DNA of 64,000 nucleotides from Romanomermis culicivorax (lineage: Eukaryota; Nematoda; Enoplea; Mermithida; Mermithidae), in contig CAWUHX010000158.1 of the NCBI GenBank assembly GCA_963922205.1, positions 756,501 to 820,500 of the forward strand, read 5' to 3'. Made by a program: the position numbers and the translations under genes. Of this stretch, positions 1 to 64,000 are shown piece after piece. How positions within the stretch are numbered: position 1 is the first letter of the stretch; every line of letters begins with the position of its first letter. Under the pieces are notes generated by a model. That model worked only from the letters and a program-made list of their open reading frames with translations, did not search any database and was not told the origin of the DNA.

Positions 1-1999
1 GGTAGAACTAAACACAACCTTCAGTCACTAATCAGTAGCTGGAATACCTAACTCTTGCAATTGAAAAACAATCTTCCAAAAGGCCAACACAAAACACAAA
101 GCACCGACTACAATAATGGGTCCTGCCTTGTTCTGCGGTCCTGGTAGGCGCCCTCCTCTGCGAAATGCGCCAGAATACAATAATAATAAGTAATAAGATT
201 AAACAATAATATTATGTAAATTAGGGATGGCTGTCGGCGTTCTATGGTGAAGAAGGAAACCGTAATCAGGACTTTTACCTTTCACAGTGTGACCTACTAC
301 TGGATCCCAACTTCATAAAAGATTATGACCAAACCCCGAAGGATGTACGGGCCATAATCATCATGACCCATAGAGGCCAATGATCATTTCTGATTAATGA
401 CTAACTTTTTCATTTCTTTTCATATGTCAGATGAAATTATAATTTTTTCAAGATTCAGAGTATGAGCGTGAGTTCCGAATTATCAATTTGCATAACTGCA
501 TTGTCGAAATTTTAGGCGCATAGAAATCACATTTGATCAACTTTATTTATTTGTGAAATGGTGATTTTTGATCTTCGCACTAGCAAAACCTTTCCTGTTG
601 TAGCTTATGTCGCGCTTTCGTTATTTGCATGTTAATCTTTTGGTGGAAAAATGGACTACAACAGATTATGAAAACTTTCACCCGGTAGGCTTTTTTTATA
701 ACGTCTGTGCGAGAGAAGATTTTCTGACGGTGGCTATAGTGGGACAGGATCAAAAATTGGCTTTCAAATTCATTGAAAAATTCATTCATAGCCATTGCCA
801 TTCCCTTTTTCATCACTAGTCTATAGTAGCAATCCGCTCCACATTTGAGTGTAAAACAAACAGTAATGCTATTTTGCAAGTGTAAAAAAATATAGAAAAC
901 AAAATCTACAGTAAAACAGCGTCGCTTTGATTCACAAGTGCATGAAGTTAGATAGTCGAGGTCAAATCTCATACATGAAACCATTGCGTCCCAAAATATC
1001 GTTTTTTTTCTGGAGATCGCATAGATCCAACAGATGGGGAAGAGGTCACACACTCACTTGCGCTGGCCTGAACCTGCCTTGGTCCGCCCAACTGATGGTG
1101 TTACGCCTGTGTTACAACGTTACACACCAGGATGCCCTACATCTACTGCTCGTCTTTGATACCTTTGTTGAGAAAAACGTGATGATATAAGACGGCCCGC
1201 ATGCATCAATTTAGGAATTCGGGAGTTAGGAGTGTATGTGTTTAGTTATTCAAGAGTCTTCACTTGCACCAAGCACTCCTTGTCTGAATAGTTCGTTTTT
1301 AGGACAAATAACGATTTCTATTTTTCTGTCATTTTACGTCTCGATATGGAAATTACATTTCCAAAAATACTACAGATTTTTGACAATCAAATGTCAATGA
1401 AACAATAAGTTAGGTAGATTAACTTCAGAAAAATGATAAATGACTATGATTGCAATATCTCTTTTTTAAATAAGCGTGTTAGTGCTACATGTTCATCTCG
1501 ACTCTAACAGTATCAGTCATCATAGGTTCACGATGATATACAAATCATCGAATTGAACCTATTTCTGGGACTTCTGGGATGATGTTGGTCTTATGTCTTA
1601 TGCTTTTGGTCAAATTAAATTTTGAATAAATACGAAAATCAATAATTGACTTTTTAAAAGCTGCACACCAGACTCTTTGTGCAATCCACTTCTCCCTGGG
1701 ATTAGGAAAACGACTCTTTGAGTCTCTGATCCCGAACTCATGGACTCCTAAAATTCGAAAAATTACATAACGGGAACATGTTTCAAACACCAAAACCGGT
1801 ATTTTCTACACACAACAATCCAATATCGACAATGGCACCAATGTCATGTAAATCTCGCGATGATCATTTTTTCGTCATAACGTCAAAAAACTAGTAAAAA
1901 TATACACATATTTCTAGTTTTTTTCTCTAAATAAGGTCGTTTCCGTCGTTATGTACATTTTGTACTATAGTTTTTAGAACGTTAATAATATTCACCGTA
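1..1999. other. Non-coding 5' flank of the lipase gene
   Basis: I see no convincing gene here. Open frames on both strands between about 580 and 1190 have no recognisable domain and no exon-like codon use. The first ~110 bases resemble, in reverse orientation, sequence near 12150-12240, so they may be the edge of a dispersed repeat running off the window. A short GC-richer patch near 117-175 could hold an exon but cannot be supported. The promoter of the lipase gene should lie in the AT-rich last few hundred bases, but I see no clear core element. Confidence 0.4.
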
Positions 2000-2509
2000 A
2001 TGACGACTGTATTAATCCAATTTTTCGCATTCTACTTTTTTACTTTTTCTTTCGTCGTCGACTCTCAAGAACACGACAATTGCACCGCTTTCACACTCAT
2101 CGAAGCGGCATTTTCCGTTTTCGACAGAAATAAAGGCCAAGTTTGTTGTCCGATAATCGGTTGTTTCGCTAATCAATCGCCCGATAATCAAAATCAAAAA
2201 ATCGATAATCGGTCGTCTATCAATGCTAAAAACGATTCCGTATTATCGATCGATCAAAATTGGAAATCTTGGCAACATATAGCCCGTTTACCTTATTGCC
2301 CGGATCAAATTGGATTACAATTTTATTGCTTTTCGAATTTGGATTCGGCGGATAGGTATAAATTGATCGATTACGAAAATTTAGATCGCGACGGTCCGAA
2401 ATTGGCTTGGAAAAAAAATAAACAAGAAACCGTGGTTATTATACACGGGTGGAAAACCGATTGGCCAAGTCCATGGATGAACAAAATGAGGGACGCTTTT
2501 TTGGGCATC
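2000..2509 (+). CDS. Lipase exon 1: signal peptide and N-terminal part
   Basis: There are 170 codons from the ATG at 2000 to a GTAAGT donor at 2510 (phase 0). The first ~22 residues are a hydrophobic signal peptide ending near VVDS. A Cys-containing N-terminal extension follows, then the family signature VVIIHGW near residues 144-150, which helps form the oxyanion hole, and ends in FLGI just before the NKRVVLV strand encoded by exon 2. The start is chosen because it is the first ATG that puts a signal peptide in frame with the lipase motifs. Confidence 0.85.
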
Positions 2510-5500
2510 GTAAGTGTGCGGTATTTTTGGAAATTCGATCAGCAAGTACATACGTTGGGGCTTACTGTACGTTACTTTGGAGTGTCTTTTTTATTGTGAA
2601 CAGTACCGTTCTTGCTGCTGATCACTGTTGTCATTCGTCTTCTGGAAAACTGAGCAACAAGTAAAGTTTGAGAAGATTACTGTAGCTTCTATGATGTGAA
2701 TGTTGTTTACTGTTAACTTTGCAGGTTTTAGCTAATTCTAGAAGTCATATGATAAAGTATACCATAAATAATCTCTTGTCCCTGATTATATGTAGACTTC
2801 TCTTTCTCAAAAACTGTGGTCAAGTTGATATCCCGTGTCTCTATAAATTCTGGTGAACTAAAAACGTGAAAAAGTTAAATCATGCGTGTTTTGACTGCAA
2901 AAAAAATTTATTCCGGTTTTTATACTTCTGATTCCATTTTTCAGTTTTTATACGGGGCGAGCCAAAAAAAGCCTACTCCTCCATAACTTTTGAATGGATT
3001 GCTGCATTAGCCGAGTATATACTTACCCGTACGTACGTGCGCCCCCCATTTTTGAGCGGGCCCCGCAATTTGCGGCCCGGAAATTGAACGCACAATTGTG
3101 CGCCGCATTGCGGGTGCCGGGCGGAAAATTTGCGGGACCCAATAATTTTGCGCGTGCGGGCAAGTAGAAACCATTTCTACTTTTTCGCACATCTGTAATT
3201 CATGCGGATCAGGAACCACCGCCGCAGTACAGTAAAGTATTGTTTTTTGCCCATGGCGCACGATTGAACTTCATTTTCCAGCCCTCCCTCACACCCGTAC
3301 GCGTACGGTTAAGTATATTCAAATGCGGCCCGTAATGAGGCCGCACGCGCTTTTTTGGCTGAAGTATATTTTGACAACCCGCATTTTGACTGCACATTGG
3401 CAGGTCGCAAAACTGCTCCGCACGTGCGTACGGGTAAGTATATACCCAGCTTTAGAATGCCCCGTTTATCTTTGCTATAAAGGCCAAGTTTTATGCTCCT
3501 AGCATTTATGATTACTGTACAAACACAAATTTAGTAAAAGTGGTCATTTTTCAAAAAGAAAAAATTGTGAAATCAACGTAAAAGTTGTCCTACTGTGACA
3601 AAAGTTTCGTAAAGCTTTTTACTCATAGTAATACTTTAAAAGTTACCCAGATTTGTAAGTTACACGTAATCTAAAGTCATTTACTTCTTGTTTCGATATG
3701 GGAAAAATTTCGCTAAAATCAAGAGCTTTTGCGAGATTGGGAAAAAAGCAAAATCAAAGAAAAATCAATTCTGTCATTGACCAGATCGGAAAACGATTAA
3801 AATTATGGCTAACTTGTCGGTTCCCGGCCTTCAGCCTAATTATTGTATATGAGTTGTTTGTTAATTTTGAGCATGGATTTGTGTGACCAGTGAGTAGACA
3901 TATATTTTTCCTTTAAAATTTTTCTTAGGCTCAGGCTTAGGGTACAGCAGCTGCGCCCGAAGGGCGCCGCGCTGTCGAGGCTCTTCCAACCGAAGTTGTT
4001 AGTTAAAATAGTACCAAGAGTCTAAGGAATATAGTATTTATACTTTCTGGTGAAATAGTGTAGTGGTAAACGCATTACGTCCATATACTGGTGGACCAGG
4101 TTCGATTCTTGAAGTAGGTAGGATTTTTCTGTAGTGACAAGGAGTATGTGAGATGTGTGCAGATTTTATGCAAATGAGTTCCTGAATGCCATGAGCGCCC
4201 GGATTTTCGAACTGATCTGGATAGCCGGCATCTTGAGGAGTTCGAAAATGTCAGTTAGGACCATAATTTGGAAGGGAATTGATTTGTAAAAGAATTCCAA
4301 AATTATTGGTGAAACAGAAAGTAGGACACACTAAAACGGCTCTCTTGTAGTTTCCAGCTGTTATATAGTTCTCATGATTGGTTCTATTGTATTTTGCTGT
4401 TGTAAAACATGTTGATTTTGCCAATTTAGTAAATTTTTCAAAATTTATTTGCGAAAAAGCCGACGTTTAGTATTTTCAATCCTAGCCAGTCAATATTCGA
4501 GCAATATAACTGAAACTTTGCACTTTTTATGCCAGATGTTTTATCTATCGACGGCAGGAAACCGCATTAAAAAAGCTTCACCCATTTGAAAGCTATGGAA
4601 GTCAGTTCCTGTCGCCTTTTTTTGGCTCACCCTATATCCCAAGTAGCTGATGGAGAAGAATGACTTCGAATCATTATTTTTTGCCTTTTATGAATTTTTC
4701 AGAAACAATGGAAATAGAACGGGACTGCCCGAAGAGACATTATCTCAACTAATTCATGCATTTTTCTATATCTGGATCAAGGGCAGGTTTTTCTGTGATG
4801 TTCATAAGATAAGAGAGCACTTGCTATGTTTTCAGCATCATTCAAGAGATTTAGAAAGATGAGGAGACACCTCGAAAATTAAATTGTGATTTTGAAAGCA
4901 ACGTATGTACATACCAGAATTCTACAGCTTATATAAATTGGGAGCTCATGGAAAGAACTTCAATTTTAGCTTGGCACATAAATTGTGATTGTAATGCATG
5001 TATAATGCATTAAATTTGCAGTTTGGGAAGTGTGTTACAGCATGCAAAATTCGCATAAAACACACGACCAGCAGTGAAACATAAATAATTAACTGGAAAA
5101 ATCTGACAACAGAGTGAGCCAAAAAAGGCGATCGGTACTGACTTGCATAGCTTTCAAATGAGTGAAGCTTTTTTAATCCGGTTTCCTGCCGTCGATAGAT
5201 AAAACGTCTGGCATAAAAGATGCAAAATTTCGGCCAGATTGCTCGAATATTGACTGAATATAATTAAAAATACTGAGCGTTAATTTTTTGCAAATAAATT
5301 TTGAAAAATTGACAAAAATCGACAAAATCAACATGTTTTACAACAGAAAAGTACAGTAGACCCAATCATAAGAACCATATAATAGCTGGAAACTACAAGA
5401 GAGCCGTTGTAAAGTGTCCTACTTTCTGTTTCACCAATAATTTTAATCCTTTTTCGATCAGGTGAATGACGGAATTGATTTTGCTTTTTTTTCAATTTCA

Positions 5501-8500
5501 AAACAAATGCCCTTGATTTTGGCGCATTTTTACCCATATTCAAACAAGAAGTTGATGACTTTAAATTGCTTTATTTATATATATATACTTTCCATGTTAG
5601 TATTTTTCAATATATTCAATACATATAGATACAAGGTACTATTGTCGGATTATGCACACAGAAGAATAAACATCATAGAGACACAATAAACTGATTAACA
5701 TTGTGGAGGCACAAAAAAAGGTCGACACAAAAAGTTAAGCTACAGCTTGAGCTTTGCTGAGCTGCAGCTTAACTTCCAACGCAAAACACATGAAAAAAAT
5801 TAAGCTGAAGCTTAAGCTGGTGCTCAGCAACAGCGTCACTAAGCTGCAGCCTAACTTCTTAGTGATACCGACTTAAGCTGTAGCTTGACCACGTTCCATC
5901 TTAACTTTCCACACAAAATATATAAAAATATACTTGAGCTGCAGCTCAAGTCGTCTCTCTTGCTCAGCACTGGTTTAACTTTTAGTAATACGTACTTAAG
6001 CTCCAGCTTTATAGTAATACCGCCCCCTGCAATTTTCGCTTGGCACATGAATTGTGATTATAATGCAAGCATAACGTACTAAATTTGCAGTTGAAGAAGT
6101 GCATGCAAAATTTACCTAAAAAAGAATGTGCATGCAAAATTTACCTAAAAATACTAGTCACACAATAATCAGTTGAACATAATTAATTGAATGACAAAAA
6201 TCTGACTATAGAAAAGGAAATATATCTTGGGTTGTGAAGTTAGTTCAGATTGAAATTCTACGAGTATGAGAATTCTAAAATCATGAAAGTTTTGTTTAGT
6301 ATATGAATTGTAGCCAGCTTTGCAAGTAGTATATCGACAGTAAGATGTGCATGAAAACGCTGAAATACACAATTTGCACTTGACCATTCAAAAGTTGACA
6401 CAGACATTTGCAGTCTCAGAATTTCTAAATCCTGAAAAGACTGCAGGTTTCAAGAGGATGATCATTACGGTACGATATGCTTGACGTGATTTATGCTTTT
6501 ATTGATGTGAAAAATTACAACGCGATTCTCATCGTAACTGTTTACACAACTAAAAGCTACAGTAGATGACTTTCTTTAATTAGCAAATTTTCTTTAATTG
6601 CTTGTCATTCTTAGAATAAACGAGTTGTACTGGTACGTTGGTCCAACGGGTCGAACGTCGACGACTACGCCCAAGGTGCCGTCAATACCCGGGTGGTAGG
6701 AGCGGGTGTGGCCCGATTCGTCCAACGTATGATCGCTTTCGGAAAATTCGACCTCGAATCAGTTATCGTGGTCGGTTTTAGTTTAGGAGCTCAAGCGGCC
6801 GGCCAAGCGGCCAAAAAGTTGCCCGGTTTGACGCAATTAGTAGGTAAAAAATGTTTTTTTTACAAGTAAAAATTCTTCCCGTTATAGTACATTCGATAGT
6901 GCACAGCAATTTCAGTAATGTTACACTGACTATCTTTGCCAATAGGACCTGTTTACACTGAAATTTGCATAAACGTGCTATAGTCTATCTATAGCCAATT
7001 TAAGGAACTATGGCAGATAATAGGCAAATGGGAAATCACACTCGAGAAATCTCGCTGGCATAAGAAAAGTTTCTAAGGCAATCTGATCTCGAAATGTTTT
7101 CGACCCGTCAACTCTCGAATTTCACCGATGTATTTCTGAGATCGGGTATCGGCGAGCCTATCTCAGTAGACCTCATTTATGCAAATTTTAGTGTAAATAT
7201 ATAGGCAAAAAAGATTAGTGTAATATTATTCTAAGCTATCGCATGCCATACAGCATGCAGATATTTGGAATTTACACCTGAGAACTGCAATTTGTGAGCA
7301 TTTACAAGAAAAATTTTTTCATGTCCTTCTTTTTCTGGTTTTAGTACAGTGTCCTTTTTTGGAAGTTTTAGATGCTACAGTCTATTTTTTTAGAAACACT
7401 TGCAAATTGAAAAATGACAAAAAATAGTACTGTAATCGAAATCATTCACGCACAAAAAGTCTTTTATCGTAGACTTTTTCCTTCAAAAATTGCTGACTAT
7501 GCTCACAAAGTTCCAGTCCTATGTAAAATATGATTTTGCACAAAATCGAAGGAATGTGAAGCACTTAACTTTCACTAAACATCTAGGGGATAAAAGATCA
7601 CTCCACATTTTATGAAATTATGTAAATTGATCAAACTTTTGCATGATGTTTAAGTTTTTTGTGATTTCATATTGTAGAGCGAAAATCGGCTCTGATCTTG
7701 CAGATTATTCAGACCTTGAACTTTTCTTTGTGTATCAATTAGTACATGAGTGAATTTTCTGATCAATTCATTTTTTAAAATTTTTTTCGAACTGCAATCA
7801 ACTTGAGCACCTGTAATCGGCGTATTTCAATATTTCCAAAAATCAGTTAAATGCTGCAATTCTTCAAAACAATTCTTGAAATGGACTGCTCCAAGTACGT
7901 TATGCTAAAATGTATTCCATGGACATCTGGGAACTGTAACACCTAAACGACTTTTAATTTTTTGAATATCTTGATTTTGATACAGTTAAAGCCCATCTGA
8001 GAGTAGGTAAAAAACTTTTATGAAAGAATTTCGAATTTTTCTAATTGTTCAACGGTCGAGACGTTGGTATGAGTGGGCTGAAGTTCAAGTTTAAAAAAAC
8101 TTTTGAGGTTAAGAAGGGAAAACACATTTTTTTCAATAGGTCGCTGAACTTCTCAACATTCAATATATTGATTTGTCTACAATATGTTGGTTCAAATCTT
8201 TATTTCTGAACTTGCGAGCCTCCAAAAAATAGGTTTTCTAAGGGTTCCTAGTACACATCTAAACTTCGCAACTAACTTCTAACTTATCTTTTTTGATCAC
8301 ATTACGCAAATTTTAATGTAAGTCACATGACGTTAGAATATAAAATGCGCTTTCATATGTGTCATTCCAGACTTTAAACTTGCAAATCAGAATGCAGAAC
8401 TGGGTGAGTTCAACCTACCTGGAACAATTAACACTGTAATGGATGTATAGATACAACCAAACTTCAAAAAGTGAGAACTCCATCTAGGGTAGGCTTGTCA

Positions 8501-11500
8501 AAACTTGTCAAATAATATTTTTAGACAGATATCAAAGATCTATATCGATTGATTTCTAATTCAAAATGCAGCAACAATAATGTTATCACTTTTTTCTTAC
8601 TGTAGCTCAAAAACAGTCCCACAATACCAAAATGCTCAACAGACGTCCTTTTTTCAATCCTGGGTAGAATCTACCGCATACAGTTTTAACTTTACTTTTT
8701 TGTACAAGTCACATTTTCTACCGCTACCGCAACCAATACACAGGATTAGACCCTGCCGGACCGCTGTTCGCTTGCCAAAATTCCGAAGCCAGAATAGACG
8801 CTTCGGACGCCAAACGGGTGCTTATTTTTCACACCAACGGTAAAAATCCGTTGCTGGGCGGCCGAGGTACAATGCAACGATTGGGTCATCTGGATTTTTA
8901 CGTCAACGGCGGCGCCGAACAACCCGATTGCGACAAAAACGGCGTCGTGCCCAAAAAATACATCGACGTCTTATCAATTGATGGTAAATACAAATTTAGG
9001 CCCGTTCTTTTTTTTGACGTCTGCAAGAGACAGACTCGAAATTGCATGCTCAAAAAATTGTGCTTCAAGATGGTGATGCAGTAAGTTGTGGCTGGCTACA
9101 ATTGCAGTTGAGCTTCACAGTATACCAAACCTTTTTTATGAAAAACGAACCTTGAAAGCAATTCTAAAAACATGTAAATTTCAAAACCCTGACATTTTGC
9201 GAGAGTTTTGCGGTTTGCTTTGCTCAGAGCGGAAATGAACAATCGTCGGTGATAAAACCTCAGATTTTTATGCACATTTTTTGTCAGAAATTTAGATTCT
9301 CCGAATAAGCTATAACATTTCATTTTTGAGTCATCCTAAATTGCTTTTTCGGCATTCGAAATTTACAAATTTTGGACATAAATTTAAAAGTCTTTGGATT
9401 TTGACCAGCTGAAATTCGGCTATAATTTTTTTCGCCAAATCTAATCAATTAGGAGGGAAAAGTAAGTGCATTGTGACCATTTTTATAAACACGATCAGTT
9501 CAAACCTTCGAATTTTTTAGGATTTTGACCGTTTTTAGTTTTTGACCCCATGCTACAACGTGGGAAATTTTTTCATGAATTAATGAAAATCATTTTATAT
9601 ATTTTAGAATGCAGATTTCAGCAAAAAGCTCCGTTTTTCAAAATATTCAAAATGCATAAAACTCTAGTTGAATTTTTATTGTGGTCTTGATCTCGTGCTT
9701 TCAAGGGTTGATGAAATCAGACAGTTGTGAAATTCTTTTGATTTTTAATGTCTGCAGTAAATTCAAAAAAAGATACAAAAGAAGATAGCGATTTCTTGAA
9801 TTCACAAGCGTAGAAACAGGCACTTCATGCCAATGACCAACTTAAATAGGGTACTCCTAGCTCAAGTATTCTAGCCAATCTGTGCAAATCTAGCTAGCTT
9901 ATCTAAAGTTTGATCAAATTGGCTCCATTTCCCCAGTATAACATGGTACTTTTGGGAGATCATTTTCCAACGTTAAATCATAGATTCGGAAAGCATTGTG
10001 TTGCACATGAAATTTTGATTAATTCTGGCACATCGAATTGATCATAGAAATTTCAAATTTAAAAAGCACTTCAGATGACCGGCCAAAATCAATTTTCATG
10101 CCTCAGCTTTTCTTGATGAAATAATAATTCTTGCAAAAATGAGACCTGGATTTTAAATGTAATTTTCTGGTTTAAAAAGCCGACCTTTTATGATATTTTT
10201 GTGTGAACGAAATCTACTGTATAAGTACTAAATTTTCCTAATTTTTTTTTATTTTCAGGCATTTTGTAAAAAACGGGTTATGTTATATCACTCAGAAGCT
10301 TTTTCTACCGAAAACACATCGCGATATATGGTACAGGAGCAATAGTCAAATGTTTTTATTTATCTCAGATTCTGTTTACTGATCAAATATCGCTGATTTT
10401 GACATATCAAGTATGTAGATGAAGGCACTCACTGATTTGCTTGAATGGCTTGAAATGAGTTTAGTCTTTCATTGATTATGACCAAAATTGAAGCTCAAAA
10501 CATTTCGAGTTTCAGATGAAGATATTCCAAGTTCTCTATAACATGACTCTCATTTCACATTTCGGTTTTGTACCTCAGACTTTGTCGAGAAAGATTTTAC
10601 TCCCTCTTCTACTCTGTGAACGCCAATCACATATGCAAGTTTGGTGGAAAAATCTGGAATTTCACTCAAATTGATGAGAAAAAGATCCCGATCAATCAAA
10701 AATTATTTCATTTAGTTTTCATTAAATCTTGATTATTCTATTTACTTTTGAAAAATAGGATGTAGCCACAGATGAAAGTTTTGCACTTTTCATCACTCTG
10801 AAAATGTCCTTTAAAACCAGGTGTCATCAAAAATTTGATGATGAAGCATATTAGTTTGTGTTCCTTTCATCCTCAACTTACTGTATCATCAATGTCGATA
10901 ATAATCTGTGAAAAAGTTACTTGTCATGTTAATCACATAGATAATGATGATGCCTGATAATTTTTGCTCATGCATCTATTTTACACCAAAGTTTGCATAA
11001 ATTATGCAAGATTAGGCTGTTGGCATTTAAATGGAATACAAAATTCGCATTTATTCAATTTAATTTATGCAAATTTCCTGTAAACAACACAAATTTATTA
11101 GTATAAAATAACCCATGTGGTTCATGAAATAAAGAATTTTCAACTTTCCACTTAGAAACGACTTGTGCTTCTCAAATCACCAATCATTTTTCTACAATAG
11201 TGAAAACTTTATGGTCGACCATGTCGTGTAGCCACCAAAGGGCGCCGGCCGTTTACACGGAAATTATTCAAAAATCGGCGCCCAAAGTTTTGGGACAAAA
11301 GGCTTCCGCTGCCGCGGATCCCAAAGCCGCCTGTTCATTTTTGGCTTTTCCCTGCAACAGTTCCAAACAATGGACGAACGGTCAATGTTTCGAAACGTGC
11401 GAAAACGACGGCGCCAAACATAAGGGGTCGGCTTGTCTAAGACCATCATATATCCTGGACGATACCACGACTGGACGGAAATCACCGGAAAAATATTTTT

Positions 11501-14459
11501 TCGATTTGCGAGTCGATGGTGCTGCTCAAAATGATAGCGAATTTTGCGGTGAAAAGTTTTTTACGCATCTTTCAGTATGTTCCCCAAACAAAGTTTCGAG
11601 CACAAATTCAGCTTGTTTCTTTTTTGGAATTTATGACTTTGACACCCCATACATTACCAGCACGTAGAAAAATCCGCTAAATCGAATGCGTGTTACCACA
11701 GAAAAATTGGAATCAGTTGATAGATCTCACGAAGTTCTATATAAATATATTAAACCACAATTTTTGACAAACTTACACACTGTCAACATTTGAAGTTACC
11801 AAGAGCAGCATAAAGCTAGAATAGTCATTGCAAAACCATTATAATTGTTATATTTGACGTGAATGAGGAGTTAAGATCACTCTGACCATTACCTGTCCTA
11901 GTCTGTGAGTCGGAAAAGAGCTAAGAATCAGCAGGAAAGATAGCCAGGGATCGTCCTCAATGCACTATATGTGACATGTTATGATCATTCTTACATTCTT
12001 ATAACTTAGTGCATTTTGTGACAGCTGCCCGTCCGCCATAATTTTGTAATTGTTTTTTTAACGCCAGTGTCAGCCAAATTGGCGTTTATTTATCGACTGT
12101 TTATTGCACATATATTCTTCTGCAGCAGCGTCTCACATTCCCGACTTTTATGAGGATCATTGGGAAAAGTTCTGCGGAATACTCTGGTAGTTTTTCGGGT
12201 GCAAGTTGTTGGATTCTAGTTGCTGAATGGTGACTGAACGTTGTGCTTAGCTCTGTTAAAGGAAGCTCATTTGAGTGACCGACCGTAGCTAGTGGTACAA
12301 GCCAATAGACTTTTTAGTTATATTACTGACGTCTTTGGACCTAAGCAGGGGACCTAAACATAACACCCGAAAAAGACTAGTGGAGGACTAAATTACCCAA
12401 GGAGAAGAACGCCCACATTGATAAACCTTCAGTTTCTCAACCTGAGCTATACCTAACCACTAATCCAAAATAGGAGCACCTTCTCCTATCAAAATTTATA
12501 CGACAAAAATTTAAACACCCGGTGACAAAAATTTAAACACCCGGTGATGATAACCCAATCAATAATACACAATAATACTAGTAAGAGAAACGCCACATGG
12601 GGGCGTGACTAATGGAAACTGCATGCACAGAACATAGAAACTGAAGGCATGGGAAGTGAGCGAATAAAAAAGTCGCAGGCACACCTATCGAATCTGAAAC
12701 TACAGTAATTATCTTGGAATGGTCCCCTATATTTGATCAAGCACGTACCTGCAGGCGGCTTTCAACAAATGACACGAAATTACGAAATGATATTAAATTG
12801 GCGAAACACACTACAACATAATATTGTGAGATCTGCTCTATTTTTTAAGTCGAACTTTTCTTAAATTTTTCTCATAACAAATTTGTAAAACTGCATCGTT
12901 TACGATGTTTTTTGACCCATAATTTTGATAACTTGTGCTTGATTTTCAGTCTAGATTTCAAAATCAATCTCGGTAGAGTTTCGACTCACTCAAACGACGT
13001 CAATTTGCCAAAACTAATAGTCCAATATCCACTGCCACAGGATACGTGTTATAAAATCTTTCCATGAACTTCTTACTGTAAGTTGATACTTCAACATTCT
13101 TAGTCCCATTGTAGAAATTATGCTTAAATGTTTCAAAATATGGCTTTTTTGAAACATGCTGTTTTTCACAGGTAGGCCTGTTCGAATTGCCTTGAACGTC
13201 ATTAAAGAAGTCAAAGGGACGATCAAAGCAAATTTCATTTCAAAGTCTAGTCGAATCGACAACGTAACATTACTAGAGTATGTGTGAATTCACTAATCAA
13301 TGCAGCTTCTGTACTATCTGAATCTATAGTCTGTTTTTATAAGACGCTTGTAAACCGGAAAAATGGCAAAAACTTGCAGTGCCGTCAAAATGATTCACAC
13401 CAAATTTTTATGGTAGACTTTTCCTAAAAAAAAAATAGCGAAGACTAGTAAGCTCGACATCAGGAAGCAGTACAGTAGGACTTGAGACATTAAGATTAGG
13501 ACGCAAGGGTGTTACGACGCAGTATTTTAGGACGCAAGGGCCTCACGATGCAGGATATTAAGACTTAAGAACATTGGGACGCAGACTTTAGGACGCAGAA
13601 CATTACGAGTAATGAAATCATTCTATTACAGAGAGGGTAATAGTTGTGGTACTTTCTTGTATTTTCCTTGGCATAGATGATTTTTGGTAGATCGAGTACG
13701 CATGTAAGATAGGAATAGGCAGCTTCGCTTTTCTTAGCATATTTCATTCTCAATTGAAAATTTGAACTGCCTTACATAAAATTTCAAGATTTTCGCATGT
13801 GATATCTTCAAAAGCATTCAAATTAAAAAATTTACACGGTTTTTCACCAATTTGTAACTCTCAATGAAGAAGTTATACTCTTTACTAAATTTTTGTGCAA
13901 TTTTATGACATTTTATAATGTTTTGGAAATTTTTAAATATCGTCATACATTTTCCCAAAAGGTTGCATATCTTGGAGGCGAGCGAAGATTACGCCAATCT
14001 TCCTTCCAGGGTCAAGACTACCAGCAAATCCACTCACCAAGAATAAGTAGCGTAAGCCTAAGCCAATAGTCTCTTTAGTTCTGCGATCTAATGTCTTTGC
14101 CTGTGTTATAGTGTCCTGCATCCTAATGTCCCTGCGTCCTAACGTTTGGATCCTATGGTCAGCGTCCTAGTGACGCGTCACGAATTTTACATTTCAATGC
14201 AATGCATGGTCGAAATTCTAAGCAACTGCGTGCAGTTGATTTGAATATCATTTTTAAGCCGAAGTAAAAAACTTAAGCCTGCATCGTCCAACTCCAGTAG
14301 TAGTCGCGTGATCATCCTGCCCTGGACGATGACGCTGCAGAATTTGCAATTTGTGGAAATCAATTACGCGCCGGATAGGAGTTTGTGGGCAAAAGTCGTC
14401 AACGACAAAAAAGATTTTCCGCTAAAAAATGTGACAATAACGGATTTGTCGGACAGCAA
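2000..14459 (+). CDS. Secreted pancreatic-type lipase, exons 1-5, 3' end unresolved
   Basis: This is a member of the pancreatic lipase / phospholipase A1 superfamily, an alpha/beta hydrolase that would cleave ester bonds of glycerolipids outside the cell or in a lumen. Exons are 2000-2509, 6615-6843, 8744-8983, 11201-about 11574 and about 14278-14459, with codon phases 0, 1, 1 and (tentatively) 0 at the four junctions. Residues 1-22 are a hydrophobic signal peptide. The oxyanion-side HGW motif, nucleophile GFSLG (Ser226), LDPAG (Asp249) and CSHQ (His338) have the family order and spacing (23 and 89 residues apart). A Cys-bounded lid of about 26 residues lies between 309 and 336. Exon 5 looks like a beta-rich PLAT-type C-terminal segment. 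The N-terminus is roughly 60 residues longer than in vertebrate pancreatic lipase. Introns are 4.1, 1.9, 2.2 and 2.7 kb and full of transposon-like repeats. Exon 5 ends in phase 2 with no stop, so at least one more exon is missing. Confidence 0.85.
3013..3447. mobile_element. GC-rich 435-bp TIR element nested in a larger TIR element
   Basis: The 29-bp ends (3013-3041 and 3419-3447) are inverted repeats with about 27 matches, built around GTATATACTTACCCGTACG. The body is far richer in CpG and GC than its surroundings (runs such as GCGGGCCCCGC) and holds internal shorter copies of the terminal motif, for example near 3297-3316. It has no coding content that I believe; the open frames are by-products of GC richness. 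Confidence 0.6.
4043..4130 (+). ncRNA. tRNA-like sequence, possible SINE head or tRNA pseudogene
   Basis: The segment has an A-box-like TAGTGTAGTGGTAAACG and a B-box-like GGTTCGATTCT about 35 bases downstream, the order of an RNA polymerase III internal promoter. A D-arm (GTGT with ACGC) can be drawn, but the anticodon stem does not pair well and the T stem has a mismatch. So this is unlikely to be a working tRNA; a tRNA-derived SINE head is the better reading. Confidence 0.3.
4290..4640 (+). repeat. Arm of an inverted repeat pair (partner 5113-5460)
   Basis: About 350 bases here, from TTATTGGTGAAACAGAAAG to the GGCTCACCCT end, recur as reverse complement at 5113-5460 with clear but imperfect identity (shared TTTATCTATCGACGGCAGG). 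The arms are separated by about 470 bases and would fold into a long hairpin if transcribed with the lipase intron. Confidence 0.65.
5113..5550 (-). repeat. Inverted partial copy of the intron 1 TIR element
   Basis: Read on the minus strand this matches 4290-4640 and, beyond that, the 3700-3790 segment (GGGTAAAAATGCGCCAAAATC on the minus strand against GGGAAAAATTTCGCTAAAATC on the plus strand at 3700). It is therefore a second, internally deleted copy of the same element lying head to head. The short open frames in it are repeat artefacts. Confidence 0.6.
5720..6016. repeat. AGCT-phrase array (TTAAGCTGCAGCTCAGC type)
   Basis: Repeated palindromic blocks of the form AAGCTNNAGCTT (for example TTAAGCTACAGCTTGAGC, GAGCTGCAGCTTAAC, CTTAAGCTGTAGCTTG) are spaced irregularly with short AT-rich gaps. 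The same vocabulary recurs at 18170-18310 and 19186-19240. No coding content. Confidence 0.6.
6615..6843 (+). CDS. Lipase exon 2: nucleophile elbow
   Basis: The acceptor is CATTCTTAG at 6614 and the donor is G|GTAAAA at 6844; the exon enters in phase 0 and leaves in phase 1. It encodes residues 171-246 plus one base of codon 247. The motif NTRVVGAGVA matches the family's conserved ANTRVVGAE-type helix, and VIVVGFSLGAQ contains the GxSxG elbow with catalytic Ser226. Codons are GC-rich compared with the flanking introns. Confidence 0.9.
6844..8743. other. Lipase intron 2
   Basis: AT-rich non-coding sequence. The stretch near 7376-7530 (CAGTCTATTTTTTTAG, then AGTACTGTAATCGAAATC and GTTCCAGTCCTATGT) is related to segments near 13326-13430 and 17098-17230, so it belongs to a dispersed repeat. 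I see nothing else recognisable. Confidence 0.5.
8744..8983 (+). CDS. Lipase exon 3: catalytic Asp and lid start
   Basis: The acceptor is AATACACAG at 8743 and the donor is G|GTAAAT at 8984; phase 1 in, phase 1 out. The split codon makes Gly247, giving GLDPAGP with catalytic Asp249. The HTN motif (near 276-278) and GHLDFYVNGG (295-304) are diagnostic of animal pancreatic-type lipases. Cys309 opens the lid region. Confidence 0.9.
8984..11200. other. Lipase intron 3
   Basis: AT-rich sequence with no recognisable gene, RNA or clear transposon ends. The minus-strand open frame near 9096-9323 has no coding character. It differs from intron 1 in lacking obvious inverted repeats. Confidence 0.45.
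11201..11574 (+). CDS. Lipase exon 4: catalytic His and end of the catalytic domain
   Basis: The acceptor is CTACAATAG at 11200; phase 1 in gives Val327. SCSHQRA carries catalytic His338 and PAVYTEII follows, as the RSYKYYTDSI-like helix does in the family. Several Cys residues (SFLAFPC, GQCFETC) fit the disulfides of the catalytic domain, and KYFFDLRV looks like the first strand of the PLAT domain. The frame stays open to 11667. I end the exon at the GTATGT donor at 11575 (phase 0), the best donor that leads to the coding segment at 14.3 kb; the exact end is uncertain. Confidence 0.75.
11950..12480. repeat. Possible LTR-like or dispersed repeat in lipase intron 4
   Basis: A segment with TGTGACATG near 11969 and GC-richer text up to about 12460 differs in composition from the rest of the intron. 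Its part near 12150-12240 resembles the window start in reverse orientation (TTCAGTCAC..TCAG..CT.GAAT pattern). I find no paired LTR, primer-binding site or coding region, so the class is only a suggestion. Confidence 0.25.
12502..12545 (+). repeat. Two tandem copies of a 22-bp unit
   Basis: GACAAAAATTTAAACACC plus CGGT is present twice in direct succession. This is a recent-looking exact duplication; no function is evident. Confidence 0.75.
13478..14178. mobile_element. Phrase-array element B (GGACGCAGGACATTA type)
   Basis: The left array (13478-13607) holds about eight degenerate ~16-bp units such as GGACGCAAGGGTGTTA and GGACGCAGAACATTA. The right array (14083-14176) holds about six units in the opposite orientation, TAATGTCCCTGCGTCC type. 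The ~480 bases between are unrelated AT-rich DNA. It lies in lipase intron 4, about 100 bases before exon 5. The layout matches elements A, C and D in this window, although the phrase differs. Confidence 0.55.
14278..14459 (+). CDS. Lipase exon 5: probable PLAT-type C-terminal segment
   Basis: The coding-like sequence reads SRVIILPWTMTLQNLQFVEI and later SLWAKVVNDKKDF and VTITDLSDS, a beta-rich pattern compatible with the lipase C-terminal PLAT domain. The donor A|GTAAGTG at 14460 leaves phase 2. The acceptor could be CTTAAG at 14277 (phase 0, matching exon 4) or TTTTTAAG at 14258 (phase 2). The donor and following bases resemble the end of an M1 transposon. Confidence 0.6.
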
Positions 14460-14745
14460 GTAAGTGAAGTTCGGGAAAATTTGTAAGCTTATTACTGTAA
14501 TCAATAAAAAAAATTTTTCGTACATGTGCGGCAAATAGAACAACCAAAATTCTTTTCAATAGTCTGGTTAAATTATGAAAATCTCCTGGCTAGCAATGGT
14601 GCGTTTACGCAAGAAGTGATTCTTGATTTTCTCTACAGAATAAAGTTTTTCATCCCATAAAAATCGCGTGTAAAACTGGACTTACTTTTCTTATTGTCGC
14701 ACTGTCGCTCGTTTCAAAATGAATGGGCCGCATCCTTACTCATAC
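14460..14745. mobile_element. M1-family TIR element abutting lipase exon 5
   Basis: The text GTAAGCTTATTACTGTAATC and the terminal GTTTCAAAATGAATGGG are shared with the other M1 copies. The left end fuses with the exon 5 donor (AAGTAAGTGAAGTTCGGG against AAGTAAGTTCAATACGG in other copies), so the splice donor may be transposon-derived. Confidence 0.45.
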
Positions 14746-14814
14746 ACAAAAAATATGTCGAGAAAGTTGAATAATTGGATACAGCTTTACGGCAATGTTA
14801 GAGTAAGGTGTACA

Positions 14815-15205
14815 GCATTCATTTTGAAATGCTCCATGCAGTGATCCCATGAAAGCAAGTTCAAATCGAAAAAACTAGTAAGCTTATTACTGTAATCCAT
14901 GGAAAAAAAATTTCGTCAGTAAGCGACAAACAGAACAACTGAAATATTAATCCAATAAACTGGTTATATAAGCGGTCAAAATTTCTCGGGTATCGACACA
15001 GTTCTGCCCAAATCGACACTGCATATGACCTTTCCACTTCTCATGAAAAATTTAGCGTTTTTCTACAGTAGTTATAAAATTGTCCACCAAGTGAAAGTTG
15101 CGCATCCAATTTAACCTTATTTTTTGATTTTCACTTTGTCTGTCGTATGAAAAAATGGGCTCTAATGACTATACTCAATTCATTTTGAAATGATCGATGC
15201 AGTGA
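14815..15205. mobile_element. M1-family TIR element
   Basis: It begins CATTCATTTTGAAATG..CATGCAGTGATCCCATG and ends with TTCATTTTGAAATGATCGA, the M1 terminal signature in inverted orientation. The interior again has AGTAAGCTTATTACTGTAAT. No coding capacity. Confidence 0.5.
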
Positions 15206-15461
15206 GGTCGTAGCCAAACTTTTGTTCAAAATTATGGAAAGCTCACTCTATTTTCGATAAACTTCTTCTTCATGGTAGAGACTCCTCTTGATGATAAGTC
15301 TTTTCAAGCATATCAAAGTTATCGAAATTGATTACCTAACCTCTAGTGGGGCTGCGGTTTGCTTAAATTTCGATCGCTGCATTGATCAAATGAGTGGAGC
15401 AGATTAAATTACTCAGGGCAACTTCTCAAATATGACCTCTTTTGACAGCTTCATTGAATTT

Positions 15462-16316
15462 AATATAGCCAATTCAATTTAAAATAATAAACACCCCGAA
15501 AATCTAAAAAGTAAGTTCAGTTTAAGATGCAATTTTCACTCAGCGGAAGGTTTTATACTGCAGGAAAAGGCTAAATTTTTTCATGATAATAGGAATAGTC
15601 TGGAAATCAGAATTCATTGTCGGCTATTATTGGCCTTACAATCGCATAAAAATGTGAAACACTTTTATTAGAATAACACAATATAACATACAACAATACA
15701 GATGGTGAGCGACGTTTTGGTAGTGTACTTACTACCTTCTTCAGGCTATGGCAATTAGAATAATTTTCGATAAATCCTTGCTTGCACTGGGGTTTGACCT
15801 CTGAACTTTGAGATTGTGTAACCGCATATGGATTATCGGGGCCAATATTCGCCTGGTTAGATCTTCCATTTAAGCTGGTGTGCCATTGCATCACTTAAGG
15901 AACTTCCTCAAGAAGGTTCTATTCCATATGTGGCCTATTTCAATGCTTTTTGTTCCTACATTGCTGGAACCTGCTACTTCCATTTCCATTTGTCTCCCTA
16001 ATTTTTCTCTTGAAGGCGTTGCTTTCATTGGCCAGTATACTGGTGTTATCAAAGCGTGGCCTACACCCACACTGGAAATCATCACGCTTGTCCACATTCG
16101 ATTTAGATAGAACTGCACCGATACTTGAGTACTACTCAAAAAATTTTGATCACTTAACCAGGTTATTGAAGGAAAGTTTCAGATGGTAGGTTTGCCGCTC
16201 ACCAACGAAAATTTTTTCCTTGATTACAGAAATAAGTTAACTAGTTTTTCCGTATTAAACTTACTTTCACGGGATCACTGCATCAGTGATTTCAAAATGA
16301 ATGGAGTATAGAAATT
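15462..16316. mobile_element. M1-family TIR element split by a retroelement insertion
   Basis: The left half (15462-15600) runs from TATAGCCAATTCAATTT through AAAAAGTAAGTTCAG to TTTTTTCATGATAATAGG. The right half (16115-16316) continues the M1 order and ends ATTTCAAAATGAATGG..TATAG. Between them lies an unrelated 0.5-kb minus-strand retroelement tail, so the insertion is nested. Confidence 0.5.
15607..16110 (-). pseudogene. Degraded 3' end of a GIY-YIG retroelement (Penelope-like)
   Basis: On the minus strand, after allowing frame changes, the text reads DDFQCGCRPRFDNTSILANE then SNAFKRKIRE, resembling the GIY-YIG endonuclease region at the C-terminus of Penelope-like reverse transcriptases. 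Next come NCHSLKKVVSTLPKRRSP, a familiar GCCTGAAGAAGG..AAACGTCGC-type tail, and AATAAAAG. Stops and frameshifts make it non-functional, and no reverse transcriptase domain remains. Family assignment rests on motif memory. Confidence 0.45.
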
Positions 16317-18169
16317 CTTGAAAAACGAAGAGTGAAAAATCTCTACTGCTTGGTCGAATCCTTCATATGGCAAGCATTGAGGACAAATTTTGACGCCCAT
16401 TCCCCATTTTTTCAGGTTGCAATCCTGTAGCGATCAAATCATAACCATGACCAAAGTTAATCGGATAATGTTGAGAACTAAATGTTAAATTCTTGTGAAT
16501 CGTTCAATGTATATACCAGGTTTTTATTGTACTACGTTGATTTGACTATTGTCTAATAAAATCTCAAAACTGCTTGTACTTTGGTTTTATAAAACCTGCC
16601 CTTGATCACACTGTGGAATCGTTATTCTCCGAAACCCTGGTATTGCAATTTTTTATAAGAATTTTTCCAATGCGTTCTATTTTTCCTATTGAATTTTCCC
16701 ATTCATGGGACGCATGGGATAAATTGTTAAGAGTTTATATCACCTATTCAGTAATTGATAATTAATTTACTCATGTGTGTGCAGTGTCTTATAAACATTG
16801 TCATTCTTAGTCTTCAAAATTTGGAATCTCTGGCTCTCCTGTCTATCAAGAATCTTTCAGCACAGTGTCCCGACAAAACCTATAGCCTGTTTTCGAATCG
16901 TAGGAATTTTTCATGGTTTGTTTATGGTAGTCAATTTTTCTTCCGGGGACGTAGAATTATGTATGTTTTCTTGTGAGTAATCACTCCTGATCCTCTGGCG
17001 TTCATAGTTAAGGATAGGGGCATGGTTTAGATTAGTGAACGGCAGACTGAGACCAAATGGAGTCGGAAGAGTTGTTCTAATCTGTTTCTCGTAAATCCTT
17101 ATAAAGTGTTAAGAAGAACAAAATAGTACTTGCGTCAAAATCGTTTACATAAAGCTTTTACTCGTAATTCTTTTTTAAATTTAGTTCGGTATCCTTACAA
17201 AGTTCCAATTCTATGTGAAATATGTCTTAGGGGAAGCTAATGAAAAATATCACAAAACTATGTAACGAGATATAAATGTATTCGTCATGAGTTAAGTTAA
17301 GTTCAGCCTACAAAAAACAAAAAATGAAGAAACAACAAACTTGTGGAACCATAAATTTTTGAACTTGCGAAAGTCACGACTATATATGTTTTTGGGGGCT
17401 TTGCTCGGAGTCCTGATACCGAGCTGAACCCCAGCGGAAACCTGGCTGACCATTCCAGAATGAATTTTCTTTTTTTAACAACTTTTATACTATCAAAAAA
17501 ATTTATTTTTTTTAAACTGAAAGATCACACTGAGAAACATCTAAAAACAAAGTTTTGGCGCATTCTGATCAATTTTGATTGATTTTTAAGCTTTCTTGAA
17601 AAAAATTTGGGTCTGACTCCCCTAAAGCTTCCATGCTGTACATGTATGCTCACCACTTCTGCTACACGTCAGAATTATATTGTCGAAGGAATTCAAAGCC
17701 CATCTATACTTTTTTCTCGAAAATTTGTCGCAAGTGGTTGCAAAAATTAGAATCAAACAAATTCCTTTATTTTCGCTGTGCGCAAGATCTTGACGAGCTA
17801 TATTCAGTGAAACATATTTTGGAAAAAATACATAGAGATATTTTTAAGCGTCTTGCGTTTCTTGCGTCAAAGCTGGATTTAAAGCGCACAGTAGATACTT
17901 AATCAGCATGTTCGGTGTCTTTCAATTGGAAATTTCGATATCTACCTTGCGATGTATTGTATACTGAAATTGTTCCATTACTTCAAGAGCAAATCACCTG
18001 CGTCTGTTTTTTTTGCGAAAGAAGTATAGGTGGGCTTTTTAGTCTTGCCTACATCATTCTTACAAAGAAGCTTTCACGGTGAAATTTTAAAATTTCAAAC
18101 ACTGCGTTTCACAGAAAAATAGATTGCATGCGACATTACGAGATGCATAGGGGGCTGGTTACATCAAAG

Positions 18170-19240
18170 AGACTTAAGCTCCAGCTGAGCTGTAGCTTAT
18201 CTCTATATGCTATACCATTTGCCGTTGAGCTATAGCTCAGCTGTAGCTTAACTCATGCACACAAAACATATCGAGAAAGTTAGGCTGCAGCTCAGCTGTA
18301 GGTTAACTCTGTACGTTATAACTAGAGCTTGCAATCTTTGGTGCTTGTTAATTTGGTGCAAAATTCCAGAGTTTTATTTAAACAAAAATTTTTTAAACGC
18401 GATGACATTATAAACTTCAATGTTTTCATGCAACAGGCTTTGTCTATGATTTGCTAAAATCATTTTATACATCAGAAATGAATGTTCCACATCAACTGAT
18501 ACGAAAGGGACATATACAGTTTTATAGTCTATTTTTCTTGAAATGCTTCCAAATATCAAGAGTAGAAAGCAAATAATATTTCAGAATTTCTAGATTTTTT
18601 TGGCAATGAGAAAAATCAATGGTGAAGTCCCTTTCGAATTCCTCATTGGCTTTTGAAGTTTCGTCCAAATTTTTTAATGCTTGGCTAAAATAAAAATCTG
18701 TTTCTGTTTACTATAATTTTTCAACAATTCAATATGACGGCTACTTTTTACACGGGAAATGTTTGTCATCAATTTCAATAACAAATTCGCATAAACGACA
18801 CTTCAAAATTTTTCTATTTGTAACTATGTAATCCGACGCATGCTGTTTACTCAATACGAAGGTTAGTTGCTAATAACGAATTCAGGAAAAATTAGTAAGT
18901 TGAACGGACCGCCGAAAATATTATACAGTTAATATGTAGAAAGGAGTTAACACAAGACGAGTTTGAACTCGGTTTCCCCTTGATTTGGTGCAAATTTTAG
19001 CAAAAACCCATATTTAGTGCAATTTAGTGCTTGATGGGATGATGTGGTGCAATACGATGCGAAAAAACTTAGTAGAGTGTTGAAAAGGTGTGTTTTAAAC
19101 GTTCCTCGACGTCCTGAATTTTATAGAAGCATAAAAAAATTTGGTGCAGCACCAAATTCTGCAAACTCTAGTTATTACATTGTCGTTGTGCAGCTCAGCT
19201 AGTTAAGCTACAGCTTAAACTGCAGCTCAGTTGGAGCTTA
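18170..19240. repeat. AGCT-phrase array split by a TIR element
   Basis: AAGCTCCAGCTGAGCTGTAG and related units occur at 18176-18310 and resume at 19186-19240 (CAGCTCAGCTAGTTAAGC). The intervening 18321-19172 is an inserted element. The vocabulary equals that at 5720-6016. Confidence 0.55.
18321..19172. mobile_element. 852-bp TIR element with TA target duplication
   Basis: The ends are ACTAGAGCTTGCAATC.TTTGGTGC and its inverse (GCACCAAATTCTGCAAAC then TCTAGT), about 24 bp with three or four mismatches, flanked by TA on both sides (18319-18320 and 19173-19174). The short phrase TTTGGTGC/TTTAGTGC recurs near both ends. No transposase is seen; it is probably a Tc1/mariner-type non-autonomous element. 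Confidence 0.55.
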
Positions 19241-20189
19241 AGTTTGTTGGATGAAACTGGCCACTGGTATACCAAGGTTTCTTCGTGCATTATTATGAAA
19301 AGATTGTTTCAATACAAATTTTTGAGTTTTCTGTCTCGGCATCAAATTCAAATTTTGAGTGCACTTCTTTGATTTTCTACAGTCTGTTTATTTTGGAATG
19401 AAAAATACAACGAACCAAAATGAAATGCAAGGTCGATACAAAAAATAGCATGCTTATTACAGTGGTCGACTGGAAATTTTTTTTTCGCCTACGAACAGTG
19501 GGAAGACAAAGTGATAATTTTTTTTTCAATAACGTGGTCGAATTAACGAAATTTGTCGATTCTATCCAAATTAATGATGGATAAATGTTGGATTGTTTTT
19601 TTGATTTCGGGTCGATGTTGTTCATTTTTAAATTCAGTATTTTCCTTTAGTATGAAGGTTACGACTTTTTACAAATTGCGAGCCACACTGAACATACTTT
19701 TTGCATCGCGTACGCCGTTCATGAATGATAAACGTCTTGTTCATCAAACCTTGCAAATTCAAGGTATTTCAGAGATTGTATAGAGAGAATGACACTTCAA
19801 CAGAGCACTCTAAATTTCGATTGTCATCGTATAACATAGAAAAATAAATTGAATTTCATTTCTCTTGTTTCCCTGTACCAAAAAATTATGGAAATGGTTG
19901 CACTGATCGGCACTTTTTCTTCCATTTTTCTTCCTCCTTATTTTTTCGACTATTGATCATAACAGAATTCTCAGACTGTAAAAAAAGAGAGAAACTATAC
20001 TCCTGAGATGAGAAAAGAACACACTTTCTTGTGGTCATCAAACGCGGCATAAAAGTCCTTAGAAGATGAGCCAATATTGGGCAATTTATTTTTTCTTGGG
20101 GTCGTTTTATTTCTACGTAATTACGTCGTAACTTTCGCGACTAATTACCGACCGCCGTCCGCACCATCAATTAAACAATATTTCATAGT

Positions 20190-21720
20190 ATAAAAGATGA
20201 CCATAGTGGTGAAAGATGATAATTAAGACCGGTGAAATACTACACACTTTGCGGAAAAGTGACACTTTTTTAAAGACACCCTGCTGACAAATTAATCGCC
20301 CGTGAACTTGTGTTTTTTCTAATTAATACCCCAAAATCGGATTACGTGCGTGGAGTAATGAACAGGTTGTTGTTTTGACGGGTCAGTCGGGGATAAATTT
20401 GACCCTTCGGAATTTGCCACCACTCGATGACGCGATATAGTGAGTGACCATCACTTTTTGAGGTTAATCTATATACCTCATACAAAAGATGGTCATTTTC
20501 CGATGATTACGTGAATTTGTAGTGGATCGGATTTCTCCCACGAAATTTTTTCCCACAAAAAGAGCACTAGGTACCTTTTCTGTGTTAGGTAATCAAAATC
20601 TTACTGTAGTTCGAGTGGGTTATGTGCGGAGGCTGAAAGGTCGGCGACTGCGTAATATACTCGAGATTTTTTTTGTTGCTGAAAATTAGCTTGGTCAAAG
20701 GCTAAAAAGGTAAATATTGCGCAAGTGGGGTAATTTTTCGACATCAAAGTCCGACTAATTACAAGGTCTAATGAACAATTAATCAAGGATAATAAGTAGG
20801 ACTGGCGTTTTTCGGGCGCCCTGTGGATTTTTGGACCGTTTTTGTGCTCGATTTAACTTTCATTGTTTTCTAGTGCAAATGAGACGTTTTTTTCAGGTGT
20901 CCATATTACGCATGATCTGTCAATCAAGTTTTTTCTTTTTTTCCTGGGTAACGTGAGTCATACTGTAATTTTCGGCTTAGATTTTTTTCTTCATCATGAA
21001 TCAATAACGAGGTTACCTCTGCCTCTTTTTTTATAGAGAGAAAAAAATAATCGACATAATTACGAAGGAAAATTTCCGGTGTCACATCATCTTAAGGTTG
21101 CCCGTGGACACGGTCCGGAGGGGAAGTGGGCGCCCCCGTAATATATTCATTATCGATGGTCAGTATTTTCTGGCACTATGCACTTGTGGAAAATGACCAT
21201 ATTTTTTTACCTCGAAAGACATTATTGTGAAAAAGTGGATATGGAAGGTGGTCATTATTGTACGGATGCCCTGAGGAGCAATTTTTTTTCGTCTCTACAT
21301 CCCAAAACGGAAGAAATAAGCTTACTGTAGCCAGGGCCAGGATTAATTTGCATAAAGCTTACGCCCTACTCCAGTGCTTAGAGAGTGAAGGATTACGGGG
21401 TAGGGAAAATAATTCTTTTGTGGTCGCAGTGTCCAGTTTCGCCGCCATTGCGAAAGAATGGGTCACTCTAAGACAATGGAAGATAATCTTAGAAATCAGA
21501 TACTGTAGCTACCGACTTTCACAATGAATGATGGAAAAATTACGCGACGTCTAGCATGGCAGGAAGTCGAGAGTGACCAGTGGTCACTCGCGTCATTAAG
21601 TCTATTGTGTGTGTACACGCAACTTGATGCGTTTTTACATAATAGTGGATACAAAAAGGGACCCCGCTGGCTTACAGTAGTGGTCACTCTTCTGAAAGTT
21701 AATTGGACACTGGTCACCGT
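20190..21720. promoter_or_regulatory. Candidate regulatory cluster of TGACCA/TGGTCA sites
   Basis: The hexamer TGACCA or its complement occurs at 20198, 20445, 20490, 21194, 21249, 21575, 21581, 21681 and 21711, far above the one or so expected by chance in 1.5 kb. The copies at 21575 and 21581 form a 19-bp odd palindrome (GAGTGACCAGTGGTCACTC, 21571-21589). Another copy sits in the presumed promoter of the neighbouring bHLH gene (23724). The hexamer resembles nuclear-receptor half-sites, but the binding protein is unknown. Confidence 0.4.
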
Positions 21721-21829
21721 TTTTTCTTTTTCTTTTTCTATAAATATATACCGAAAATTGCACAATGGTATAAGGAACGCGGGAAAAGGCACCTATTTTA
21801 CAAAACACACACAGAAAGAAAGGCGAAAG

Positions 21830-22476
21830 TCAATAATACCAAGTTTGTTGATGATACGCCTCATTTGCATAAAAATTATTCATAATAATCTGCGGCGACG
21901 TGTCGGTCGATGAACTGGCGCCGCCGCCCGTCGACAAACACGGGCTGCTAAATAACGACGCTTGATTATGATCACAACATTCGGCGTTGTTGTACCGTAA
22001 ATTTTCATTGTTACAGTAGGAAAAATGATTCGCAGGTTGACGATAAGAAGTAGCCGCAAAATTACTATTATTGTTACAATTCGACGCACGCTGTCCGCCG
22101 TTCGTATCTTTCGACGGATTTTCGATATTCAAAATTTTATGTAAATATTTGATATATTCGGCTGCGGCTCGTAACGTTTCGACTTTGCTCAATTTTTTGG
22201 CTGCAGCTGCGGCGGCTGCCGCCGACGTCTGCGTTTTCGACGTCAAAACGCTGGGCGTCGCCAGCGGAATATGATTGCGCAATTTGACGAAACCCATATT
22301 GACCTGTTGAACGCGATTTCGTTCGCGGGCGTTGCGTCGTGCCACTTGGGCCGGCGGTTTTTGCGAGACTTTGGTCGACGACGGCGTCGGCGCCGGTCTC
22401 GCGACTACCAGGACCGACGTGGGCCGGCCCACGTCCGGTTCATTTTTCAGACGTTTGACGGGCAGTACGTTCGAAT
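21830..22476 (-). CDS. ascl: Achaete-scute bHLH gene, exon 2
   Basis: There are 215 codons including the stop, entered in phase 1 to complete Asp44. It carries the entire bHLH domain, the eight-alanine loop insertion encoded by mixed GCN codons (so not a simple trinucleotide expansion), and the low-complexity tail. GC content is high compared with the flanks. Confidence 0.93.
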
Positions 22477-23463
22477 CTGAAAATTTTTTGAACTTGATTT
22501 AGGGTGTTTTAAGGCGAATATAGATTTGAACGGAATTTGTTTAGGTTGAGGTGTTTCATAAACTTTGATTATCAAATCAAGCTCGAAAATCATGATCAAC
22601 TTTTGAAACGTAATGTTTCATCTCAGAGTTTAGTTTTGGACAAAGGGTGCTCAAGTTACTTTTTTGAGGCCATTTTTTTGAAGCAGATGACCAGCAAGAA
22701 AAAAATTTCTAGACTCCTGTCATTCTAAATTTTTGCTGAACCTCATTCATTCTCAAAAGGATGGTTCTCTTGTGATTTTGGAGAGGAATCGTGGAGTAAA
22801 ATCGCTGCTTCTGTGAGATGATTTGCAGTTCAGATTTGAATTTCACAGATATATCAAATGTTTCATGATACTGGACAATCATTATGAGCCACAACACAAT
22901 TCCAGTTATCAATATTAGTCAGCTAGATATTTTACTAAAGGCATAAAATTAATAGTTCTTCTATAGCTCATTTACTTTGAAATGATAGACGCAGCAAAAA
23001 CCAAAAAAGTAGGTTCAATTTGATATTCAACTTTTTCGGAGTAAAGAACTTCATACTGTAGCAAAACGCCAAATTTTTCTGTTGCAATCGAAACGCCAGA
23101 ATAACGGAAAAATCACCATGCTTATCTACTTTTGATTTGGATAGAATTGTGACAAATTCTGACCGTTTAACGAAGTTATGAGAAAAAATTCAGCTTTTCT
23201 GGATACCGCTCATGGGCAAGAAATTATCTTGATCAATTGCAGTAATAAGGTTCCCAAATTTTTCCGTTTTGAACTTACTTTCATGGGATCGCTAATCCAT
23301 CATTTTAAATTGAATATAGTATAACTAACTCACCAAAATCCTCATAATAAGGATTTTCTCGTTTGACGCTGATAGTAGTAGTATTCCTGGGCGAAAAAAC
23401 GTTAGAATCGTCCAAAATGTTCGACGAAGACGACGAGGATAAATTTGCATAATTGGCAGCCAT
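21830..23463 (-). CDS. ascl: Achaete-scute family bHLH transcription factor, 258 aa, two exons
   Basis: This proneural-type bHLH activator would bind E-boxes as a heterodimer with an E-protein. Exon 1 is 23463-23334 (ATG to phase 1, donor G|GTGAGTT). Exon 2 is 22476-21830 (acceptor AATTTTCAG, stop TGA). The joined frame reads [11 protein letters not shown] across the junction. The bHLH spans residues 88-160: basic [16 protein letters not shown], helix 1 [10 protein letters not shown], then helix 2 [29 protein letters not shown] and LSKVETLR with EYI are diagnostic of the achaete-scute family. The loop is about 18 residues longer than in vertebrate ASCL1 and contains Ala129-136. A Ser run lies at 9-14, and the Asn/Ser-rich tail ends QTWYY. 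The intron (22477-23333) carries an M1 element. It could be any ASCL paralogue. Confidence 0.93.
22963..23318. mobile_element. M1-family TIR element in the bHLH intron
   Basis: This is a good full copy of M1, with ends TATAGCTCATTTACTTTGAA and, inverted, TATATTCAATTTAAAATGA. The subterminal text is asymmetric: AAAAACCAAAAAAGTAGG on one side, GATCCCATGAAAGTAAG on the other. It is about 355 bp with no coding content. Confidence 0.6.
23334..23463 (-). CDS. ascl: Achaete-scute bHLH gene, exon 1
   Basis: The ATG at 23463 begins [19 protein letters not shown]; the exon ends in YYEDF plus one base before GTGAGT at 23333. This ATG is preferred because the more upstream in-frame Met lies in hydrophobic, AT-rich text without coding character, and because the phase-1 end matches exon 2. 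Confidence 0.85.
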
Positions 23464-23689
23464 GTGAATATTAAGCCGGAAAATTTCGCGCCAAAAAAAC
23501 GAGAAGCAGTAATAATAATAAATCCTGAAAAATACAAAAGCCGAAATTGCATACAATATAGCTCGAAAATATAAAAATTACAAGAGAGAAAGAGAGGACG
23601 CAGAAGAGAAGAGGGCAGGTGAAAGATATAAAATGCAAGCCATACACAAAAACGCAAAACCCTCGACATTTGAGAGGGAAAACGAATCG

Positions 23690-23735
23690 GTTCGGCTCCG
23701 CCCACTTTTCGGCCGGCCTTAATTGGTCAAAAAAC
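23690..23735 (-). promoter_or_regulatory. Putative promoter-proximal elements of the bHLH gene
   Basis: About 230-265 bases upstream of the ATG, the minus strand has a GC-box-like GGGCGGAG (23703-23696), a CCAAT pentamer (23726-23722) and a TGACCA hexamer overlapping it, in a locally GC-richer patch. Position and composition suggest a promoter; there is no transcription evidence. Confidence 0.35.
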
Positions 23736-24904
23736 GCCTTTTGTATAGTCGGTGGTACGGAAAAAATACGGTTGCTTGCTTGCACATCATCATGTTTGCA
23801 TAGCGGAATTAGATACGAAATTTCGTAATCTATTCATGTGGATGCCAATTTTTGTTTACTTATGATCAGCAAGTTGGACTGATAAATTTTTTCTGATTAC
23901 TGTAGTTTTCATGGAAAAAATTCTACAATATGAAAATTTTTTACAGCAATCAATTTTTTTAGCACTGTAGTCCGATTTTATATCCTTAATCCTGAGATTT
24001 GCTTGATTGTGGCTCAATTTTGTTTCAATGCACTTAGAAAAAACTCCACTTGCTATTGTATATTTCGGCATAATAGCTGCTACTAAAAGAAATAAGATAC
24101 CCTCTGCAAACTCACGAAAAAATTAAATGTATCATTCTCAATGATGATCATTAAATTAGAACACGCATTATTTGAAAAACATGAGGACAAATTAAATTTT
24201 ACAGACTATGCTTATAGCATACTGTATGACGACGAAAAAATGTCTACTCAATTTCCCAACACTCCAAAACGACCATTTGGAAACATTGATGGCTGTATTG
24301 TAGGGGAAGTCAATCAAAGTTTAACCATACCTAACTCAGTCAAAAATGGAGCTAGACAATTTTAAAGCATGTTTTTCGATAGATCTCGATGAGATGCATC
24401 GATTGATGCCTAATTTGCTGCCGTTTGAATCAAATTCTATTTTGAAAAGTTTTTTACTCTGATTGGATCAATCACCAATTTGAATGATGTCAAAAACTCC
24501 ATAGGTCACATCAAACCCTCCTCCCACTTCGACGTGGGATTATCACTGATACCCCAGTATGAAGGCATTTTAGTTGTAGGAAAAATTGGAATAAAACGCG
24601 TGGTCTTCAGGATGACCAAATTTCGCAAACAGTTTTATCCCATGACCTACTTGAACTCGGAGAAAATTTCGCAAAACTTTTCTTCACAACATGGACACAG
24701 ATGCAAAGTTATCCGATTTTCCATACTTACTACATTAACTATACAAAAATTTAGTGAAAAAGGGTAAAACAGTTATACAATAACAATCCTTTGTGTCCGG
24801 CGCGTTTGAAACTGGATCGTGCCATGTCGTACAAAAGAGTGCAGTGGTGTGGAATTTTCGCGCGAATGATAAGCAGCGCACAGTGGTCAACTTTCTGTCT
24901 TACT

Positions 24905-24924
24905 GTATATATATATATATATAT
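24905..24924. repeat. TA microsatellite
   Basis: An uninterrupted run of about ten TA dinucleotides following TACTG. Confidence 0.85.
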
Positions 24925-25721
24925 CTAATTTGATTAATGGGCCTACTCTTTTTAGCAGACTTTTTCATATACACACACAAAGACCGTAAAATGTAGATAC
25001 AACACGTAGATAAGGTTTATAGTACAGTATATTTATATACTCCGACTACAACATCGTATTAACAGGATTATTAAAAATAATATTTTCGAAAACGATCTAC
25101 TTTTTTTGTGTCGGTCGCACACGTCTTATTTTCCGCAGACGGAAGGGTGCCGGCGTTTGGCCATTGTCGGCCACTTTTTTTGATGAAGACTTTCTTTTCT
25201 CTGCTGGTGTGTGTGTGGATTTTGCAATGAACACCCTTGGGGCTACAAACCTATATTTTTGCGACCTTGGAAAATAGGGACTGCACAATCGTTTACGTAA
25301 TGAAAATTTACGACTTACAGTCTTACAGTTCTTACAGTATAATATTACCATTGCGCTTGTAACATTGACCACAAAAAAAGCAGCTTCCAGTGCAAACATA
25401 CAGTATCAAAAATGAAGTCCGCAAGAAAATGGGTGTTTTAAATCTGACTTTTCATTCTTATTAAATAAGATTTATAATGCATGAACATTATTTGAAGGCA
25501 TGACTGATTGCAGAACGCAGACTTTTGCATTAAATTAACCAAATCATACAATTGCTTCTAGATACAATATGAAAGTTCATCAAATTTTTCACAAAGTTTA
25601 TGGGATAATTGAAGCAAAATCTATAAAAATGAAGAAAACACGAATATGAATACAACGTTGACGGATTATGGGTCAAATTTTGAATCAGAAGTTACTGTTA
25701 CATTAGATTCAAACAGGCATT

Positions 25722-26240
25722 CTATAGTTTATTTTTCAGAAAATGTTTCTAAACTCAAAATTATAGAACATTTTTACTGTAAGATTTTTGAGGTTAGTTG
25801 AATAAGTCTCCAAATTTTAATTCCTAGTTGGCACATGGTTTAGCCAGGAATGGTAGAAAGATGAAATAGTATCTGCTTTCCATCTTTATAATAGAAAACC
25901 AGACTATAGAGTGAAAAATTCTGATCAAAAACACTTTATATATTGCCATCAATGCATTGTACTCTGAGGCGAATTTTTGCAACAAAAAGCCTAATTTTTT
26001 CTCCGTATAAATGGAATGGATCAAGCTGATCAAGTTGCCTAGTCTAATGAAAAATAATTACTCTTGCACATTTTTATTCCAAGCTGGACCATGAATCACA
26101 TAGGACTTAAAATTTGTGGCTTTCTCAACAAACCATTTATAATTTTTTGAATGAAAAATCTTACAGTAAAAACATTTAGACAAGAGTGATAATTTTTTCG
26201 ATTTCTGAATTTAGGAGCATTTTATAAAAAACAGATTCTC
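25722..26240. mobile_element. M2-type TIR element, degenerate
   Basis: It starts CTATAGTTTATTTTTCAG and ends GCATTTTATAAAAAACAGA, matching the shorter M2 copies at 28374-28609 and 41925-42177. The longer interior suggests a second insertion or two merged copies. Confidence 0.35.
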
Positions 26241-26615
26241 AGTTTCAATTCCAAATTTGAGACATTTGATCTTAAAAATAAAAGTTTCAATTCAACAGAT
26301 ATGCAAGAAAATTTTTTAAATAAGGTCAATTTACGAGAAAAAAATTATATGGTTCAGATGCTTAAGATTTGTATCATTCGAAAATTACCCATTGGTTTTT
26401 TAGAACCTGGGAAAAATCCAATGTTAAAACTGCATATTTAACAGACGAGGTCCGAGAATCCCAATTTTACAAGTAATGACACACATACATGTACAAAATA
26501 CCCATGCAGCTAATTCTTCCATCCCTATTGGTCAATTATGTGAAACTTTTTTGCTTGATCAGCACATCCTACGTCCTGAGATTTTCAACCTCAGCCCTGC
26601 AGACCACGGGCATTC

Positions 26616-26660
26616 CCTAAGCCTGAGCCTAAGTCTAAGGAGACTGCTAAGCCTAAGCTT
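26616..26660 (+). repeat. Interstitial telomere-like GCCTAA tract
   Basis: CCTAAGCCTGAGCCTAAGTC and GCTAAGCCTAAGC are degenerate copies of the nematode telomere unit TTAGGC on the C-rich strand. Similar tracts lie at 3924, 33956 and 39008. Confidence 0.5.
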
Positions 26661-27055
26661 CAAAACAAGCCATACCATAACATCAGATCAGTGTTGGATA
26701 ATGAGATCCGAAAATCGAAAATCTCTGGACGTAGCCTTCGGAATCAAATATTTGTTTAGGAAATTCGTTCAAATACAACATTTTCCTCCGTCATCTTTTG
26801 AATCAATGCTGGGTGGTCAGCAACAAAGTGCTGAGGGATTCAGAACCCTTCCTAAATTTTCGCCATGAGCAGAAAACAAAGTTTCGCTTTTTATTGATTG
26901 AAAAAAATTGAAGTTGAGTAATAAGTCATAGGTTCAAGTTCCGGATAAAGTGCAAGAAACTGAAAAAACTGCCACAGACAGATGCAATTTCCAAAAAACA
27001 GTTTTTTTCGACACGGAAAACGGGCCGAGCAGTGTTTTTTTTTCTTGACTGACAG

Positions 27056-27149
27056 GATTCGGCCAATTATCCGGACGTGGAACCCGTCGGAGCGTTATTT
27101 GATGCGAAATTTCCGAAAGTCGTTTTTTTGCTTTCCTTACACAAAGAAA
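27056..27149 (+). CDS. Possible coding exon of unknown gene
   Basis: A long pyrimidine tract ending TTGACTGACAG is followed by GC-rich exon-like sequence. In phase 0 it reads DSANYPDVEPVGALFDAKFP and runs to a stop at about 27155. In phase 2, the phase left open by lipase exon 5, it reads RPIIRTWNPSERYLMRNF up to a GTAAAT donor at 27150 (phase 0 out). Which frame is used, or whether it is an exon at all, cannot be decided here. Confidence 0.25.
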
Positions 27150-27939
27150 GTAAATAAAGAAATTTGCATAATATTAATTAAAAACGACGGGTTAAGTGAC
27201 CGATTTAGTACTGTACTCAATTTTTTTATATTAAGAATCGACACAAAAGGAAAAATAATACCTACCTACCGCCCGAAAATCTGGGTCAAAGGATTTTTTC
27301 GGGGTATGCTGCTGATGATGAAAGGGGACGTTGTAAAAAAATTTTCATATCCGAAAATTGGCTGATTAATAGCCTACCAAAGGAGAAGCATTTTTTATAG
27401 CTAATCGTAAAAAAATACCGCCGCCCAATGTATACGTCTCCAATTACAAGAAAAACCGAAGAATAAATCATTGTTAGATATGCAAATGCACGAAATTACA
27501 GTAACAACGTATTGTCCGAAATTTTTCCCTTCTACGTAGTGGTCAGCCGAAGAGAAAAAAAGGAAAAGGGGGAGAAACGTGACCCGCAACGGGCAGCTGC
27601 AATTCGACCTTTTTTCTCTTATTTTTGGGTAGAAAATTTTCTTCTTCTTTTTCCATACTCTTGTCAGGCGCCTTCAAGTACAAAAAATAAACTTGTAGTT
27701 TATTCGAGCGGATTATTTACTTGGCCTAGGAAAATTTTCCGCCCAACAGGAAATCTTGAAAAGGTCCACAAAAAGAAACTTTGGACATCAAAGTACAAGA
27801 ATCTACCTTTTGATTTATTTATGCATATTATATTTCTGTAAATACGGTGTTAAAAGTGTAGAAATGATGATTATATCATAGAAATCTATGGCTACTTTTC
27901 ACACTTATTTTTTGTTTTCGATATAGAAAATACAGTAAC

Positions 27940-28990
27940 ACACAAAACTCTACAATATTTCTGTAAATACAGTATTCCAAGAGTATATGATTATTTGATT
28001 TTTTACATAGCGGATCATGAGAACCTTTGAGCACATCTCACACATCAAAACATTGAATATTTAGTTTAGTCATGAAAAATACAGTAAAAAACAAAAATTT
28101 ACAATACTTCTGTGAATACTGTAATCCAAGACTGAATATGGATCATAAGAACTTTTGACCACATTTTAAAATATTTAATATTTTATTTGGTGATGAAAAA
28201 TACAGTAAAATTTACAATGCTTCTGTGAAAACATTCCATTAGTGGATATGATCATTTAATATTGATCATAGGAATTTTTGAGCACCTCTCACTTTTATCA
28301 AAATTTATAAAATACAGTTAGAAACAGAAATTGGCAATCCTGCTGTGAATACAGTATTGCAAGATTGAAAATCATTATAGTCTCTTCTTCTTGACATGCT
28401 TGTGCAGAAAAACTGGAAGGCAAGCATCATATCTGCAATTTCCTGCTATAATATGCGTTCCATGGGACAGTAATTTTTTAAGCCTGCTCAAGAAACACTT
28501 ACCAATTTTTCAAGCTAAAAATCCTACAGTAAAAGCATTGTTTAAACGACCTTGAGGATATTCCATTTTTCGTCATTTACAAGCATTTTATTAAAAAAAC
28601 AGACTATAGTTGATATTTTAGACAACAGAAACTTTTGAACACGTCTCACTCTTATCAAAACAGTGATTTTTTGTTTGGATTAGAAAAAAAGAGTGAAAAA
28701 CAAAATTTTACAATACTTCTGTGAGTACAGTATTTTAAGACTGAATATGGTTTGATATTTTAGACAACGGATCATAAGAATTTTCGAGTACTTGTCACTG
28801 ATATAAAATGATTGAATTTTTTGGATAAGAAAATACAGTAACAAATAGGAATTTACAGTCCTACTTTGAATACAGTGTTGACTAATTTAAAGTTTGGAAA
28901 ATAAATCAAAAGAAACATGCGGAATAAAAGCAAAAAGTTACAATACTTCTGTTGACACACTCAATGGGTGAATACGGTCATTTGATACTA
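27940..28990 (+). repeat. Degenerate tandem array of up to ~155-bp monomers
   Basis: The landmark TTTACAATACTTCTGTGAA recurs, diverged, at about 27951, 28100, 28213, 28334, 28709, 28853 and 28939. It is followed each time by parts of a shared order: TACAGTAT, AAGACTGAATATG, GATCATAAG, TTTTGAGCAC, TCTCAC and AAAATACAGTAA. Spacing varies from about 90 to 156 bases because monomers carry deletions, and one gap is enlarged by an M2 insertion. No coding capacity. Confidence 0.6.
28374..28609. mobile_element. M2 TIR element inserted in the tandem array
   Basis: The ends are TATAGTCTCTTCTTCTTGAC and, inverted, CTATAGTCTGTTTTTTTAAT. The monomer order of the surrounding array resumes after it, so it entered an existing array. 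Confidence 0.5.
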
Positions 28991-30308
28991 ATCATAAGCA
29001 TCTAAATATGAATAGTTTCTAAAACGTGAAGAATAAGAAACAGATTCTACCTATGTTGCAGACGAATTTTCATGAGCTTCCGAAATATTTGATTTTTATC
29101 TAATAACTCTAACGTCAAGAGTATGATCTAAACTGCCTCGCGTGCTCGAAAAATCTCTTGATCTTGATCACGTGATGGTGTCAAATTCAAACTTGTTCTG
29201 ATCAGTAGAATGACGTCAGTAGTAATAGATAGCAAAGTTGTTCCAGCTGACGTCATAAGTACAAAAATTACATGATTATTGTAAGTCGGACAAAACGTAC
29301 AGTAATTATTGTCTTAAATCAAAGAAAAAGTTAGTTGGAGGAAATGGTCAATCATGGTGTCGTGTGTAGCTTGCGGTCAAAAAACTTTTCGCATCAAAGT
29401 GCAATAACCTATGATTACCTCCCTACACAATGAAGCTATAAAGTTTATTAACCTAACCCGAAGCTAAAAGTCCTATAATTGTCGTCATCGGACACAGCAC
29501 AAAAAAAGTCGGACATTAGAGACAGAGTGACCAATGATGACCAGTCAGCATAATGAAGAGATGGACAATAAACTTCGACCCCGAAAAATTAGAGGTCGAA
29601 TACAATAGAGAAGTGCAATTTTTCTTATTTTCTACTTTTTTGTTTATTTTCTTTCTGCCTCCTCAACGAGTTTTTGTTTATTTTTAATGGATTTTCCTTT
29701 TGTTTGCCAAAAATGACAATAACAACGCGTCCAGAAAGTAACATTTTATTCTTGTGTTTGCGAGGGTGTGTATATTTTTTATTGCGTTTCGGCGCCAAAA
29801 AAAGAAATTATAAACACAATAGAGTGTACAGAAGAAAATTTCCATATTTCTAATGGATCCGATAATTAGAGGGAATGTTGCTGGTGGTTCCCTTTCTGAC
29901 GAAAACGAAAAAAAATTGCTAATTAATTCTCAGAGGACAAATTATGTTATAGAAGGAAAGAGATTTTCGATCGAGGAGAAAATTTCGTGCGTGTTTAGGC
30001 TTCACTAAGCATATACGTTTTGGAAAATTCTACAACCATGTCCTGAAAAATTAGATATATGAAATTACTGTCATTTTGAAATTTTAACATTTTCATAACA
30101 CCCCGTATGGCACGCAATATGTCGCATGCGTTAGACCGTACGAAGAGAACAGGTTGATGATTGTTAATTTATGCAAATTGGGCAATCTGCTCAAACGATA
30201 CTCGGAAGAATAAATTACTATACACATCAACTTGATGAATTGATCATCATTGAGAAAAAATGAATGATTAGTGATTTTGAGACTTTGTCATGCAAATTCC
30301 TATTGAAT
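28991..30308. other. Non-coding region with CRE and E-box palindromes
   Basis: No gene is seen. The stretch holds TCACGTGA at 29168 and two perfect TGACGTCA palindromes at 29211 and 29248 within 90 bases, and two TGACCA hexamers at 29528 and 29538. The rest is AT-rich without clear repeats. Confidence 0.4.
29168..29255. promoter_or_regulatory. E-box plus two CRE palindromes
   Basis: TCACGTGA (29168-29175), TGACGTCA (29211-29218) and TGACGTCA (29248-29255) cluster in 88 bases. These are consensus sites for bHLH-Zip and bZIP (CREB/ATF-type) factors. No adjacent gene start is known, so the target is unclear. Confidence 0.35.
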
Positions 30309-31260
30309 AGTTATTTTTCTCTTCCTTTTTCTTTTTCTTCTTCTTTTCCTTTTTCGTTTTCTTTTTCTTTTTCTTTTACTCTCTTCTTTCTCTTCCTTTT
30401 ACTCTTTACTTTTCTTCTCTTCTTTTTTTTCTTTTTCTCTTTTTTTCCTTTCTGTTCATTCTTTTCTCGTTTTCTTTTTTCTTTCTTTTCGTTTTTCTCT
30501 TTCTTTTTCTCTTCATTTTCTTTCTCTTTTCTTTGTTTTCCTTTTGTTTTAGTTTTTCTCTTTTCTTTCTCTTTTCTTTCTCTTTCTTTCTCTTTTCTTT
30601 CTCTTTTCTTTCTCTTTTCTTTCTGTTTTCTTTCTGTTTTCTTTCTCTATTCTTTTTCTTTTTCTTTTCTTTCACTGTTCTTTCTGTTTTTTCTGTTTTT
30701 TCTGTTTTTTTCTATTTTTTCTTTTTTTTCTATTTTTCTATCTTTCTATCTTTCTTACTTTTTTCTCTGTTTGTTTATGTCTTTTCTCCTTTCTTTTCTC
30801 TTTTCTTTTCTCTTTTCTTTTCTCTTTTCTTTTCTCTTTTCTTTTCTCTTTTCTTTTCCCTTTTCTTTTCTCTTTTCTTTTCTCTTTTCTTTTCTCTTTT
30901 CTTTCCTCTTTTCTTTTCTCTTTTCTTTTCTTTTCTCTTTTCTTTCTCTTTTCTTCTCTCTTTTCTTTTCTTTTCTGTTCTCTTTTCTTTTCTCTTTTCT
31001 TTTCTCTTTTCTTTGCTCCTTTGTTTTCTCATTTGTTTTCTCTTTTTTCTCTTTTCTCTTTTTTCTCTTTTCTCTTTTTTCTCTTTTCTCTTTTTTTCTC
31101 TTTTCTCTTTTTTTCTCTTTTCTTTTCTCTTTTCTTTTCTCTTTTCTTTTCTCTTTTCTTTTCTCTTTTTTCCTTTTTTTCTCTTTTCTTTTCTCTTTTC
31201 TCTTTTTTTCTCTTTTCTCGTTTCTTTCTTTTTCTCTTTTTCTCCTTCTTTTTATTACTC
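30309..31260 (+). repeat. ~950-bp polypyrimidine (CTCTTTTCTTTT)n tract
   Basis: The plus strand is almost wholly C and T; the core (about 30780-31200) is an approximate 12-bp repeat CTCTTTTCTTTT. The long frames it opens (Phe/Ser/Leu-rich on plus, Lys/Arg/Glu-rich on minus) are composition artefacts. Mirror-symmetric polypurine/polypyrimidine DNA of this length can adopt triplex structures. Confidence 0.9.
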
Positions 31261-31475
31261 ACTTTCTTATTGTTTTTCTCATATTTTTCGCTCTTCCAAA
31301 ACAGTTCTACACTTGTTTCAATCCTACGAACAATAAATCTTAACAACTGACTTTGTTTTCATTTCAACGTTTGACTAATTAACGCGCGAAAGTTCACTCC
31401 TTCCGAAACAGCTGACCTTTTGCAGCATAAACTTACAAATTTTTTAGTGTTTGCTTTCATTAGTTCGTTTTTCAG

Positions 31476-32030
31476 GAAGTTCCTAGTCGTATTTCTTACA
31501 TGGCGAATGATAAGATTTCAACTTCCATAGAATTTCCTCTTTGGTTTGAATATCGCAAGTTAAAGAATATGCTACTAGTCTGGCAGGACATTCTAGCTTT
31601 GAAGGTTTTGTCCACCGGTCAAATTTATTTATTCAAATTCGATCAAAAGCGGAATTTAATTAAAATCTTGGAGCTGAATAATTTCTTGACCATAGACGGA
31701 GATCAATGTCTGGAAAATGTGATTCTCACTTCCGATGGCTATTCTACTTGTGCAGAAATCACAGGTATTTTTGTCGATGAGGCATTGGAAGACTGTCCAA
31801 TAAAGGCCGAAATTTACTACCACTGTAGCAATCCTGGCGCGTGTCGTTCCGCGATAAATTTTGCGCAAAATTTTTATCGCAAGAAATTTTCCCCATTGAA
31901 AAATTCGTTTTTTCGACAATCAAAAGCCAAATTAGATTTTCGAAATTCCGAGCAATGGATCCGACTATGGGAAAAATTGAAAATTTTTGATATTGAATTG
32001 TGCGACTTGTCAAAGTTGGATTATCAATAA
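31476..32030 (+). CDS. Unassigned terminal coding exon, 184 codons
   Basis: It starts after the acceptor GTTTTTCAG (phase 0, EVPSRISYMANDK) and stays open to TAA at 32028, unusually long for such AT-rich DNA, with a globular-protein composition. AATAAA overlaps the stop codon. It contains FPLWFEYRKLKNMLLVWQ, a central DGYSTCAEITGIF, six Cys (QCLE, STCA, EDCP, YHCS, ACRS, LCDL) and a basic stretch FYRKKFSPLKNSFF. I recognise no family. It could begin at the internal ATG at 31500, or be the last exon of a gene with upstream exons, conceivably the lipase. Confidence 0.5.
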   Translation, partial: EVPSRISYMANDKISTSIEFPLWFEYRKLKNMLLVWQDILALKVLSTGQIYLFKFDQKRNLIKILELNNFLTIDGDQCLENVILTSDGYSTCAEITGIFVDEALEDCPIKAEIYYHCSNPGACRSAINFAQNFYRKKFSPLKNSFFRQSKAKLDFRNSEQWIRLWEKLKIFDIELCDLSKLDYQ

Positions 32031-32674
32031 AAAGAGAATATTGATCCCTAATTTGATCATTCACAGATGACGGAATGATTCAACAATCAATGCAGTTTTC
32101 AACATTTTATCTAAGCCGTATCTTAATGCAACGCTTACTGAAAATCATAGACTTGTGTTTTTCACATATCTGTAAAGTTAAAGCAGAAAAATTAACACCA
32201 AATGTAATACAGTTAGTATGATAATCTGATGTTTGACTATAGTTTTATTGGAGGCGACATACGAAACGTTAATTTGAACAAAGCCTGTCCTATTTTTATA
32301 TGTATTTCCAACTCTTTATTTTTACCAAAACTCTCTCTTGAATTTTTTATAGAAAAACCTAACCAGGCCTAAAATTCCTTTCCAACACTGTGAAACATAA
32401 AAGTGTAAAATACTGAAAAAACAACATACAGTACACTTTGTCATCCTGTATACCCTCCCTACAGTAATATATGAGTTTGTACTCAATTTTCCTTGCTATA
32501 GCCGATCCTACTGTACCTTTTATCCTTTCTATTATGCACGCAATATTTATTTCATTATCTTTCGAATTTATCTAACTTTTATTTCTTCAAAAGTAACATA
32601 AAAACGAATTGATCATATTTTCATAAAAACATTATGAAAATTTAGTTCTCTTCTCTATTAAATTCATTCCAAGT

Positions 32675-32779
32675 TGACGTCATCCCCTGCCTGCATGATT
32701 TCAGCCCAAAATCGTCTGTCACGTGACCAAACGTCGACTGCCCAGCCTGAAAGAAGAAGAAGAACCCCCTATCACGTGA
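32675..32779. promoter_or_regulatory. CRE plus two CACGTG boxes
   Basis: TGACGTCA at 32675-32682, GTCACGTGAC (the 10-bp CLEAR-type palindrome) around 32718-32727 and ATCACGTGAC around 32771-32780 lie within about 105 bases. The CLEAR motif is known as the site for TFEB/HLH-30-class bHLH-Zip factors; use here is inference. Confidence 0.35.
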
Positions 32780-33955
32780 CCGAAATGAAGATTATCCTGA
32801 AATTCCAACTTGTTTGTTTTTATGTAACTTTTCACATATATATTGCTGTGTTTCTCCATACCTTTCGGATTCCCATTCGCTTTTGGGCGTATTTTTTTGT
32901 GTCTCACCTTGTAAATATTTGCGGCCTTTGCCGTTGTGCTTGGGTCAACGTGCCTATCAATAAATTAATGATTAAAATCGGTCAATCGACTTAGAGGTTC
33001 AAAACAGAGAATAGAATTTGTCCACAAGATTCCATCCAAATTCCGTTTTCCTCCCTATTTCCGAGTTCCTATCCAAGTCTACAGTAATCCTTGTAGACGT
33101 CAACCTATTTGGATTTCAGAAATCAACCCAATTCAATTTCTGTGCCTACAGTAATACCAATAGAGTCAGCTTACAACCGATACTCTTGATTTTTCTACCA
33201 TATAGATTTGCACTTATTGTAGAAATTATCTGACTGTGTGATTCCTGCTACAGTGACCAAATCTCTGTGTACCACAACCCCAATCTAACCCTTAAAAACA
33301 CAAACATTCTTCCACACATTCTCGGAAGCTAACTTCACTTGATCAAATAGTAAATATTCTGATCAATGACTTTTGGTCTAGAATGGAATTCGTCAATACA
33401 AAACTGTTCCTTCTCTTGATTGCGTCCCACTATAACAAAATTTCCACTTTACCGACTGTTGTATAGATAGAGTACACTGTAAGTAGTGAATAGAGCAAGC
33501 AAATCAGTAAGAATTGGCTGATTTTATTTGAAAATTATGCCAATGTTATTTATACCAATGTATTATTACAGTATTCTTGAGTTTTACGAATAAATCGCCC
33601 AAAATGTAATTATTTTCCCATCAAAAACATTTAATCATTTTTTATTACCAAATTACACGGAATCAATGTATATTTTAACACAATAAATTAACAATATAAC
33701 GCAAGCACGTTTCAATTTCAATTAAAAGAACATCAAACCCGGCATCAACAGCTATCATATCTCTGGTTTGAATAAAGTTCTTTTTTTCTACAATAAATGT
33801 TGGCATCAATAATTGCGTTTTTATTTCGATGCTGATCCGGTTGATCACCAAGAATAGTACTTGCATGCGGATACGATTCACACGGCTTGTTTGTTGTAGC
33901 CAGTCCAAAAACTCATTAAAGGCTGCATGAGGGGAGTGGCCAAGGTCGTAATTTG

Positions 33956-34014
33956 CTTAGGCTTGGGCTTAGTTTCATTCCCAGGCTAAGACTTAGGCGT
34001 AGGTTTGGGCTTTA
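33956..34014 (-). repeat. Interstitial telomere-like TTAGGC tract
   Basis: GCTTAGGCTTGGGCTTAG and AGACTTAGGCGTAGG are degenerate TTAGGC units on the plus strand, opposite in orientation to the tracts at 26616 and 39008. Confidence 0.5.
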
Positions 34015-35639
34015 GTCAATTGATCAGTAAATGATTCAATGATCCACCGAGCCAATGTCGCCGTCATGGCACTTTTTGCATCGTATGGGTAACAAAGTAG
34101 GACAGAGTAGAAAGTTTTCACATGAATTTTGGATTTATGTAGAAAGTAGTGAAAATGAAGAAAAGTGGAAACTGAATATGTGTATGTTATCATCAAACAC
34201 ACACTCACACACACAAATACATGGGGTCTCTGAAATAAACCATATTCCCATAAAAAATTGTGAATTTGCAGGATTGTTTCACAATTCATGAACTTCAGCC
34301 CTGAGTTGTGTGAGCACAGTGAAGTTGATGATCAGTTCTCTAACTTGAGATTTTGATGTCATAATCTTAGATTACTGTAGAAGCTGCCATGAGAACGTGA
34401 AATAACTTCTATAAGTCTAGATGATAAAACCGTGTTTCGTGACATCAATTTTTTCCGGAAATTCGGTCGAAGGAAAAGATTCCAATATGCAAATTAAATG
34501 TAAAGATAAACGGAATGTCGGGTTCTGTTGCATAGCATGGAGAAATCTGGCGAAAAGTGAAAGATTATCTGATGCATCTTGTTCTCTTCAAAAATAATTT
34601 CACTGCGCCAGGAGATTTAATTCTCAAACGCGCTGTGTCTTGAACCAAATACAATTCGGTCTTGTTTTAAAAAAACAAATATGTTATTGAAATAAGCATG
34701 CTGAAATCTACAAAAATGATGTCGATAAGTTGATTAATTTGAGAGGAAACCGACAGGTTAAAACATAAAAGTGGGGTAATGCTAATTTTCGGATTTTGAA
34801 CGCCGCAAAACTTTCTACATTGATTAACAAATAACGTATGATAGTTAATTCGGAAGCTAAAAACGTACAGCAAAAAGAAATACCGTTTTATCAAGGATGA
34901 AGAGCAATCAATACTCGCAAAATGACAGGTTTCGAAGCACATTTTCGGGGAGGTTCTACGTTTTCTATACTGAGTAATTATTATGCCAAAAATTGGCCGT
35001 TTTTCGGATAGTTTTTTGTGTTGAGCGTTACAGCGACTTTATTATATGCAGAAGCACTTTATGCATTCCAACAAGACAAATATCAAGAAAAGATGTGAGT
35101 TGAAGTATCCGCAAGATGACCATGAAAAATTTTAAAATTTCCCCCAAAATCACTGAAATCCAAAAATGCTTCATTCTTCTGTTTATCTGGGAACGATAAG
35201 AGTTACTCTGACGCCATTTCTGCTCCGAAAGCACACAGCGGTACACAATTTTCAGTTTCCTACAGGGTACTAGTACGGCATACAAAAAAGTACTACTGAA
35301 ATAAAGAAAAGAAATTGGGACATCCCAATGGAAAAAGCTCTAATGAGCTCGTAGTCGATTTTTCCGGAAATTTTTCGCCTTATTTTTGACACCTAAATTT
35401 CGTAAAAAGGTAAGGAAACTTAGGTTTGATTATAGAGTAGTGTCTCTACTATATAGGCTGAGATGTCATGGATTCAATTTTCCGACTGAAAAATTGAAAT
35501 ATTTCGAAGTTTCGAACACTGTAGCTATGCGAATTTTCCTTTTTAATCCAAGATTAATATTAATGTTGCAGATCATGAGACTATCCAGTATATTACATTT
35601 TCTGGTATGATTAATTTTTAACTCATCATAGGGTCGAAT

Positions 35640-36490
35640 TTCTGGTGTCAACCCTATTCAGCGAAATACACAACAGCGAAACTCTAAATAGCGGGACTCA
35701 ATACAGCGATTCTCAAAACAGTGAAGTATCAGAACAGATTCTCAAAATTAAGAATTTTCAAAAAAGTTATGTTTAGAATTGAAAAATTGAGATTGGGCGG
35801 GGTAGGCGTTTTGGCGAATAGCCTATTTGGTCCTTCAATTCGATATGGTGGATGCTGGTTGTCACACATTTTGGCACGAATCGCCAGATTTCTGACATTT
35901 GTTTTCACGACATTACAGTTTTTTATTTTGGTTGGTTTATTATAAACATATCTACATGCATGTTTTTTGCTTCTTTTTTCCTTTATCGACTTTTTTCGTT
36001 CTATATTCTTCTTATTTTGAGCCACTTTTTATTTAATTTTTTCAAAATGTGTACTTTTGCTCTATTTTTCGCCTACTTTTTATTGCATTATTTTACTTTT
36101 CATTTCTTTATTATTTGTTTTTTGTTCTGCCTTCACTGATTGATTATTTTATTCATTTCATTTTATTTGTTTGTTTCATTTTGTTTTATTTATTTCACCG
36201 CAACAGAAGCACAAAAGCATGTGTAACTTGAATGGCTAAATACGACTAAAAATAGGCCATCTCAAACAGCAAAAACGATTTTAATATTCCTAATTTGCAT
36301 ATTTACTATAAAAATGATGTGTGCGTTTACTGTAATACGTAGAACTTTTTAATATTCGCTGTATTGACATTCGCTCTTTTGAGAATCGCTGTTTTGAGAT
36401 TTCGCTGTTTTGAGACCTCGCTGTTTTAAGAGTCACTGTATTGAGACTTCGCTGTATCGAGAATGGCTGTTTTGAGGCTTCGCTAAAAAG
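35640..36490. mobile_element. Phrase-array element A, copy 1 (CTCAAAACAGCGA)
   Basis: The left array (35651-35745) has five or six degenerate ~16-bp units (CTCAATACAGCGATT, CTCAAAACAGTGAA). The right array (36354-36486) has about eight in inverted orientation (TTCGCTGTTTTGAGA). The interior is AT-rich, with a distinctive TTTCACCGCAACAGAAGCAC segment shared, inverted, with copy 2 at 50.8-52.1 kb. No coding sequence is credible; the frames at 35852-36231 are low complexity. Confidence 0.6.
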
Positions 36491-36665
36491 GTCACATTGC
36501 AAGTTTTGCGTCATTATTGTGGTCACTTCAACTTTTTATTATACAAAAATTTCAGGCAAGGCCATCTGACCGCCCGATGCACGATAATACTGACTAGGAA
36601 ATTTGCGACGAATCACGAATTAAATATATACATGCGACGAAAAAAACGATCATTTCCTCCATAAT

Positions 36666-36902
36666 TTACTTTTTATCGATGTTATTCCGCTCTTTAATAT
36701 ATCTCCTGGCTCTGCCCAACGAGAATAACTTGTCCAAACCCAAGCTTTGCGTGATGTGGCCTTTGGGGCCGATGAAGGGCGTCGAATCCAAAATGGCGTC
36801 GTGGTAGCAGACGGAACCGCACATACTGTCGCACTGGACCCAAATTTTTTTGTAACGATTCAAAATTTTGTCGGGCGATTGTATCCTGTTGGACTGTCGC
36901 AG
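36666..36902 (-). CDS. Secreted Cys-rich protein, exon 3
   Basis: The acceptor is CATTTTCTAG, phase 0; 78 codons and TAA. It carries three clustered cysteines (QCDSMCGSVC), then DSTPFIGPKGHITQSLGLDK and a basic C-terminus. The strongly coding GC pattern marks this as a genuine terminal exon. Confidence 0.82.
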   Translation of the reverse strand: MRQSNRIQSPDKILNRYKKIWVQCDSMCGSVCYHDAILDSTPFIGPKGHITQSLGLDKLFSLGRARRYIKERNNIDKK

Positions 36903-39900
36903 CTAGAAAATGAAAAAAAATTTTAAGCATTGAGTTGACGTCAGAATTTTTTTAGGTCATTTTAGGGGCCTGGCCCCCTAAAAGTTTGGAAATGGCTCCT
37001 AAAATTTTAGGTCCAGGAGCCGTTTGGGCTCCTAAAATTTTGACTTATTCAATTATATTATAGTGAACTGCAGTTATTTTCATTCAATTTTAGATTTTAA
37101 GTAAGCGTTTTACAGGCTCCAAAATCATAAAACATCGAAAATTGTCCAGCGCTTCGCGCCGGATTCACTGCTTTTCTATAAAAAAAATCTATAAAAAAAA
37201 TACAAGTCAAACTTTCTAGGATTCGACAAAGGAAAGAATACGGGGGATCGACATGGAAAAAAAGAATTTTGGTACATTTCATGCAAAAGAATTTTGGTGA
37301 TCAAAATCTCAATTTTTCTGTTTTTTGTAACTATTATTTTAAATATGGAGCCTACTTTTAATGCATGATCATAATGAGGTGATTTTCATAAATTTCAAAT
37401 TTAATTTGAATTTGTCAAACTTATGAAAGTATGAACATAGTTTGTAAAATGATATATTACATGTTTTCCTACCTTGTATGTTGATGGAATAAGTTATCTT
37501 TAAATTGATTTTCCAGAATTTTAGAGTGTCAAAATCTCAAAGAAAATTTTGTTGCATAGCGCGCTGGAAAGATATAGGAAAAAGATATATATATAACAGA
37601 AGCTGCAATTTCAAAACCCTATGCTTTGGAGTCGGAAACAAATGAATTCAAGTGTTATCTTGGAAGAAGGATTGTACAAAAATAAACGAAATATGGTGTT
37701 TTTTGCATAAAAAAATTTCTTTGCACAAGGATTTTTCGGACGATGTTTGTACGTGTGGAAATATGCCTGTAACTGAAAATGCTGGGTGGAAATCAAATTT
37801 TGAACAGTGATTTTTTAAAACTGGTATCAACTGATTGAATATCTATATAATTTAATTATATAGTACGTTCTACAGTGTGTTACAAGCACGCTTTTCAATA
37901 TTCTTCAATTAAAAATTTTTGGCTCCCAAAATTTCAGTTTGGCACCTAAAAATTTAGCCTTAGGAGCCTGGTTTTCAAACCAAAAAAAGCCTGGTTGACA
38001 TTCAAAAATAATTGCAATAGTGCAAAAAATAACCTTTCCGAAGAAGAGTTTTTTTCAGGCTAGCATATATTCTGTATTTTTTACGCGAAAATTGATCACA
38101 CAAGACTCGATTTTGAAATGATCGATGCAGCAATCCAATGGAAATAAGTTCAACACGATAAGAAGCAGTAAGCTTATTGCTGTAATGATTGCGGAAAATT
38201 TCTCGTCCATGAACGATTAATAAAATATGCTGAAAATCTCCTTCCATAACCTCGTTAAACAGTCAAAATTTTTCGAGAAACGAGACACACTATTGTCCAA
38301 ATCAAAAGTGGATAAGCATGTTGGTTTTTCTATAATTTGGGTCTTCCCATTATCATTGAGAAATTTAGCGATTTTCTACAGCATAAAGTTTTTTACTCCG
38401 TCAAAATTGCAAATCATATTGAACCTACACTTTAAAAATGAATAAACCATAGTTATAGTTTCAACATTTCAATTGTTTTTCATGCTGTTCGGCGATGGAA
38501 AAAATCAAGTTTTAAGCAAATATGTTAAATAGCCAACAAGAAAGTTACATCCCATTTAGGTTAAAATGATAAACGTGGCGAAAACCAAAAAAGTATGTTC
38601 AATTTCATACGCGATTTTCACTTAACGGAAAATTTCATACTGTAGAAAAACGCTAATTTCTTCCATGAGAATGGGAAAGGCCATAATCCTTCGAGAAGCG
38701 AACTGAGCCAATACGTGAATGCTAACCACTCAACCAGGTTATTGAAGGAAATTTTCACCTATTCTGTTGATTGTGTGTCGATTCACCGAAAGTCCCGATT
38801 CTTCGAATAGTGCTTGAGATTTTATCTACTAAGTCTCGCTTTAGCAAAAGCCTCGATTCCTCAAAAAAAATTTTTTCCCGAAAAATCCCGTTTCTTCGAA
38901 AATAATAAATGTGTAGGTTTAAATTTACCATTTTGTAACGTGAAGGTTCCCACGACATAAAGTTCCCACTGTCTTTTCCACCTTGAAAAGTAAACCACTG
39001 TGGTCAAACCTAAGCTTAAGTCTAAGCCTAAGCCCCAAGCATGGCCATCGACAAAAAATCTCTTGATGCTGTGGAACGTTCATATCATCAGATATAGTAA
39101 TTTTGAAATTATGGTATTTACGACCAAATTTACAGACGTTTTAAAAAATCGATCTGTTTGCATATGCACTTTCGATGAACTTGGATTTGTGTGATGCACC
39201 AATGTTCAATGAATCATAAATTTCATCTTCTTTTCGAAGAATCGGGAAGGCAAAGTCATGATGCACTATAACATGTATCGAGAAATCGTGAATTTTATCC
39301 TCTTTTCGAGGAATAGGGACTTTCGAGGAATAGGGATACAACCATTCTGTTCGCCGCTCACTGACGGAAATTTTTTCTTCATGGACTACACTAATAAGCC
39401 TTCTAGTCTTGTCTGCATTGAACTTACGGTCATGGGATCGGTGCATCGATCATTTCAAAATTGAACATAGATGTCAAGTGAACATCATCAACTTATGGAA
39501 CCTGTAACATAAAAACATACAATAAGCGTGTCACTCAATTAGAAAATCAAGAGCATATCTACATTGGTTACTGTAAGATACAAATTCTCAGCAATTCGTT
39601 TTTAAAAATATCCTGTAGCTTACAGTAAGCAAATGACGAAAACTTTTTCAACGTCCGAAAATTGTTATGGTTTTTAAGCAATTTGCTGACCTCCCTAGTC
39701 TCGCTGTTATCTCAAAAATTATAAAACGATGAAAAATACTATAGAAAAATGAACCTAATCGAAAACTGTTATGATTGTTATCAAAGTTGAGACCGCTAGA
39801 CTATTAAACGAATAAGACGGACGAAAATGAGAATAGATATAGAAACCTTCAACGTTTTTCATGCAATCACAAAATTATGAACCAGTGAAAAGTATCAAAA

Positions 39901-42900
39901 ACTGGTAAACTATTGAAAAACTGAATGAAAAATGAATTTTTTCAGGTACTATTATTTTCAGGTACAACTAAATTCAACGTTTTTTGTAAATCCAAGCAAG
40001 CAGGAAAGATAGAAAGTGATTGAAAAATAGCCTGCTGATGCTCAAGTTTCTTTCTTCTCAAAATCGTTAGACCTTTATCTGTCAAGGTTTATGTTTCTTA
40101 TCAAAATTCCCAGTTATCTGCAATAATTTCGAGTCTTGAATTTTAAATACTGTTGTATGCTGGACTGGAAATATTCTAAGATACTGAACTAACGCGTGAA
40201 CAGTTTTTTGGGTTCGAATTTCTACAGTAAACTTTTGTGCAAACGATTCTAATGACAGTGCTAATTTCTGTAATTTTTCAGTATAGAAACATTTCTATAA
40301 AATATATATTATACGTGAAGAAAATCAAAGTAAATCATATCAATCTTTGGGTATCTTGCTGACGTCATTCGTCCTCATTAAAAACGTATTCAAAGGAATA
40401 ATAATTTACTGATGTAAAATCCTAAACAAGCATCAAGAACCTTCAAGAAAAAAAATTTAAATATGAAATAAACAAATAATTTGAATCAAAGTTACAATTG
40501 AGACTTATGAACCAAAGCAACTGTTGAATTAAATAACGATAAAGAGAAAGAAACGAAAAAATAATAATCACTCTCGAACCAATCAACTAATGAAATTAAT
40601 GACTTTTATAGCAATTAGTCCAAGAAGAAAAATCAAACTTACATTTCCGCATCGATAATTATCGTTTTGGAAGTAATATTTTGAGTTTTGTTTAACGTTA
40701 TTGACGCATCGAATTTTCTCCATATGGGTCATTTCGTCGGTGACCAACTTATTTTCCAGGCAATCTACGTAAGTCAGAGCCTTGATGAACGGTTTGTGAT
40801 CTACCATTTCGAAACACACTTGTTGGCAATCTTTTCGGTCGTACCTTGAAAAAATAAAAAAAAACTTTTTAATTTTTGAGCTCAATTTTCAATTCATAGA
40901 TCAGGGAAAACTTCGTCTGATGGGAAATAATTGGGCAAAAATGCCAAAATCAAGTTGAAAATCAAAACTACCTTGCTGATCTTGATCTTTTGGAAATGAG
41001 AGACTCCCAAAATTTCATAAAGTGGAGTAAAGAATGAAGCATGATTAAAATTTTGCCTTTCATGTTTCAGAAGTTTCAAGAGTGGGTAACACTGTTTGAA
41101 AATTGAACAGAACAATTTTAAATTTTTTTGGCAATGAACAGATCAGAACTTTTACAAGCAACTTTATTTTAACATAAATACTGTGGATTGCATTTTAAAT
41201 TCAGTAAATTGGAAGCACAAATTGGAAGCACATCCTTCCTGATTTTTGAGTAAATACACTCAACCGTTACTGAAAAAAAACTGCAAAAACTTCCACAGTA
41301 GGAACTTTTTGTTGAACATTTTAGAACCATTAGTCTTACAGTTTATGTGCGGCTACAGTATACTTCTCTCGTATACCGTAATGAGCGTTTTTCGACCGCC
41401 TGATCTTTCGTTTTGTTTCGAAAAACATTTCATGAATCAGCAAATTGGAATTCGGGCGCTTTTTAAGGCAAATTATAGTACGGATGACGAAATTTCGATC
41501 AAAATATTTGCGCGAAAAGCAGTCGAGAGCAGAAAATGACAAAAACAAGCTCGCTATCGCTTAGGAAAGGTTTTGCTTTTTCTTTTTGAGAAGAAAGCCT
41601 AAATCGACCTGGGTGATAAGATGACGAAATTTGTGCTTTAAAATCGGCTTTAACGGGTGAGAGATACACAAATTAATTAGGCAATGTACATTTCTAATTA
41701 CTGTATAATTACAATTTAGTGGAATACTGTAAACAGAAATTTGTTACTTGGAATGTGAAAATGTCAGCAGGTAAATTCTTCTAGGAGTACAAGTCACATA
41801 GGGGAGTAATGAAAAATCGATGACTTCCATAAAAACCGCAAAAATTACTATAGAAACGAGTGTGCAAAATTGAAGACAAAATTGTCAGAGCAGTAATTTC
41901 ACTCACAAAAAATTCCTTTATATAGTGTTTTTCTTGAAATGCTTGGTAAATTTTCTTGAAAAAGTATTTCTACAAGTAGTATTTCAGATTTTCACGATTT
42001 TCTGATAAAAAATAAATCATATAGAACTGGAAATTTGCGGGTATACTGACCCGACCTCTAACAATTTTTCGAGTGAAAAATTTTGCACTAAGAGCTCTAT
42101 GTAGATGATTTCGACGACAGTATTGATTTGTGTAACTTTTCTATTCGGAAACATTTTATAAAAAACGGACTATAGTTATACGTTCAGCAGGTTTCATTCA
42201 AATTTAACAAGTGTTTTTATTTCGAGCTAAAGTCTTTCCCTAAACTAAGAATTTTCACAAGGTTTGCATCGAATTTAGCATTCTTCATGTGTATAAGTTT
42301 TGAAGAGTTTTTGTTCTGACTCAGATGCCGTTTTTTAAACATTCTATCCTATTCTGAATGTGAATATTAGTATGTCACGAGAGTACCAGCTTTCTTTGTT
42401 CTTCGGAAGTGCTCATGCAACAAAAAAGTTCAATTCCGTACAAAAAGCATACTGTAACTGGGCTACTTATTTTTTATTTGCAGTTTAACATTGTACGACA
42501 GAACAAAAGTATTCTCATGAAAAGCAAAGCCATGAAAAATGAACTAATCAACCATTGTTTAGAAGTAACATTGTTTTCTCATGATGCTCACGGATGGGCA
42601 GTATTCACAAGAATCCGAGAAACTGTGTATGTAAAAATCATGAATTTCTGTAAATCAAAAGTTCATTTGCAGTATTTAATGCACAGAGTCAATTGTATTC
42701 TTTAATGCTTCGTACAGTGTCGATGATTTTCAACTGATGGTCACATAACTGAAAAATGCAGAGAAATTCTCTATTTGATGAATCATTATTCTGAATCTGA
42801 CGAGCCTTCTATGTATTGAACACCTAACAAATGTTGCAACTTGATGGAGAATTGTATCAAATAAGATTGATTTGTGATTCTTGCTTAGTAGAAAAGAAAT

Positions 42901-43216
42901 TCTGATGATTTTAGTACTAGGACTATACACACGCTATAAAAATCAGGTAAGATCAAATTTTTAACCTGCCATAACTATGAGAAATAGAGAATGAAAATTT
43001 TTACGTTGTTTTTAAATGGAGTAAATGCCCAATTACTGATTTAGAACAAAAAACTTCTGACCAATTTCAGTCAGGACCCCAAAACACTGTCTCACAATGC
43101 TCATGTGCATAAACTGAACCTTTGACCACAACTCACCAATAAGTCCACGCCGAAGCCCATCCCGCTTTGCCGACCAACCAAAAGTACGTCCATAGTGCTA
43201 CAGTAAACGATTGCAT
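36666..43216 (-). CDS. Secreted eight-cysteine protein of unknown family, 172 aa, three exons
   Basis: Exons are 43216-43137, 40844-40643 and 36902-36666. Junction phases match exactly: exon 1 leaves two bases (TG) completed by G to Trp27; exon 2 ends in phase 0 and exon 3 begins in phase 0. Residues 1-23 are a signal peptide (MQSFTVALWTYFWLVGKAGW, then ASA). The mature part has Cys33, 37, 55, 73, 92, 118, 122 and 126, enough for four disulfides, with DRKDCQQVC near the start and VQCDSMCGSVC (116-126). A basic tail, GRARRYIKERNNIDKK, closes it; there is no second membrane segment. I do not recognise the fold; likely extracellular. The 3.7-kb intron holds a phrase-array element and M1 copies. 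Nothing in the context suggests a pathway. Confidence 0.75.
36961..37996. mobile_element. Phrase-array element F (GGCTCCTAAAATTTTAGG)
   Basis: The left end (36961-37042) and right end (37921-37996) share repeated, partly palindromic GGCTCCTAAAATTTT and TTTAGCCTTAGGAGCC units. The interior is AT-rich with a GCGCTTCGCGCCGG hairpin at about 37140. It lies in intron 2 of the secreted-protein gene. Boundaries are approximate and no target duplication was found. Confidence 0.45.
38095..38457. mobile_element. M1-family TIR element
   Basis: The ends are GATTTTGAAATGATCGATG and, inverted, CTATGGTTTATTCATTTTTA. The interior has the M1 AGTAAGCTTATTGCTGTAAT and CGAGAAACGAGACACAC segments. About 360 bp. 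Confidence 0.55.
38769..39343. mobile_element. Phrase-array element D with perfect 8-bp target duplication
   Basis: The 575-bp element sits in an M1 copy, flanked by ATTCTGTT at 38761-38768 and 39344-39351. The ends are inverted repeats: GATTGTGTGTCGATTCACCG and, inverted, GGTTGTATCCCTATTCCTCG. Inward lie several ~20-bp units of the type AAAGTCCCGATTCTTCGAA on the left and TTTTCGAAGAATCGGGAAGG on the right. An 8-bp duplication is the hAT superfamily hallmark. The interior has a telomere-like tract (39008-39039) and no transposase. Confidence 0.65.
39008..39039 (+). repeat. Interstitial telomere-like GCCTAA tract
   Basis: CCTAAGCTTAAGTCTAAGCC and a following TAAGCC are degenerate GCCTAA units inside phrase-array element D, so such tracts can travel in transposons. 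Confidence 0.5.
40643..40844 (-). CDS. Secreted Cys-rich protein, exon 2
   Basis: The acceptor is TTTTTTCAAG, then one base completing Trp27 and 67 codons up to AAT|GTAAGT. It contains five of the eight cysteines and KPFIKALTYVDCLENKLV. It is GC-richer than both flanking introns. Confidence 0.8.
40845..43136. other. Intron 1 of the secreted-protein gene
   Basis: AT-rich, with an M2 element at 41925-42177. The stretch 41246-41545 has an open frame on both strands (plus: SVFRPPDLSFCFEKHFMNQQ) and GC-richer codons, possibly a transposon fossil, but I cannot assign it. Nothing else is recognised. Confidence 0.4.
41925..42177. mobile_element. M2 TIR element
   Basis: It starts TATAGTGTTTTTCTTGAAAT and ends, inverted, CTATAGTCCGTTTTTTATAA, about 250 bp with no coding content. 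The TA-rich ends suggest Tc1/mariner-type insertion. Confidence 0.5.
43137..43216 (-). CDS. Secreted Cys-rich protein, exon 1 (signal peptide)
   Basis: 26 codons plus two bases from the ATG at 43216 to a GTGAGT donor at 43136. It encodes a hydrophobic signal sequence ending WASA. Another frame from a nearby ATG (MDVLLVGRQSG) gives no frame match to exon 2, so this start is preferred. Confidence 0.7.
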
Positions 43217-43828
43217 AATTATCATACTTTTTCGAAAAAGCCAAGGATAGAGTATAAAAATGTGCACCACCGTATCGGGTCAAAACAATAATGATTCACA
43301 ACTATTGCGAAAGTTCCTTTTTATAGGAGGGCGGCTGGCTGGAGCAGAAACCGCGCTCTTCGCCGTCTATTCTGTACAAAATACAGGACCCAACGTGCTA
43401 AAATTAGATCCATGTTTATTGAACCAGTTAATAAACTTATCATCGCGCATACCAAAAGAAGCTTGTTTTTCACACAATGAGGATGTGGCCCTGTGGTCGA
43501 GGAGGTTAGTGAGTGAAAAAGGCCTAAAATTAGCAAAGCAACACACGGAGCAGATTAAAGTACAAAAACTTTGCAAAAATAAAGCTAGAAATGCTATTTT
43601 TAGTTGTTTTTGAGTTAAAATCTTATTTTCTGTATCTTTTTCCTAACAAAAAAACTAAAAGCAAGATTTGACCAGTATTTTGGGTCGGTAGTGATTCAGC
43701 TACCGAAGTTTTTTCAGCCTCTGTGTCAATTCAGCCACGTTTATTTTTCCTCGTGGAAAAGTTATTTCTCATTTTTATTACTAGCCGCATATTTTCTCAT
43801 TGAAGAATTGAGGATTTTGGACCTACTA

Positions 43829-44931
43829 TAGGGACGGACAGGGTTCACTTTTTTGAGTTTCCCGGTTGCGTTTCGGGTTTTGCATTTTTTGAGTTTACGG
43901 TTTCGGTTTTCAGATTTTGAAAACCGCGGTTTGGTTTCGGTTTTCATGCTTTATTTTATAGTTATTGAAATCGAAAGATGAAATAGACAAGCAAAGTTCT
44001 CTTTCTCATTTTGCTGTACAGAAGAAAATGGATAATGCTGATCCGAGATTTGAGGAAATTGATGTAGCTATTACACAAATGATTGTCGTTGATGATCAAT
44101 TTTGTTTTCGTGTTTTCGAGAATCCAGGTTTCATTAACTTGATCAAAAGAGTGAGTGTGGAATAAGAGCGGTAATCAAAGTGCTGATCAATTTTTCAACA
44201 AATTTTAGCTCTCGACATATCAGCTTAAAGGAAGAAAATTCTACAAAAGGCTAATTTTGAAGCAACATGGTGAGCTGAAAAATCGACTGAAATTAATTAT
44301 GAGTAAAACTGCTTGTAGTGGAATTTCCTTCACTACTGATTTATAGTCCAATGAGCAAGAAGACTTAATAAGATAAGAGAGCTTTTGCGCCATGAATTTT
44401 GAATACATACAGAAGCCTAACTTACTAATGTAAAATGTATTCAAACAAAAAACGGACATTCAATGACATAGATGCACTTCAATGATGGCAAACCAACTGG
44501 AAAACCTACCCAACATTGGTAAAGCTTGCAAGGCGTTACCTCAGAGTACCAGCCATGAGTGTGCCCTCAGAATAGCTGTTCAGTGGTGCAGGAATCATCT
44601 TTTAGCTATTACAAAATTGTATTCCATGTGAATCAGTAGAGAAGCTATTATTTTTGAAATATGATTTTAATGAATTTTTCAAATAATAGAAAAATTGGAT
44701 TTTGTATGTAGAGGATTAATTCTTTTATTGAATAAAGTTTTCATTGCATCACTGCATCAGCGTTATTTTTATTTTCTCATGGAGTTGTGAATTTTGCTCA
44801 TCTTATACCTTATTTTTAAGACTATGCAGACAACCGTGAAAACCGTAAAATTTACCCCCGAAATGCCGGTTTTTGTTTCAGAAAAAATGACCGTTTTCAT
44901 GTTTCGATTTCGGTTAACTGGATCATCCCTA
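43829..44931 (+). mobile_element. Internally deleted hAT transposon
   Basis: The ends are TAGGGACGGACAGGGTT and, inverted, TAGGGATGATCCAGTTAAC. Subterminal regions on both sides are crowded with GGTTTCGGTTTT-type phrases in inverted orientation, the same end architecture as the phrase-array elements. The interior encodes part of a hAT transposase. No clean 8-bp duplication is visible at the ends I chose. Confidence 0.55.
43965..44346 (+). pseudogene. hAT transposase fragment with an intact 58-bp intron
   Basis: Segment 1 (43965-44150) reads FEEIDVAITQMIVVDDQFCF then ENPGFINLIKR, the region before the catalytic core in hAT/ZBED transposases. A GTGAGT donor at 44151 and an ATTTTAG acceptor at 44208 bound a 58-bp intron. 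Segment 2 (44209) continues in frame as LSTYQLKGRKFYKRLILKQH and ends ISFTTDL followed by TAG, where the family has TTDxW. The zinc finger and the rest of the catalytic and dimerisation domains are missing, so it is inactive. Confidence 0.65.
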
Positions 44932-47047
44932 CAAATAATTATGTTTCGATAAAATTTATGAGGCACAAAATGTTGTTTCATCACATTTGAGGATTCGTTG
45001 CTTTTTACCAGAAGAAGTCACAGATGTCGAATGTCGAAATGCGGGCATTAATGGTCAAGCTTACCCTCGAAATCTCAATTCTCCTGGATTTTCAATGGTC
45101 GCTCAACCTCTTGTAAACCTTTCGAAACTAAAAAGCCACGTTTCTCGACAAAAAAAAGAACATTGGCAGTAGTAAATTCACCCATCCTTTCCACTTTTTA
45201 ACTAGTCAACAGAGTCTTCACCGCAATGAATTCTTGAAGTCCATCAAGCATTTCCTTAATTGTTTCACCTGAGCTTATTCATATTTGAATGGCTGAATTG
45301 ACTCAGTGGCTAAAATGATACAGTTGGCTGGAACAACGCGGGGGCTGAATCGATACTCTATGTAACGGTGGCTATAATGATATGACGGTTGGATCAACCC
45401 ACAGTTGGCTAAAATGACACAGTGTTCTGAAACACTAATACAATAAATTTTCTGATGAGGCACTGCACGAATCGTAGAGTCACACTAAACTTGATATATC
45501 GAATGCGTGAGTCAAAAAAGTAAATGAACCAACTGGAGGAGTTGAAGTTGAATATAACTCAACGAAACAATCTTTCGACATCCAGTTTGTTTCTGAATGT
45601 GAATTTTTGTTTTTTCCTTAGATACAAAAATGAAGAAAATTTGAAAATTAGGATGCAAATTCAGAATTAATCTCATTGAACTAAGAGTACTGAATTATTA
45701 GTAGTGTACTATTCAACTAATGAGTCCGTAAATTAGTTCAGTATCGACTCAGGATCAAAAAAACAACCTCAGACTTAAAAAAACGAATTATATTTTCGAT
45801 GGACATCCAAACATTTTAGTCAAGTTTTAACTCTTCACTAGTCAAAGGTCACATCTCGTACAAAATGCGTTTAAATGGGAAATTACGAAAGCTGCTACTG
45901 TCCTCAAATCAGGCTTTCACTTACAGAATTGTTCACTCAAAACGTTCCTACAGGTTAGTTAAATGTACTCAGAAATTTCCAGTCCTACATAACTGGCATA
46001 CGGCTTGGTAGAAAATCGTAAAAACAGGGATTAGTACTTGCTTTACAGTTTCGTTATATAGAAAGTTGTAAAATGTTTGTAAATAAAAAATGACCGAAAT
46101 TAGCACTGCCGTCGACAACGCTTTCACATTCTTTTTACTATAGAATTTTTTCCTGCGAAAACAGACAGTAATTTCATTTACATAATGCATCTGGAAAAAA
46201 GCTAGTGATTGACATTTGAAGTCAATATCACAACCCAACAGGGATTTTAGCCGAAAAAAGTAAGAACTGTCGTCAACTTTTATCCATTTCTCATTGTTAA
46301 TGGTCCAAAAATTTCATGATGTCAAAGAATCCTGAGCACAAACGTGATTTAGGAAATTATGTCCACACATATTTCCCTAAATGAAAAACGATAAAAACGG
46401 ACTCCAGATAAAATTTCAACCACCCCTAATTCCATCAGAAATGGAGATCTGGACACCATTTTTCTTACCCGGCTTGAAAAGTGAGGTAAAATGTGGTTGG
46501 TGTGAAACATTATCCAGATGATGTTTAAACCTCACCATGTCGATGTATGGTCAGAAAAATGTGAAATAAATCTAATTTCGAGGAAAATGCAGACTTCGGG
46601 ACCAAACTTCTGGTCACATAACCACTGTTTGCATAGACATGTACCAGGAGCCCGGATTAGAAAGGTGTGCATATAGTCTTATCAAGCAAGCATACAGAGA
46701 ACATAACGGTCCCTCGGAGTTTGCTTTTTCACAAACAATTTACAGTAGACTGCCTTTATCAGTTTGGTGCAAGGACACACCAAGGAAATATGCAATCTGT
46801 TTTTAGATCGTTTCGCATGTTATACAAGTTTGTTTTCACTAAAAAGTTTGCGGTTTTGCGGCAAAAAATATTTCGCAAAGATAAAAAAGTCCTTTTTCTA
46901 TATTCATTTAAATTGAAAAAGGGTTTTGTACTGTTTCGTAGATCGCCTTAATTCTTTTTATCTTAAAATAACCGATGCAGAGATAAGGTTACATAAAAAA
47001 GGTTACACTATAGAAAAAAGCATTGAAACGCATGACAGTGTAATGAC

Positions 47048-48383
47048 CAGTGTTTTTTCTGCACCCGGCTTTCTGCACAGTGCAAAAAAGCGAAAAAAAG
47101 TTTCTGCACTGTGATTTTCTCCAATAACCACTGTTTTCTTTACCCTGGACTTTTTCTCCAAATGGAGAAAGGGGTCAAATTCCCCCCCCCCCATTTTTTC
47201 GAAGTCGTTTTTTCGCTTAAAAATGCTCAAAAACGCTTTATTTATTTGTTTTTGATCTTTTTCAAACCATCTGGTGTTTTTAGAGCCGATAGTTCATTAA
47301 AATTCTGAAAAAAATTTAAATTTTCGAGTTTGATCGAAGTACAATCTACAAGCATTGTGGAACAAATTTTCCAGCAAACTATCCAAGAGCATAATGACTT
47401 TGAATTATGTGAGAAATCGATGTTTAAGTCCTCTATGATGACAAATGAGATCCAAAAAGAAATTAATCATGGGTATTGACATTCTGCCACGTGGAAAATC
47501 AATTTTCCGAACACTTATTTCAAGAATTAGATTCGAATTTTGTGTTCAAAATTCGTAATTTCTAGAATTTTATTATTTGAAAATTTTTAAAAACAGTAAT
47601 TTATTCGTAAACTTTTGTGAAATTGTCCAAAAAGATGTGAGTAAGAAGAGCAGAAATTCCCCAAAACTACTTCCATGAAGCTTTTGAATTGATTTTACGT
47701 TAAGAAAGGAATAATCGGTTCAAAAAGTTTAGAGAGTTGACCTGTTGATCTTTCTCAAAAAATGTGTTAAGGAAAAATGTGAATCTTCATTAAATATTAA
47801 GATAAAATATTGAAGCTTGCCAATTAAAACATGAGATAATACGTTTAAGATTTACGAAAACTACTATAGTTTGAGTGATTTAAGGTAGACATGCCTAAAG
47901 TCGCGAATGAGCTAGGTAATGACGATTATTAAAGTTATAACCGGAGCCAAGCGCCGAAAAATTTTGAGATCTTCTTAAATGCACCAAATGCATTTTTTTC
48001 TGTATCCGATTCCCAAAATTTTCTTCCCCAAATGGAGGAAAAGCCCAAAATTTTTCCCCCTTTTCCAAACTTTTCCCCCAAAAAGCACGATTTGGGGAAA
48101 AACAGTGCCTGTGACAACACAATAATAGTGAATATAACATAGGAAAAAACAAATTAGATGAGTAATTCCATGTTAAATTTGAACGAATTTAAAGTTTTGT
48201 TGACTAAAGTCTTAAAATAAGAAAAATAATTGATTTTTAAAGTTTAGAATCAATGACTAACACATTGTAGAAGAATATATGTGATCAAACACATGGCTGA
48301 AAAAATTCTCCACTAGAGCAAAAATCATCGAAAAAATTCTGCACGAAGCCTAAAAAATCTGCACTGTGCAGAAAAAAACACTG
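47048..48383. mobile_element. hAT-type non-autonomous element, 1336 bp
   Basis: The ends are CAGTGTTTTTTCTGCAC and the inverse (GTGCAGAAAAAAACACTG), flanked by GTAATGAC (47040-47047) and GTAATGAA (48384-48391), a 7/8 match to an 8-bp duplication. Subterminal TTTCTGCACNNTG phrases repeat at both ends. The interior holds a run of 11 C near 47181 and GCCAAGCGCCG-type text near 47945. No transposase frame. Confidence 0.6.
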
Positions 48384-50104
48384 GTAATGAATGAAAACAA
48401 TTTTTTATGAATAAGCGGTAACGTTGTAGACCGGGTGGCCGACTGTGCCGGCTGGCCGACTCTCGCAAGATGTTCATGATCTTATGTGCATCTTGCATCA
48501 CACCATTCACTGACATGCAGATCGTGCCAGGACTGTATGATAGTCCAATTCTCAAGATTTAAGACCTTATACTTGGATCTTGAATCAGCAAGAGGTTCAT
48601 GTCTCGACTCCGAAGACCTTAATCCGACACAGAAAGATAAGGATCATACGTTCTTGAAGATTATCTATGAGTCAGAGTAAGAAGCGAACTTTGTTACGAA
48701 ATAATGTGAACTGGTTCGGGCTGCAATATCAAAAATGATGAATACATAGTGAATAAATTTTTTCAATATTATTCGGTGCGTGGGTCTACGAAGAAAGATT
48801 TTTACATTGAAACATGCATATTCTTCGCACGAGTTTTTTTGATCCCATTTGTCAGGAATAGACTCCTCTAGGATGAGATATCAATTCTCGGTGAAGAAAT
48901 CCCTTTGAAGTAGTTTTGCCGAAGAATAAATAGAGCTTTTTTATGATCTCTAAAAATCGGCATCGTTTGGAAAAGAAGTTTTTCGAAAAAGCCCATAGTA
49001 TGTTATTGGAGCACATAATAAAGAAACTATATAAGGAAAAATATCATCACGGCTAGATCGATCTTTAGGTTGCGAGTCAAAAACAATTTTCCTGCGCTAT
49101 CGAGCAACAAAAAATGATTTCCGCATCATCGACCGGCTCGATTTTGTTAGAAAAAGGTATGAAAGGTCGAAAATGCACTTGTACGCTTTAAAAATTGAAG
49201 CATTTTTTTCATGATTCTTGCGTATCCTCAACTGAACTTTTTTCCGATTCTCTGACATCGAAGTGATTTTCCGATTTGAAGAATATCACATTTATTTTCG
49301 CTGCATATGCCATTTAGAAAGTATGCAGTTTTTTGAGAGCGCTTTAATTACGAACACGTATAACAGAAATCAAAGTCTATGTGATGTCAATTAAATTTTA
49401 CCCAAATTTAACTGCTCACAGCTCCATCTTAAATGAGGCAATGAAAGTACAGAAAATTCATCAGGTTAAACTTTATCTGAACACTGACCCCCACCGGAGT
49501 TCGTCAAATTTGAATTGACATGAAAGAAAGTTCATCATTCTACAGTATGTAAAAGGATTTCAGCAGCGTATTTTCAGACCAAATGTAAAATGCCATAAAA
49601 ATTGATGTTCGCTATGAATAAAAACTGAAATGTTGACACGATAACTACTGCTGCTCTCCAAAGAGAACCAGTGAAAAAATTAATGAATCAATATCAAAAC
49701 TAAAGCAATTATCAATGCTTCTTTCGTCATTCCTATAAATTCTTATTAAATAAAGATTTTTTGTAGCTCTTCATTTCATAAATCTCAAGGGAATTTACCG
49801 TTTCCAGAAAGCTTTCACAATAAGATTTTTCACCCAAAAGATGTTAAAGGTTTGTCGGTTGAGTAGACTCACAAATTTTCATTTATAAGGTGACGTATAA
49901 TTCAGAATAAAATCACTTGTTTTTCATTTTTGACTCATTAAAAAAACAAACTATAATGTGTGCTGCGATTTGGGATAAGCATCGAAAAACAAGTTGTAGC
50001 TGAAAATAAATCAATGCCAACTTCACAAGAATTTTGCTGGCCACGTTTTCTTTGAGTCTGCATGTGTGACTACAGTAATATATTTAAGCTCATTGTCTAC
50101 TTAA

Positions 50105-50385
50105 GTAGCGATACGACGAAAGTAAGTTCAACACGGGGAAACAAAGAGTCATTACTGTAATCAATTGAAAAAAAATTCCCGCAACAAACATTTCTTACAA
50201 TAACCCGATTGAATTTTCAAAGCATTACAATTCAGTTTTATTCAAATCAATGAATATGATGCTTTCCCCATGAGTTTGGGAAGAAATTCAACGTTTACAG
50301 TTAGCATAAAGTTTTGAAAATTGACCCTGTGCCTGTTTTCGATGCGTTCATTCCAAAGCAAATGGGCTATAGTGAGATCTTAATG
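50105..50385. mobile_element. M1-family TIR element
   Basis: It contains GAAAGTAAGTTCAACACGGG and AGTCATTACTGTAATCAATT near the left and ends TTCCAAAGCAAATGGGCTAT. It is diverged but keeps M1 order. Confidence 0.45.
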
Positions 50386-50784
50386 TCAAAGTTTATAGTT
50401 ACAAAACTGTACAGCTGTCATCAGTTTCTATTTTGATAAGAAAACATACAGTTGACTTTTTTGTATTTTGTCATTCGAAAAAAAGAAAAAATTCAATAAC
50501 AAGAAATAGTATTATACACTATGTTCTGGTATTTCACTAATAGAACTAACTTTAAACTTCCGCCAAACTGTAGAAAAAATATTGGGTCAAAAAAGCAGAA
50601 AATCTGAAACTCATCTATATGAAAAGTATTGATTAGAAAGTTATGCGGTCTGCTTCGCTCACCTCAGAAATGCGCGAGTTACCGTAAAAAAGCTTTGTCT
50701 CACGATAAAGAACTGTTACAACTCATAAGTTTGGGGCAGCTCAATCATGCGTATATGGGGCAGGGGGTGAACTGGTGCGTCCCC

Positions 50785-52090
50785 AATATTGTGAAACTCA
50801 AAATAGCGAGACTCAAAACAGCGAAGTGTCAATACAGTGATTCTCGAAACAGCGATTGTCAATACTGTGAAATCTCAATACACCGATTCTCAAAACAGCA
50901 AAGTCAACAGCGACTCTCAAAAGAGCGAATCTCAATACAGCGAATAGTAAAAAGTTCTATTCATTAAAGTAAATGAACACATCATTTTTATAATGAATAT
51001 GCAAATTAGGTAATCGAAATCATTTTTGCTAGTTGAGATCTATTTTTCCTGAGATCTATTTGTCTATTTTTGGTTGCATTTGGCCATCTAAGTTTCACAT
51101 GCTTTTGTGCTTCAGTTGCGGTATGGTCATACCCGTATACGGGACTTTAAAAAAGGGGGGGGGATTTTCCAATTTTTTTTTAGAATTTACTGAATAAAAA
51201 GAAAATAAAAATCATTCAAGGACGACTTATTTTCAGTTAGTTCATGTGTGCTTGGATTAGTATCTAACTTCTATATTTGACAAAAAGTATGTAAATATAA
51301 TAATTTAATTTAAGAATTGTGATGTGATATTGCTGAAAATTTTTTTCTAAGAAAAATTTAGGGGGGGGGGGGAAATTCCCACCCTTCTCCCCTCTAAATA
51401 TGGGCCTGGGTATGATATGCGCGAATGAACCATTCCAAAATCACAAAAACATATATGTATTTTCGCAAAACGTTTGAAACAAAAAATTATCATAAGGATT
51501 TCAGACTAAAATTGCTTTGTATTGTCACGTGCCAATGAATTTTGTTGAACGTCACGTGATTCACATCACAATTTTTCTTATGTTTTTTGCTACGTTTTGT
51601 GTTACAGTAATTTGTATCAATTTTATGTTTCGTTTTTATAATTTTTACACGCAATTTATGTGTGTACTTTTTATGTTTCGTTTCTGTTTCATTTGCGGCG
51701 CTTAATTGCAAAAAAATTGAATAATGAAATAAATAAAACAATAATGCAATAAGAAAATAAAATCAAATGAATAAAATAATTAAGCAGTAAAGGCAGAACA
51801 AAACACAAATAATAAAGAAACGGAAAGTAAAATAACGTAATAAAAAGTAGGTAAAACATAGAACACAAGTACACAACCTGAAAAAATTTAAACAAAAAGA
51901 ACAATCAGTGACTCAAAATAAGAAAAATATATAAGGGAATAAGTCAGTAAAAGAAAGAAGAAACAAAAAACATGCATGTAGATAATATAGTTCCATTCTA
52001 AAGATTTTTGAAAATTCGCTATTTTGATTTGTTCTGACATTTCGCTCCAATGTGAATCGTTGTTTTGAGTCTCGCTGAATAGAGTTGAAA
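50785..52090. mobile_element. Phrase-array element A, copy 2, inverted relative to copy 1
   Basis: The left array (50795-50946) has about nine units (CTCAAAACAGCGA, CTCGAAACAGCGA, CTCAATACAGCGA). The right array (52016-52085) is inverted (TGTTTTGAGTCTCGCTGAAT). Interior segments 51085-51121 and 51725-51990 match the reverse complement of 35.9-36.3 kb. About 600 bases between 51122 and 51720, with runs of G at 51157 and 51361, are absent from copy 1 and look like a later insertion. Confidence 0.6.
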
Positions 52091-52381
52091 CCGGTAAACT
52101 ATCCTAGCTGAGATACTGGGCACTTCACTAATTTTTTTTTGATGAGTGCAATCCATATTTAGTATGAAAACCATGCTTGTGGAGCTTTTTTTCGGTATTT
52201 GCTCGCTCAACTACAGTCGCTTGTCCAAAAGTCCGATGACACCTCCCTGGGAAATTCTAACTGTGAATGTCTGATCTCAATCCTTAAGCTATATGTCAGT
52301 TTAGTTGATCTGATATAACGATATAAGTATTCAGATCACGATATTATCTATTTACATTAACGTTATATAAGCACACGACAT

Positions 52382-52588
52382 TCAATTAAGCATAGTATGA
52401 TCTGTAAAAATTTTCTTCCTTTGTTCGTGAACTTTGGCGAACCAACGATTCTGTTGTTGTTCAACTTTGCCCAAAACGGCTTCCGAAGCTCGCCGCAATC
52501 TCGTTTCCTGTTGACCGCCGCCGTCCATCGAGCCGGAGAACGTTTGCGATTGTTGTTGAACAGTTTCAGCTTCCACAAAAATATTATC
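52382..52588 (-). CDS. tmem9: TMEM9 last exon
   Basis: The acceptor is AATTTTTAAG, phase 0; 68 codons and TGA. It encodes DNIFVEAETVQQQSQTFSGS, an ALR-like RRASEAVLGKVEQQQNRW and the conserved terminal KVHEQRKKIFTDHTMLN. Confidence 0.92.
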   Translation of the reverse strand, partial: DNIFVEAETVQQQSQTFSGSMDGGGQQETRLRRASEAVLGKVEQQQNRWFAKVHEQRKKIFTDHTMLN

Positions 52589-55146
52589 CTTAAAAATTAA
52601 GTAGGATTTCGAAGACAATTTTTTTTTCCAAAACTTTGTTTCTTACGCTCGAAAACTGTCAAAAATAAGTACGGTCTTGAAAATCGTTCAAACTAAGCTT
52701 TTACAGTAGAACTTTCCGCTCACAATTTTATTTGAGAGAGCTCACAAATTCTCACAAATATACGCATTTCAAGAGAAATGGACTATGTGTGAGCTCGTTA
52801 TAAAAGCTGCCCATGCACATGCAAAAATTCACCTTACCCCGAAACTACAATTTTCATTCAGAGCATTTTCAAATGTCTATTCTTAAATTTTAAATATTTT
52901 TATAGCTTCAAATTTGTTGCTTCTAAAATGACCAAGCTTAGATTTCACAGAATTTTTCCAGTATTGTGCCAGCTTTTTGCTGGCTGAAAGATATAACTTT
53001 TCGATTATCTGCCGATTTTTGAATTTTGATCTGTGTGATGAAATCTATAAAAAACTACAAGCAATCTATAAAATTCTATAATCGAGGAAACACTGAGGAT
53101 TCTTTGAAAACACTCGGGCGAAAAATTCTAAATTAATGCTAAAAATTAAAATATTGATTCCTGGACAATACGAATTAATCTGAAATCGAATTTGTTTTCT
53201 ATGAATAAATTTTGTCTATTCATTTTTTACTCAAATTCTGTTAACTAAAGAAGATCGCGTTATCTGAAAAAGCTTAGAAATTGAACTTTTCACATGAATC
53301 TCTTCGTAATTTGAATGCGATTAGATTAATAATTCAAAAACTAGTTTTTTTGATTACAGGATTTTATTTGATTATTCATTATTGAAAATATTGGACTGGA
53401 ATAAATCAGTTTCATGATGGATGACTTAAGAGAAGACCAGACATGCACGGCAAAAATTTTCCATGGGGGTCCTCGGACTTTTTATCCATGGGGGTATGGG
53501 GGTGGGTGAGCAAAAAACACCCAAAAAAGTTCTGAAAGCTTGTTTTTCATACAAAATATGCACAAAAATCATCAAAAACGCTGTGTTGAAGAAAGTTCAG
53601 AGGGGTGTATGACGATTTTTTTTGGGCCATGGGGGTTACCAGGTTCTCAGGTATGGGGATTTACCCCCCTACCCCCCCCCCTATGTGCAAGTATGGGGAT
53701 GACACGCTGCTATTGTTCTTTGTAATTTTTTTTCCATGTTGTCCTACAGATTCAACATTTTAGACAATTGAAGCAAATTTTACTAGAAAAAAATATACTA
53801 TTCTTCATTAACAAAAAAATCGGAACTATCCAAATTTTCGTAAGAAAAAAATCAACATCCAAAATCACTGAAATTTCGAACTTATCGACACTTACGAATT
53901 TTATTAATCAAGAAAATATAATTGATAGAAGGAACAATATCTTTTGAATTCCCTGAACTATCTGATATAACTCAGATTTTTTTGCGTATGATCAGCAAAT
54001 TGTAGACTGAACTTGATATATTTGAAAATCCAAAATTTTTAATATAGTGAAATTATTTAAGACTTTTATGATAGATTTATACGGAAAAATTTCTGAGAAG
54101 TGTAAATATATGCGTTTTGAAACACGAAAATCCGCACCTCATATTGATTTGAGAATATTAAAAAGCTTCATACTAAATACACCAGATTTTCCTTACTTCA
54201 TCATTAGTCTGCCGTTGATAAAACGCGTGATCTTTGCGCGGATTTTTCAACATCGGATCCAAACATAATAGAAATAGCAAATAGACTATAAGCAAGCCCA
54301 AAACGCTGACCACTAGAATGACCACCACCTGTTAGGAAAGAGAAAAAAAAAACGTTAGTAAGGGAAAAATCGCTCACGAGAGTTTGGCCGGGGCGCGCGT
54401 TCATATCGACTTGTTCGTTTTCGAATCTTTGAAACGGTTGATTGGACAATACGTCGCCAGAAAATGTTGAATTTTTGCGCGCCCGCCCGAAAAGACGGTT
54501 CAAAATTTTGAGCCAAATCATGTACATTATCAAACTGAGCATGGTTACTACGATGATGAAAACTACAACCTGAGTGTGGCATACGAAGAAGAATTATTTC
54601 TAAGCGAAACTTTTAGTTCTTGCACTCAAAAAAATATTTAAAGTTTTGTTGAATCTATTTTAGCTTCAACTCGAAAAAAATTGAGCTAAATTAAAAACAA
54701 CGGTTCGAGTTTAGATGTAATTTTGAAGCTTAGGAAATCAAAAACGAAGCCGAAAATCGCCTAAGATCGGAGAAAAGGGAAGCTATGCAATTCTCACTTT
54801 TATCGTGGCAGTATTCCGACTTTGAAATTTGCACTCGCATCTTGCACAATATTCGTACTTTTTCTCCGGTTCTAATTTCAATTCTGGAAGAACAACTTCG
54901 CGACAATTGCTGTAAAATGCAATATTTAAATGAATAAAATTCATGATTTAAATCAAAAACACCGAATAAATTGATATTTCTGGAAAAAAAAATTCGAAAA
55001 AATATTCCTTTCGATTTGAAAAAAATTTGTTACCAGTTGGACTGGGACACCATTTTGATGTAGATGTTGCGTTTTGTAGCGTTGACGGCGCCGACGGCAG
55101 CCGGAGTCGGGCAGAAGCATCGACACCGAGTATCCTCGAATTGCGC
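52382..55146 (-). CDS. tmem9: TMEM9 family membrane protein, lacking only the signal-peptide exon
   Basis: TMEM9 is a single-pass glycoprotein of endosomes and lysosomes. Exons are 55146-55034, 54909-54798, then 54569-54378 (3A) and/or 54328-54197 (3B), and 52588-52382. All phases agree: exon 1 leaves TG, completed by C to Cys; exons 3A, 3B and 4 are phase 0. The luminal part has DTRCRCFCPTP, VSQSNCNCREVV and CARCECKF, then NTATIK before the membrane, as in TMEM9. Exon 3B gives the hydrophobic VVVILVVSVLGLLIVYLLFL and LDPMLKNP, matching the family's LDPLIRKP. The C-terminus ends WFAKVHEQRKKIFTDHTMLN, the family's conserved tail. With 3B the visible part is 187 aa, near the human length. A signal-peptide exon ending in phase 0 must lie above 55.15 kb; I could not find it. 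Confidence 0.9.
52589..54196. other. Last intron of TMEM9
   Basis: AT-rich apart from 53450-53740, where CCATGGGGGTATGGGGGTGG and TACCCCCCTACCCCC runs occur. That segment is related in style to the C/G-run elements upstream and to CCATGGGGGGGGTATGGG at 59511, but no ends or duplication were resolved. Confidence 0.45.
53450..53740. repeat. G/C-run repeat in TMEM9 intron
   Basis: Short runs of G (CCATGGGGGTATGGGGGTGG) are followed by AT-rich text and then runs of C (53661-53681), with a terminal GTATGGGGATG. The vocabulary recurs near 59505-59550. It is probably a non-autonomous element of unresolved type. Confidence 0.4.
54197..54328 (-). CDS. tmem9: TMEM9 canonical membrane exon 3B
   Basis: 44 codons, phase 0 to phase 0, with acceptor TTTCCTAACAG and donor GAA|GTAAGG. 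It encodes the conserved membrane span and CLDPMLKNPRKDHAFYQRQT. Only 49 bases separate it from exon 3A. Confidence 0.88.
54378..54569 (-). CDS. tmem9: TMEM9 alternative membrane exon 3A
   Basis: 64 codons, phase 0 to phase 0, with acceptor CACACTCAG and donor CTC|GTGAGC. It encodes VVVFIIVVTMLSLIMYMIWL, KILNRLFGRARK and a 40-residue polar tail. It starts with the same VVV as 3B and occupies the same place relative to the luminal part, but has no LDP motif. It could be mutually exclusive with 3B or included with it to give two membrane segments. Confidence 0.65.
54798..54909 (-). CDS. tmem9: TMEM9 second luminal exon
   Basis: The acceptor is ATTTTACAG and one C completes Cys. It encodes NCREVVLPELKLEPEKKYEY then CARCECKFQSRNTATIK, matching the family's CNCLHVV and CECRYEERSTTTIK pattern. 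It ends in phase 0 before GTGAGA. Confidence 0.9.
55034..55146 (-). CDS. tmem9: TMEM9 luminal exon (first visible exon)
   Basis: The acceptor is CTTGTTTTAG, with an in-frame stop just upstream, so splicing is required. It encodes AQFEDTRCRCFCPTPAAVGA and onward to SQSN, with the paired Cys motif of the TMEM9 luminal domain. The donor is G|GTAACA; two bases are left over. Confidence 0.88.
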
Positions 55147-56062
55147 CTAAAACAAGGCGGGAACTGATTTGTTCGAAACAACATTATGCATGGAATTTTA
55201 GGACATCATTCAAGTAGACATGAATCGTTTATTTTTTCTATTTCGAAAACAGCGATTAAAATTCATATTTTTGATGATTCTAACCACCGTTTTTTTTCCT
55301 CGAAGATTTTTTCCACGTGAGAACCCGACCCAAAATTTTTTTCCTTATTTTCCAAAAATTTCCACATGTTTAAAAACGTTTATAATGTGCCTACGGATGC
55401 TTTTTATGCATTTTAGGAGCATACCCAAGCATTTTGATGCTTTTGGATTCAGACACCTGCGAAAATTGGGAAAAAACTGACGAAATTCTGGTCATGTTAG
55501 TCAAAATGTGCTGATGAAAATGTTCTACAACAGCAGAGAAAGCATTTTAACGACAGAGTTGTCATGAATTTATCGTTTATTAATATTTTTGTGATTCCAA
55601 TTATGATTAGGTATCCAATTTTATTTAATTTTTGTCTCGGCGCGGAGCGCTGGAAAATTTTTTGGATTTTCACTTTCTAAAACGCTGGAAATTGAACCTT
55701 CACAACGTTGAGAAATAAATTAAAATCCGACTGATGCAGCATAATTTGTTCCCCATTCCGGCGCCTATCGTCGGAAAATTTTTTCAGTTTTTATATTCTA
55801 AAACGCTGGAAAATAAATCTCTCCAATAGATATTCGTAAATTCGTGAATAGAAATTCTAAAGTCACAGTCTAGAATGATGTCTTCAATTTCCATTTTCAA
55901 TAAACCCAAAAGTTCATGTTAAAAATTATGGAAAAATTCCAAGCATCGAGAAGAAAAATTGAGAGAATTGATGAAAAATTGTTTTTTTTCAGCGAAATAC
56001 TGACTGTTAACGATTAGAAAATGAGATGAGTTAACTTGATAGATAGAAACTGCTGAAAATTA

Positions 56063-56272
56063 AGGTAAAGTGGGGTGACTTTGATCAGGGGCGACATTGA
56101 TCAGAGTTTGCTAAATGAATGGCATTTGATAACTATTTGAGATCAGATCAGCAGGTCATTTTTTCTGTGTAGACAACTCCTGCTGTGAGGTTGTCTACAC
56201 AGCAAAAATGACCTGCTGATCTCAAATAGTTATCGAATGCTATACTCTGATCAAAGTCACTCCACTTTACCT
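56063..56272. mobile_element. Hairpin TIR element AGGTAAAGTGG, TA target duplication
   Basis: The 210-bp element is nearly one long inverted repeat. The ends AGGTAAAGTGGGGTGACTTT and (inverted) AGGTAAAGTGGAGTGACTTT are flanked by TA on both sides, and the arms share TAACTATTTGAGATCAG and TGTGTAGACAAC. This is a Tc1/mariner-style foldback MITE. Confidence 0.7.
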
Positions 56273-56362
56273 TACTCACTAGTCACAAAAATCCATGCTC
56301 AAACAAAATTGACAAACAAGTCGACTCATATACAATAATTAGTCTGAAGCCCGGGAACCGAC

Positions 56363-56575
56363 CATACTTGTATTTGGGGAGGTTGCGGTGGGACCCCCCC
56401 CCAACTTGGCCAACCCTGTACCCAAAATCATTTTCCCCCCAACCCCCCCCCCCCAGTTTGGAAAAAATTAAAAAAATTTTCAAAAAAGTGTATGTTTTTT
56501 GGCCTTTTTGGGAAAAATTTCGACTTTTTCCTACCCCCCCCCCCCGCCCAACTGGTCGGAGGTCTTACAGGTATG
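56363..56575. mobile_element. C/G-run hAT-like element, copy 1, perfect 8-bp duplication
   Basis: The 213-bp element has ends CATACTTGTA and TACAGGTATG and is flanked by GAACCGAC at 56355-56362 and 56576-56583. The interior holds runs of C separated by an AT-rich core (GTGTATGTTTTTTGGCC) and ends GGTCGGAGGTCTTACAGG. The proline-, glycine- and phenylalanine-rich open frames are artefacts of the homopolymer runs. Confidence 0.75.
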
Positions 56576-57780
56576 GAACCGACTTATAAAATTTAGCCCG
56601 TTCTCCCAGACAGCTTTTTTTATCCCACTGGATTTTGAACTGATAACAACAGAGTGGGCGCAATTTTTACGTTATATTCATTTCATTGGTGTGCAAAATG
56701 TTTCAAAAACCGAAAATTTTTCCCTGGTCTTCAGTAACGTTTTTAAAAGAAAATTTTTTCAGTTTCTCAAGTCGATTGACACAAATGTTCCCAAAATTAA
56801 AACTTTGGCCGAAGGATCGGCAAGTTCAGATAAAACAGTGCAATGAACCAATACGAACCTGGATAACGCAAATTGCGTTCGCTATGACGATCAGTATTAT
56901 GCTATGAATAATTGTCATGTTGTTGCAGCATAAAACAGCTTCTCAAGTTTTCAAAGAACCATTGAAGAAAAGAAACATGAACACCTACTACAACAATATG
57001 AGTTAAAATTTAAAAATACAGAAAAAACGGCAGAAATAAGATGGGAAATTTCGGACACGACCGGCAGGTACTACAGTACATATCCGTTCTTTATATTATA
57101 CAGCGCAAACTATATATTTGGTCTACAGATAAAGACATTTGTAAATTACACTGAACTGCATAATTGCTGGGTAGCTGGGAGCCTCCCAAACCCGATCGAA
57201 ACCAGTAGCAAATATTGGTAGCTCGGAAAATCTGTGAACATTAGCCAAAAATCTATTATTTGGGCAATTTATGAACATTTTTCCCAGAATTTTGTAGAAA
57301 TGAGCTTTTTTAAATTTTATAGGCTCTGGAGATTTTTTAAACTATAGTGTACTCTAAACAATATGGGATTTATCCCTTCCCCAAGAGATTTGAAATCTTA
57401 CAGGTGTGGAAGCAAGTTTTACATTATGTTCTGTCAGGATGGCCTCGAGTTAAGCATTCACTGTAAGTATTTACGTCACGAAATGACGCGCATCGGTGTT
57501 TTTTGCATTATTTTTTTCAAAAACATTTTGTCCCATCACCGTTTTTTTTCCTCAAATGGCGTCTTTTGAGGAAAAAAAATTTCGAAATGAGGAAAAAAAT
57601 TTTGGGTATGGTTATGGTTCTCATTGTGGAAAAAATTTTGAGGAACTCTAAACCGAAAAGATGCGTTTTGGTGGACTTTAAAACGTCAAAATCTCAAAAT
57701 TTTCCGGCGCTTCGCGTCGGTCATGGATATAATTATAACTATATTCTATCAGGCGCGGCCGTTAGCATATCTACTTCGAC

Positions 57781-58022
57781 CATACCTGTACTTGGGGGGG
57801 GGTTGGGGGGGGGGGACCCCCCCCCAACTCGGCCAACCCTATACCCAAATTCATTTTCCCCCCCCCAACCCCCCCCCCCCAGTTGGGAAAAAATTAAAAA
57901 AATTTGTCAAAAAGTGTATGTTTTTTGGCCTTTTTTGGGAAAAATTTCGACTTTTTCCTACCCCCCCCCCCCCAAAATTTCGGATTTACCCCCCCCAACT
58001 GGTCGGAGGTCTTACAGGTATG
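57781..58022. mobile_element. C/G-run hAT-like element, copy 2, perfect 8-bp duplication
   Basis: The 242-bp element has ends CATACCTGTA and TACAGGTATG and is flanked by ACTTCGAC at 57773-57780 and 58023-58030. It is closely related to copy 1 in the same orientation, with longer G and C runs. Both target sites end in CGAC. Confidence 0.78.
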
Positions 58023-58832
58023 ACTTCGACTTACTAATTAATGCTCAACAGGTTCTATCAATCAAGTTAGCTCGTTTTATTTTCTCGTTTACAGTTATGT
58101 CGCAGAAAATGAAGATTTTTCATCAATTCTCTCAATTTTTTTCTCTTGATTTGATGATTGGAATTTTTTTAAACGTTTGCAATCTGAACTTTTGCGTTTA
58201 TTAAAGGTGGAAATTGAAGACATCATTCTAGACTGCGATTTTAAAACTTTTGTTCACGAATTATCTGTTGGAGAGATTTATTTTTCAGCGTTTTAGAATA
58301 CAAAAACCCGAAAATTTTTCCGGCGCTCCGCGCCGGAATGGGAGACAAATTATGCTCCATCAGTCTGATTTTAATTTATTTCCCAACGTTATGAAGGTTC
58401 ATTTTCCAGCGTTTTAGAAAGTAAACATCCAAAAAACTTTCTGGCGCTCTGCGCCGGACCAAGAAAGAATTAAATAAAATTAGATGATTCTAATCGGAAT
58501 CACAGGAATGTTGTTAGCGGATAAATTCATGAGAACTTTATCGTTGATTTGCTTCATCCGCTCCTATAGAACACCAATATATTCTTCATGAGCTCATTTT
58601 GACTAACGTAACCAGAATTTTCTGAATTTTTTTCCTCATTTTTGCAGGTTTCTGACTATAAATACAACGAAATGCTTGGGTATGCTCCTAAAATGCATAA
58701 AAAAGCATCCGTAGCCACATTATAAGCGTTTTTAAAAATGTGGAAAATTTTTGGGAAATGAGGAAAAAAATTTTGGGTCCGGTTCTCATGTGGAAAAAAC
58801 TAGATCTTCGAGGAAAAAACGGTGTGTTCCGT

Positions 58833-61800
58833 ACTCCCATTTGAGTAAAAACCCCCAAAATTTTTTTTTCATAAGGGAGAATCAATTTTATTTAGTTTCT
58901 TTGCTTAAAAATCGTCCAAAGTCATTTCTAATGTGTTTTTTGTACGTTTAACTTGCGTTTTATTCCAGCAAAAAACCGACATTTTTTGCACTAGTTTCGA
59001 GCCCATAAATGAATATTTAAGTGATTTTACAATACTGTTTTTTTCCACTAACTTTTTTCCACAAATGTAATGTGGAAGGAGGTAAATTTTTTTTCCACGT
59101 GTGGAAAATTTTTTGAGTACAATTTTTCGTTAAAAAAATGCTATGAGTTACTAAAGAAACACGTAAATAATCACTAGAAAGTACAACGAAACGCCTCATT
59201 CCACTGTATTTTTTCCGGCCAGTCTTCTCTCCAAATAGGGAATAAAAACCAGTAATTTGTTCGTAACCTTTTTATTAATTTGGCCGAAAAGCTATGAGTC
59301 AGCATGGAAATTTTTTTAAAATACTTTCATCAAGCTTTTGAATTCAATTTACTTTATGAAAGGAACAAACGCTTCAAGAAGTTTAGAAAATTGACGTGTT
59401 GATCTTTCTCAATAAATCTATGAAGGAAAAAATGCGGATCTTCATTATATATAAAGGTATAATAAAAATTAAGTATCAATTAAACAGAAAATAATACGTT
59501 TCAGAGCACCCCATGGGGGGGGTATGGGGGGGGGTATTACCCCCCTCTTAGATTTGGAAATTCATTTACTACCCCCATAAAAACAGCTCACTATAGCAAA
59601 AAATTTTGGTAGACTTCATCCTCTCCCCAGTAGGTTATACTAATTCGAGAAAAAATTGCAGAATGTGTGATTCTGAGGAATTACTGCTCTTTTTGACACA
59701 TTTACTGAGCAAATGATAACGAGAAAGTATGCAACTTCTATGCCATATAGCGATTTTTAGGAAAGGATATCAGCACATTAATATATACTGCTTGTAGGAA
59801 ATCATTATAAATATAATTGGGAGATGAAATAATGCGTTATGTATATGTGATTAATTGAAAAATCGCCCCTTGGGAAGAAAAACATTATGTTCTTAAAATT
59901 CTGCCTCTTCATGCTCTCCTTTCCTTTTCTCCGCTTCTGCGTTGGGTCTTCTGTGCGCATATGGTTACCCAAGCTGTGGCATACTTTCCTGCTATGAGTT
60001 GAGACATGTGAGGTCTGTTGACGTGGATCAGGAGTGGTACTTGGTTTCAAACTTGTAGTTCATAGTCTAATGGGATTAATAATACTAAAGTCATATTCAG
60101 CATCAGGACTCTCAATTGGATGCACTGTTGCAAGCCTAATCAGTGATGGGATAAGCCCATACTGCTGAAGATGCTGGTTGAAACAATGTTTCCAAACGTA
60201 TGTTGTGCCCGATTATTGAAATGTGCAGGAATCAAAGTGTGACTATTCTGTACGTATAATTAGTGCATTAAAGTTGCATGATTGGCAGCTGGAAAATGGA
60301 GTTGAAATAGTAAATGTTTTTTGACTGTAAAAAGCATAAAGTAGGGGCATTAATCAGTTTTGTAAGTTCGAGACAGTACAACTCCCCGCTCCTTAGCAAG
60401 AAGTTGAGAGCAAAAAAAAAAAAAAAAAAAAAAAAAAAGGTCACGGCATATTTCAAGTACTACCCTTAAAATCTAAGATTTTACCCCTACCTAAATTTTC
60501 GACCTTGGGGACCTCTGATACGTTTAAGATTATTAGAAAAATTAAAGATTAAATGGTAAGTGAAGGTAGACATGCTAAAAGCCGCGCCTGAGCTTGGTAA
60601 TAAATAATGATTATTAAAGTTATAACCGGCGCTAAGCGCTGAACAATTTTGAGATTTTGGCCTGCCAAAATGCACTAAAATACATATTTTCAATATGAAA
60701 ACCCCAAATTTTTCTTCCACATTTGTGGAAAGACCCCAAAGATTTTTTCTACATTCCAGATTTTCTTTCACACAATAGTGCAAATGTGGGAAAAACGGTG
60801 GTTTACAAGAACCAAGCAAGAGAACAAGTCAACAGCATAACTTTTATCTCTTAAATTTCTTTGACGACATGAAAAAACTAATAATTTCGATCATACCTAT
60901 GTAAGAGGTCCGACTAGTCGGGGTTGGTAAAAAACCCATTCTCAAAAAAATTTCGAATTTGGTTTTTTGGGGTTTTTTTATGGCTTTCTATAGGTTTTTG
61001 TGGGTTTTATCAGGATTTTTTTTCATTTCATAATTCTGGATCTGATATAAGTAAAAATAGGATGCAAATGCAACATCATCACTCAAGTTTTATTCTTCAT
61101 GAAGTAAAACATTTTCAGATCATTTTACGCCTGATTTTAAAACAAAAATACACAACTTACTCATCGTAACTGATAATATCATCCATCTCTGCACCGTCAT
61201 AAAAATTTGGCACTGAATTTTCTGAAGACTAGTTTTCCGACCGATGCAGATCAGTGTTTTTTTTTGCTGAACTTTTTGCCCCTTTTGAGGAAAAAGTCCA
61301 AAAGTTTTTTCCTCATGAGGAAAAAATCAATTTTTTTAGTTTCCTTGCTTAAAATCGCTCAAAATCATTTCTGATGTGTTTTTGAACGTTTCTCATTAAC
61401 TTGTTCCGCCAAAAAACCGACATTTTTTTGCAAAAACTTTCGAGCTGACCTGCTTGTAAATAAATATTTAAGTGAGTTTACATGAGCCAAGCAAGAGAAT
61501 AATTCAACGGCATAACCTTTACTTCTTATATTTCTTTGACGACATGAAACAACCTAATTTTGACGTAACAAGTAAATCAAAGTTCAAACAGTAAACTTTG
61601 ATAAGAAGATAACAATGAAAAATGAAATTTTTAAACTGATCCTGAACTGCTGACAATCTGACATAAAGGTATGAACTTGACCACAGGGCTTCTTTTCTGC
61701 AAAGGCAGGTTCCAATGTGCAACTCGGGGAAAAATTTTGATCGCACCGATTAATTTATGGTTGTTCACTCGAAAATCGATAAATTAGCTAATTTTATCGG

Positions 61801-62678
61801 AAAAACCACCAAAAGCTAGTTTTCTTCTATTTCATTTGATTCGCTCGGTTTTAGGCTTTTAAAACCAAATTTTCTGTGTTTTGAAGAGAAAATGAAAAAA
61901 TTTGTATGAGTAACTTGTTCGGCGCCTAGTGCCATAAATTTTTCAGGGATTTTGATATTCTAGAACGCTGGAAAATGAACCTTTTCAACTTTTATTTCCT
62001 AGACAGAAAGTTTAATTTTCCAGTGAATTCAATAAATTTTCAGTCGGGCAGACTACAATTCAAAAACTAGGAAATCAACCAAGAATTTTGATTCTTCAAC
62101 CAGCAAGAATTCCCGCTTGGACTCAAAATGTTTTAATCACACAAATGGGAAGATCTTTTAAAGACCGCAAAGAGACTTTGGGAAAATAACCGAGAAAAAT
62201 CTTGCTTTTCGTCAAATTCTCAAAAAAAAAACGACACAGGATCAAACATTTATCCAAAATATCTTGATAATTAAAAGCTATAAGCATTCACTAGAATGAC
62301 ATTTTCTAACTGCGCGTTGGAATAATATAGAAAAATTACTAAATAATTAAAATTCGACGCGGAAAATTTTGAACAATTTTCAATTTTGTAACGCGTAAAA
62401 TGCACTTCCGAACAGGAAACCATCAAGCAATTTTTCCTCAAATTGATGCCTAAGCTCAAAAAAATTTGCCTCAAAAATAAAAAAAAATTCCTCATACTGG
62501 TCGATTGAGGAAAAAACTGTGATGCGGATGACAATCGATTAATGTAACTTGGTGTGAACAAAGCCTGATGTTGAAAAATTACAATTCGGTGACTGACGCA
62601 GTGGACTCCAACGAGGAAAATACCTGATTATAACATGACAAAATAAAATTCGCGTGTTTGGCATTGTCCTAAACGTAC
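58833..62678. other. Non-coding repeat-rich region upstream of TMEM9
   Basis: No gene is supported. It contains a G/C-run repeat (59505-59560), an A27 run (60412-60438), an end fragment of the C/G-run family (60895-60940, CATACCTATGTAAGAGG) and text related to the foldback arms (GGAAAAAATTTTGG, GCGCTAAGCGC near 60622, CGGCGCCTAGTGCC near 61920). The TMEM9 signal-peptide exon may lie here, but I could not identify it. Confidence 0.4.
60412..60438. repeat. Poly(A) run
   Basis: About 27 consecutive A. It might be a retroelement tail, but no element body or target duplication is visible beside it. Confidence 0.8.
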
Positions 62679-62851
62679 TCTCAAGGCAATTTTTTGGAAC
62701 GGAGGCCACGTTTTGCCTTCCACCAACCAACCTTGCACGGCAGATTTTTGGCCGTTCTCCAACATTTTGTAACGAAACAAATTTTTTTCTTCGTCTTCAC
62801 TTGCGGAGATCATATATTCAGTGAGTTGCTCGTAAATTGTGACTTTGCAGG
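62679..62851 (-). CDS. Isolated coding exon of unknown gene
   Basis: The acceptor is ACTTTTGTCAG and the donor AGA|GTACGT; it enters with two bases and 57 codons and leaves in phase 0. It reads CKVTIYEQLTEYMISASEDE then EKNLFRYKMLENG and WLVEGKTWPPFQKIALR, a well-mixed globular composition with GC-rich codons, unlike its flanks. I recognise no family. Its phase-0 end would fit the first visible TMEM9 exon formally, but the sequence is not a signal peptide, so it probably belongs to another gene continuing beyond the window or to exons I missed. Confidence 0.5.
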
Positions 62852-64000
62852 CTGACAAAAGTTTAATATTTCTTCAACATTCATACTGCTTATTACCATT
62901 CAACCTGCATACTTGGGGGTTCATTTTTGGATCCAAAAAGCTGTCAGCTGCCTCTCTCTCTCTCTCCAGGGGGGTCTGCTGTCTCCTTCAAAATTTTCAT
63001 GCTGCTCAAATCAACTAACGAGCTGCTGATGACTGTACTTTGACCAGTAGGTATAACAAAAACTAGCAGTTACACGTAACACCGTGTATTGCTCACTAGC
63101 ACTTCTCATGAGTGCTCATGACTCATGAGCAGTAAAATCTGCCTATATACATACTACCAAAGTGAATAAACTTCAGCCAAATAGAGCAATTAGCCAAAAA
63201 ACATTTCAAACAAAAGTTAAATTCATTGAATATGAATCTTTAGCCTTAGATTAGAGTAACTCAACAGAACAGTCATACGAACTAAATCGAATAATGCTAA
63301 AATTTCCTGAATTGAAAATTTACGAAGCATTTAATTTGTTTGTTGTGTTGTCTAATCTCATCTCAAATCTATTGTCATGTCGGTGTCAGAAGAGACTGCA
63401 TTGCGGTTACTAAAGTTTTGTTAAATCAGGGAGAAACTTGTATTGTTGAGAAAAAAATGGAAAAAAAGAATTTTTTTTGTTAGGCTGCTGTGGCGTTGAC
63501 AAGATGAGGCTGATCTTGGGTTTACACAAAGGAAGTTGCAACAGTTCAACCACAGGCTAACAAAACACAAATATAACCAAAACTCTCTCACCGGACTCTC
63601 AGATACCTTCACCAGTAGCTACCTAAGGCTCAGGCAGAACACCGTGACCTCTGATACAGAAGATCCTACCCTCGTCTCCAATCTTAATCTTATTGAAGCG
63701 TCCCTACGCTCACAAAACAAAACAATTACCGTGTTGACCTTGTATTGGGTGACAAAGGTGACGACGCCAATACAATATAATACCGAAAATAATTATAGGG
63801 GGACGGGCGATGAATCCAATAAGTCGCCCACCCCCAAGTTGGTCGAAACCTATACCAAAATGTCGGTACGCCAACTCCCAACTTCGTCAACCCTATACTC
63901 AACCCCCCAAACTCGTAAAAATTGGGGGAAAAGTGACTTTTTTGTCTAGTTTTAAAAAATTTCCGAAATTTTTTTGACTTATTCGTGGTTTTTTCAACCC
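62852..64000. other. Right end of the window, non-coding with a repeat fragment
   Basis: It includes a short CT microsatellite (62953-62967), a cluster of CTCATGAG-type palindromes (63101-63132) and, from about 63795, text related to the C/G-run elements (CCCCCAAGTTGGTCGAAACC, TCAACCCTATACTCAACC), cut by the window edge. The plus-strand frame 63536-63949 spans this mixture and is not convincing. Confidence 0.45.
63795..64000. repeat. Partial C/G-run family copy at the window edge
   Basis: The order CCCAAGTTGGTCGAAACCTA, TATACCAAAATG, CCCAACTTCGTCAACCC, TATACTCAACCCCCC and a GACTTTTTTGTC-type core parallels copies 1 and 2 at 56.4 and 57.8 kb. It is diverged and truncated by the window. Confidence 0.4.

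Follow-up and report, generated by a model that had tools for sequence, protein, structure and literature searches.

Inverted arrays of family-specific words bound transposons, probably mainly MULEs, in Romanomermis culicivorax

MULEs whose ends carry arrays of a short repeat are a published design, known from Muta1-14 and Tm1, and hAT elements such as Ac likewise have short repeated words near their ends, which are CAG/TAG, and make 8-bp target duplications. Muta1-Muta14 of Aedes aegypti are Phantom-family MULEs (PMC5225508; taxonomy in PMC6446971), and the transposase contains a FLYWCH finger in 13 of the 14 families. They make duplications of 8-9 bp, possess subterminal tandem repeats of 9-15 bp in 10 of the 12 families with long TIRs, and include many non-autonomous copies with free interiors (PMC5225508). 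Tm1 of Meloidogyne, a Mutator/Foldback family with a Phantom-type transposase, has outer motifs that differ from each other, 13-15-bp units arrayed in variable number, duplications of 8-10 bp (mostly 9) and paralogous empty sites (PMC3169594). In Galileo of Drosophila, which belongs to the P superfamily, a finger binds the tandem repeats of the long ends (PMC3688188).

The DNA analysed here is a window of 64,000 nucleotides of R. culicivorax. A sequence-only reading had proposed that five phrases (A, B, C, D and F) form degenerate arrays at the two ends of transposons between positions 13478 and 52090, and all five are present where it placed them. The array words are 14-18 letters long, one for each family, and the window copies are worn. 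Profiles that were seeded with these phrases and refined on the same stretches, and are therefore not independent of them, gave 13 matches in A1 (0.37 expected in the same stretches), 13 in A2 (0.34), 12 in B (0.29), 9 in C (0.25), 9 in D (0.29) and 7 in F (0.20). An independent scan of the window, blind to the phrases, looked for cells with many inverted diagonals, with 20 Markov simulations as the control; the simulated maximum was 3 in 19 of these and 4 in one. The scan returned 12 diagonals for A1, 9 for E1 (18121-19260), 8 for B, 7 for A2 and 6 for E2 (5701-6000), with 4 each for D, for the pair 47041/48301 and for a long plain inverted repeat. Taken alone, D lies only at the edge of the simulations, and C, with 3, did no better than they did. 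For direct repeats, F reached 5 against a simulated maximum of 3. The blind scan thus recovers A, B and D and adds a sixth family, E, which is located both inside and ahead of the span given above. The two end arrays are opposed in A, B, C and D, as had been claimed, and of mixed orientation in F. Inverted word arrays are therefore confirmed to bound several element families in the window (Table 1). The capacity of the ends to fold back was also supported, in a test of two elements by RNA energies against 25 shuffles made with a simple swap routine.

Table 1. Array-ended elements and associated features, in coordinates of the window.
Feature	Positions	Strand	Remarks
E2, second array cluster of family E	5734..6011	.	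both ends missed by the duplication script
Element B	13434..14182	.	+ array ~13445-13602, - array ~14112-14182; from profile matches and sequence reading; right terminus GTGACGCGTCACG, positions 14170-14182; the left one is worn and the start approximate
Element E1	18148..19266	.	word TTAAGCTGCAGCTCAGC; TAGGGG/CAGTGG ends; no duplication found
Element A1	35644..36515	-	+ array 35651-35724, - array 36356-36477; right end approximate; from profile matches, with ends aligned to eight other A copies
Element F	36942..37993	.	CAG ends; duplication GTTGACGT/GTTGACAT (7/8); mixed arrays
Element D	38769..39343	.	575 bp; + array 38774-38902, - array 39231-39338; duplications ATTCTGTT at 38761-38768 and 39344-39351
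Element C	43685..45423	.	- array 43685-43736, + array 45291-45423; outer ends approximate
hAT remnant nested in C	43829..44934	+	TAGGGA-type ends; PF05699 stretch 44486-44572
Element A2	50774..52092	+	+ array 50796-50943, - array 52016-52085; duplication GGTGAACT/GGTAAACT (7/8)

In the genome as a whole, matches to each phrase were counted on both strands, with the same pattern read backwards as the control. All phrases are far above this control, with 799+796 matches for A (control 1+2), 290+286 for B (4+12), 26+36 for C (1+0), 368+344 for D (2+5) and 510+483 for F (1+2); the terminus of E yields 225+228 against 0+0, and that of A is matched 507+505 times. A and C words are also found in long runs of one direction.

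The idea that these are transposons with fixed ends, target duplications and family-specific end arrays is borne out by comparison of copies. Within the window, 8-bp duplications are seen for D, with 8 of 8 positions matching, and for A2 and F, with 7 of 8 each, and no convincing duplication was found for A1, B, C or the hAT piece nested in C. For D, the window also contains an empty site, in the form of two paralogous copies of a host repeat. A1 and A2 are members of one family in opposite orientation and align at 77-83% over two stretches. Among copies examined for duplications with at most one mismatch, family A has them at 8 bp in 5 of 10, family D at 8 bp in 3 of 7, and family B at 9 bp in 13 of 17, of which 8 are perfect; one further B copy has a perfect duplication at 8 bp. 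The control mean matches are 0.28, 0.30 and 0.26, respectively. A clear duplication is lacking in half of the copies of A and in 4 of the 7 of D. Three of the misses count as such after the script misplaced an end: A1 received a wrong right end, and two B copies (L010, L018) were anchored one word inside the element. The window copy of B was excluded from the count, its left terminus not being recognisable, although its right terminus recurs in other B copies. Family E consists of arrays without a target duplication of fixed length: of the 5 copies tested, after 3 of 8 entries with a missing end were dropped, none has one with at most one mismatch at lengths 7-11, and a single 5/6 match was seen at length 6. 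From its CAG ends and the one window copy with a 7/8 duplication, F could be a hAT element.

To which superfamily do the array-ended elements belong? Long copies of B carry a MULE transposase. PF10551 is matched in three of them (L016, L020 and L027) with E values of 1.5e-4, 2.4e-4 and 1.4e-3, all three matches falling below the curated cut-off, and blastp aligns three L016 fragments collinearly with better preserved MULE proteins of the same genome (1e-7, 6e-18 and 5e-12). The N-terminal frames of B that were scanned come from broken copies and have no Pfam match to FLYWCH. For A, C and D no transposase was found. No coding copy was recognised among an initial 9 stretches of A and 8 of D, and two long A stretches considered as candidates (L033, 2.9 kb; L085, 2.5 kb) are without a recognisable transposase by eye. 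A and D would be assigned to the MULEs from their termini and duplication length: the termini are GG/GA and, as also seen in published MULEs, unlike between the left and right end of a single element.

MULE loci sampled elsewhere in the genome have the same architecture. Phrase arrays, with eight further words, are present at 16 of 22; in 12 they lie opposed on both sides of the gene, in 4 an array is seen on the single visible side, and in the remaining 6 no opposed array was seen. A type-2 foldback layout, in which opposed arrays of a short repeat come after a terminal motif, is found in A, B and D as well as at 12 of the MULE loci. Three of the array-flanked transposases (J, M, P) contain FLYWCH fingers and three more (K, N, O) RYYR-CCHC, the latter with weaker matches; the G frames scanned had no FLYWCH match. 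A word core common to A, C, D, Tm1 and the MULE words is not supported. In 27 comparisons of the A, C and D words with MULE words the lowest shuffle p values were 0.03 and 0.04, and the Tm1 word resembles none of the nine MULE words more than shuffles do, the lowest of the nine p values being 0.18. By eye A and D may have an outer terminus, GGTnnnAnCCCTATTC, in common, but the word similarities A-D (5.5) and A-C (6.0) do not reach the 6.5 that marks the 95% point for shuffles of the MULE words, and we make nothing of it.

These data bear on the proposal of the sequence-only reading, a single hAT lineage in which each family has come to differ in its subterminal binding repeats. The 8-bp duplications of A and D would fit hAT equally, hAT genes are common in the genome (150 scored matches of 1837 candidates), and the C arrays enclose a genuine hAT remnant, with PF05699 matched at 28.5 bits and, when stops are read through, at 53.4 bits. 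This remnant, however, is nested in C, because three other stretches with the C phrase (L046-L048) are without it, and the flanks of C match L047, where nothing of the hAT piece separates them. A hAT gene common to the family copies is therefore rejected as the owner of the C arrays. At eight hAT loci short palindromic words do lie beside the gene, but no word of A-E or G occurs at two or more places there. For B, the MULE gene and the 9-bp duplication rule hAT out. Because B carries a MULE transposase and the remnant in C is nested, and with arrays flanking 16 of 22 MULE loci, a hAT lineage for A-D is not supported and we regard it as unlikely.

Slightly less probable still is a third superfamily with repeated ends, for example one like P/Galileo, as the source of A and D, which would then resemble MULEs by convergence. 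Galileo does have long internally repeated ends (PMC3688188), and A and D are linked to no gene here, but in the present genome it is MULE genes that show this architecture. That the arrays are ordinary minisatellites lying in pairs by chance would suit their degenerate, tandem repeats and the one-direction runs of A and C words, but is scarcely credible given the opposed orientation, the fixed termini, the duplications and the empty site of D, and for A, B and D it is refuted by orientation, termini and duplications.

We therefore consider it likely that A, B and D, and probably C as well, are copies, for the most part non-autonomous, of several Phantom/Muta-type MULE families, type-2 foldback elements with predicted word-binding. 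They resemble Muta1-14 in the MULE transposase, the 8-9-bp duplications, the subterminal repeats and the non-autonomous copies with free interiors, and the palindromic terminal motif of Muta1 is similar to the palindrome GTGACGCGTCAC of family B (PMC5225508). They differ from Muta in their words and termini, in the RYYR-CCHC rather than FLYWCH of some array-flanked transposases, and in the unlike termini of one element in A, B and D. With Tm1 they share unlike outer motifs, unit arrays, duplications, a Phantom-type transposase and paralogous empty sites, although Tm1, as described, is one family with one word (PMC3169594). Galileo has similarly long, internally repeated ends, but its transposase is of another superfamily and its finger is a THAP; binding by the finger was shown there and is predicted here (PMC3688188). 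The array-ended families also differ from hAT elements such as Ac, with another transposase in B and the array-flanked genes and with GG/GA in place of CAG/TAG ends.

According to this model, each family has two unlike short terminal motifs, each adjoined by an array of the family's 14-18-bp word, the two arrays being opposed, and makes an 8- or 9-bp target duplication. We infer that the array word is the binding site of the transposase, recognised by its N-terminal zinc finger, and that a MULE transposase also moves A, C and D. A row of many weak sites may provide end specificity and gather transposase multimers, with the DNA presumably cut at the terminus. If the ends alone are needed for mobilisation, the interiors would be free.

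We compared the similarity of words with that of transposases. With protein scores the correlation across nine families is rho 0.36 (p 0.036), and across seven, leaving out N and O, whose transposase domains are partial, it is rho 0.78 (p 0.003, 3000 permutations). With identities, a comparison added after the protein-score run, the values are rho 0.46 (p 0.009) for nine families and rho 0.73 (p 0.008) for seven. Thinning the near-alike M, P and Q to M alone gives rho 0.36 (p 0.056). Words with a CAAT core accompany the FLYWCH-bearing J, M and P, and other words accompany the RYYR-CCHC-like K, N and O. Two observations speak against a strict code: the K and N transposases are 66% identical with a word similarity of 6.0, and words score 9.0 (P-O) and 7.5 (M-O) across finger types, compared with 5.0-15.5 within FLYWCH and 3.0-6.0 within RYYR. 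A set of nine transposase-word pairs in one genome with correlated similarities may be new. It is conceivable, though we hold this only tentatively, that the words form a natural recognition code, with at least nine MULE families each using an array word of its own and with changes in word and transposase going hand in hand. Arrays would tolerate drift since many weak sites are read jointly, and a change in the finger could be followed unit by unit.

As a whole, these results place many different words in one genome within the known design of MULE end arrays. For at least one array-ended family, and probably for the main ones, the label changes from hAT to MULE. Degenerate end arrays of this kind can be mistaken for minisatellites in raw sequence. 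The transposase-word pairs are a ready set for inferring DNA recognition by FLYWCH and RYYR-CCHC, and a recognition code, if it is true, would be a way in which new, mutually deaf transposon families emerge alongside one another within a single genome.

The five phrases that the sequence-only reading had placed at the ends of 0.6-1.7-kb elements (families A, B, C, D and F) were all found at those places in the window. A phrase-blind scan, in which distinct inverted diagonals were counted per 120 x 120-bp cell, gave its highest values at both copies of A, at B and at two clusters of a sixth family, E (see the table); 20 simulated windows with the same second-order composition peaked at 3, once at 4. 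Because simulated windows reach these values, the D signal is marginal and C does not stand out from the simulation. What supports C is the number of matches in the phrase search, 9 against 0.25 expected, together with the genome count.

Features of the window, with the number of inverted diagonals found in the phrase-blind scan
Feature	Coordinates	Diagonals	Remarks
B	about 13434-14182	8	
A1	35644-about 36515	12	
A2	50774-52092	7	~600 bp more than A1 (51123-51724), including a smaller stretch bounded by CATACCC-like inverted ends
C	43685-45423 (span of the two arrays)	3	
D	38769-39343	4	
F	36942-37993		
E	18121-19260	9	
Second E cluster		6	
E word	5734-6011, 18148-19266		both orientations
D host repeat	14816-16303, 22962-23331, 38107-39464		inverted ends; D inserted in one
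Further pair	47041-47160 / 48301-48420	4	highest simulated value
Long plain inverted repeat	55285-56063 / 58038-58824	4	arms ~800 bp, 80% identity
Direct repeat	56359-56586 / 57777-58033		within the long inverted repeat
Tandem tract	30314-31252		TTTTTCT-rich, strand-biased, ~940 bp
Clearest host gene seen	21830-22432, minus		200-residue frame, helix-loop-helix domain PF00010, E 2e-16

The 359-Mb assembly (595 contigs) was searched with the strands counted separately and the same pattern read backwards as a control; phrase counts for the large families are lower bounds. The A phrase gave at least 799+796 matches (1+2 reversed), B at least 290+286 (4+12), C 26+36 (1+0), D at least 368+344 (2+5), F at least 510+483 (1+2) and the E terminus at least 225+228 (0+0). 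Words of A and C also occur in ~1.4-kb one-direction runs (L037, G000:C4:74000-77000; G000:C241:201093-202450), a pattern that would fit an expansion of end arrays into satellite-like ones.

The elements bounded by the five phrases had been attributed to one hAT lineage, and for B this must be abandoned. Twenty stretches, representing 19 elements, were picked for closely listed opposite-strand matches, so that orientation is partly built in; in every element plus words lie on the left and minus words on the right, save for single stray matches in L016, L017, L020 and L021. The two termini, GGCGCTATGCC and CGTGACGCGTCAC, are unlike and sharp, the array begins directly at each, and the final twelve bases of CGTGACGCGTCAC form a palindrome. 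With up to 3 substitutions allowed, this palindromic end was present in 17 of the 20 stretches and the other end in 16. When L011, L014 and the window copy, each with a terminus not found, were dropped from the 20 entries, 13 of 17 copies showed 9-bp target duplications with at most one mismatch, 8 of them perfect (control mean match 0.26), and one further copy had a perfect duplication of 8 bp. Fragments in three long copies (L016, L020, L027) match the Mutator-like element (MULE) domain PF10551 with E values of 1.5e-4, 2.4e-4 and 1.4e-3, all under the curated cut-off, and successive fragments in L016 correspond to the middle, the catalytic core and the C-terminal part of better-preserved MULE proteins encoded in this genome (E values 1e-7, 6e-18 and 5e-12). 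Another B copy (L021 and L022, G000:C101:847000-859300) holds a nested LTR element with frames that by eye are gag/pol-like and envelope-like.

A genome search with PF10551, in which 150 of 248 candidates were scored, listed at least 122 matches, and 22 distinct loci among them were inspected. A repeated word lies on both sides of the MULE gene, mostly or wholly opposed, at 12 loci (L049, L051, L052, L057, L058, L060, L061, L063, L064, L074, L075 and L077), the weakest being L064 with 2 and 3 matches; four others (L053, L055, L056, L073) have an array on the single side in view. An opposed array was absent from six: L054, with a flank of only 1.5 kb, and L059, L062, L076, L078 and L086, which carry a second MULE type with a visibly different transposase (VDGTYRLN at the first catalytic motif). 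Short palindromic words lie near both sides of the gene in L076 and L078. The words of the families besides B are CGACAATTGGGTGAAT (G), AACAATTGCTCGC (J), ACAATTCGTCCCC (M), ACAATCCGTCCCC (P), GCAATTCGCCCCC (Q), CATCCGCAGCCT (K), TTCAAAAGCGCAG (N) and CCCTTTTCCCCGACC (O). Since arrays occur at 16 of the 22 loci and their words differ by family, the phrase-array design belongs to a group of MULEs in this genome.

Fixed ends together with target duplications, sought in genome copies, were found for A and D as well as for B. The A termini, GGTTTCACCCCTATTCAGCGAAA and GGCGTGTCCCCAATACAGCGAAA, together have 507+505 genome matches against 0+0, and 5 of 10 copies show 8-bp duplications, 2 of them perfect. 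D ends in GGTTGTATCCC and GATTGTGTGTC; once 2 of 9 entries had been dropped, 3 of the 7 remaining copies showed 8-bp duplications, 2 of which are perfect. Its window copy is the clearest case: ATTCTGTT flanks both sides, and in two other window copies of the host repeat the insertion site is empty, with the target sequence present once; a third copy of the repeat, also supplied to this alignment, did not align across the site. No gene was recognised in the A and D copies read, and the resemblance of their words to MULE words is not beyond chance. From their termini and duplication lengths, we infer that A and D probably belong with the array-bearing MULEs.

Duplications are of 8 bp in A and D and mainly of 9 bp in B, but none was found in five copies of E (3 of 8 entries dropped), which has CAGGGG-type ends and the word TTAAGCTGCAGCTCAGC (also in L080-L083). 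The hAT transposase remnant named in the sequence-only reading, which lies between the C arrays, is genuine: it matches PF05699 with 28.5 bits over 29 residues of open frame, and with 53.4 bits when stops are read through. It seems to have its own ends (TAGGGA), and it is absent from three other C-phrase stretches (L046-L048) in which the C flanks matched, so that the best interpretation is an element nested inside C. A target duplication of the remnant was looked for at the window copy and not found. F, whose ends are CAG and which shows a single duplication matching at 7 of 8 positions, may be a hAT element. Next to the gene at eight hAT loci (L065-L072) lie 6-9 palindromic words of the type GATCCGGATC, an end style that differs from the MULE arrays.

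The arrays may be rows of putative binding sites for the N-terminal finger of the transposase, by the same logic as in Galileo, whose long ends contain tandem repeats with sites that its THAP finger is reported to bind (PMC3688188). A Pfam scan of the M, J, P, K, N and O proteins and of B and G frames found FLYWCH in M, J and P, and matches below the cut-off to RYYR-CCHC in K, N and, weakly, O (E 0.007); no finger domain was matched in the B and G frames scanned. Across nine families, word similarity correlates with transposase similarity, rho being 0.46 (permutation p 0.009) when identities are used and 0.36 (p 0.036) when scores are used; with only one of the near-alike M, P and Q retained, rho is 0.36 and p 0.056. 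Contrary to a strict code, the K and N domains are 66% identical yet their words score 6.0, within the shuffle range, and the P and O words score 9.0 although the finger types differ. Opposed arrays are also predicted to fold into hairpins, as had been proposed, with z of -4.5 for the window D and -20.5 for a B copy (L028) in a rough folding test.

No published account of the word-transposase correlation was found in the literature searched, which largely excludes subscription journals. Subterminal tandem repeats of 9-15 bp are reported for 10 of the 12 MULE families with long TIRs in Aedes aegypti, where the terminal motif of Muta1 is palindromic and its duplications measure 8-9 bp (PMC5225508); Muta has been classed in Phantom (PMC6446971). 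Tm1 of root-knot nematodes is described with two unlike outer motifs, arrays of 13-15-bp units, mostly 9-bp duplications and a Phantom-type transposase (PMC3169594). The anatomy of array-ended MULEs is already published, and the families of the window are new members of that kind.
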